The notes under the pieces were generated by a model. It was given only the letters and a program-made list of their open reading frames with translations. It did not search any database and had not been told where the DNA came from. The position numbers and the translations under genes were made by a program. A stretch of DNA of 36,553 nucleotides from the NCBI GenBank assembly GCA_900321605.1, contig ONWR01000023.1, forward strand, positions 1 through 36,553. Direction: 5' to 3'. Below are positions 1-36,553 of the stretch, in pieces; the first letter of the stretch is position 1; every line of letters begins with the position of its first letter. The stretch comes from an uncultured Bacteroidales bacterium. Its GTDB lineage: Bacteria; Bacteroidota; Bacteroidia; Bacteroidales; Paludibacteraceae.

Positions 1-3000
1 CGAGCTGCGGGTTGTAACGCCAGAGGTGCCAGTAACCGCACTCAACAGCCTTAGCCTCCTCAGCCTGGGACTTGCCCATACCTGCTTTCAGACCGTGGTT
101 GATACACGGAGCGTAAGCGATGATGAGCGACGGTCCGGGATAAGCCTCTGCCTCGCGGATAGCCTTGAGGGTCTGAGCCTGGTCAGCACCCATAGCGATC
201 TGTGCTACATAAACATAACCGTACGTGGTAGCAATCATACCGAGGTCTTTCTTACGAACGCGCTTACCCATAGCAGCGAACTTAGCGATTGCGCCAAGCG
301 GCGTTGCCTTGGAAGCCTGACCACCGGTGTTGGAGTACACCTCTGTATCGAGCACGAGGATGTTGACATCTTCGCCGGAAGCGATGACGTGGTCGAGTCC
401 GCCGTAACCGATATCATAGGAAGCACCGTCACCACCGACGATCCACTGGCTGCGCTTAACGATATGGTCTTTCTCAGCGAGGATAGCCTTGCAGGTGTCG
501 CAACCGCATTTCTCCATAGCAGCCACCATCGGCTCATAGAGACGATTCGTAACCTCTGCAGAGTTCTGGTTCTCGAGCCACTCTTTGAACATCGCCTTGA
601 GTTCGTCGGAGCAGTCAGCGCACTCGAGGCCCTTCTGCATGAGAGCAGCAAGACGCTCACGCAGTTTGCGGTGTGCGATCTGCATACCGAGACCGTACTC
701 GCAGAAGTCCTCGAAGAGGGAGTTGGACCAAGCCGGACCGTGACCCTTCTCGTTCTTGGTATAAGGAGTAGAAGGAACAGAACCGGAGTAGATAGAGGTA
801 CAACCGGTAGCGTTAGCGATGATCTCGCGGTCGCCGACGAGTTGGCTGATAAGCTTCAGATACGGTGTCTCACCGCAACCGGAGCAAGCGCCGGAGAACT
901 CGAAGAGCGGAGTTGCGAACTGGCTGTTCTTGACGTTGTTAAGTTCAACAAGGTGTTGCTTGGTAGCTACGTGCTCTACGCAGTAATCCCAGTTAGCAGC
1001 CTCGCCGAGTTGGCTCTCGAGATCGACCATAGCGAGTGCTTTGCCTGTCTTCGGATTACCCGGACATACATCCACACAGTTACCGCAACCGAGGCAGTCC
1101 ATAACGCCGACCTGCATACGGAAGTGCATACCCTTCATGGCAGCCGGAGCTTTCATCTCGCGGGTAGCAGCACCGTTGAGACCTGCGAGCTCTTTCTCGT
1201 CGAGGACGAACGGACGGATACAAGCGTGAGGACAAACATACGCACACTTGTTACACTCGATACAGTTGTCAGCGGTCCAAACCGGAACGAAGGCAGACAC
1301 ACCACGTTTCTCGAACTTAGCGGTTCCAGCAGGCCATGTACCATCCTCGATGCCCTTGAACGAGCTAACCGGGAGGAGGTCACCGTCCTGACCGTTAATC
1401 GGACGAACAACTTTGGTGATGAATTCCGGCTCATCTCCGTAGTCCTTAGCGGGATCAGCAGGCAGTTTCGACCATGCGGGATCGATAGCGAGCTCTTTGT
1501 ACTCACCACCGCGATCTACCGCAGCGTAGTTCTTGTTCACCACGTCCTCACCCTTCTTGCCGTAAGACTTGACGATGAAGTGCTTCATTTCCTCAACGGC
1601 CTTCTCAACAGGGATGACTGCGGTGATACGGAAGAAAGCCGACTGGAGGATGGTGTTGGTACGGTTGCCCAGACCGATCTCCTGTGCGATCTTCGTAGCG
1701 TTGATGTAATAAACTTTAATCTTATGGTCAGCGAAGTATTTCTTCACTTTGTTCGGCAGGTTCTTAACCAGCTCGTCGCCCTCCCATATGGTGTTCAGCA
1801 GGAACGTACCGCCGTCCTGCAGACCGCGGGTCACATCGTACATGTGGAGGTAAGCCTGAACGTGGCAAGCCACGAAGTTAGGCGTGGTAACGAGGTAAGT
1901 CGAGTGGATAGGCTCGTCGCCAAAACGGAGGTGCGAGCAGGTGAATCCACCGGATTTCTTACTATCGTAAGAGAAGTAAGCCTGGCAGTATTTGTCGGTG
2001 GTGTCACCGATGATCTTAACCGAGTTCTTGTTAGCACCGACGGTACCGTCTGCACCGAGTCCGTAGAACTTAGCCTGGAAGAGCGAAGCGTCACCCATCG
2101 CGATCTCCTCGCCAACAGGCAGAGAAGTGAAGGTGAGGTCATCGTTGATACCCACAGTGAAGTGGTTCTTCGGTTGCGGCAGTGCGAGGTTCTCGAATAC
2201 TGCGAGCATCTGTGCCGGAGTGGTATCGTTCGAACCCAGACCGTAACGACCGCCTACAACGAGCAGGTTATTGAGACCGAGTTCGTCGAGTGCGTCTTTT
2301 ACATCGAGGTAAAGCGGTTCGCCGTTAGCGCCCGGCTCTTTGGTACGATCGAGCACGCAGATACGTTTTGCGCTCTTCGGCAGCGCCTCCTGCAGATACT
2401 TGAGGCTGAACGGACGATAGAGGTGCACGTTGATGAGACCGAGTTTCTTGTTACCCTTAGCAGCCTCATAATCAATCACTTCGCGGATAGCCTCGCAAGC
2501 CGAACCCATACAGATGATGATGTTCTCTGCGTCAGCAGCGCCGTAGTAGTTGAACGGACGATACTCGCGACCGGTGATCTTCGAGATCTCCTTCATGTAG
2601 TCGGAAACAATGTCTGCTACGCCGTCGTAGTAACGGTTGCAGCTCTCGCGGTGAGCGAAGAAGACATCGGGGTTTTCCGCCATACCGCGCATCTCAGGAC
2701 GCATCGGGCTGAGAGCACGCTCACGGAACTCCTGGAGCGCCTTGTAGTCAACGAGCGGACGGAGATCCTCCATATCCATCGCCTCTACTTTCTGGTACTC
2801 GTGCGAAGTACGGAAACCGTCGAAGAAGTTGAGGAACGGCACGCGGCTCTTGATCGTAGCGAGGTGAGCCACACCGGCGAGGTCCATTACCTCTTGTACG
2901 GAAGCCTCAGCGAGCATAGCGAAACCGGTTTGGCGGCAAGCCATGACATCCTGGTGGTCACCGAAGATACAGAGCACGTGCGAAGCGAGCGTACGAGCCG

Positions 3001-3340
3001 ATACATGGAAGACGGTCGGGATCAACTCACCGGCGATCTTGTACATGTTCGGGATCATGAGGAGCAGACCCTGCGAAGCCGTGAAAGTGGTGGTGAGGGC
3101 ACCTGCGTTCAGCGATCCGTGAACAGCACCTGCTGCACCGGCCTCAGACTGCATCTCCTGCACGAGTACGGTCTCGCCGAACAGGTTCTTGCGACCTGCG
3201 GCAGCCCACTCGTCCACGTTCTCCGCCATCGGAGACGACGGCGTGATAGGATAGATAGCAGCTACCTCGGTGAACATGTAAGCCACATGTGCCGCAGCTG
3301 CGTTACCATCCATGGTCATAAATTTTTTCTCTTTTGCCAT
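1..3340 (-). CDS. nifJ: Pyruvate:ferredoxin (flavodoxin) oxidoreductase, 3' end outside window
   Basis: This cytoplasmic enzyme converts pyruvate and CoA to acetyl-CoA and CO2 and reduces ferredoxin. Translation from ATG at 3340 begins MAKEKKFMTMDGNAA and stays open for 1113 codons to the window edge. The family is usually about 1,180 residues, so some 60-80 C-terminal residues are missing here. Visible signatures are YPITPSSPMAE near the N-terminus, two [4Fe-4S] clusters, CIECNKCAYVCP (near residue 690) and CLGCGNCVDVCP (near 743), and the thiamine diphosphate site GGDGASYDIGYGG (near 967) followed by VYSNTGGQASKATP. It lies 77 nt downstream of the ATPase gene and a ferredoxin gene lies just beyond that, fitting its electron acceptor. 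I see no promoter directly in front of it. Identity is certain; only the 3' end is unknown. Confidence 0.97.
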   Translation of the reverse strand, partial: MAKEKKFMTMDGNAAAAHVAYMFTEVAAIYPITPSSPMAENVDEWAAAGRKNLFGETVLVQEMQSEAGAAGAVHGSLNAGALTTTFTASQGLLLMIPNMYKIAGELIPTVFHVSARTLASHVLCIFGDHQDVMACRQTGFAMLAEASVQEVMDLAGVAHLATIKSRVPFLNFFDGFRTSHEYQKVEAMDMEDLRPLVDYKALQEFRERALSPMRPEMRGMAENPDVFFAHRESCNRYYDGVADIVSDYMKEISKITGREYRPFNYYGAADAENIIICMGSACEAIREVIDYEAAKGNKKLGLINVHLYRPFSLKYLQEALPKSAKRICVLDRTKEPGANGEPLYLDVKDALDELGLNNLLVVGGRYGLGSNDTTPAQMLAVFENLALPQPKNHFTVGINDDLTFTSLPVGEEIAMGDASLFQAKFYGLGADGTVGANKNSVKIIGDTTDKYCQAYFSYDSKKSGGFTCSHLRFGDEPIHSTYLVTTPNFVACHVQAYLHMYDVTRGLQDGGTFLLNTIWEGDELVKNLPNKVKKYFADHKIKVYYINATKIAQEIGLGNRTNTILQSAFFRITAVIPVEKAVEEMKHFIVKSYGKKGEDVVNKNYAAVDRGGEYKELAIDPAWSKLPADPAKDYGDEPEFITKVVRPINGQDGDLLPVSSFKGIEDGTWPAGTAKFEKRGVSAFVPVWTADNCIECNKCAYVCPHACIRPFVLDEKELAGLNGAATREMKAPAAMKGMHFRMQVGVMDCLGCGNCVDVCPGNPKTGKALAMVDLESQLGEAANWDYCVEHVATKQHLVELNNVKNSQFATPLFEFSGACSGCGETPYLKLISQLVGDREIIANATGCTSIYSGSVPSTPYTKNEKGHGPAWSNSLFEDFCEYGLGMQIAHRKLRERLAALMQKGLECADCSDELKAMFKEWLENQNSAEVTNRLYEPMVAAMEKCGCDTCKAILAEKDHIVKRSQWIVGGDGASYDIGYGGLDHVIASGEDVNILVLDTEVYSNTGGQASKATPLGAIAKFAAMGKRVRKKDLGMIATTYGYVYVAQIAMGADQAQTLKAIREAEAYPGPSLIIAYAPCINHGLKAGMGKSQAEEAKAVECGYWHLWRYNPQL

Positions 3341-3380
3341 AAGATTAAATTGATTTTATAATGGTTTGAATTGTTTGATA

Positions 3381-3424
3381 GTTGACTAGAAGACTAGTTG
3401 ACTAGAAGACTAGTGGTCTAGTAG
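3381..3424. repeat. Octad repeat array, CTAGT family, between ATPase gene and nifJ
   Basis: Five consecutive 8-bp units and a partial sixth: GTTGACTA and GAAGACTA alternate twice, then GTGGTCTA and GTAG. The ATPase stop codon (complement of 3418-3420) lies inside it. The reverse complement resembles the array at 17542-17565. Confidence 0.85.
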
Positions 3425-4683
3425 AGGAACCCTAAGAGCCACAACGGTATTTGGTTACCGCGTCCGGTTTCGAGTTCTGCTACCGCTGTGGGACGGATAG
3501 TGTCTCTGCTGGAGGCTTTCTCGCGTACGTCGAAATAGTACTTACCGTCCACCACGAACATCGCACTGCGGTCAGTAGCATTGACCTTATGTGAGCCATG
3601 GATAGCGGTATAGAAATTAGTCTCGTACAGATCCTCCGGGCTCACCTCACGTGTGAAGATCATCTTTGCCACGTTGGTATTATGCATATAGACCCTCGTA
3701 GGCTTCATCGGGAAGTTCTTATTCTCCATATAGAGGAGGTTGATCAGACGCGAGTCCTTGAGATACTTGATATAGTTCATGGTTGTCGCACGGCTGAGAC
3801 CGATCTCCTCGGAAATACTACTTATGTTCAGCGCACACGGTGCATCTCTCATCAGAATATGGAGCAGTTTGCGCAACTTATGCAGGCAAGCCACATCGAT
3901 CTGCTTGATCATCAGTACATCCACCTCCAACTGGCTGTTCATCACCTTCAGCAGCGCTGCCTCGAACGACTTGGACTCCAGATAAGAAGGATAGTAGCCG
4001 TGATCGAGATAGGCTTTGAAATATTTCAAAGGCTGCACGCGCTCGCATATCTCGCGGGAGATAGAGGAGTGATGCTGGATAATATCCTCGAGGGTATAAG
4101 AATGGAGCCGCAGACCTGTTTGCAAGTTCAGATACTCACGGAAGGAGAACCCGCGCAAGTTATAGGTCTTAACGATATCCTTGAGGTCGTTATTCTCTTC
4201 ATCAATCGGCATGACCGGTGTCGCACAGAAGATGATATGCAGGTCTTTGTACTTGGCGTAACAGCGTTTGAGCTCCTTTGACCAAGTGGGATATTTGAAA
4301 ATCTGGTCGATAAACAGATACTTGCCGCCAGCTTTCACGAACTTACCTGCAAACTCAACCAGCGAATGATCTGTGAAGAAGAAATCGTTCAAGTTGACAT
4401 ATAAGCAAGGACGAACTTCTTCCAGTTCTTTACGCCTTTTCTTAGACGTAAACTCCTCCTGCTGCCTTGCTTCTTTCCATTGCTGCTCAATCTCCTTGGC
4501 ACGGGAGAGCAGGAAGTCGGTCTTACCTACTCCACGACCACCTTTGATAGCAATGAGGCGATCCTCCCAATTGATTTCGTCCATTAGCAACCGTCTGATA
4601 GGCATCGAGCTATGCTCCACCAGGAAATCGTGAATCCTAAAAAATGCGTCTAACATGGTCATATTTTGCTGTTTTTTATCCAT
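3418..4683 (-). CDS. AAA-family ATPase with DUF4143-like C-terminal part, altered Walker B
   Basis: A 421-residue cytoplasmic protein of the AAA_14/DUF4143-like type, a family commonly present in many copies in Bacteroidales and of uncertain role. The P-loop GGRGVGKT is near residue 50. The Walker B region reads YLFIDQIFKYPTW, with Gln where these proteins normally have Glu, and the usual sensor stretch TGSS is replaced by CATP. A winged-helix-like segment (ISEEIGLSRATTMNYIKYL) follows, and the C-terminus IPLWLLGFLY is as I remember for the family. A promoter lies just upstream (4711-4742). A start at the internal Met (residue 8) is possible. Whether it hydrolyses ATP is doubtful on sequence grounds; this is inference from motif loss. 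Confidence 0.85.
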   Translation of the reverse strand: MDKKQQNMTMLDAFFRIHDFLVEHSSMPIRRLLMDEINWEDRLIAIKGGRGVGKTDFLLSRAKEIEQQWKEARQQEEFTSKKRRKELEEVRPCLYVNLNDFFFTDHSLVEFAGKFVKAGGKYLFIDQIFKYPTWSKELKRCYAKYKDLHIIFCATPVMPIDEENNDLKDIVKTYNLRGFSFREYLNLQTGLRLHSYTLEDIIQHHSSISREICERVQPLKYFKAYLDHGYYPSYLESKSFEAALLKVMNSQLEVDVLMIKQIDVACLHKLRKLLHILMRDAPCALNISSISEEIGLSRATTMNYIKYLKDSRLINLLYMENKNFPMKPTRVYMHNTNVAKMIFTREVSPEDLYETNFYTAIHGSHKVNATDRSAMFVVDGKYYFDVREKASSRDTIRPTAVAELETGRGNQIPLWLLGFLY

Positions 4684-4710
4684 TTAACAACTTTTTTCTC
4701 AAATTCGCTG

Positions 4711-4742
4711 CAAAATTACAAAAAAAAATCCATATTTGCAAT
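4711..4742 (-). promoter_or_regulatory. Promoter for the ATPase gene
   Basis: On the minus strand an ATTG element (4742-4739) is followed after 20 nt by TAATTTTG (4718-4711), matching the Bacteroidetes TAnnTTTG -7 box. The first element is one base off TTTG. Confidence 0.6.
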
Positions 4743-4763
4743 ACTTACCTTACATTTTTTAAT

Positions 4764-4795
4764 AAAAAAATGAGGATTCACGGTTGTGAACCCTC
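4764..4795 (-). terminator. Terminator after the ferredoxin gene
   Basis: An 11-bp stem with one mismatch (TGAGG and TTCAC on one arm) and a 4-nt loop lies at 4771-4795. On the minus strand it is followed by seven T residues. It sits between the ferredoxin stop and the ATPase promoter. Confidence 0.75.
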
Positions 4796-4829
4796 AAAAA
4801 TACACATTTTTTGTTAAAAAAAACACTTT

Positions 4830-4994
4830 TTAGAGGCTAATAGCTCCACTTGGGCAAACATCTGCGCAAGTTCCACACTCAGTGCAAACGTCCGGATCAA
4901 TGGAATAGTGTTCGCCTTCCGAGATAGCGCCCATCGGGCACTCATCGATACACGTACCGCAAGCGATACAATCAGTTGAAATTTTGTAAGCCAT
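4830..4994 (-). CDS. 2[4Fe-4S] ferredoxin, 54 residues
   Basis: A small bacterial-type ferredoxin, an electron carrier in the cytoplasm and a likely acceptor for the pyruvate oxidoreductase encoded nearby. The whole protein is two copies of the cluster-binding motif: CIACGTCIDECP at residues 9-20 and CTECGTCADVCP at residues 37-48, each followed by a G-A-I turn. The start MAYKISTDC is the only reasonable ATG and the length is typical of clostridial-type 2[4Fe-4S] ferredoxins. It has its own promoter (5143-5174), a roughly 140-nt leader filled with octad repeats, and its own terminator (4764-4795), so it looks like a single-gene transcript. Confidence 0.96.
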   Translation of the reverse strand: MAYKISTDCIACGTCIDECPMGAISEGEHYSIDPDVCTECGTCADVCPSGAISL

Positions 4995-5012
4995 AAGATA
5001 ATTTATTTATTT

Positions 5013-5124
5013 GTTTAAGCGTTTATCAGTTTATGCGTTTATCAGTTTATGGGTTGTTGAATAAGTTAACTTGTTTAAACTATTTAAACCACGTATAAAC
5101 TCATCAACCTATCAACTCATCAAC
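5013..5124. repeat. Octad repeats in inverted arrangement, ferredoxin leader
   Basis: On the left are five to six 8-bp units of the type GTTTATCA/GTTTATGC (5013-5060). On the right are four units of the type TCATCAAC/CTATCAAC (5093-5124), which resemble the left units in reverse complement. The centre contains the palindromes AAGTTAACTT and GTTTAAAC. The block lies in the untranslated leader of the ferredoxin transcript and could fold back. Confidence 0.75.
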
Positions 5125-5142
5125 AATATTTCAATTCGGTTG

Positions 5143-5174
5143 CAAAATTACTACTTTTTTTTGAGACTACCAAA
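5143..5174 (-). promoter_or_regulatory. Promoter for the ferredoxin gene
   Basis: Minus-strand TTTG (5174-5171), a 20-nt spacer and TAATTTTG (5150-5143) fit the Bacteroidetes consensus exactly. The spacer carries TCAAAA at the same place as the extended promoters elsewhere in the window. Confidence 0.8.
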
Positions 5175-5190
5175 TTTTAGGGAAAGATTT

Positions 5191-5823
5191 TTACTTTTTT
5201 TTCTTATTTACGGTTGCCAGAACTGCTGCGAGTTTGGCAGCCGGCCCGGTTAATCCGCTGTCGGTCAGTCCTTTCCGTTTGGCAAAGGTAGTCCAGTCTT
5301 TGGCACCTCCTTCGGAGACAGGCAAGCCTAATTGCAGGAAATGGCAGTACGCGATACCGAGGGCATCGGTGGCATCGAGTTTCTTAGGCATCTCATCGTC
5401 CGGAATATGCAGAAAACGCTGTAACATGCCTGCCACCTGCTGTTTGGTAGAGTGTCCGTTGCCGGTGATTGCCATCTTGATCTTCATCGGCGAATACTCG
5501 TAGATCGGCACGTCTTTGGAGAGCGCTGCAGCGATCGCTACGCCTTGCGCATGAACGATCTTGATCATCGTCTGGGGGTTCTTGTCCACGAACTGCGTCT
5601 CGATAGCCAAACAGGTAGGATGATACTTATCGATGATCTCCTGCAAGAAGAAGAACTCCTTTTGGAGACGCGGATATTGCCCTTCCAATTTATGGACATC
5701 ATAGGCGCCAAACTCAAGGATCTCGACCTTCTGCCCGACGGTCTTGAGCAAAGCGTAACCCATGAACAACGTTCCCGGGTCTACTCCTAAGATGATATGT
5801 TCATTGCGGACGGAGTCCTGCAT
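5191..5823 (-). CDS. ruvC: Crossover junction endodeoxyribonuclease RuvC
   Basis: RuvC cuts Holliday junctions together with RuvAB during homologous recombination. The 210-residue protein shows the RNase H-like fold signature with the four acidic residues in the right places: D15 in ILGVDPGT, E75 in LAIETQF, and D150 and D153 in KLDATDALGIAYCH. The DNA-binding stretch AITGNGHSTKQQV is also present. It is about 20-30 residues longer than the usual RuvC because of a C-terminal tail that ends in a lysine run encoded by an A-rich stretch. It follows the 30-residue membrane peptide gene by 28 nt and probably shares its transcript. Identity is secure. Confidence 0.96.
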   Translation of the reverse strand: MQDSVRNEHIILGVDPGTLFMGYALLKTVGQKVEILEFGAYDVHKLEGQYPRLQKEFFFLQEIIDKYHPTCLAIETQFVDKNPQTMIKIVHAQGVAIAAALSKDVPIYEYSPMKIKMAITGNGHSTKQQVAGMLQRFLHIPDDEMPKKLDATDALGIAYCHFLQLGLPVSEGGAKDWTTFAKRKGLTDSGLTGPAAKLAAVLATVNKKKK

Positions 5824-5851
5824 TCACGTTAAAATGTTTTTTTACAAAACG

Positions 5852-5944
5852 TTAAATTGTTAAAATTATTTTAGCTACGTTCAAGGCAGCTCCTACTGCC
5901 AAGATGACCAAACCGATGATCAATAGTATAGATGATTTTTTCAT
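5852..5944 (-). CDS. 30-residue membrane peptide
   Basis: A short open frame encodes MKKSSILLIIGLVILAVGAA followed by a ten-residue tail, that is, two lysines and a single hydrophobic helix spanning most of the peptide. I do not recognise the family. It sits between the divIC-like gene and ruvC on the same strand, and its start lies at the end of an octad array (5942-5970) that offers two further ATGs, each running into a stop within a few codons. The composition is that of a small inner-membrane protein. Expression is not proven; the start and membrane helix are what can be seen. Confidence 0.55.
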   Translation of the reverse strand: MKKSSILLIIGLVILAVGAALNVAKIILTI

Positions 5945-5970
5945 TTTCTCATTTTCTCATTTTCACATTT
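5942..5970. repeat. Octad array at the divIC-like gene/small peptide junction
   Basis: Three 8-bp units of CATTTTCT type plus a partial one. On the minus strand each unit carries an ATG. The array covers the divIC-like stop codon and the start codon of the small peptide. Confidence 0.8.
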
Positions 5971-6268
5971 ATTCCTCCACGAGGAAGATATCCTCGTTAG
6001 GCGTGTGCATATAATAATGTTCGCGCGCGTACTGCTCCAAGCTGTCAGGATTCTGCAGCAGTAACATTTCCTGCTGCGCTTTCTCTGCTCCTTGGCGATA
6101 CATATCCCGTTGTTCCTCCAAATGGACAATCTCACGCCAACGATGCCACGAACGCAGCAGACTTTGGTCGCCTACAAAAAGAAACACCACCAGAAAAGCC
6201 AGACAGGTGACCACGTATTTGCCCCATTTACGCACTTTAATATGTGTCCAAAACTCAGAAAAAGACAT
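5969..6268 (-). CDS. DivIC/FtsB-type septum formation initiator protein
   Basis: A 99-residue single-pass membrane protein of the FtsB/DivIC family, part of the divisome, where it works with FtsL- and FtsQ-type partners. From the start MSFSEFWTHIK the order is a short cytoplasmic segment, a membrane helix at about residues 18-34 (YVVTCLAFLVVFLFVG), a coiled coil at about 43-71, and the typical NPDSLEQYAREHYYM segment. An ATG 66 nt further upstream at 6334 is open but lies next to the -33 region, upstream of the expected transcription start, so 6268 is preferred. It has a clear promoter (6312-6342) that faces the promoter of the nuclease gene. The annotation rests on topology and the conserved C-terminal motif. 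Confidence 0.85.
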   Translation of the reverse strand: MSFSEFWTHIKVRKWGKYVVTCLAFLVVFLFVGDQSLLRSWHRWREIVHLEEQRDMYRQGAEKAQQEMLLLQNPDSLEQYAREHYYMHTPNEDIFLVEE

Positions 6269-6311
6269 GAGATTGACGACTCGATAATTAATGATTTGAC
6301 GATTTTTGGTG

Positions 6312-6342
6312 CAAAGATACACTTTTTTTTGCATATATCAAA
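6312..6342 (-). promoter_or_regulatory. Promoter for the divIC-like gene
   Basis: Minus-strand TTTG (6342-6339), a 19-nt spacer and TATCTTTG (6319-6312). It overlaps the oppositely directed promoter at 6328-6359, so the -33 element of each lies in the spacer of the other. Confidence 0.8.
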
Positions 6343-6359
6343 ATTTTTTTGTACTTTTG
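6328..6359 (+). promoter_or_regulatory. Promoter for the secreted EEP nuclease gene
   Basis: TTTG (6328-6331), a 20-nt spacer and TACTTTTG (6352-6359). It carries the extended form TTTGCATATATCAAAA found, with small changes, in three other promoters of the window. Confidence 0.82.
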
Positions 6360-6413
6360 TAGCCGATTTTATAAAACTGAATGGTAAAAACTGAAAAAAC
6401 AGGTACACAGCCC

Positions 6414-10095
<3,682 letters not shown>

Positions 10096-10099
10096 ATTT

Positions 10100-10648
10100 A
10101 TGAGAAAATTATATCAGTTCATCTTTGATTACCTGCTCAAGAAGCAGCCTGCGCGTGATCCGCGTTTTCCGCATCTGGACAAACCGCTGAAGGTGCTTCT
10201 TATCTACGAGAGCGATCTTTTGGAACGAAACGACGCGATTAAGTCAATCCGACAGGATCTCTTGCGTCGTCAAATGGACGTGACGATGTGGGGATACGTA
10301 GCGAAAAAAGAGATTTCTACGCTCATTCTGCCACAGAGCCGTATTTTGGGTTTGGCGGACTACAATTGGTGGGGCACGCCAAAGAAAGATGTCTTGGATG
10401 ACCTGCGTGCAGAGCACTACGAGCTGATGATAGACCTTTCCACACGCCCGATACTGCCGTTACGGTATATAGCGATGTACACCGATGCGGATTTCAAAGT
10501 GGGACTCAATTTAGGTGAAGGACTACATGATATGCTTATCTCGCTACCGGACTTCTCGCCGGAACAAGGAGAGAACGTAAATATAGAAGCGTCATGGCTC
10601 TATGACCAAATCATGAGTTTTATCACCACTATAAAGAGTAACGATTAA
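10100..10648 (+). CDS. Conserved Bacteroidales protein, DUF6913-like
   Basis: A 182-residue protein of unknown function that I match, from memory, to the DUF6913 family found beside ligA and dapA in Bacteroidales. The start at 10100 (MRKLYQFIFDYLLKK) is preferred over the ATG at 10085, because the five extra residues are encoded by the repeat array. The sequence has a basic N-terminal helix, then an alternating alpha/beta pattern with VLLIYESDLLERNDAIKSIRQ and a conserved-looking LADYNWWGTPKKDVLDDL. There is no signal peptide or membrane helix. It lies 19 nt before dapA. No reaction can be assigned. Confidence 0.75.
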   Translation: MRKLYQFIFDYLLKKQPARDPRFPHLDKPLKVLLIYESDLLERNDAIKSIRQDLLRRQMDVTMWGYVAKKEISTLILPQSRILGLADYNWWGTPKKDVLDDLRAEHYELMIDLSTRPILPLRYIAMYTDADFKVGLNLGEGLHDMLISLPDFSPEQGENVNIEASWLYDQIMSFITTIKSND

Positions 10649-10664
10649 GGAGTGAAGGAGTGAA
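10647..10664 (+). promoter_or_regulatory. Repeated Shine-Dalgarno in front of dapA
   Basis: The octad GGAGTGAA occurs twice in tandem, giving AAGGAG at 10647-10652 and 10655-10660. The second lies 7 nt before the dapA ATG. Strong SD sites are otherwise rare in this window. Confidence 0.7.
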
Positions 10665-10667
10665 CTA

Positions 10668-11561
10668 ATGAACGAACTTAAAGGACTTGGCACAGCGTTG
10701 ATTACGCCGTTTGACGCAAACGGCAAGGTGGATTACGAGGCACTCAAACGGCTGTTAGAGACACAGCTGAAAGGTTTTGTGGATTACCTCGTGGTACTCG
10801 GTACTACCGGCGAAGCAGCTACGATGACGGAAGACGAGAAACACGAAGTACGCACATTCATTCGCGAATATGTGCATGGTCGTTTGCCTTTGGTTTTAGG
10901 TGTCGGAGGTAATAACACCGCTGCGGTTTGTGAGAGTTTGCGAACGATAGATCTATCCGGTTTTGCTGCTATTCTTTCCGTTTGTCCGTACTACAATAAG
11001 CCTAATCAAGAGGGATTGTACCAACATTTCTGCAAAGTAGCGGAAGCAAGTCCTATTCCTGTTATATTATATAACGTACCCGGGCGCACGGGTGTGAACT
11101 TGCTGCCGGAAACAGTTATGCGGATCTATGAAGCTCATCCGGATAAGATCGTGGGCATCAAAGAGGCGTCGGGCAATATCGCTCAAATCAAAGATTTGAT
11201 CGCTCTTGCCAATTCAAAATTAAAAATTAAAAATTACGAATTACCATTCCTTGTTATTTCAGGCGATGATGGTATTGCGTGTGAGATCATGGAAGCCGGA
11301 GGAGCAGGATTGATAAGCGTGGCAAGCAATGCGTTTGCGGAAGACTTCTGGCACATCGTGCATGATAAGGATCGTGCATTGCAGGCGAAGTACGAGGAGA
11401 TGGTCAGACTGCTGTTTGCGGAAGGTAATCCGGTGGGCATCAAAGCCGTTTTGGCGCAGAAAGGCATCATTCAGAACTACTTACGATTACCGCTTGTACC
11501 CGCAAGCGAGGAACTGAAAGAGAGGATTAGTGGGTTAGTGGATGAGTGGATGAGGGGATAA
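10668..11561 (+). CDS. dapA: 4-hydroxy-tetrahydrodipicolinate synthase DapA
   Basis: DapA condenses pyruvate with aspartate semialdehyde in the lysine and diaminopimelate pathway, in the cytoplasm. The 297-residue TIM-barrel protein has GTTGEAATM (residues 46-54), the catalytic Tyr in ILYNVPGRTG (Y135) and the Schiff-base lysine in VGIKEASGN (K165). Residues about 182-193 (NSKLKIKNYELP) are encoded by five exact 7-bp units and look inserted before the FLVISGDDG strand. The last dozen residues (ISGLVDEWMRG) are encoded by an octad array. A strong repeated SD precedes the start, and a bidirectional terminator follows the stop. All active-site residues are present, so the enzyme is probably functional. 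Confidence 0.96.
   Translation: MNELKGLGTALITPFDANGKVDYEALKRLLETQLKGFVDYLVVLGTTGEAATMTEDEKHEVRTFIREYVHGRLPLVLGVGGNNTAAVCESLRTIDLSGFAAILSVCPYYNKPNQEGLYQHFCKVAEASPIPVILYNVPGRTGVNLLPETVMRIYEAHPDKIVGIKEASGNIAQIKDLIALANSKLKIKNYELPFLVISGDDGIACEIMEAGGAGLISVASNAFAEDFWHIVHDKDRALQAKYEEMVRLLFAEGNPVGIKAVLAQKGIIQNYLRLPLVPASEELKERISGLVDEWMRG
11211..11245. repeat. In-frame AATTAAA-family heptad array inside dapA
   Basis: Five 7-bp units in exact register: AATTCAA, AATTAAA twice, AATTACG, AATTACC. They encode the extra loop at residues 182-193. Confidence 0.88.
11521..11560. repeat. Octad array forming the 3' end of dapA
   Basis: Five 8-bp units, including AGTGGATG and AGTGGATG in tandem. They encode the C-terminal residues and almost reach the stop codon. 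Nearly the same 18-20 nt recur at 29213-29232. Confidence 0.8.
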
Positions 11562-11598
11562 GATACAAAAAGAGCTCGCAGGAATGCGAGCCTTTTTG
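11561..11598. terminator. Bidirectional terminator between dapA and rplT
   Basis: A 7-bp perfect stem GCTCGCA/TGCGAGC with a 4-nt loop (11574-11591), flanked by AAAAAG on the left and CTTTTTG on the right. It can serve dapA on the plus strand and rplT on the minus strand. Confidence 0.85.
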
Positions 11599-11642
11599 TT
11601 TGTAAGAACTGATCCGCCGAGATTGGCGGATAGATGCCGCAA

Positions 11643-11999
11643 TTACTTGCAAGCTTTCTTAGCCTGATCAACAACTGCTTTGAAAGCAGCGGGTTGATTC
11701 ATAGCGAGGTCAGCGAGCGCTTTGCGGTTGATGACGATACCTGCTTTCTTGAGGCAGCCCATCAGCTGGCTGTAGCTCAGACCTTCGAGGCGAGCAGCAG
11801 CGTTGATACGCTGAATCCAGAGAGCGCGGAATGTACGTTTTTTGTTCTTACGATCGCGGTAAGCATACTGCAAACCTTTCTCCCATGTGTTCTTTGCTAC
11901 GGTCCATACATTAGCACGACCACCAAAGTTACCACGGGTGAGCGACATGATCTTCTTACGACGGTTGCGCGAAGCAACGTGATTTACTGATCTTGGCAT
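11643..11999 (-). CDS. rplT: 50S ribosomal protein L20
   Basis: L20 binds 23S rRNA early in assembly of the large subunit. The 118-residue protein starts [16 protein letters not shown] and contains the family core [24 protein letters not shown] written here in two parts: [13 protein letters not shown], then [11 protein letters not shown], followed by [12 protein letters not shown]. Length and motifs are standard. An AAAGGA Shine-Dalgarno sits about 8 nt before the ATG. It is the last gene of infC-rpmI-rplT. In other bacteria L20 or IF3 represses this operon; whether that holds here is not visible. Confidence 0.98.
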
Positions 12000-12030
12000 G
12001 TTTCTGTCCTTTCACTTTAATGGTTAGTAC

Positions 12031-12228
12031 TTAACGAAGCAACAGCATTTCGCGAACGGAACGCAGGTTCGTTTGATCTACGAGCGCAACATGGGTCAAG
12101 TTGCGTTTTTGCTTTTTAGTCTTCTTCGTCAGAATGTGACTTTTGTAAGCGTGCTTACGCTTAATTTTACCGGTTCCGGTAAGCGTGAAACGCTTTTTAG
12201 CACCGGAGTTCGTTTTTACCTTAGGCAT
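12031..12228 (-). CDS. rpmI: 50S ribosomal protein L35
   Basis: A small, very basic large-subunit protein of 65 residues. The start at 12228 gives [20 protein letters not shown], the standard L35 N-terminus, followed by [17 protein letters not shown] longer open frame up to 12291 is not used, because L35 begins at MPKVKT in all relatives I know. It lies 93 nt downstream of infC and 31 nt upstream of rplT, in the usual order. Confidence 0.98.
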
Positions 12229-12321
12229 TTTGTATAAATATTTAATTGTTAATAATAAAGTCTCGGGCAGCCACGCGCACTCGGCGCGCAAATAAGGTAG
12301 GCCCTACGACTTGTAGTATTC

Positions 12322-12888
12322 TTATTTTTGGCTCTTGGGGCTGACGAACATGATCATTCGTTTGCCTTCGAGGTTTGGCACATTGTCCGGTTTGCCATAC
12401 TCAGCGAGGTCGGCAGCGAAACGAGCAAGAAGGAGTTCACCTTGCTCCTTGAAGACGATGGAACGTCCGCGGAAGAAGACATAGGATTTGACCTTGTTAC
12501 CCTCCTTCAGGAACTCGATAGCGTGTTTGAGCTTGAAGTTGTAATCGTGGTCATCGGTTTGGGGACCGAAACGGATCTCCTTCACTTCCTGCTTTTTCTG
12601 GTTAGCTTTCGCCTCTTTCTGCTTTTTCTTCTGCGCGTAGAGGAATTTTTGGTAGTCCACAACGCGGCAGACAGGCGGGTTAGCCGTTGCTGCAATCTCA
12701 ACCAAATCGAGGTTCTGCTCATCGGCAATTTTCATTGCCTGCTGGAAGGAGTAGATCCCCGGTTCAATATTGTCGCCTACGAGGCGCACCTCACGGACGC
12801 CGCGGATCTTATCATTGATACGATGCGGGTCCTCTTTGATAACACGACCGCCACGCGGTCTGGGAGTAATAGTAGCTATTGCTTTAAT
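12322..12888 (-). CDS. infC: Translation initiation factor IF-3, apparent AUU start
   Basis: IF-3 binds the 30S subunit and checks the initiator tRNA and start codon. The C-terminal part is canonical ([20 protein letters not shown], then [20 protein letters not shown]). No in-frame ATG precedes the conserved [19 protein letters not shown] segment. The frame is open only back to a TAA at 12894-12892, so initiation must be at ATT 12888, at another ATA/ATT codon nearby, or at GTG 12789, which would delete the conserved RIN...IR block. ATT followed by AAA is the arrangement of E. coli infC, where IF-3 represses its own AUU-initiated message. With ATT the protein is 188 residues, normal for the family. 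It has its own promoter (12952-12983); thrS is not adjacent. Confidence 0.93.
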
Positions 12889-12951
12889 TATTTAGGGTTA
12901 ATAAACTGCTTTTCGTGCGGGGACAAAATACCCTACCATCGAAAAAGCGTG

Positions 12952-12983
12952 CAAAATTACAACAATTTTTTGACATATGCAAG
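12952..12983 (-). promoter_or_regulatory. Promoter for infC-rpmI-rplT
   Basis: Minus strand: CTTG (12983-12980), 20 nt, TAATTTTG (12959-12952). It carries the extended motif CTTGCATATGTCAAAA, one base from the form at 29278. The leader to the AUU codon is about 60 nt. Confidence 0.78.
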
Positions 12984-13018
12984 AAAAATGAATTTTTTTT
13001 CACTTTTTTCCTAATTTA

Positions 13019-13050
13019 TTTGCGCGCGTGAAATATTTTTTGTAACTTTG
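13019..13050 (+). promoter_or_regulatory. Promoter for the lipoprotein gene
   Basis: TTTG (13019-13022), a 20-nt spacer starting CGCGCGTG, and TAACTTTG (13043-13050). It fits the Bacteroidetes consensus. It lies 36 nt from the divergent infC promoter, without overlap. Confidence 0.8.
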
Positions 13051-13115
13051 CACGCTATTTTGAATAAAAGTGTATAAAAAGACAGTTGAGTCTAATATCA
13101 TAAAATATAAAAGCA

Positions 13116-14075
13116 ATGAAAAAGAGCATTTTAGTTTTGACCTCAATGGTCGCAATGGTACTATTCGGATGTAAGGAGACTCCGTACATCAACGAGCCGG
13201 GAGACAACAAGTACAACTACGATTCGATTCCGGTTGTAGCCCTTCCTGATCCGGATGCGGATCCGGTGGGATTTGAGATTCCTGCGGGCTGCTTGAACGT
13301 GTACGAAGCGGTTGATTCGTGCCGCCGTTTGCCGAACGGAGGTACAACTCAGGAGAAGCACTACGTGAAAGGCTGGGTTCGTAGTTTCGACTCGAAACAC
13401 GAGAGCGGCGTGAAGGACTACGGAAATGGTTCGTTCTATATCGCAGCTACGAAAGACGGTAGTTCGGACGCAAAGATGTTCGAGGCGTACCAAGTATATG
13501 GCAAAGACGGAAAGAAGCTCGTGAGCCTTGATCAGGTGCAAATCGGCGATTTCGTGGTCATCTACGGTCAGTTGACGCTTTATAACGGAACGGCAGAGAC
13601 CGTAGGCAAGGGAGCTGCGTATATCTACGCATCTACGAATGCGAAGTTTGACCCGAAGGAAGACCCGACGAAGATCACTCCGGATCCGGAAGGAGCAGAT
13701 GTACCGGCAGGAACGCTGAATGTTTACGAGGCTCGTCATATTTGCGACTCGATCGGTTCGGGCAAGACGACGACGGAAGAGTACTACGTGAAAGGCTGGG
13801 TTTGCCGTTTGGACAGCAAGCATGAGAGCGGCGTTCAGCAGTACGGTAACGGTACGTTCTATATTGCCGCTACCAACGATGGTACAACCGACGGCTTCTC
13901 GTTCGAGGCTTATCAGGTTTACGGCAAGGACAAACAGAAGCTGACCAACCCGAATCAGGTACAAGTAGGCGATTTCGTAGTCCTTCGCGGTAAACTGACG
14001 AACTTCAACGGAACGGCAGAGACCATAGGCAAGGGAGCATCGTATATCTACTACTCCACCAACCCTCTTTGGTAA
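13116..14075 (+). CDS. Lipoprotein with two tandem OB-fold-like domains
   Basis: A 319-residue predicted lipoprotein. The signal sequence MKKSILVLTSMVAMVLFGC ends at a lipobox cysteine (C19), so it is probably anchored in a membrane. The rest is two copies of a domain of about 130 residues (roughly 48-180 and 190-319). Both copies contain LNVYEA, YVKGWV, SKHESGV, YGNG(S/T)FYIAAT, FEAYQVYGKD, GDFVV and NGTAET(V/I)GKGA. This resembles the OB-fold-like DUF5689/DUF6359 group of Bacteroidetes surface proteins, by memory only. Ligand and role are unknown. It has its own promoter and may be co-transcribed with the PpiD-like gene 40 nt downstream. Confidence 0.85.
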   Translation: MKKSILVLTSMVAMVLFGCKETPYINEPGDNKYNYDSIPVVALPDPDADPVGFEIPAGCLNVYEAVDSCRRLPNGGTTQEKHYVKGWVRSFDSKHESGVKDYGNGSFYIAATKDGSSDAKMFEAYQVYGKDGKKLVSLDQVQIGDFVVIYGQLTLYNGTAETVGKGAAYIYASTNAKFDPKEDPTKITPDPEGADVPAGTLNVYEARHICDSIGSGKTTTEEYYVKGWVCRLDSKHESGVQQYGNGTFYIAATNDGTTDGFSFEAYQVYGKDKQKLTNPNQVQVGDFVVLRGKLTNFNGTAETIGKGASYIYYSTNPLW

Positions 14076-14115
14076 AACCAACGAAACAAAATTAAAAACA
14101 ATTAAAATACAAAAA

Positions 14116-16116
14116 ATGGCAAGTTTACAAAGAATTAGAAATCATGGCGCATTGTTGATCGCAATTGTCGGTCTCGCCATGTTGGCATTTATCCTCGGAG
14201 ACTTTTTGAACTCCGGTAGCAGTTTCTTCAACCGTAGCCGCGAGAACGTAGGCGTGATCGAAGGTCAGAAAGTACACTACACGGAGTACGAGGCAGCAAA
14301 AGAACAATTGACAGAAGTGTACAAGATTGAGAGCGGTCGTACGGATTTTGACGAAGACACGCACGCACAGATTCGCAATCAGGTATGGAACATGCTGATG
14401 ATGGACTACACGCTCCGCGCACAGGCTAATAAGATCGGTATGGACATCACCACCGACGAGCTGAGCGAGCTTTGCATCGGCGAGAACGTTCACCAGATCA
14501 TCCGTAGCCGTCGTGCTTTTGCGGACGAGAACGGTCAGTTCAACCGCCAAGCTGTCATCAACCTGATTCAGGCAATCAACAACGAGAGCGATGACGCAGC
14601 TCAGAACGCAAACCTGCAGCAGGCTAAGACCTATTGGTTGTACTGGGAGAAAGCTGTTCGTATCAGCTATCTGCAGGAGAAATACACGAGTCTCTTCCAA
14701 CACCTGCTCAAGGCTAACTCGCTGGACGCTGAGTTCGCATTCAACGCTCGTAAGAACGGTCTGAGCGCTGAGTTTGCAATGAAACCGTACTACACGGTAG
14801 CAGACAGCCTCGTGAAAGTGAGCGACAGCGACCTCAAGAAATTATACAAACAGCACAAAGAGCAGTACAAACAGACTCCGAACCGCGCTATCAAGTACGT
14901 TGCATTTGACATCGTACCGAGCGAGGCAGATTTCAAAGCCGCAGAGAACCTGCTGACTAACCTGCAAGAGGAGTTCAAGACAACCGAGGACGTAAGCCTC
15001 GTTGTGAACACCAATTCGGACGTAATGTACGACGGTCGCGACTACTCGGAGGAGACCGTTCCGGCTCAGTTCAAAGAGTTTGCATTCGCAAAGGGTGCTA
15101 AGGAAGGCGATTGCACTGAGATCCTTTTCGAGAACAATACGTACGCAATGGCTCGTATCATGAAAGCCGGTTATTCGTTGCCGGATTCCGTAGAGCTGAA
15201 AGCGATCGTAGAGGATGGTGAGGATCAGGAGTTAGGTTGGTTCAAAGCAGCTGATCTGCCGAAGAACATCGCTGAACCTGCCTTTGCAGGCAAACGCGGC
15301 GATAAGTTCACCGTAGCTCAAGGTATGGGCGAGCAGACCTACGAGATCTTGGAGGTCGGCAAAGCTACTCCGAAAGTAAAATTGGCTATCTTGGCGCGTG
15401 AGGTAACTCCGTCGAGCAAGACCTATTCGGCTATTTACAACAACGCTAAGCAGTTCATTGTGAACAACAGCAACGCCGAGGCATTGGAGAAAGCAGCTCA
15501 AGAGGCAGGTATGGCAGTTGTGCCGCAATACAACCTCACTTCTACCACCGATAAGATCGGTCAGCTCAAGAGCAGCCGTCCTATCGTTCGTTGGGCATTT
15601 GAAGCCAAAGAGGGTCAGGTATCTGACGTGTTCGAGTGCGGTCAGCAGTTCATCGTAGCTGCTCTGACAGAGGTGAACGATGGCGAGTACCGTTCGTTGG
15701 ATGATGTACTCGCTGAGTTGACCTACGAGGCTACCAACAACGCTAAAGCTGAGTATATCAAGAAACAGCTCAAGGGCGCAGAGAGCTTGGAAGCAGCTGC
15801 TCAGATCATGGGTCAGCCGGTTCAGAGCGTAGAGCGCGTAGCATTGGCAGACAGCCGTCTGGGTAACGCAGGTATGGAGCCTGCTGTCATCGGCGCAGCT
15901 ATCGCACAAGGCGAGAACAAACTGAGCGAGCCGATCCAAGGCAACACGGGTGTGTTCGTAATCAAGACCGGCGCAGCTAACAACCTCGCCGAAGAGCTGA
16001 ACGTGGATGCAGAGAAAGCACAGCTGGCTTCCCGCTTCGCTTACCTGCCCTACCAAGCATTGCAGCTGGTTGAGGACAAAGCCGAAGTAACCGATAACCG
16101 CGCTAACTTCCAATAA
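14116..16116 (+). CDS. PpiD/SurA-like periplasmic chaperone with shortened parvulin domain
   Basis: A 666-residue membrane-anchored periplasmic folding factor. MASLQRIRNHGALLIAIVGLAMLAF gives one membrane helix (residues 11-30), here quoted as MASLQRIRNHG then ALLIAIVGLAMLAF. A SurA_N-like helical domain follows (about 40-250), then a parvulin-like region. In that region LPDSVELKA runs almost directly into ELGWFKAADLPKNIAEPAF; the intervening 45-50 residues of a normal parvulin domain, including the HIL strand and first helices, appear absent. Total length is also short of the ~710 I remember for relatives. Chaperone function is plausible, prolyl isomerase activity doubtful. The C-terminal part (ELSEPIQGNTGVFVIKTG-like) fits the PpiD family. 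Confidence 0.85.
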   Translation: MASLQRIRNHGALLIAIVGLAMLAFILGDFLNSGSSFFNRSRENVGVIEGQKVHYTEYEAAKEQLTEVYKIESGRTDFDEDTHAQIRNQVWNMLMMDYTLRAQANKIGMDITTDELSELCIGENVHQIIRSRRAFADENGQFNRQAVINLIQAINNESDDAAQNANLQQAKTYWLYWEKAVRISYLQEKYTSLFQHLLKANSLDAEFAFNARKNGLSAEFAMKPYYTVADSLVKVSDSDLKKLYKQHKEQYKQTPNRAIKYVAFDIVPSEADFKAAENLLTNLQEEFKTTEDVSLVVNTNSDVMYDGRDYSEETVPAQFKEFAFAKGAKEGDCTEILFENNTYAMARIMKAGYSLPDSVELKAIVEDGEDQELGWFKAADLPKNIAEPAFAGKRGDKFTVAQGMGEQTYEILEVGKATPKVKLAILAREVTPSSKTYSAIYNNAKQFIVNNSNAEALEKAAQEAGMAVVPQYNLTSTTDKIGQLKSSRPIVRWAFEAKEGQVSDVFECGQQFIVAALTEVNDGEYRSLDDVLAELTYEATNNAKAEYIKKQLKGAESLEAAAQIMGQPVQSVERVALADSRLGNAGMEPAVIGAAIAQGENKLSEPIQGNTGVFVIKTGAANNLAEELNVDAEKAQLASRFAYLPYQALQLVEDKAEVTDNRANFQ

Positions 16117-16145
16117 TACGTGCGCGCGCGTTATTATATAAGGTG

Positions 16146-16173
16146 AGATTTCAGATTTGAAATTTGAAATTTG
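16146..16173. repeat. AGATTT(C/G)-family heptad array before the MFS gene
   Basis: Four 7-bp units: AGATTTC, AGATTTG, AAATTTG, AAATTTG. The final TTG is the apparent start codon of the MFS gene. Related arrays lie at 18287-18314 and, in reverse complement, 34998-35032. Confidence 0.85.
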
Positions 16174-17547
16174 AAAACGAATCAATCTATATCACCATGG
16201 GTATGGGTACCAACCCTATACTTTACAGAAGGTATCCCCTATTTCTTAGTAAACAGCATCTCTGTGATGCTGTTTGCTAAAATGGGAGTGCCAAACGGGC
16301 AGTTGGCGTTCTTCACGACATTGCTCTATTTTCCTTGGTTTTTGAAAGGTCTTTGGGGACCTTTCGTGGATATTTTCCGCACAAAAAGATGGTGGATCTT
16401 GTCGATGCAAGGTCTGCTGACCGTTTTGTGCATCTTACTGACCGTCACACTACCCTCTCCGGAAGCAGAACAGATTGCCGCCAAGACCACTTCGGTAGGC
16501 GTTTTCAGGTGGAGTCTGATCTTCTTCATCATCGCTGCTTTTGCTTCTGCGACGCATGACATCGCCGCAGACGGCTATTACATGCTTGCTCATGACGAGC
16601 GTAGCCAAGCAGCATTTGTGGGTATTCGGTCGACGTTCTACCGCATCGCTTCCGTGTTCTCGCAAGGCGTATTGGTGTATATCGCCGGATACATTGAGAA
16701 CAAGACCGGCAATATTCCGCTGTCATGGCAAGTAACCTTAGGCGCTACCAGCGTGATCTTGCTGTTGATTACTATTTACCATTGTTTTGCATTGCCGAAA
16801 GTGGAAACAGAGGCGAAAGGCGAAAGGTTAGAGGCAAAAGGTGTTTGGATAGAGTTAGGCAAAGCGTTCGGAACATTTTTCACTAAGCCCGGTGTGGGTT
16901 TGGCGATTGCTTTCATGCTGCTTTACCGTTTGAGCGAAGGTTTCTTGGTGAAGTTGTGTCAGCCGTTCCTGCTTGACCACGCGGTGGAAGAACTGCGACA
17001 AGGAGAGACGACTTTCTCCCTCTTCGGAATGGATCTCTTCAGCGTTCATCACACTATGCACGTGGGAGGTGGATTAGCGTTAGGAACTGATATAGTGGGA
17101 ATTATGTACGGCACATTGGGCGTAATAGGTCTGCTCATCGGTGGTATTTTAGGCGGTATTTATATTTCCAGACGAGGTCTGAAACGCTCTATTTGGCTGA
17201 TGGCAGCAGCTCTGACGCTGCCCAGTTTCGTATATTGCTACCTGAGTATGGCGCAACCGGAGTCGCTCTGGATTATCGGAACGGCTGTCAGCTTTGAGCA
17301 GTTCGGTTACGGCTTTGGTTTTACGGCATATATGCTGTATATGATGTATTTTGCGGAAGGCGAGTACAAAACCGCACACTACGCTATTTGCACCGCTTTC
17401 ATGGCATTGAGTATGATGATACCGGGATTTGTAGCCGGTTTCATTCAAGAATCAGTGGGTTACTCGGCGTTCTTCTGGATCGCTAACGCGTTCAGTATCA
17501 CCACGTTCGCGGTAACGTACTTTGTATATAAAAAATTAGAGAACTAG
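16171..17547 (+). CDS. AmpG-like MFS transporter
   Basis: A 458-residue inner-membrane transporter of the major facilitator superfamily that looks most like AmpG-type muropeptide permeases. SPWVWVPTLYFTEGIPYF at the N-terminus, WFLKGLWGPFVDIFRTKRWW after the second helix, and about twelve hydrophobic segments support this. The start is TTG at 16171: the frame is closed by TGA at 16165-16167, the ATGs at 16197-16203 are in another frame, and homologues I know begin just before the ISPW motif. The TTG is the end of a heptad array. Residues about 214-224 (EAKGERLEAKG), in the loop between helices 6 and 7, come from another array. Substrate is inferred, not proven. Confidence 0.85.
   Translation: MKTNQSISPWVWVPTLYFTEGIPYFLVNSISVMLFAKMGVPNGQLAFFTTLLYFPWFLKGLWGPFVDIFRTKRWWILSMQGLLTVLCILLTVTLPSPEAEQIAAKTTSVGVFRWSLIFFIIAAFASATHDIAADGYYMLAHDERSQAAFVGIRSTFYRIASVFSQGVLVYIAGYIENKTGNIPLSWQVTLGATSVILLLITIYHCFALPKVETEAKGERLEAKGVWIELGKAFGTFFTKPGVGLAIAFMLLYRLSEGFLVKLCQPFLLDHAVEELRQGETTFSLFGMDLFSVHHTMHVGGGLALGTDIVGIMYGTLGVIGLLIGGILGGIYISRRGLKRSIWLMAAALTLPSFVYCYLSMAQPESLWIIGTAVSFEQFGYGFGFTAYMLYMMYFAEGEYKTAHYAICTAFMALSMMIPGFVAGFIQESVGYSAFFWIANAFSITTFAVTYFVYKKLEN
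16811..16841. repeat. In-frame AGGCGAA heptad array in the MFS gene
   Basis: Units AGGCGAA, AGGCGAA, AGGTTAG, AGGCAAA and a partial AGG. They encode EAKGERLEAKG in the predicted central cytoplasmic loop. Confidence 0.75.
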
Positions 17548-17565
17548 TAACCTAGTAGACCAGTA
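17542..17565. repeat. Octad array (CTAGT family) after the MFS gene
   Basis: Units AACTAGTA, ACCTAGTA, GACCAGTA. The MFS stop codon TAG (17545-17547) is inside. Related in reverse complement to the array at 3381-3424. Confidence 0.7.
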
Positions 17566-17588
17566 AATTTGATAAAAAAGAAAATACT

Positions 17589-18290
17589 ATGACGAAACGA
17601 ATTATTCCGGACACGATCACCAGTTGTAACCTGCTTTGTGGGTGTATAGCCGTTTTTCTGGCTACGCAAGGCGCTTTTATGTGGGCATTTGTGTTTATCT
17701 TAGCGGGCGCATTCTTCGATTTCTTCGATGGTCTGAGCGCACGTGCGTTGAACGCCCCGAGCCCGATAGGCGTAGAGTTGGATTCGCTGGCAGATAATAT
17801 CACGTTCGGTTTGGCTCCTTCGATGCTTTTGTTCTGCTATCTGAGACCTATACTCGGTTGGTGGGCAGGTCTGGCGCTGATCATGGCGGCTTTCTCAGCT
17901 CTCCGTCTGGCGAAATTCAATGTCGATGAGCGCCAACACGAGTCGTTTATCGGTTTGGCAACACCGGCAAACGCTATTTTCTGGGGCGGTTTATGCAGTA
18001 TGCCTATCTCGATCATTGCGTACGACTGGATTGCGTGGACGTTGATAGGTCTGTCGTTTGTCAGCTGCTGGCTGCTGAACGCCGAGATTCCGTTCTTCAG
18101 CTTTAAGTCGTTCAAGAAAGAGAAAATGATTATTATCTGTTTCCTCATCGGCTGCCTTATTCTCATCGGTTTCTGCGTTGCTAAAGCGATTACTACCAAA
18201 CATATTGAGTTCGCTCTCTTCAGCGGAACAGCTTGCATTCTTTGGTACGTGCTGCTGAATCTGCTGTTAGCGGTAGCAAAAAGAAATTGA
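17589..18290 (+). CDS. pssA: CDP-diacylglycerol--serine O-phosphatidyltransferase
   Basis: This integral membrane enzyme makes phosphatidylserine, the precursor of phosphatidylethanolamine, from CDP-diacylglycerol and serine. The 233-residue protein carries the complete CDP-alcohol phosphotransferase motif: D47-G48, A51-R52, G61, D65 and D69 in FDGLSARALN...GVELDSLAD. About six to seven hydrophobic segments fit the family. The N-terminus (MTKRIIPDTITSCNLLCG) is typical of Bacteroidetes PssA. It lies 41 nt downstream of the MFS gene across an octad array, which contains a TAAATTTG that matches a -7 box but has no -33 partner. No psd gene is in the window. Confidence 0.95.
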   Translation: MTKRIIPDTITSCNLLCGCIAVFLATQGAFMWAFVFILAGAFFDFFDGLSARALNAPSPIGVELDSLADNITFGLAPSMLLFCYLRPILGWWAGLALIMAAFSALRLAKFNVDERQHESFIGLATPANAIFWGGLCSMPISIIAYDWIAWTLIGLSFVSCWLLNAEIPFFSFKSFKKEKMIIICFLIGCLILIGFCVAKAITTKHIEFALFSGTACILWYVLLNLLLAVAKRN

Positions 18291-18314
18291 GATTTGAGAT
18301 TTGAGATTTGAAAA
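18287..18314. repeat. AGATTTG-family heptad array after pssA
   Basis: Four 7-bp units, TTGAGAT three times then TTGAAAA. The pssA stop TGA (18288-18290) is inside. It ends 9 nt before the next start. Confidence 0.88.
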
Positions 18315-18323
18315 TTGCTTACC

Positions 18324-20156
18324 ATGAAACGACGCATAATTCTATTATTGGCAATCTTTTTCGCTATCGGAATGATGGCGGAGAAGTACACCATCGTTTT
18401 CAACAGCGGAAATGCAGATTCAAGTTCGCCCACCAGCGAACTGACCAATATTGTGCTGAGCGCTACCAATAACTGCGTCAATTCAATCCTTACAGCCAAT
18501 AGGATCTACCGCGCCAAAGAAGGTTTTGGCCTCAAAGGCGGAACCGGTTCAGCCAAAGGCGAGTTGACCCTTGGCTTGGACGACACGTATCATATTACCA
18601 CTATGACCGTTTATGCGGCAGCATATGTGCCTGCCAACGGTGCAGACACAGCAGCTAACAAACGTCTTCTGGTTTATGATCAAGAGATAGCTTGGCAAGC
18701 CGGTCACCGTGCGGAGCTTCGTCCGTATGAGATCATCGTGAACGCCGATGTAGATTCGATTTTTATCGGAGCGAAAGTGGCTTCCAACAACCGCTGGTAC
18801 GTACAAAAGATCGAGTTTGAGGCTGCGGATCCACATCCGACGCAAGCTATTTTGGAGATGCAATACCCTACCATGGACTTCGGAGGCGTCAAATGGACAA
18901 GCCCCGATGAACCGATGGAGGACATCCTTAGTTTTGAGATTGCAGGCAAACATATCAATGGAAACATCTCCGTTTCACTAAAGAGCCACAGTACTTTTTT
19001 TACGCTTTCGCAGACCGAACTACAGGCAGAAGGGGGTGAAGTGGATATTTTCTATAGCATCACCTTGGACACCGTAGCTAAAGCGATTCCGTTTAATAAT
19101 GTGGTGGTAGCGAAAGCAACCGGTCTGGACGGTATTGAACGCACGCGGGAGTTGCCTATTCAGTTGACCGTTGTGCCTCCGGGTTCAGGCGGAGCCGGTA
19201 CAGTCAATCTGGACACCACACGTATGTCCATCGGAGCCATGCCGGGCGATTATTACAAGTTCGCGCAAGGAACCGCTGACTCCACCCTTAAGAATCATCT
19301 CGGCTACATCATCTGTTGTGGCAAAAGGTATCGGTACGGCAGCGGAAGCAAAAAGACTTGGGATGCCTTCTACTACACCGACCGCGACACGAATACGAAC
19401 CAAGTATTAGATATGTACTCGAATGAGGTACGCTACTTCAACCCCGAAAAGCCGACAGCCAGTGTGGCGGGATTTGATATAGAGCATATGTTACCCAAGA
19501 GCTGGTGGGGAGGGGATGTCAATCCGGCGTATTGCGATCTGTTTCATTTAGTGCCGGGTGATTACTCGGCGAACCGCAGCAAATCGAATCACGCTCCGGG
19601 TATTCCTTCGGACAGCACGTTTAACAACGGTTCGTTTGTCACCGGCAACGGAGAGGCATATGGGCTGACGCGTGTCTTCTGCCCTGCGGATGAATACAAA
19701 GGCGATTTTGCACGTGCCTATTTCTATATCGCAACCTGCTACGGAGATTCGTTAGAATGGCTTAGTTCGGGTGAACCGGCTGTGGCGATGACCAATGAAG
19801 GATGGCAAGAGTTCCGTCCCTGGTTGCGAGACCTGCTGCTCACATGGCATCGCATGGACCCTGTGAGCGAGAAAGAGTTAGCCCGTGCTATCGAGGTCAA
19901 TAAGATCCAAGGCAACCGCAATCCGTTTATCGACTACCCCGAATTGGCGGAGTATATCTGGGGCAATAAACAGGGGCAGATTGTGGACTTTAGGCAACTC
20001 ACGCAGAGCTACGGAGATGCCTATGACGACACCCATACCGGCGTTGATCGTACGCAGACAGAAAAAGGCGGTACGCGCAAAGAAATACGCGACGGACGCA
20101 TCGTCATCATACGAAATGCGTCAATTTACACCACTTTGGGGCAAGAAATTCGTTAA
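18324..20156 (+). CDS. Secreted endonuclease I-family nuclease with sorting-type tail
   Basis: A 610-residue exported nuclease. The ATG at 18324 (MKRRIILLLAIFFAIGMMA) starts a signal peptide; the TTG at 18315 is rejected. Residues ~20-170 form a beta-rich domain, ~175-285 an immunoglobulin-like domain, and ~300-560 the endonuclease I region, with FDIEHMLPKSWWGG (active-site His near residue 388) followed by DLFHLVPGDYSANRSKSNHA, the pattern of EndA/Vvn-type enzymes. The last residues (EIRDGRIVIIRNASIYTTLG) match a tail also found on the proteins ending at 28108 and 32183, suggesting export to the cell surface. It is the second secreted nuclease in the window. Substrate is probably extracellular DNA or RNA, by family. 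Confidence 0.88.
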   Translation: MKRRIILLLAIFFAIGMMAEKYTIVFNSGNADSSSPTSELTNIVLSATNNCVNSILTANRIYRAKEGFGLKGGTGSAKGELTLGLDDTYHITTMTVYAAAYVPANGADTAANKRLLVYDQEIAWQAGHRAELRPYEIIVNADVDSIFIGAKVASNNRWYVQKIEFEAADPHPTQAILEMQYPTMDFGGVKWTSPDEPMEDILSFEIAGKHINGNISVSLKSHSTFFTLSQTELQAEGGEVDIFYSITLDTVAKAIPFNNVVVAKATGLDGIERTRELPIQLTVVPPGSGGAGTVNLDTTRMSIGAMPGDYYKFAQGTADSTLKNHLGYIICCGKRYRYGSGSKKTWDAFYYTDRDTNTNQVLDMYSNEVRYFNPEKPTASVAGFDIEHMLPKSWWGGDVNPAYCDLFHLVPGDYSANRSKSNHAPGIPSDSTFNNGSFVTGNGEAYGLTRVFCPADEYKGDFARAYFYIATCYGDSLEWLSSGEPAVAMTNEGWQEFRPWLRDLLLTWHRMDPVSEKELARAIEVNKIQGNRNPFIDYPELAEYIWGNKQGQIVDFRQLTQSYGDAYDDTHTGVDRTQTEKGGTRKEIRDGRIVIIRNASIYTTLGQEIR

Positions 20157-20215
20157 TGTGTCAATTTTTACACATTTATCGCGAGTTTGTGAACGCGCGT
20201 GTAAGGAAAAAGTAG

Positions 20216-20223
20216 TAACTTTG
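20216..20223 (+). promoter_or_regulatory. Probable -7 box for the surface-protein cluster
   Basis: TAACTTTG matches the Bacteroidetes -7 box and is followed by GCACCC. No TTTG lies at the normal spacing; the nearest (20186-20189) is 26 nt away. The upstream CGCGCGTG resembles the 13019 promoter. Confidence 0.5.
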
Positions 20224-20287
20224 CACCCGAAATCAAACGCACACAGTGCGACCACCAAAACACGAAATCATTTAACTATCAAATCAT

Positions 20288-22888
20288 ATGAAAAAACAAT
20301 TCTTTTTGGTAATGGTTTTGGCAGCAAGTTATTTGCTCCCGACCCACCTTTTCGCTCAATCTACACAAGGTACCGATTTCTGGGTTACCCTTATGCGTGG
20401 TGACGAACAAGCGTATGACAAACTATCGCTCACTTTCGCTGCCAAAGACTCCACCAAAGTGTACATCGCAAACGAGTACGCCGAGTTTATCGATTCCGTA
20501 ACGGTGGGTAATGACACTATTTATCAGTATCCTCTCAACGATATTGAGAATTACTGCTACGTGACCGACCAGCAGGAGGAGCAACCTACCTATCGTGCTT
20601 TGCACATCACATCCAAGAAACCGATTTCGCTCATTGCTGCCAACTATAAGAATAAATCGTTTGACGTTGCAGCTATTTTGCCGACACCCTCGTTGATGAG
20701 CGAGTACCGCATCCAGTGTTATACTCCGTCTGCACACGCAGACAACTCGCAAGGTAGTCATTTTGCCATCGTGGCAGCTGATGACAATGTGGTAGTAGAT
20801 ATTACCCCGACAGCAGGCACTCAAAACGGACATCCTGCCGGAATCACCTATGCTACAGACACACTCAAAAAAGGACAAGTCTACTATGTATGGACCGGTT
20901 ACGGAAACGGAATCGGATATGATTTCACCGGTACAGAGATCAAGGCTCGCGATAATAAGAAGATTGCCGTATTTAACGGTAACTCGCATACAAATATCCC
21001 GAGTAATATTCGTGACCGCGACCATGTATACTCGCAAGCGATGCCTGTAAACTATTGGGGTAAACGCTTTGCCATCACCTCATCTTTGACCACTATTGAC
21101 GGTCAAGCAGAAGGTACGTATTGGGAGCGTATTGATAAAGTACGTGTACAAGCACTGGTGGACGGCACCGTTGTGAAGATCGATGGCGACACGGCACATA
21201 TCTTTGATTTTGTCAACGGTTCTAACGAAGACAAGAAACATTTCTTCGAATTCGATTTTGGAAAGAAAGACGGTATGACAGCCTATGATGGCGACGGTCA
21301 TAAATGGTACGACGGAGTAAGCCATTATATTGAGACGTCTTGTCCGAGTGCCGTACACCTTTTCATGACCAGTGACCGTTATGACCACAAAAATGGTAAG
21401 TATTGCAACGGTGACCCCTCGGAGATTTGGGTGAACCCAATTGAGCAACGTATTGACACGCTGACTTTCGGAACCTTTGAGACGAATCTGGTAACTGACC
21501 ACTTCATCAATATCGTCACCTCCGCGATCAATGTAGGTTCCGTTCGTTTAGACGGCGCTGACATCTCCGACCAGTTCAATCCGCTGAACGGCAATTCGGA
21601 CTACGTATATGCCCGTATCACGAATGTGGAGAATAAAGCGCATACGCTGACCTCCGATTCCGGTTTTATCGCACATGTGTATGGCTTTGGAGAGAAGGAG
21701 AGTTACGGTTATCCTGCCGGTGGTAACACCAAAGACCTCACCGCCTTCATTACTATCAACGGTAAAGTCTACAGACCAGACAGCGACAACAAGATCTGCG
21801 GTGATGACAAAGTAGTCTTCGGCTGCGAATTGAATTACGAATACGACAGTATCTATTGGAATTTCGGAGACGAAAAAGATACCTTAGCCACCCATCTTGA
21901 CTCCATTGAGCATTTCTATCCGAGAGCGGACCTCTATAAAGCGTATGTGATTATTTACCGCCACATGGGAGACGAAGATAATTGTATCAACTTCGCAGCC
22001 TACGATAGTATTGCATTCCATGTGAACATCGGTAACTACAAGATTGATATTGATTCCGTGAGTCTGCCGTATTGCAGCAAGAAAGGCGACGTCGTTGATT
22101 TGACGGTATATTTGAGTAACCCTGCAGGTGTTTCTCTCTCCAGCGACAGTGTGGAGATTACCTTTGATGCGACTTCCAAAGCAGCCGGATTTGACGAGAA
22201 AACCATTCGTAATCAGGGAGACTCCATCCTTTATATTCCGGTTCCTGCCGGTGCAAACGACGGTGTAGAATACGGATTCCATCTGCATATCGGTTCGGAG
22301 TGTCCAAATAGTGTTCTGGATAAGGATCTGCATTTCACCATTGAGTTTGATGTGCCAATGTTAGAGCAGCGCTATAACAACGTGTTGGGTCTCCGCCGCG
22401 ATTCGTTCGATCTTTCGCAACAGTTGGTGGATCTGGTATGGTTCCACGACGGCATTGCGATTCCAGGTCAAATCACTTCGGTGCTCTATCTGGATGAGTC
22501 CAATCCTCAAAACAACGGAGAGTACTACGTTTGCTACACCATCAAGGAGTCCGGCAAAGCGGACAAGCGCAAATGTACCTGTCCTGTTCGGTTCACAGCC
22601 AAAGGAGACAAACATAATTTCAATGACAATCCGGATGACTTGATTATCTCTGCTACCTATATTGTAAAAGGTCAGACCGTATATGTGAATGCGGATTGGA
22701 AAGGAAAGACCGATATCGAGTGCTTCGCTCAGTGGATCAATGCCAGCGGAGATATCTATCAGGATTTGAAATTCAATATCCCGGACGGCGGTTGTACGAT
22801 ACCGGTACCCGACGTAAACGGATTCTATATCCTGCGCGTCACGACAGACGGCAGCAAACGCAGTTTCAAATTTATCATTAACCATTAA
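20288..22888 (+). CDS. Large secreted IgGFc-binding-like/PKD surface protein with sorting-type tail
   Basis: An 866-residue exported protein. The signal peptide is MKKQFFLVMVLAASYLLP...FAQ. Mature residues ~25-470 begin STQGTDFWVTLMRG and resemble the IgGFc-binding N-terminal domain family of Bacteroidetes surface proteins. A PKD-like domain follows (IYWNFGDEKDTLATH, ~515-590). The C-terminus ends NGFYILRVTTDGSKRSFKF, a type IX-like sorting tail. It is a paralogue of the 925-residue protein at 25331: both contain GFIAHVYG(F/N)GE(K/D)ESY and YNNVLG/A. It precedes the OmpA-type gene by 19 nt. Adhesion or surface display is the likely role; ligand unknown. Confidence 0.8.
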   Translation: MKKQFFLVMVLAASYLLPTHLFAQSTQGTDFWVTLMRGDEQAYDKLSLTFAAKDSTKVYIANEYAEFIDSVTVGNDTIYQYPLNDIENYCYVTDQQEEQPTYRALHITSKKPISLIAANYKNKSFDVAAILPTPSLMSEYRIQCYTPSAHADNSQGSHFAIVAADDNVVVDITPTAGTQNGHPAGITYATDTLKKGQVYYVWTGYGNGIGYDFTGTEIKARDNKKIAVFNGNSHTNIPSNIRDRDHVYSQAMPVNYWGKRFAITSSLTTIDGQAEGTYWERIDKVRVQALVDGTVVKIDGDTAHIFDFVNGSNEDKKHFFEFDFGKKDGMTAYDGDGHKWYDGVSHYIETSCPSAVHLFMTSDRYDHKNGKYCNGDPSEIWVNPIEQRIDTLTFGTFETNLVTDHFINIVTSAINVGSVRLDGADISDQFNPLNGNSDYVYARITNVENKAHTLTSDSGFIAHVYGFGEKESYGYPAGGNTKDLTAFITINGKVYRPDSDNKICGDDKVVFGCELNYEYDSIYWNFGDEKDTLATHLDSIEHFYPRADLYKAYVIIYRHMGDEDNCINFAAYDSIAFHVNIGNYKIDIDSVSLPYCSKKGDVVDLTVYLSNPAGVSLSSDSVEITFDATSKAAGFDEKTIRNQGDSILYIPVPAGANDGVEYGFHLHIGSECPNSVLDKDLHFTIEFDVPMLEQRYNNVLGLRRDSFDLSQQLVDLVWFHDGIAIPGQITSVLYLDESNPQNNGEYYVCYTIKESGKADKRKCTCPVRFTAKGDKHNFNDNPDDLIISATYIVKGQTVYVNADWKGKTDIECFAQWINASGDIYQDLKFNIPDGGCTIPVPDVNGFYILRVTTDGSKRSFKFIINH

Positions 22889-22907
22889 ATCATAGGAGAA
22901 CACAGAT

Positions 22908-25208
22908 ATGAAAAACGGAGTTAATCGTGCCCTTGCGGCTAAGAAAAACTTTTTGCAAAACATTTTGATTGCCAGTGTTGTTCTTAGTTTGAACTGCGCA
23001 CCTATAGCCGCTTACGCAATGCCGGAACCTGTTCCTGCTGCGCAAAACGATAAAGCGAAAGCTGCTGCTGCCAAGAAGAAAGAGGCAGAGAAGAAAAAGA
23101 AAGAAGCAGAGAAAGCCAAAGCAGCCAAGGCAAAAGCTAAAGCTGCTGAAGCTAAGAAGAAAGAAGCTGAGAAGAAGAAAGCCGCTAACGCTAAAGCTAC
23201 TGCTGAGAAGAAAGAAGCAGCTGAGAAACAACGTGCCGCTCAAGCCAAAGCGAACGAGAAGAAACGCGAGGAGGCACAGAAAGAAGCTGCCAAAGCGCAA
23301 GCTCAGCGTGAGAAAGAGGCAGCAGAGCGCGCTAAAATAGCAGCTCAACGTGAGGCGGACAAAGCCAAGAAGGAAGCAGCCGAGAAAGCCAAAGAAGAAA
23401 AAGCTATCCGCGATTACGAGAAATACCAAGAGAGTTTGGAGAACCCCAAGAAAGAGGTGATCTCGTATATCAACCTCGGTCTACGTGCCGGTTACTCCGC
23501 GATGATGGATAAACTTGCCAAAACACCGGAAGGTGCGTTGTGGGGATCCGGAACACTCAATAAGAGCAATGCACTTCAGCAACTTGTAGGCGGTGGTGGT
23601 GCCGGTTTGGATCTAACCTACGGTCTCGAATACGGTCATTTCCTCTTCGAGACTGGTCTTGATTTCCGTTTCCTCAACTCGACCTCCAACTACGGTTTCA
23701 CCGCTACACGTCCGGATTTGACTTACGGGGCTACATACTACTATATGTTTGACAAATTGACCGAGACGCGCAATATGATGCAGGTAGGTTTGCCGGTGAT
23801 GTTCGGTGCACAATTCAAGGACTTCTACTTCCTGCTTGGCGCCAAGATTCACTATGCATTCATGTGTCCGTACACGCAGAAAGGCAAATACGATATCGTA
23901 GTAGAAGATCCTGCTTTCCTGGAGCCTTACGGAATGGGCATTCATGAGTTGAACGGTACGACCAATCAGAAGATCAAATTCCGTCAACCGGATATCAGCG
24001 TAGCTGCCGAAATAGGTCTTGACCTCGACCGTTGGCTGCAAAAGCAACCGAAACCGGTAGATCCCAAGGATAAAAAGAGAAAGAAAGTGCAACCGGGTCA
24101 ACGTCTGCCGTTCGGTCAGGAGCATGTACACTATCGTGTATCGCTCTTCGCAGAGTACAGCGTGCTGAATGCGAACAGCACGCCTGCCGTAAAGCCGGTA
24201 GAGTTCATTCCGACCGATGCGTTGGTTCAGAAAACGAACACGATGCTGGCGATGAATGGTGATACGAAACTGAATAACCTGTTTGTAGGTGCTAAGTTCA
24301 CTATTCAATTCGAGATTCCGGGTAAGACCGCACGTCCTGTGCCGCCTCCTCCTGCCTATGCTATCTATAGCGTAGTGGATGCTGTTACCAACGAGCCTAT
24401 TCCGGTAGCGTTCGTAGAGACCCGTGGTACCGAGTCCGGCAAGATCGCCCTGCGTGAGAAACAGATCAACCCGAAGAAGGGCTTCCGTCAGAAACATGCA
24501 GTGGGTAACTTCACCGCTTCGGCTAAGGCAGAGAACTACTACCCTGCTGAGCAGCAGTTCACCGTAGAGAAAGTAGGTACGACCCAATACGTCACCATCG
24601 CTCTGCAGCCGCGTCCTGTTCTTCGCGTACGTGTATATAATAAGGAGACAGGTCTCGTGGTTCCGGCAACCGTACAGATCATCGCCAACGGTGCTACCGA
24701 ACCGGCTTACAACCTTGCTACCGACTCCGTCAACGGAGAGGCTAAGCAGATGTTAGCAGAGGGTCCGCAATACAAACTGCATATCGCACAGATGGGTTAC
24801 GACACCCTCGACATGGTGATTGCGAACATTGGCGACTCGCTCAATATCGCTCTGACGCCGATTAAGAAAGGTGAGGTATTCATCGTCAAGAACCTCTTCT
24901 TCGCTACCAACAAGACACGTATCCTCTCTCGTTCGGAAGAGGCACTCAACGACCTGTATATGTATCTTGCTCGTAACCCGCAAGTACGTATCAAGATCGT
25001 CGGCCACACCGATAGCGTTGGTAAGGATGCAGCTAACCAGAAACTGTCTGACGGTCGTGCTAACGAGGTGATGAAAGACCTCATCGAGCGTGGTATAGCT
25101 CCTGAGAGACTGCAAGCCGAAGGTCGTGGTGAGACGCAACCGATTGACACCAACGACACTGAGGAAGGTCGTCAGAACAACCGTCGTGTAGAGATCGAGA
25201 TACTCTAG
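22908..25208 (+). CDS. OmpA-family outer membrane protein with Lys/Ala-rich helix and carboxypeptidase-regulatory-like domain
   Basis: A 766-residue envelope protein with an unusual domain order. After a signal peptide (residues ~1-37, ending AAYA) comes a long Lys/Ala/Glu-rich helical region (~46-172), similar in composition to TolA. Then follow a beta-barrel-like region (~180-455, starting VISYINLGLRAGYSAMMD), one or two carboxypeptidase-regulatory-like domains (~475-645), and a C-terminal OmpA domain (~655-766) with the peptidoglycan-binding signature VGHTDSVGKDAANQKLSDGR and QNNRRVEIEI. An AGGAGA Shine-Dalgarno lies 8 nt upstream. It sits between two paralogous secreted proteins, suggesting it anchors or exports them. 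The placement of the charged helix before the barrel is odd. Confidence 0.88.
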   Translation: MKNGVNRALAAKKNFLQNILIASVVLSLNCAPIAAYAMPEPVPAAQNDKAKAAAAKKKEAEKKKKEAEKAKAAKAKAKAAEAKKKEAEKKKAANAKATAEKKEAAEKQRAAQAKANEKKREEAQKEAAKAQAQREKEAAERAKIAAQREADKAKKEAAEKAKEEKAIRDYEKYQESLENPKKEVISYINLGLRAGYSAMMDKLAKTPEGALWGSGTLNKSNALQQLVGGGGAGLDLTYGLEYGHFLFETGLDFRFLNSTSNYGFTATRPDLTYGATYYYMFDKLTETRNMMQVGLPVMFGAQFKDFYFLLGAKIHYAFMCPYTQKGKYDIVVEDPAFLEPYGMGIHELNGTTNQKIKFRQPDISVAAEIGLDLDRWLQKQPKPVDPKDKKRKKVQPGQRLPFGQEHVHYRVSLFAEYSVLNANSTPAVKPVEFIPTDALVQKTNTMLAMNGDTKLNNLFVGAKFTIQFEIPGKTARPVPPPPAYAIYSVVDAVTNEPIPVAFVETRGTESGKIALREKQINPKKGFRQKHAVGNFTASAKAENYYPAEQQFTVEKVGTTQYVTIALQPRPVLRVRVYNKETGLVVPATVQIIANGATEPAYNLATDSVNGEAKQMLAEGPQYKLHIAQMGYDTLDMVIANIGDSLNIALTPIKKGEVFIVKNLFFATNKTRILSRSEEALNDLYMYLARNPQVRIKIVGHTDSVGKDAANQKLSDGRANEVMKDLIERGIAPERLQAEGRGETQPIDTNDTEEGRQNNRRVEIEIL

Positions 25209-25271
25209 TATCGAGAATAGCATTTATGCAGATCGAAATTTTGTAATACCTTTCGAGGAATGATCGGGCCG

Positions 25272-25304
25272 ATATCGGTCCAACATCAGTCCAATATCGG
25301 TCCA
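25272..25304. repeat. Three 11-bp direct repeats between surface-protein genes
   Basis: ATATCGGTCCA, ACATCAGTCCA and ATATCGGTCCA in tandem. The first overlaps an imperfect palindrome around GATATC (25266-25281). Located in the 122-nt gap before the 925-residue protein gene; could be an operator or a repeat of the window-wide kind with a longer unit. Confidence 0.7.
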
Positions 25305-25330
25305 TCTTCGAGAGATAAATAAGAATCTAT

Positions 25331-28108
25331 ATGAAAAATCAAATCAAATCACTATTCTTGGTAATACTTTTTGCCGGAATCAGTAACGCCGTTTGGGGAC
25401 AGGCTTCCACAGAAGGAAAAGATTTCTGGGTAGCCAACACCATCGTTTGTCAGCCGCCTTCAGCTAGTAGTCCGGCTTTCCCGACGATTGCTGTGTCTGC
25501 GCAAAATGCGTGTACGGTCACCATTACCGATTATGCAGGAAACCAATTGGCTAAAGCCAATGTGGCTGCCGGTTCATGGACGCGTTTTGGTGAGAATACA
25601 GCGGCGATTGACCCTGCGGACTACTATCTGGATCCGTCCAAATGGTATCCTACGGCCAACCATATCAATGCCACGGATGTCTATAACCATGCCGATAAGA
25701 TCAATAACTACGGTCTGCATATCACGGCTACAGAGAAAATCTCCGTGTTCATAATTATGCGTACGCCGCAGTACTCCATGGATGCCAGCAATGCACTTCC
25801 TATCACCGCGCTGCAGTCCGAGTATTATCTGCAGGACTTCCAGCCGAATGCCAACGGCGTAGATAAGCCCGTCACGATGACTACCATCTTGGCAACAGAG
25901 AATAACACCAAGGTGACCATTACTCCGAAAGGAAACACTTATGGCAAAAACAATAGTGGTACACCTTTCACCGTTACGCTCAACCAAGGTCAGACCTACT
26001 ATCTGATAAGCGACGTAAGCTCGCAGTTGGCAGGTTCGCACATCGTGGCTCAAGGCGGTAAGAAGATTGCCGTGTATGTCGGTAGCCCTGTGACCCGACT
26101 CCCGGGAGGTGTAGCCGCCCGCGATGGTTTGTTTGAGCAGATGATGCCGGTCGATTATTGGGGAACGCAGTTTATTGCTACCCGTTCCTTGCAGAAAGAT
26201 GGTAACATCATCGGTATTACCGCTACCCAAAACGGCACGGAACTGAAAGTGGACGGTTACACGCAAACCTTCATCAACGAGGGTGAGACGTATTATATCT
26301 TGCTGCAAGGACCTGCTGATCCCTACTCCAAGAACCTCGCCAAGATCGAGTGTCATATAGATCAAGTCATCACAGCCGATGCAGCGTTCATTGAGACCTC
26401 CTGTCCGGCTGCGGTTATCAACTACGACACCGGAAACAGCTTCGCCGGAGCTACCGGTTCTGAAATCGTGAACGGTCAGGGTGACCCGTCGTCCGTATGG
26501 CTTTCGCCTATACAACAGAAAATTAACAAGATTACTTTTGGTGCCTGCTACACCAAGAAGACGCAAGCACACTTCTTGAATGTCGTTACGGAAACAGCTA
26601 CTTGTACCAATACGACCCTTACCGCCTATATGGGTCAATATGGCGCCGACTGGTCAGATAAACTCATCTGGACACAGGTTCCGGGTAACCCCACCTATTC
26701 GTACGCACGTGTCCAAATAGGTAACAACACGGAAACTATCAAGGTCTTCACACTGGAGAACGATCGTGGTTTCATTGCTCACGTATATGGTAACGGTGAG
26801 GATGAGTCCTATGCCTACTCTGCCGGTTCAGCCGCTGTAGAGCAAGGTGTGCTCGTCAACGGAGAGACTTTTACCAACGGTTATCGCAGCGATAAGAAAT
26901 ACTGCTTTGGCGATGAGATTAGATTTGACGCCAATGTGGGTACCGACGCTATCAGCCGTGTGGACTGGAATTTCGGCGATGGTACATCGGAGTATTACGG
27001 TCAATCCGTTACTTCGCACTCTTATACTTCGCCGGGTTGGTATGATGTAACCGCAGCGCTGTACGGTCACCAAGTATGTACCTCGGAGTCCGAGCAGTAC
27101 TTAGGTTCCGTCTCCTTCTCCTTCCGCATCGTTCGTCCGGATACCGTCTTCGGATCTGTCATTCCGCAATGTATCTCATTGGATGAATACAAGTCAGACC
27201 CCGCTTATTGGGATGAGAAAATAGCAAATCCGCAGATTGATACTGTGCAAGAGAACTGCTACGACACCGTAAAACTCAACTATATCATCTATAACCGCGA
27301 AACGGAAGAGTACCGCGATACCATCGTTGGTCGTGACATCGCTTACGGCTATGATGGCACGCCCTATTATGCTTCGCAAGACGTAGTAGAGGTGTACAAA
27401 AACGCTGCCGGTTGTGATCATTTCGTACGGTATTACGTCAAGGTCATCACTTGTCTCGACATCACCGTTAATAATAATCCTGCCACGCAGCATGTGTGCC
27501 CGGGTGAAGATTTCTCGGTTTCCTATACCAAGACCAAGGGTGATATAGAAGGTATGGCTACGCTCAAGATTCCTGGAACGCAAGATAAAGAGATTTATAT
27601 CTCGAACGATAATATCGCAGACGCATGGCTGACCATTCCTGTTAGTGAAATGACCAAACCGGGCGTGTACAAGGCACAACTGCAGATCAAGGATGAGAAC
27701 TGCGGCGACTTGCTCAAGTTCGACATCGATTTCCAGATCTATTATCCGCAGGATATCTTCTCGCTCAAGTACAATAACGTGCTTGCGGTATATGCCAGTG
27801 GCTATGGAGGCAATACGTATGGCAACTTCACCTCCTTCCAGTGGTACCACAACGGAGTTTTGATCCCGGGTGCAACATCCGCTGTTTATCATACGGATGC
27901 ACCGTTCAAACCGGGTGACACCTATTACGTAGAGCTCAGCGATGGTGTTGCTACTCCCCTGCCCGCTTGCCCGCTGACCATTCCGCAGGATGTAGAGGAC
28001 TACAACGTCAATAAAGCGCCTTCGGCTGAGAAAAAACTCATCAACCGCCATATGTACATCGTCATCGACAACCGGATGTATGACGCATATGGTCTGCGCG
28101 TCAAATAA
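25331..28108 (+). CDS. Large secreted IgGFc-binding-like/PKD surface protein, paralogue of the 20288 protein
   Basis: A 925-residue exported protein with signal peptide MKNQIKSLFLVILFAGISNA...WGQ. The N-terminal ~480 residues (starting STEGKDFWVAN) resemble the IgGFc-binding domain and are followed by a PKD domain (VDWNFGDGTSEYYGQSVTSH). Cysteine-containing Ig-like segments come after. A late segment, FQWYHNGVLIPGATSAVYHT, matches VWFHDGIAIPGQITSVLYLD of the 20288 protein. The C-terminus is the second tail type (RHMYIVIDNRMYDAYG), unlike its paralogue. It is followed 14 nt later by the PAP2 gene. Function is presumably adhesion; no ligand can be named. Confidence 0.8.
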   Translation: MKNQIKSLFLVILFAGISNAVWGQASTEGKDFWVANTIVCQPPSASSPAFPTIAVSAQNACTVTITDYAGNQLAKANVAAGSWTRFGENTAAIDPADYYLDPSKWYPTANHINATDVYNHADKINNYGLHITATEKISVFIIMRTPQYSMDASNALPITALQSEYYLQDFQPNANGVDKPVTMTTILATENNTKVTITPKGNTYGKNNSGTPFTVTLNQGQTYYLISDVSSQLAGSHIVAQGGKKIAVYVGSPVTRLPGGVAARDGLFEQMMPVDYWGTQFIATRSLQKDGNIIGITATQNGTELKVDGYTQTFINEGETYYILLQGPADPYSKNLAKIECHIDQVITADAAFIETSCPAAVINYDTGNSFAGATGSEIVNGQGDPSSVWLSPIQQKINKITFGACYTKKTQAHFLNVVTETATCTNTTLTAYMGQYGADWSDKLIWTQVPGNPTYSYARVQIGNNTETIKVFTLENDRGFIAHVYGNGEDESYAYSAGSAAVEQGVLVNGETFTNGYRSDKKYCFGDEIRFDANVGTDAISRVDWNFGDGTSEYYGQSVTSHSYTSPGWYDVTAALYGHQVCTSESEQYLGSVSFSFRIVRPDTVFGSVIPQCISLDEYKSDPAYWDEKIANPQIDTVQENCYDTVKLNYIIYNRETEEYRDTIVGRDIAYGYDGTPYYASQDVVEVYKNAAGCDHFVRYYVKVITCLDITVNNNPATQHVCPGEDFSVSYTKTKGDIEGMATLKIPGTQDKEIYISNDNIADAWLTIPVSEMTKPGVYKAQLQIKDENCGDLLKFDIDFQIYYPQDIFSLKYNNVLAVYASGYGGNTYGNFTSFQWYHNGVLIPGATSAVYHTDAPFKPGDTYYVELSDGVATPLPACPLTIPQDVEDYNVNKAPSAEKKLINRHMYIVIDNRMYDAYGLRVK

Positions 28109-28122
28109 CTGAACTCAAACAA

Positions 28123-28830
28123 ATGAAGCAACTCTTCAAACAAAACGCAGTTTTCATTTCGCTAAGCCTGATACTCGTCGTAGTATTGGGCTTAGCCCTT
28201 TTGTATATCCCTAAAGGTGAACTGCACATCCTTTTATGCGACCGTCATACGTACGCGCGCGATATATTCTATCGGTATTACACGCAAGCAGCAGAGTGGT
28301 TTCCATACGTAGTGTGCGTGCTGCTGCTCCTTTTCAGCCGCATCGGAGACGGTGTTCTGGCAACCGCTGCGCTATCCATCTCCGGTTTGGCTACGCAGGG
28401 ACTCAAGTACCTCGTAGATACCGACCGACCCTATAAATGGTTTGAGAACAACTTCCCGGACATCACCCTTCCGCTGGTAGATGGCGTACGGATGAGTAAG
28501 TACTACTCGTTCCCCTCCGGTCATACCACCAGTTTCTTCGCGCTCGCTTTCGTGCTATGTATCATAGCCACTAAAAGTCTCTCAGCCCAGCAGTCCAACA
28601 GTGCCAACGGTCTTTCAGCGCAGCGATCTATCAGCGTAGCTATCCAGATTCTTCTTTTCATCGCTGCCGCAGTGGGAGGTTATAGCCGCATTTATTTGAG
28701 CCAACATTTCACAGAAGACGTAGCTGGAGGCATCTTGGTCGGAATTCTGATTACACTCCTCTGTTATGTCATATTTTTCCGTTTTGAGGGTCAAAAATGG
28801 TACAATTATCGCGTTTTTTCAAAAAAATGA
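28123..28830 (+). CDS. PAP2-family membrane phosphatase
   Basis: A 235-residue inner-membrane phosphatase of the PAP2 family (lipid phosphates such as undecaprenyl diphosphate or phosphatidic acid). The three motifs are present: KYLVDTDRP, PSGHT and SRIYLSQHFTEDV. There are about five to six membrane helices. Between motif 2 and motif 3 is a polar stretch (SLSAQQSNSANGLSAQRS, residues ~152-169) encoded by repetitive DNA of roughly 8-bp periodicity, probably a loop. The gene follows the 925-residue protein by 14 nt and likely shares its transcript. Substrate cannot be told from sequence; a lipid A phosphatase (LpxE/F-like) is also possible. Confidence 0.88.
   Translation: MKQLFKQNAVFISLSLILVVVLGLALLYIPKGELHILLCDRHTYARDIFYRYYTQAAEWFPYVVCVLLLLFSRIGDGVLATAALSISGLATQGLKYLVDTDRPYKWFENNFPDITLPLVDGVRMSKYYSFPSGHTTSFFALAFVLCIIATKSLSAQQSNSANGLSAQRSISVAIQILLFIAAAVGGYSRIYLSQHFTEDVAGGILVGILITLLCYVIFFRFEGQKWYNYRVFSKK
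28577..28635. repeat. Probable octad-type array inside the PAP2 gene
   Basis: GTCTCTCAGCCCAG and GTCTTTCAGCGCAG recur 33 nt apart (28577 and 28610), with CAGCAGTC, CAACAGTG and CCAACGGT between. Register is less clear than in other arrays. Confidence 0.5.
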
Positions 28831-28859
28831 GGGGTAAAATGCATTTTTTTGCCAAAAAA

Positions 28860-28891
28860 TTTGCACATGTCAAAAAAAAGCAGTACCTTTG
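28860..28891 (+). promoter_or_regulatory. Promoter for tRNA-Val
   Basis: TTTG (28860-28863), 20 nt, TACCTTTG (28884-28891). Extended form TTTGCACATGTCAAAA. The tRNA begins about 40 nt after the -7 box. Confidence 0.82.
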
Positions 28892-28931
28892 CACTCGCTT
28901 TTGAAAAACAAGGCACTCGTAACAAGCGAGA

Positions 28932-29006
28932 GGGCGTTTAGCTCAGCTGGTTTAGAGCATCTGCCTTACAAGCAGAGGGTCTGCGGTTCGAATCCGTAAA
29001 CGCCCA
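28932..29006 (+). tRNA. tRNA-Val (anticodon TAC)
   Basis: The acceptor stem GGGCGTT pairs with AACGCCC. The D arm is GCTC...GAGC, the anticodon stem TCTGC/GCAGA encloses CTTACAA with anticodon TAC, and the T arm is TGCGG-TTCGAAT-CCGTA. The discriminator is A; CCA is not encoded. Confidence 0.97.
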
Positions 29007-29010
29007 CTTA

Positions 29011-29048
29011 AAAGAAAAGGACACCACAAACGGTGTCCTTATTCTTTT
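29011..29048 (+). terminator. Terminator after tRNA-Val
   Basis: A 9-bp perfect stem AAGGACACC/GGTGTCCTT with a 6-nt loop (29017-29040), followed by ATTCTTTT. Confidence 0.88.
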
Positions 29049-29277
29049 AGAAGGCACTACGGCCTTCTCTCCGCAGACCGGTCTGGGTTCTCCGCCGCTT
29101 CGCTCTGTCGATTATTGCTCATCTGCGTTATGCTACATTCCATAATCGTCCTCGACGCTTATGGGTAGCATATACGCATATTTCACAATTTTCGAATCCG
29201 AATGTCCACTATAGTGGATGAGTGGATGAGAGGGTTAAGGGATGAGAGAAATAAATATCAATAAAAAGGGTGATTTA
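29049..29277. other. Non-coding stretch between tRNA-Val and cstA
   Basis: No convincing gene is visible. It holds a second hairpin (AGAAGGC/GCCTTCT, 29049-29068), a short palindrome CAGACCGGTCTG, a perfect 14-bp palindrome TCCACTATAGTGGA (29205-29218), and an octad array at 29215-29246. Confidence 0.6.
29215..29246. repeat. Octad array (TGGATGAG family) upstream of cstA
   Basis: TGGATGAG twice in tandem, then AGGGTTAA and GGGATGAG. The first part is almost identical to the dapA 3' end array (11529-11556), although the two sites are 18 kb apart. Confidence 0.82.
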
Positions 29278-29309
29278 TTTGCATATGTCAAAATTTTTTT
29301 GTACCTTTG
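29278..29309 (+). promoter_or_regulatory. Promoter for cstA
   Basis: TTTG (29278-29281), 20 nt, TACCTTTG (29302-29309). It has the full extended motif TTTGCATATGTCAAAA. The start codon follows after 24 nt, so the leader is short. Confidence 0.85.
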
Positions 29310-29333
29310 CAGCCAAATTAAATTAGGCTTGTT

Positions 29334-30836
29334 ATGGTCACTTTTATTATCGCTTTGATTCTGCTGGTAGTCGGGTTCTTTACTTACGGCGTATTGGTGG
29401 AGAAGATTTTTGGAGTAGAGCCGGATCGTCAGACTCCGGCGTTGAGCAAGACAGATGGCGTGGATTACGTGCCGATGGCTCCTTGGCGAATCTTCCTTGT
29501 TCAGTTTTTGAATATCGCCGGACTTGGCCCTATCTTCGGTGCAATTATGGGTATTTTCTATGGCCCGGCAGCATTCTTTTGGATCGTTTTCGGTACGATT
29601 TTCGCCGGTGGTGTACACGATTACATGTCCGGTATGCTCTCTATTCGTATGGGAGGAGAATCGCTGCCTGAGATAGTAGGAAGCCAATTAGGCAAGAGTA
29701 CCAAAATCTTCCTGCGCGTGCTCTCGTTGGTCTTGCTGATCTTGCTGACCACCACTTTCCTTAGCGGTCCTGCTACCCTGCTCCAAGGACTTGCTCCGTT
29801 AGCTACCTTCAACTATGGTATTTCGTCTATGCCTATAGCTTGGGTATTGATTATCTTCGGCTATTATGCGTTGGCAACCGTACTGCCGGTAGATAAACTC
29901 ATCGGTCGTTTCTACCCTATTTTCGGTGGCATACTGTTGTTCATGGGGCTTGGTATCATGTTCGTTATGCTCTGGAGACATAGCGCCGAAATGCCGGAGG
30001 TCTTTGATGGTCTGCACAACAGACATACCAACGGTCTGCCGCTCTTCCCGATGATGTTTGTAAGTATCGCTTGCGGCGCCATCTCCGGTTTCCACGGCAC
30101 GCAAAGTCCTATCATGGCGCGTTGCGTGACCAACGAGCGTCAAGGACGTTGGATCTTCTACGGTGCCATGGTGGCAGAAGGTATTCTCGCGCTCATATGG
30201 GCAGCCGCAGCAGGTACGTTCTTCGCCGATCCGGAGAAAGGTTTGTACGGTATTGATGGTTTGCAGGCTTTTGCCGCTGCACACCCGGGAGAGAACATAG
30301 CCGCACTCGTCGTTGACCGCGTTAGCCGCAGCTGGTTAGGTGCCATAGGCGGTATATTGGCAATCATCGGCGTCATAGCTGCTCCTATCACCAGCGGCGA
30401 CACGGCGCTTCGTTCTGCACGTCTCATCGTAGCGGACTACCTGGGTATGGACCAGAAGCCGTCGCGCAAGCGATTGCTGATTGCATTGCCGCTTTTCTTC
30501 TGCGTCTTCGGAATGATTTTTGTGGATTTCAACGTGGTATGGCGCTATTTCGCATGGACCAACCAGACGCTGGCGGTCTTCACGCTCTGGACGGGCACCG
30601 TGTGGCTCTACCGGCATGAAGCGAAGATCCATGACAACCCCTATCGTTTCGGATACCTGATAGCGCTCATTCCTGCGCTGTTCATGACGATGGTATGCAG
30701 CAGTTATATTCTCATTGCCCCGGAGGGCTTCCATTTTGCATGGCATTGGGTCTGCTATCTCTTAGCCGGTATCGTTACACTCGGCTGCTTGGTCGGCTTC
30801 CGCGTATGGGCAAGAAAGGTGAAAAGTGAAAGGTGA
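29334..30836 (+). CDS. cstA: Carbon starvation protein CstA family transporter
   Basis: A 500-residue inner-membrane protein of the CstA family, which imports peptides or pyruvate in characterised members. Family stretches include LNIAGLGPIFGAIMGI, FAGGVHDYMSGMLSIRMGG, CGAISGFHGTQSPIMAR and IAAPITSGDTALRSARL. It is shorter than E. coli CstA (about 700 residues) and fits the shorter form known from Bacteroides. It has a strong promoter of its own. The last codons and stop (RKVKSER) are encoded by a heptad array (30814-30848). The direction of transport and substrate are not visible in sequence. Confidence 0.94.
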   Translation: MVTFIIALILLVVGFFTYGVLVEKIFGVEPDRQTPALSKTDGVDYVPMAPWRIFLVQFLNIAGLGPIFGAIMGIFYGPAAFFWIVFGTIFAGGVHDYMSGMLSIRMGGESLPEIVGSQLGKSTKIFLRVLSLVLLILLTTTFLSGPATLLQGLAPLATFNYGISSMPIAWVLIIFGYYALATVLPVDKLIGRFYPIFGGILLFMGLGIMFVMLWRHSAEMPEVFDGLHNRHTNGLPLFPMMFVSIACGAISGFHGTQSPIMARCVTNERQGRWIFYGAMVAEGILALIWAAAAGTFFADPEKGLYGIDGLQAFAAAHPGENIAALVVDRVSRSWLGAIGGILAIIGVIAAPITSGDTALRSARLIVADYLGMDQKPSRKRLLIALPLFFCVFGMIFVDFNVVWRYFAWTNQTLAVFTLWTGTVWLYRHEAKIHDNPYRFGYLIALIPALFMTMVCSSYILIAPEGFHFAWHWVCYLLAGIVTLGCLVGFRVWARKVKSER

Positions 30837-30848
30837 AGGGTGAAAATA
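30814..30848. repeat. GAAAGGT heptad array at the cstA 3' end
   Basis: Five 7-bp units: GAAAGGT, GAAAAGT, GAAAGGT, GAAGGGT, GAAAATA. The cstA stop (30834-30836) is inside and the next start follows 9 nt after the array. Confidence 0.88.
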
Positions 30849-30857
30849 TAAGCTATT

Positions 30858-32183
30858 ATGAAACATTTTAACAGACTTTTTATTTTTCTATTGTTAGCAG
30901 GGACTTGCGCTACCCGAGCAGAGAACATAACGGTTACGACTACCATAACCGTTAACAACTTCCATGCTCAGAATAATCTTGTGCAACTCAATCTCCCCGG
31001 ATCGACTCAAATGGATAGCGGTTGGTTTGTATCTCAGAGTGACACCACTCGCAAAGCCCTCGTTTTTCATGCGAAGAACAAAGATTATATCAATATCTCC
31101 AAATTAGAAAGAGGCTATCACCTGTTCTTTGCACAAGTCGGAGATACGTGTTTTTTCCAACGTCTCTACAAACGCGACACCGCCATAATTAAGGAGTTGG
31201 ACATCGTTACCGAGGACGCTATCGTCGTGACTCCGCACAAGTTGCTGTTTGTCATCCGTGAAGCCGGAAAAGCCGAAGCTCCGCATGTGGACAGCCTTTG
31301 GATTGTAAATAAGGATTATCATTGTAAGGACGCGTCCATGTGTATGCGCACACACGCACAATCCGGCGACACGATTGATCTATATCCGCTCTTAGGGCAA
31401 TCGGAGAATGAGTTTCAATGTGTGGCGTGGATCAACGGCGTTGACTACTGGAGCAACAGTTTTTATTATGAGGGAGAATGCGATGCGTATAAGAATATTA
31501 TTGTTCAGTTAACCAACATCAATCCGCATCACCTCATTCTGAATATTACGGACGGCGGAGAGCCTGTGGAAGCCGACAGCTTATGGATTACGTCCACGCA
31601 CGGCAGTGCCACTTTGGAGACCATTGTCTCTCCAACTGACGGCGACACGATTGACCTTTCTCCGATGGTAAGCATGCCGGAAAGGAACTATTTAGCCTGG
31701 CTGCGTTTCGGTGATTGTGTGAAGGTGTATAGCTTCCGTTTCAACGGGAAGGAGTTCGATTATTGTCTGGAAGCCGGTATATGGTGGGTACATATAGAGA
31801 CCGACTACAATGCGCATGTTATGCAATACTACCTCCGCGATTACAACAATCAGGACATTTACGATGTTCCCGTTGACAGCGTTTGGGTAATGACTAATAA
31901 TCTCCATGAAGCTTCTGAATATGTATGCTCGCTCCATGCACTGCCCGGAGAGGACATCCATATGCAGCAGTTCGAGAATGGTTTTTATGAGTTATTCGTG
32001 CAAATAGGAGAGTGCATCCTTTCTATGCCTTTTCAAGCCTCCTCAAACAGGGAGAACGGAATCGAAGATGTTCAGATCAAAGACATTGCCCCTTCAGCCA
32101 CCAAAATTCTCCGTAACGGCAGAATCTATATTCTCCGCTACGACAAAACATATACCATCACAGGGCAAGAAACACTCCTATGA
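30858..32183 (+). CDS. Secreted protein of unknown function with repeated beta-rich segments and sorting-type tail
   Basis: A 441-residue exported protein I do not recognise. The signal peptide is [21 protein letters not shown]. The body has about three similar segments, each with a DSLWI/DSVWV strand, a GDTIDL-like turn ([21 protein letters not shown]) and an aromatic strand ending in a short FYE/FRF motif, suggesting a repeated beta-sandwich. The end [20 protein letters not shown] matches the tail on the endonuclease I protein, so surface export is likely. Its stop overlaps the engB start (ATGA). Cysteines are scattered through the protein. Confidence 0.75.
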
Positions 32184-32839
32184 TAAAATCTGCACAATAT
32201 ATTATCTCCTCTCCGGATGTGAAAGACTGTCCGCAAAGTCAACTGCCGGAATATGCGTTTATCGGACGCAGTAATGTGGGTAAGTCCAGTCTTATCAACA
32301 TGATTTGTCATGACCCAAAGTTGGCAAAGACGAGCCAGAAACCCGGTAAGACGCTGCTGATCAACCATTTTTTAGTCGTTAGTCGTTCGTCGTTCGTCGT
32401 TCGACCCGATTCCAATGACCAACGACCAATGACCAACGACCAGACATGGCATCTCGTGGATCTGCCCGGTTACGGATATGCGCAAGCAGGACAGAAACAA
32501 CGCGAGGCTCTCAAACGGATGATTGAGCGGTATTGTCTTCTGCGCGAACAGCTGGTTTGTCTGTTTGTGCTCATCGACTGCCGTCACGAACCGCAGAAAA
32601 TAGACTTGGAGTTCATCAACTGGTTAGGCGAGAACGGCGTGCCTTTTGCCATCGTCTTCACCAAAGGGGACAAACTCGGCAGAATGCGTCTTAAAGAGAA
32701 TGTAGAAGCCTATCAAACACGCCTTTTAGAAGACTGGGAAGAACTGCCGCCGGTCTTCGTCACCTCGTCCGAGACAGGGCTTGGCGGAGAAGAACTGACC
32801 GCGTACATAGAAGAACTGAATGAAAGCGTGCAATCTTAA
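32180..32839 (+). CDS. engB: Ribosome biogenesis GTPase EngB (YsxC/YihA)
   Basis: An essential GTPase in many bacteria that helps assemble the large ribosomal subunit. The 219-residue protein has G1 GRSNVGKS (29-36), the switch I stretch [12 protein letters not shown]3 DLPGYGYA (94-101) and G4 TKGD. Residues ~65-88 (LVVSRSSF and on to PMTNDQ) are extra relative to the usual short turn between the switch I strand and DLPG, and are encoded by an inverted pair of heptad arrays (32374-32441). The start overlaps the previous stop by four bases (ATGA). GTP-binding motifs are intact, so the insert is probably tolerated as a surface hairpin. Confidence 0.95.
32374..32441. repeat. Inverted pair of heptad arrays inside engB
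   Basis: Left arm: AGTCGTT twice and CGTCGTT twice (32374-32401). Right arm: AATGACC and AACGACC alternating twice (32414-32441). The arms are largely reverse complementary and separated by 12 nt, so the stretch can form a long imperfect hairpin in DNA or mRNA. Confidence 0.9.
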
Positions 32840-32917
32840 AAATCGTACATTTTTTGCATCCGTAATTACTCCGACTTGCCTCCGACCAAACTCCGTAATT
32901 AACAGCACACGCACAGA

Positions 32918-35440
32918 ATGAGTAAAATCTTAAAAATAGTAAACTTTTGTCTGCTGTTCGCATGCAGCCTCTCTTGCTACGCACGTACAGCACGTGTGTA
33001 CGGATATGTGGTGGATCAGGACAATATAGGTATCGAGCTGGTCAACATAGCGGCATGGAGTAATGTACAAAGGGACGATGTACAAAGTACAAAGGAATTA
33101 CTGGGCGGCACGTCAACCAACAAAAACGGTTTCTACGAACTCGTTTTAGACGAAGCGGACACCATCACACTCATCTACTCGATGATAGGCTATACCAGTG
33201 TGCAGCAACGAATCATCGACTTCCGCGAAGTGCTGAACGTCAACGTACAGATGCTCACGGACGAGCAGGTTCTCAGCGAGATAGAGATACGCGGAATCAA
33301 GCATACCAAAGGAACTATGGATCGCATTGATGCCTCCACGACACGCGTCATGCCGGATGCTACCGGAGGATCAATAGAGAGCCTGCTTATCACTTTCGCC
33401 GGTGTAAGCCAAACCAACGAACTCAGTAGCCAGTACAACGTACGCGGCGGTTCGTTTGACGAGAACTCGGTCTATGTCAACGGCATTGAGGTGCACCGTC
33501 CTCTGCTCATCCGTAGCGGACAGCAGGAAGGACTTAGCTTCGTGAACCCCGAGATGGTGGAGAACGTCCATTTCTCGGCAGGAGGTTTCGGGGCACAGTA
33601 CGGCGATAAGATGGCTTCTGTGCTGGACATCAGCTATAAAAAACCGCAGGCTTTTGAAGCCAGCCTGAGTGCCAGCCTCCTTGGCGCAAACGTCTATGTC
33701 GGTCATGGAGACAGCACGTACTCGATGATGCACGGCTTCCGATACAAGACCAGCAAATACATGCTCGGAGGACTTTCTACTGCCGGCAATTATCAGCCCA
33801 CTTATATCGACTACCAGACGTACATCACTTGGAAAATTAGAAATTCAACATTAAAAATTAACACGCCATGGGAGATGTCATTCCTTGGTAACATCAGCCA
33901 GAACGACTACCGCTTCACGCCGGACAGCCTCTCGGAATCGTTCGGAGGACAGGACGCCAAGAACCTCACTATCTACTATGACGGAAAAGAGAAAGACAAG
34001 TTCCTGACAGCTTTCGCAGCCCTGAGCGCGAAAGGCAAAGTAAGCAACGAAGTGGAGATAGGTTTTGACCTCTCGGGTTTCTATACCAACGAGCGTGAGA
34101 ACTTCGACATCACCGGTGAATACGTGCTTTCCAATGCCCCTGCAGGTGGCAGCTCGGCAGGTAACGTTCACTCCGAACAGATCAACCCTTCGGAAGGGCA
34201 GACAGCCGTGCTCGGAACCGGTATCTTCCACCAACACGCGCGTAACACCCTTCAGGCAAGCGTCATCACCCTCGCTCATAACGGCAACTGGAAACATGGC
34301 TCCAATACCCTCACATGGGGCGTGAGCGGACAGTTCGAACTCATCAAAGACCGGATCAGCGAATGGGAATGGCGAGACAGTGCCGGTTACTCCCTGCCTG
34401 ACAACAGCAAGTCAATGGAGCTGTGGTACGCCCTGCGAGGCAACAGTGACATGCACTCCGCACGACTGCAAGCCTATGTGCAGAACGAGCATAAATGGAA
34501 CACCACCGGCGGTCAGTGGATCTTAACCGTCGGCGGACGACTCCAATGGTGGAGTTGGAACAACGAAGTGCTGCCTTCTCCCCGTGCGTCCTTGGAATGG
34601 ATACCGGGTTGGAAACGCGATTTCTGTTTCCGCGTGGCAACAGGTCTCTACTACCAAGCGCCGTTCTACAAAGAGCTGCGAGACACCATCACAGACGACC
34701 TTGGGGTGACCCGCATCCTGCTCAACAAAAACCTCAAGGCGCAACGTTCCGTGCATGTGGTTCTTGGCGGAGACTACTATTTCCGCGCATGGGGACGACC
34801 CTTCAAACTCACTGCCGAAGCCTACTATAAACACATCGACCGAATGGAGAGCTATACCGTTGATAATGTGCGCGTTCGTTACTCCGGTCAGAACGACTCC
34901 AAGGGCTATGCTGCTGGACTGGATCTCAAGCTCTACGGCGAACTGGTTCCGGGAGCAGACTCGTGGATCTCTTTCTCCACCATGACCGCACGGCAAAGAA
35001 ATCTGAACTCTGAAATCTCCAATCTGAAATCTGATTGGATACCCTCTCCGACAGAGCAACGGTGGAACTTCTCCATGCTCTTCCAAGACTACATCCCTAA
35101 GTTACCGCAACTCAAGTTCCACCTCAAGATGCAGTTTGCCGAAGGACAGCCGTTCTACGTTCCGCGCAACCAGCAAGCTTGGGGACGAATGCCGGTCTAT
35201 AAACGTATCGACTTAGGAGCCACGTATGTCTTCAACGCCCAGACAGCGAAGTTCATGCGCAAGCCCTCTGCCAAACATGTCAAACAGTGGGCATTGCAGT
35301 TCGAGGTCTTCAACCTCGTCGGTTGGAAGAACGTCAACTCCTATTTCTGGGTTGCCGATGCCTATGGTCAGCAATGGGCATCCCCGAACTACCTAACCGG
35401 CAGAAGATATAACTTCAAGGTCACGGTGGACTTACGTTAA
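32918..35440 (+). CDS. TonB-dependent outer membrane receptor with carboxypeptidase-regulatory-like N-terminal domain
   Basis: An 840-residue outer membrane transporter of the TonB-dependent type. After a signal peptide (MSKILKIVNFCLLFACSLSC) come a carboxypeptidase-regulatory-like domain (~27-110), a plug domain (~120-240; SSQYNVRGGSFDENSVYVNG, then GGFGAQYGDKMASVLDI), and a beta-barrel ending KVTVDLR. No SusD partner follows, so it is probably not a glycan SusC; uptake of a metal chelate or peptide is possible. Three parts of the protein are encoded by short repeat arrays: residues ~48-60 (SNVQRDDVQSTKE), ~306-315 (KIRNSTLKIN) and ~694-706 (RNLNSEISNLKSD). The frame is open throughout. A strong terminator follows. 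Confidence 0.9.
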   Translation: MSKILKIVNFCLLFACSLSCYARTARVYGYVVDQDNIGIELVNIAAWSNVQRDDVQSTKELLGGTSTNKNGFYELVLDEADTITLIYSMIGYTSVQQRIIDFREVLNVNVQMLTDEQVLSEIEIRGIKHTKGTMDRIDASTTRVMPDATGGSIESLLITFAGVSQTNELSSQYNVRGGSFDENSVYVNGIEVHRPLLIRSGQQEGLSFVNPEMVENVHFSAGGFGAQYGDKMASVLDISYKKPQAFEASLSASLLGANVYVGHGDSTYSMMHGFRYKTSKYMLGGLSTAGNYQPTYIDYQTYITWKIRNSTLKINTPWEMSFLGNISQNDYRFTPDSLSESFGGQDAKNLTIYYDGKEKDKFLTAFAALSAKGKVSNEVEIGFDLSGFYTNERENFDITGEYVLSNAPAGGSSAGNVHSEQINPSEGQTAVLGTGIFHQHARNTLQASVITLAHNGNWKHGSNTLTWGVSGQFELIKDRISEWEWRDSAGYSLPDNSKSMELWYALRGNSDMHSARLQAYVQNEHKWNTTGGQWILTVGGRLQWWSWNNEVLPSPRASLEWIPGWKRDFCFRVATGLYYQAPFYKELRDTITDDLGVTRILLNKNLKAQRSVHVVLGGDYYFRAWGRPFKLTAEAYYKHIDRMESYTVDNVRVRYSGQNDSKGYAAGLDLKLYGELVPGADSWISFSTMTARQRNLNSEISNLKSDWIPSPTEQRWNFSMLFQDYIPKLPQLKFHLKMQFAEGQPFYVPRNQQAWGRMPVYKRIDLGATYVFNAQTAKFMRKPSAKHVKQWALQFEVFNLVGWKNVNSYFWVADAYGQQWASPNYLTGRRYNFKVTVDLR
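33062..33095. repeat. In-frame GTACAAA-family array in the TonB receptor gene (1)
   Basis: Units AATGTAC, AAAGGGAC, GATGTAC, AAAGTAC and a partial AAAGG: same unit order and same reading frame as in ligA (8219-8252). Confidence 0.85.
33833..33860. repeat. In-frame AATTAAA-family array in the TonB receptor gene (2)
   Basis: Units AAAATTA, GAAATTC, AACATTA, AAAATTA. Related to the dapA array at 11211. Confidence 0.72.
34998..35032. repeat. In-frame GAAATCT array in the TonB receptor gene (3)
   Basis: Five 7-bp units: GAAATCT, GAACTCT, GAAATCT, CCAATCT, GAAATCT. The reverse complement is AGATTTC, the unit family seen at 16146 and 18287. Confidence 0.85.
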
Positions 35441-35445
35441 AAATC

Positions 35446-35475
35446 ACCTTTGCGCCTGCAAAGGTTTTTTTTATA
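35446..35475 (+). terminator. Terminator after the TonB receptor gene
   Basis: An 8-bp perfect stem ACCTTTGC/GCAAAGGT with a 4-nt loop (35446-35465), followed by a run of T. Confidence 0.92.
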
Positions 35476-35548
35476 TATATTCAACCTCAAAATACCGGAA
35501 AAAATGCCCATAAGCGTTAAAAAAACGGTAAATAAATTTAAACATAAC

Positions 35549-35580
35549 GAAAAGCGCCCGAGATTATCGGACGCTTTTCT
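35549..35580. terminator. Second hairpin between converging genes
   Basis: Stem GAAAAGCG and CCGA with TCGG and CGCTTTTC, broken by one mismatch, loop GATTA. T-rich on the plus side. Probably the terminator of the minus-strand gene at 35608, and possibly bidirectional. Confidence 0.65.
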
Positions 35581-35607
35581 TTTGCCCTGTTTAGAGGGTT
35601 TCGGCTT

Positions 35608-35997
35608 TTAGCCGTTGTGCTCGGCATCGTACGCCTCTTTCTCCAGCTTCCAGAGGTAGGAGCGCATGGTCTTTTTGCCGCCCGGCTGATCCTTCTGAGC
35701 TGCGAAAGCTGCTTGGTCGGCAGAGATCTTCATGAGGTCTTTCGAACGAGCAGCCACGGAAGCTGCGATAGACGAGAAACGGTTGCGGATACGAGTCTCC
35801 TCGGTGGTTACCGGAGTGGTACGATTGTACGCATCTGCGGGACGGATGAAGAGACGAGTACAATTGGGGTTCGTGGTCGGAGCCACACGGTGCGTACCGA
35901 TGAGGTAGGAACCACAAGAGTGACCATCTTTTACTTTCGGCTTAGCCAGAGAACCGGAGACATGGTCAATACCGGTTGCATACACTACTTTTCCCAT
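35608..35997 (-). CDS. Small conserved Bacteroidales protein of unknown function
   Basis: A 129-residue basic protein starting MGKVVYATGIDHVSGSLAKP, with GHSCGSYLIGTHRVAPTTNP, many Arg/Lys residues and the C-terminal QPGGKKTMRSYLWKLEKEAY. I recall similar hypothetical proteins in Bacteroidales, often next to cell-wall hydrolase-like genes, but cannot assign a function. There is no signal peptide or membrane helix. The start codon lies within an exact 51-bp tandem duplication (35956-36057), so a second copy of the first 14 codons lies just upstream and ends at a stop. The neighbours on the same strand are a small lipoprotein and a DUF5675-like gene. Confidence 0.72.
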   Translation of the reverse strand: MGKVVYATGIDHVSGSLAKPKVKDGHSCGSYLIGTHRVAPTTNPNCTRLFIRPADAYNRTTPVTTEETRIRNRFSSIAASVAARSKDLMKISADQAAFAAQKDQPGGKKTMRSYLWKLEKEAYDAEHNG

Positions 35998-36057
35998 AGC
36001 GATTTAGGAGACATGGTCAATACCGGTTGCATACACTACTTTTCCCATAGCGATTTA
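35956..36057. repeat. Exact 51-bp tandem duplication over a gene start
   Basis: 35956-36006 and 36007-36057 are identical. Each copy holds, on the minus strand, an ATG and 14 codons (MGKVVYATGIDHVS). In the upstream copy these run into TAA at 36006-36004; in the downstream copy they continue into the full gene. Confidence 0.97.
36004..36048 (-). other. 14-codon upstream ORF created by the duplication
   Basis: It encodes MGKVVYATGIDHVS and stops 6 nt before the real ATG at 35997. Both starts have the same upstream sequence, so both may be translated. It may be a neutral by-product of the duplication. Confidence 0.6.
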
Positions 36058-36062
36058 GATTT

Positions 36063-36090
36063 AATGAATAATTAATAATTAATAATGAAT
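36063..36090. repeat. AATTAAT heptad array upstream of the 35997 start
   Basis: Four 7-bp units: AATGAAT, AATTAAT, AATTAAT, AATGAAT. Confidence 0.75.
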
Positions 36091-36124
36091 ATCTCTTTTC
36101 TTTAACGCCGTAGAGATTTCGGCT

Positions 36125-36337
36125 TTACTTCTTTTTACCTTGATACTCCTCTACCGTTTTGGTGGAGATAGTGGTGGAGGTTTTGGTGGAGTCGGAGGAC
36201 TGCACGTAAGTGGAGGTTGTTGTGATCGTCCGCAACGCTTTGCAGGACATTGCTCCGAGGGTGACTGCTCCGAGGATGACCGCGCTAAGCAGCATAACGG
36301 TCAATGATTTCAATTTGCGCATTTTCTTCGGTGTCAT
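36125..36337 (-). CDS. Small lipoprotein overlapping the DUF5675-like gene
   Basis: A 70-residue predicted lipoprotein. A basic N-terminus and hydrophobic helix (KSLTVMLLSAVILGAVTLGA) lead to a lipobox-like AMSC; the mature part is Ser/Thr-rich (TTTSTYVQSSDSTKTSTTIS) and ends in lysines. The start may be at 36337 (MTPKK) or at the internal Met (36322). The first 53 nt overlap the 3' end of the DUF5675-like gene in another frame. I do not recognise the family. The position next to a lytic-type gene recalls phage spanin lipoproteins, but that is analogy only. Confidence 0.65.
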   Translation of the reverse strand: MTPKKMRKLKSLTVMLLSAVILGAVTLGAMSCKALRTITTTSTYVQSSDSTKTSTTISTKTVEEYQGKKK

Positions 36338-36553
36338 TTAATTGGTTAAACAAAACAGTTATATTGCTCATCCCTGCCAAATCAAGCAGGACACAGCCTT
36401 TCGAGTGTTCGGGTATCGTGCCCTTATGGATGCGGATTCCCTCTCGTTCCGGCACATCCTTGATAAGCGGCAGGAACTTTTTGAAACGCGGTGACCAAGT
36501 GCTTTCCACGGGGTACGTTCCGGCAGGAATGAGGTAATCGGCGTTTTCGAGGG
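36285..36553 (-). CDS. DUF5675-like protein, 5' end outside window
   Basis: About 89 codons of the 3' part are visible, in frame to the window edge: LENADYLIPAGTYPVESTWS, then SPRFKKFLPLIKDVP, REGIRIHKGTIPEHSKGCVL and a C-terminal tail. From memory this matches DUF5675, a family found in prophages and Bacteroidetes genomes, with a His followed by S-x-G-C arranged as in L,D-transpeptidase-like cell-wall enzymes. The GTG at 36509 is not taken as the start because the frame continues upstream with conserved residues. A role in peptidoglycan cleavage or remodelling is possible, not shown. Confidence 0.72.
   Translation of the reverse strand, partial: LENADYLIPAGTYPVESTWSPRFKKFLPLIKDVPEREGIRIHKGTIPEHSKGCVLLDLAGMSNITVLFNQLNDTEENAQIEIIDRYAA

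Follow-up and report, generated by a model that had tools for sequence, protein, structure and literature searches.

Inserts built from 7-base repeats appear to be copied to new places and to change fast in housekeeping genes of a group of rumen bacteria

The window analysed here, meaning the whole stretch of 36,553 nucleotides from an uncultured Bacteroidales bacterium, carries short tandem arrays with units of 7 or 8 bp, both at gene junctions and inside genes. The question raised by this locus is whether such arrays grow where they stand or are copied from one place to another. The original prediction counted about twenty of them and favoured copying or spreading over local expansion. The repeats and their host genes are listed below by position, strand and description.

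3379..3425, no strand: octamer array with CTAG core, period 8/16, intergenic
5006..5055, no strand: octamer array GTTTATGC/GTTTATCA, period 8/16, intergenic
5935..5970, no strand: octamer array ATTTTCTC, intergenic
8000..10054, +: ligA, NAD-dependent DNA ligase, insert host
8219..8252, +: GTACAAA composite element, ~31-33 bp, in frame in ligA between VGSDL and KGFE
10060..10095, no strand: TAAATGG-type heptamers spanning the ligA stop and the next gene start, weak in TRF
10668..11561, +: dapA-family gene (DHDPS, PF00701), host of the arrays at 11211 and 11527
11211..11244, +: AATTAAA heptamer array, in frame within the dapA-family gene
11527..11559, +: GTGGATGA-type octamer array, 3' end of the dapA-family gene
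16146..16176, no strand: AGATTTC/GAAATTT heptamer array, gene junction
18287..18311, no strand: TTGAGAT heptamer array, gene junction
29213..29230, no strand: AGTGGATG octamer repeat, intergenic, downstream of tRNA-Val
30814..30844, +: GAAAGGT heptamer array, 3' end of a CstA-like gene
32180..32839, +: EngB/YsxC-like GTPase (MMR_HSR1), host of two arrays
32372..32403, +: TTAGTCG heptamer array in a loop of the EngB-like GTPase
32412..32442, +: CCAACGA/CCAATGA heptamer array in the same loop
33062..33095, +: GTACAAA composite element, second copy in the window, in frame in a TonB-dependent receptor gene
33833..33861, +: AAAATTA heptamers in the TonB-dependent receptor gene
34998..35034, +: GAAATCT heptamer array in the TonB-dependent receptor gene
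36062..36091, no strand: TAATGAA heptamer array

Direct inspection finds period-7 or period-8 sequence at all eleven array positions that had been named earlier. The window was then scanned by self-comparison at periods 2 to 30 with score cut-offs of 14 and 12, using 20 block shuffles as the control. At score 14, eight arrays have period 7/14/21, four have period 8/16/24 and none has any other period, with shuffle means (n=20) of 0.05, 0 and 0.1, respectively. At score 12 the corresponding counts are nine, six and four versus shuffle means of 0, 0 and 0.2, which amounts to 15 arrays of period 7, 8 or their multiples and none in the shuffles. Two of them, one of period 21 at 23076 and one of period 24 at 36156, resemble common repeats of coding or low-complexity sequence, and setting them aside leaves 11 to 13 firm arrays. 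Both GTACAAA sites and the site at 29213 lie under the self-comparison cut-off and are based on TRF and a pattern search. The predicted total of about twenty holds only at a loose cut-off: 23 TRF rows (score 30) have a period of 7 or 8, including several two-copy rows that may be chance.

The same units do recur far apart, as predicted, for five families: GTACAAA at 8222 (ligA) and 33065 (TonB-dependent receptor gene), AATTAAA at 11211 and 33833, AGATTTC/G at 16146, 18287 and, on the opposite strand, 34998, AGTGGATG at 11524 and 29213, and the CTAG type at 3379 and, weakly, at 17544. Beyond the window, 991,693 bp sampled from the source genome contain 153 arrays of period 7, 20 of period 14 and 9 of period 21, with means of 0, 0.33 and 0 over three shuffles; this sample of ~992 kb thus holds 182 arrays of the period-7 class, along with 34 of the period-8 class. 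A genome-wide count no higher than in shuffled sequence had been named as the observation that would speak against the prediction, and the real counts are far above the shuffles. Relatives at the level of the order have few such arrays. By context, using simple longest-ORF gene calls, the 182 period-7 arrays lie within coding sequences (58), across a gene end (50), in intergenic regions (60), close to a coding-sequence 5' end (13) or close to a 3' end (1). The shuffles of window and genome rule out chance or composition as the origin, and an assembly artefact is ruled out because several projects yielded MAGs whose inserts are undamaged and keep the frame. In the source genome, 173 arrays comprise 52 canonical heptamers, the commonest being AAAAATT, AACGACT and AACGACC, which rules out a single common unit or a single binding site.

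Orthologous sites in other species were used to follow individual arrays. The set of 110 loci includes the window itself (L082) and some contigs more than once, L050 and L089 being one such pair by their coordinates. A single codon junction in ligA is occupied by inserts of ten repeat families, or of other kinds, in 47 of 81 rows and is empty or almost empty in the remaining 34; a row counts as 'empty' when its stretch from VGSD to YPMLSL does not exceed 75 nt, which takes in a few short non-repetitive variants, and the states of L011, L037 and L064 were assigned by hand. The junction between the ligA stop and the next gene holds octamers or other heptamers in other species. At the dapA site (11211), the 14 of 81 scanned loci whose site fitted one search expression include CAATTCA-, GAGTCAA-, AGTCAAA- or TCAGCCG-type units. 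The loop of the EngB-like GTPase was read in 30 genomes, out of 55 that gave a match among 61 searched; in other species it is short or filled by other repeat families. The idea of arrays inserted in frame into coding sequence is therefore upheld for ligA and the EngB-like GTPase, which have short or empty orthologous sites, and is less complete for dapA, where the listed rows show other arrays and no empty allele. Taken together, orthologous sites of ligA, dapA, EngB and other arrays are empty or hold other units, which rules out old conserved sequence and leaves the spreading proposal standing.

Orthologues could be aligned for 202 arrays (periods 7, 8 and 11 and their multiples), and for 61 of these, 45 of which were displayed, a relative has at least 80% identity in both flanks and is at least 14 bp shorter, which speaks for copying. 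Local change is visible as well. Near-identical loci differ in copy number by whole units, several arrays look as if they grew locally from a seed, and some shorter orthologues hold one unit-like seed. Of the arrays in the window, the one at 5006..5055 has an extra 16 bp in L002, the nearest relative, and that at 11527..11559 is much shorter in L004. Such whole-unit differences and seeds favour the strongest rival explanation, in which polymerase slippage alone, with 7 bp as a favoured length, expands arrays in place from chance seeds. This explanation also draws on the proposal of Mrazek that 7 nt corresponds to the polymerase contact, as cited in the available text of PMC4679880 and PMC4692102.

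Slippage alone is already strained by the GTACAAA composite element, of which the ligA insert of the window is a member. A pattern search of the source genome gives 47 matches on both strands, all with one irregular layout of ~31-33 bp, and none for the reversed control pattern. In 12 other genomes of the order the control pattern does find matches, which makes the reversed unit a repeat in its own right in some of them. The ends of the element are abrupt, since the flanks of 39 copies hold little information past the third base to the left and the first to the right, and an A two bases ahead of GTACAAA is invariant (39/39). Of the 35 copies within open frames of at least 450 nt, 27 share one common reading frame, although the consensus is free of stop triplets on both strands. 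The number of matches is lineage-specific. For this element, 47 matches of the same irregular layout make copying well supported over purely local expansion.

The units themselves also differ between species. Overlap of unit spectra between the source genome and G022 (30 arrays) or G017 (28 arrays) is 0.15 and 0.07, respectively, compared with medians of 0.46-0.47 and a minimum of 0.28 when subsamples of that size from the source genome are set against its own arrays; G002 and G011, with 5 arrays and 1 array, respectively, have spectra too small for comparison. The unit found in ligA tends, moreover, to be abundant across its genome, as judged by Mann-Whitney tests that ignore kinship and count overlapping matches. 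This is strongest for GGTTACG, for which nine of ten ligA carriers have 6-128 genome matches and 14 of 20 genomes without it in ligA have none (maximum 13), giving p = 7e-5 after subtraction of three matches per carrier; L080 is labelled a carrier despite variant units, and its genome has no GGTTACG match. The tendency is weak for AGTCGAA (p = 0.013), with 42-160 matches in 7 of 26 genomes that lack a ligA insert of that unit, and for GGACAAA (p = 0.016 excluding ligA matches), with one carrier whose matches all seem to be ligA itself. Both the differing spectra and this link to genome-wide abundance, like the different units at a single ligA codon junction, count against slippage alone. The unit-order test is weak, which slippage would accommodate: among regular arrays, sharing exceeds shuffled order only marginally and only at k=18 (265 versus a shuffle maximum of 254), with 126 versus 140 at k=21 and 87 versus 91 at k=24. 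In a 16-bp family, covariation counts are 43 of 223 for C-G and 14 for T-A, the latter not above A-A (14). On this evidence we regard slippage alone as unlikely.

A second possibility, which we rate as slightly less likely still, is that the arrays and the ~33-bp elements are moved by a dedicated and so far unrecognised enzyme, whether transposase, integrase or polymerase, in the way that RAYTs mobilise REPs. The sharp ends of the GTACAAA element, its invariant A, the scarcity of information further out in its flanks and its lineage-specific match numbers would all suit such an enzyme. Against it, many unit families behave alike, and unsystematic inspection noticed no common end or hairpin among them. 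Searches for Y1_Tnp (RAYT-type transposase) give no match in the source genome (G000, a 95%-complete MAG) or in the array-rich G017. G022 has a weak one that contains an internal stop, and four matches each are present in G106 and G129, which bear arrays and belong to other families, as well as in some genomes not known as array-rich. RVT_1 (reverse transcriptase) has no match in G000, G022 or G017 and is present in G015 and G002. The absence of both from G000 and G017 rules out a RAYT or a reverse transcriptase as a necessary driver, and neither of these two candidate families yielded a gene that tracks with the arrays. Absence of two enzyme families from a 95%-complete MAG leaves room for another enzyme.

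The two remaining explanations are both improbable. In one, the arrays are binding sites particular to each species, with a role in regulation, uptake or the nucleoid, and change as a dialect in step with their binding protein, as the differing spectra, the preferred frame of the GTACAAA element and the translational control proposed by MacGregor for TAACTGA (in the available part of PMC4679880) might suggest; 52 canonical heptamers in one genome, the occupation of all gene contexts and the missing or different arrays at orthologous sites of relatives speak against this. In the other, ligA, dapA and engB alleles moved between species by homologous recombination, with no copying within genomes. 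The same ligA insert with the same boundaries does occur in far clades (for example GGACAAA in L009, L038 and L041), and this recurrence could reflect allele exchange between species. Phylogenetic signal in the insert states is weak: the state is the same in the nearest flank neighbour for 27 of 81 rows. Some signal is present, which speaks against the reading that we prefer: the states need 38 changes versus a lowest of 40 in 200 shuffles, and the 22 changes for empty versus insert alone are inside the shuffled range (lowest 20). A tree of the local flanks alone (38 changes) fits the insert state no better, and the genome-wide abundance of a unit tends to accompany the ligA allele, both of which argue against recombination.

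The reading that we prefer, and consider fairly probable, is that 7-bp and less often 8-bp arrays, together with composites of ~31-33 bp, are copied within genomes to many sites. Arrays are far above chance, their unit sequences depend on the species and orthologous sites differ; the abundance of ligA units, as if sites were fed from a genome-wide pool, is partly shown. The original proposal of spreading in place of local expansion is partly supported: the GTACAAA element, the spectra and the ligA unit abundance speak for copying, and whole-unit changes and seeds show that local expansion is real too. Copying would combine strand slippage with a postulated microhomology-primed template switch, probably onto an array already present elsewhere, while DNA is replicated or repaired. 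Arrays may thereby serve as both source and landing pad, which would let one unit overwrite another in place. Selection would purge harmful insertions, so that survivors would be found at gene junctions or in protein loops, and surviving coding inserts are expected to be stop-free, in-frame and hydrophilic, in loops of, for example, LigA, DapA and EngB. More tentatively, and with doubt prevailing, each species might have a 'dialect' of active heptamers that needs no dedicated enzyme to spread and takes the place of older arrays at standing landing sites. Essential proteins such as LigA, DapA and EngB would then have their loops continually rewritten with species-specific peptides. If true, this dialect would represent molecular drive acting on repeats that are among the smallest known to spread.

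The dominance of heptamers among bacterial tandem repeats is an open question for which polymerase slippage is the usual suggestion. In this genus, many species have different units at the same sites, and birth, copying and replacement can be read in alignments. The tolerance of housekeeping genes for repeated in-frame insertion bears on the origin of protein loops and linkers, and repeats of ~30 bp that are copied with neither a transposase nor a reverse transcriptase in evidence would have a route of spread of their own.

The closest known system is the STRR/LSSR class of cyanobacteria (Mrazek 2007), in which dispersed, short arrays dominated by heptamers form several families per genome and lie partly at gene junctions, as cited in the available text of PMC4679880 and PMC4692102. 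The arrays described here share all of these properties, including tandem heptamers far above chance across the genome, and differ in their Bacteroidales host and in the replacement of units at orthologous coding sites. The small dispersed repeats that Elhai is said to have described from Nostoc in 2008 are reportedly very small and mobile, often near heptamer arrays, and reportedly single sequences of 21-27 bp with predicted secondary structure. Very small size and, probably, mobility are shared with the present repeats, which are tandem. The GGGNATC heptamers of Xanthomonas and Nostoc also vary in length and sequence among close relatives (Rehm 2015, PMC4692102). In the available text of that source they are one G-rich, quadruplex-forming unit studied in intergenic regions, unlike the commonest units here, which are not G-rich. 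Rickettsia palindromic elements place in-frame copies with a conserved peptide in unrelated protein genes, according to the accessible portions of PMC10969869 and PMC5656822. In-frame insertion is likewise seen here (ligA, the EngB-like GTPase and the GTACAAA copies), at ~25-40 bp and in tandem, and the GTACAAA element with its abrupt ends is far from the ~150 bp of the palindromic elements (PMC5656822, PMC10969869). REP/RAYT systems and retroelements are set apart by the lack of Y1_Tnp and RVT_1 matches in the source genome.

Our literature searches found nothing on heptamer repeats in Bacteroidales or on tandem repeats in Paludibacteraceae. Paludibacter is one of the Bacteroidales. The original prediction, which knew of no description for this order, is to that extent corrected by the one source found on heptanucleotide tandem repeats in Bacteroidetes, which reports TAACTGA direct repeats in five Bacteroidetes, with two sets in Paludibacter propionicigenes (MacGregor 2015, PMC4679880). 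As described in its available text, these repeats are scattered over lineages, may be lacking at the same intergenic place in close relatives and, in the best-studied genome, lie mostly just upstream of starts. That system has one unit, unlike the dozens found here, often within coding sequence: AACTGAT, the canonical rotation, is absent among the 52 units listed for the source genome and forms one array in G017, and only 13 of the 182 arrays are near a coding-sequence 5' end by the longest-ORF calls. Heptamer arrays are therefore already known elsewhere, a few Bacteroidetes included, and it is their turnover within essential genes that seems to be new.

Short tandem runs of 7- or 8-bp units, or of their multiples, are dispersed through the window as the original prediction had claimed. 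At a self-comparison score of at least 14, the window contains eight arrays of period 7, 14 or 21 (0.05 in shuffled sequence) and four of period 8, 16 or 24 (none in shuffles); of these twelve, the array at 23076 resembles an ordinary coding repeat. Among the remaining periods from 2 to 30, no array reaches this score (0.1 in shuffles). The window corresponds to contig C43 of a genome of 2.3 Mb (94.9% complete), whose nearest named record by ligA is RUG454, an uncultured Bacteroidales bacterium (locus L002); several further relatives are Paludibacteraceae from ruminant samples. Genes and features of the window include:

RuvC
NAD-dependent DNA ligase
dihydrodipicolinate-synthase family protein
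SurA-like protein
CstA-like protein
EngB-like GTPase
TonB-dependent receptor
35956-36058, a 51-bp sequence duplicated in tandem, perfect

The excess extends genome-wide. Across 61 stretches of the same genome (991,693 bp, window included), arrays are counted at periods 7 (153), 8 (22), 11 (22), 14 (20), 9 (14), 16 (12) and 21 (9), and three shuffles of these stretches yield about zero for the same periods. A long (GTAT)n tetranucleotide run (L116:6672, score 88) is the sole period-4 array in this sample. The set of 80 ligA loci and 30 shorter loci (1.435 Mb, partly fetched twice) again peaks at periods 7 (164), 11 (52) and 8 (46). The period-11 arrays of that set form a separate class far above chance, with units such as TAATAACTAAC, TTGACCGTCGG and TACGTAGGATA and sites including L004:6159, L017:11115, L021:21570 and L046:14714. 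For other families of the order, 20 stretches from 13 genomes (251 kb) contain two arrays of period 7 and one each of periods 8 and 16. Dense arrays are not confined to this genus, as genome G106 of another family has seven arrays of period 7, 8 or 14 in one 20-kb stretch and none in two shorter ones.

The strongest evidence for copying is the GTACAAA element, a composite insert in the window's ligA with the sequence GTACAAAGGAACAATGTACAAGGTACAAAGG, built of successive 7- and 8-bp steps. This irregular sequence recurs inside the TonB receptor gene of the window. With up to three mismatches, the element has 47 matches in its own genome, 28 on the forward and 19 on the reverse strand; a few adjoin or overlap one another, and the pattern read backwards has none there. 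With at most one mismatch it has 21 matches in its own genome and 0 to 10 in others, and 24 of the 61 genomes of the genus, this one included, have any. The flanks of the 39 distinct copies in the examined sequence (up to four mismatches) carry no more than about 0.4 bits per position except in the three bases adjoining the element on its left, where A occupies position -2 in 39/39 copies; the first base on the right carries 0.3 bits. Because the flanks carry so little information, the element has defined ends and has been copied. Its consensus has, by reading, no stop triplet on either strand. In 35 copies the longest open frame reaches 450 nt or more, and 27 of these are read in the same frame out of six, giving the peptide VQRDNVQ[C/S/G]TK. 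With a probability of 1 in 6 per copy, the binomial chance of this is about 6e-15, a value that overstates independence because similar peptides flank five of the copies near the frame end, and these may be paralogues. We explain the frame preference by selection for a hydrophilic loop peptide. A longer dispersed repeat, perhaps a small transposon-like element, has 19 copies in the 992-kb sample and includes the 15-mers AAAGCAGTACCTTTG and TTGCATATATGCAAA.

The ligA site, located between VGSDL and KGFE, was compared across 80 loci and the window, 81 rows in all. It is empty or nearly so in 34 and carries an in-frame insert in 47, namely GGTTACG (10, including a variant in L080), GTACAAA (9), AGTCGAA (8), GGACAAA (5), palindrome-like elements of the CTCCCC/GGGGAG type (4), AGCC(A/G)TC (3), AGGCGAA (2) and six singletons, two of them without repeats. 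Insert states require 38 changes on the ligA tree (median 45, minimum 40 in 200 label shuffles) and also 38 on a tree of the local flanks only (150 + 210 bp; shuffles median 45, lowest 39). The phylogenetic signal is thus present but weak, and empty versus insert, at 22 changes, lies inside the shuffled range. In 27/81 rows the row closest in flank identity shares the state, and states differ despite about 91-92% identical flanks in L018/L036, L024/L058 and L011 versus L003 or L013. The palindrome-like elements share heptamer landing sites (ligA of L011, L036, L054 and L071, and the EngB loop of L273), and a related 15-mer has nine copies in the own-genome sample.

Units also differ at other orthologous sites. 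The array at 11211, inside the dapA-family gene, is tabulated for 14 of the 81 loci scanned: AATTAAA-type (window, L010, L019, L021, L027), CAATTCA-type (L052 and the near relative L002), GAGTCAA (L004, L013), AGTCAAA-type (L018, L036, L061, L074) and TCAGCC-type (L044). In the EngB-like loop (30 loci, left boundary LLINHF), four loops are very short (L276, L280, L285, L297), several are longer without repeats, and the inserts include TTAGTCG/CCAACGA (window), AGTCGAA, GAGTCAA, TCAGTATT-type and a CTCCCC/GGGAGG-type element. Of 310 arrays tried (periods 7, 8, 11 and multiples; ligA loci and window), 202 were alignable and 61 of these have an orthologue shorter by at least 14 bp with both flanks at 80% identity or more. 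Another dispersed family, of 16 bp, centres on AGACCGCTTCGCTG; its variants include GCGAAGC, GCGTAGC and GTGAAAC, and members lie at L121:6464, L125:5171, L130:15736, L160:12985 and the EngB loop of L277. At gene-start junctions, the ATG-containing octamers AAATGATG, AATGGATG and TAAATGAG recur and supply a number of start and stop codons that lie in different reading frames, both at the ligA 3' end (L004:3921, L009:8256, L014:7619) and at the dapA-family gene start (L018:4737, L022:4080). Relative to L053, L024:5335 has a 32-bp insert of four octamers, each CTAG plus four A/T; the constant CTAG with varying spacers is unexplained by simple slippage.

Unit spectra differ between species. The overlap of the own genome is 0.15 with G022 and 0.07 with G017, compared with medians of 0.46 and 0.47 (lowest 0.28) when whole-contig subsamples of no fewer than 28 or 30 arrays are compared with the rest of the own genome; G002 (0.04) and G011 (0.00) have too few arrays for a comparison. 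Within the genus, the density of period-7 arrays per 100 kb is 1.2 in G011 (only 80 kb), 2.6 in G002, 17.7 in G022 and 18.2 in the own genome, and does not simply track ligA identity, since G002 is closer to the window than G017 yet has fewer arrays. A 20-base pattern of AACGACY units has 199 overlapping matches in the own genome and occurs in 3/148 other genomes of the order, where its reversed control matches 12/148. In three families, the ligA unit tends to be commoner elsewhere in carrier genomes, strongly only for GGTTACG. The latter has 6 to 128 overlapping genome matches in 9/10 carriers, and none in 14/20 non-carriers (maximum 13; p = 7e-5 with three hits subtracted per carrier, kinship ignored). 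For AGTCGAA (8 carriers, 26 others), p = 0.013 with ligA's own hits included and kinship ignored, and seven non-carriers, including the genomes of L003, L004, L011 and L013, have 42 to 160 hits. For GGACAAA, p = 0.016 with ligA's own hits removed and kinship ignored; in carrier G219, all three hits lie within ligA by coordinate conversion.

The original prediction of copying rather than local expansion therefore holds in part. Copying, demonstrated for the GTACAAA element, is supported for the remaining arrays. Two observations speak against pure copying: regular arrays at different loci agree in the succession of their variant units only a little more than they do once unit order is shuffled, and several arrays seem to have expanded in place from a seed. 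Reverse transcriptase (RVT_1) and RAYT-type transposase (Y1_Tnp) have no match in the own genome or in array-rich G017, so neither enzyme is needed, unless its gene lies in the few percent of the genome that is missing. Because these enzymes were not found, near-identical loci differ in copy number by whole units and mosaic arrays combine two families (e.g. L162), slippage with template switching is proposed. Strand slippage would change array length, template switching primed by microhomology may, we infer, use arrays elsewhere as template, and selection would then act on the new arrays.

The arrays are a real, genus-wide phenomenon of a generally known kind, heptamer tandem repeats. Heptamers are described as the commonest long simple repeats, with polymerase contact as one idea (Mrazek, 2007, as cited in PMC4679880 and PMC4692102). 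MacGregor (PMC4679880) describes TAACTGA repeats in Beggiatoaceae, cyanobacteria and five Bacteroidetes, including two sets in Paludibacter propionicigenes, and their absence from the same intergenic place in some relatives. In the open-licence literature consulted, no passage describes one unit taking the place of another at orthologous coding sites. What is unusual here is that the families are many, differ strongly between species, turn over rapidly and have repeatedly entered essential genes in frame, and for in-frame insertion of repeats into protein genes the Rickettsia palindromic elements, as outlined in PMC10969869 and PMC5656822, provide a precedent.
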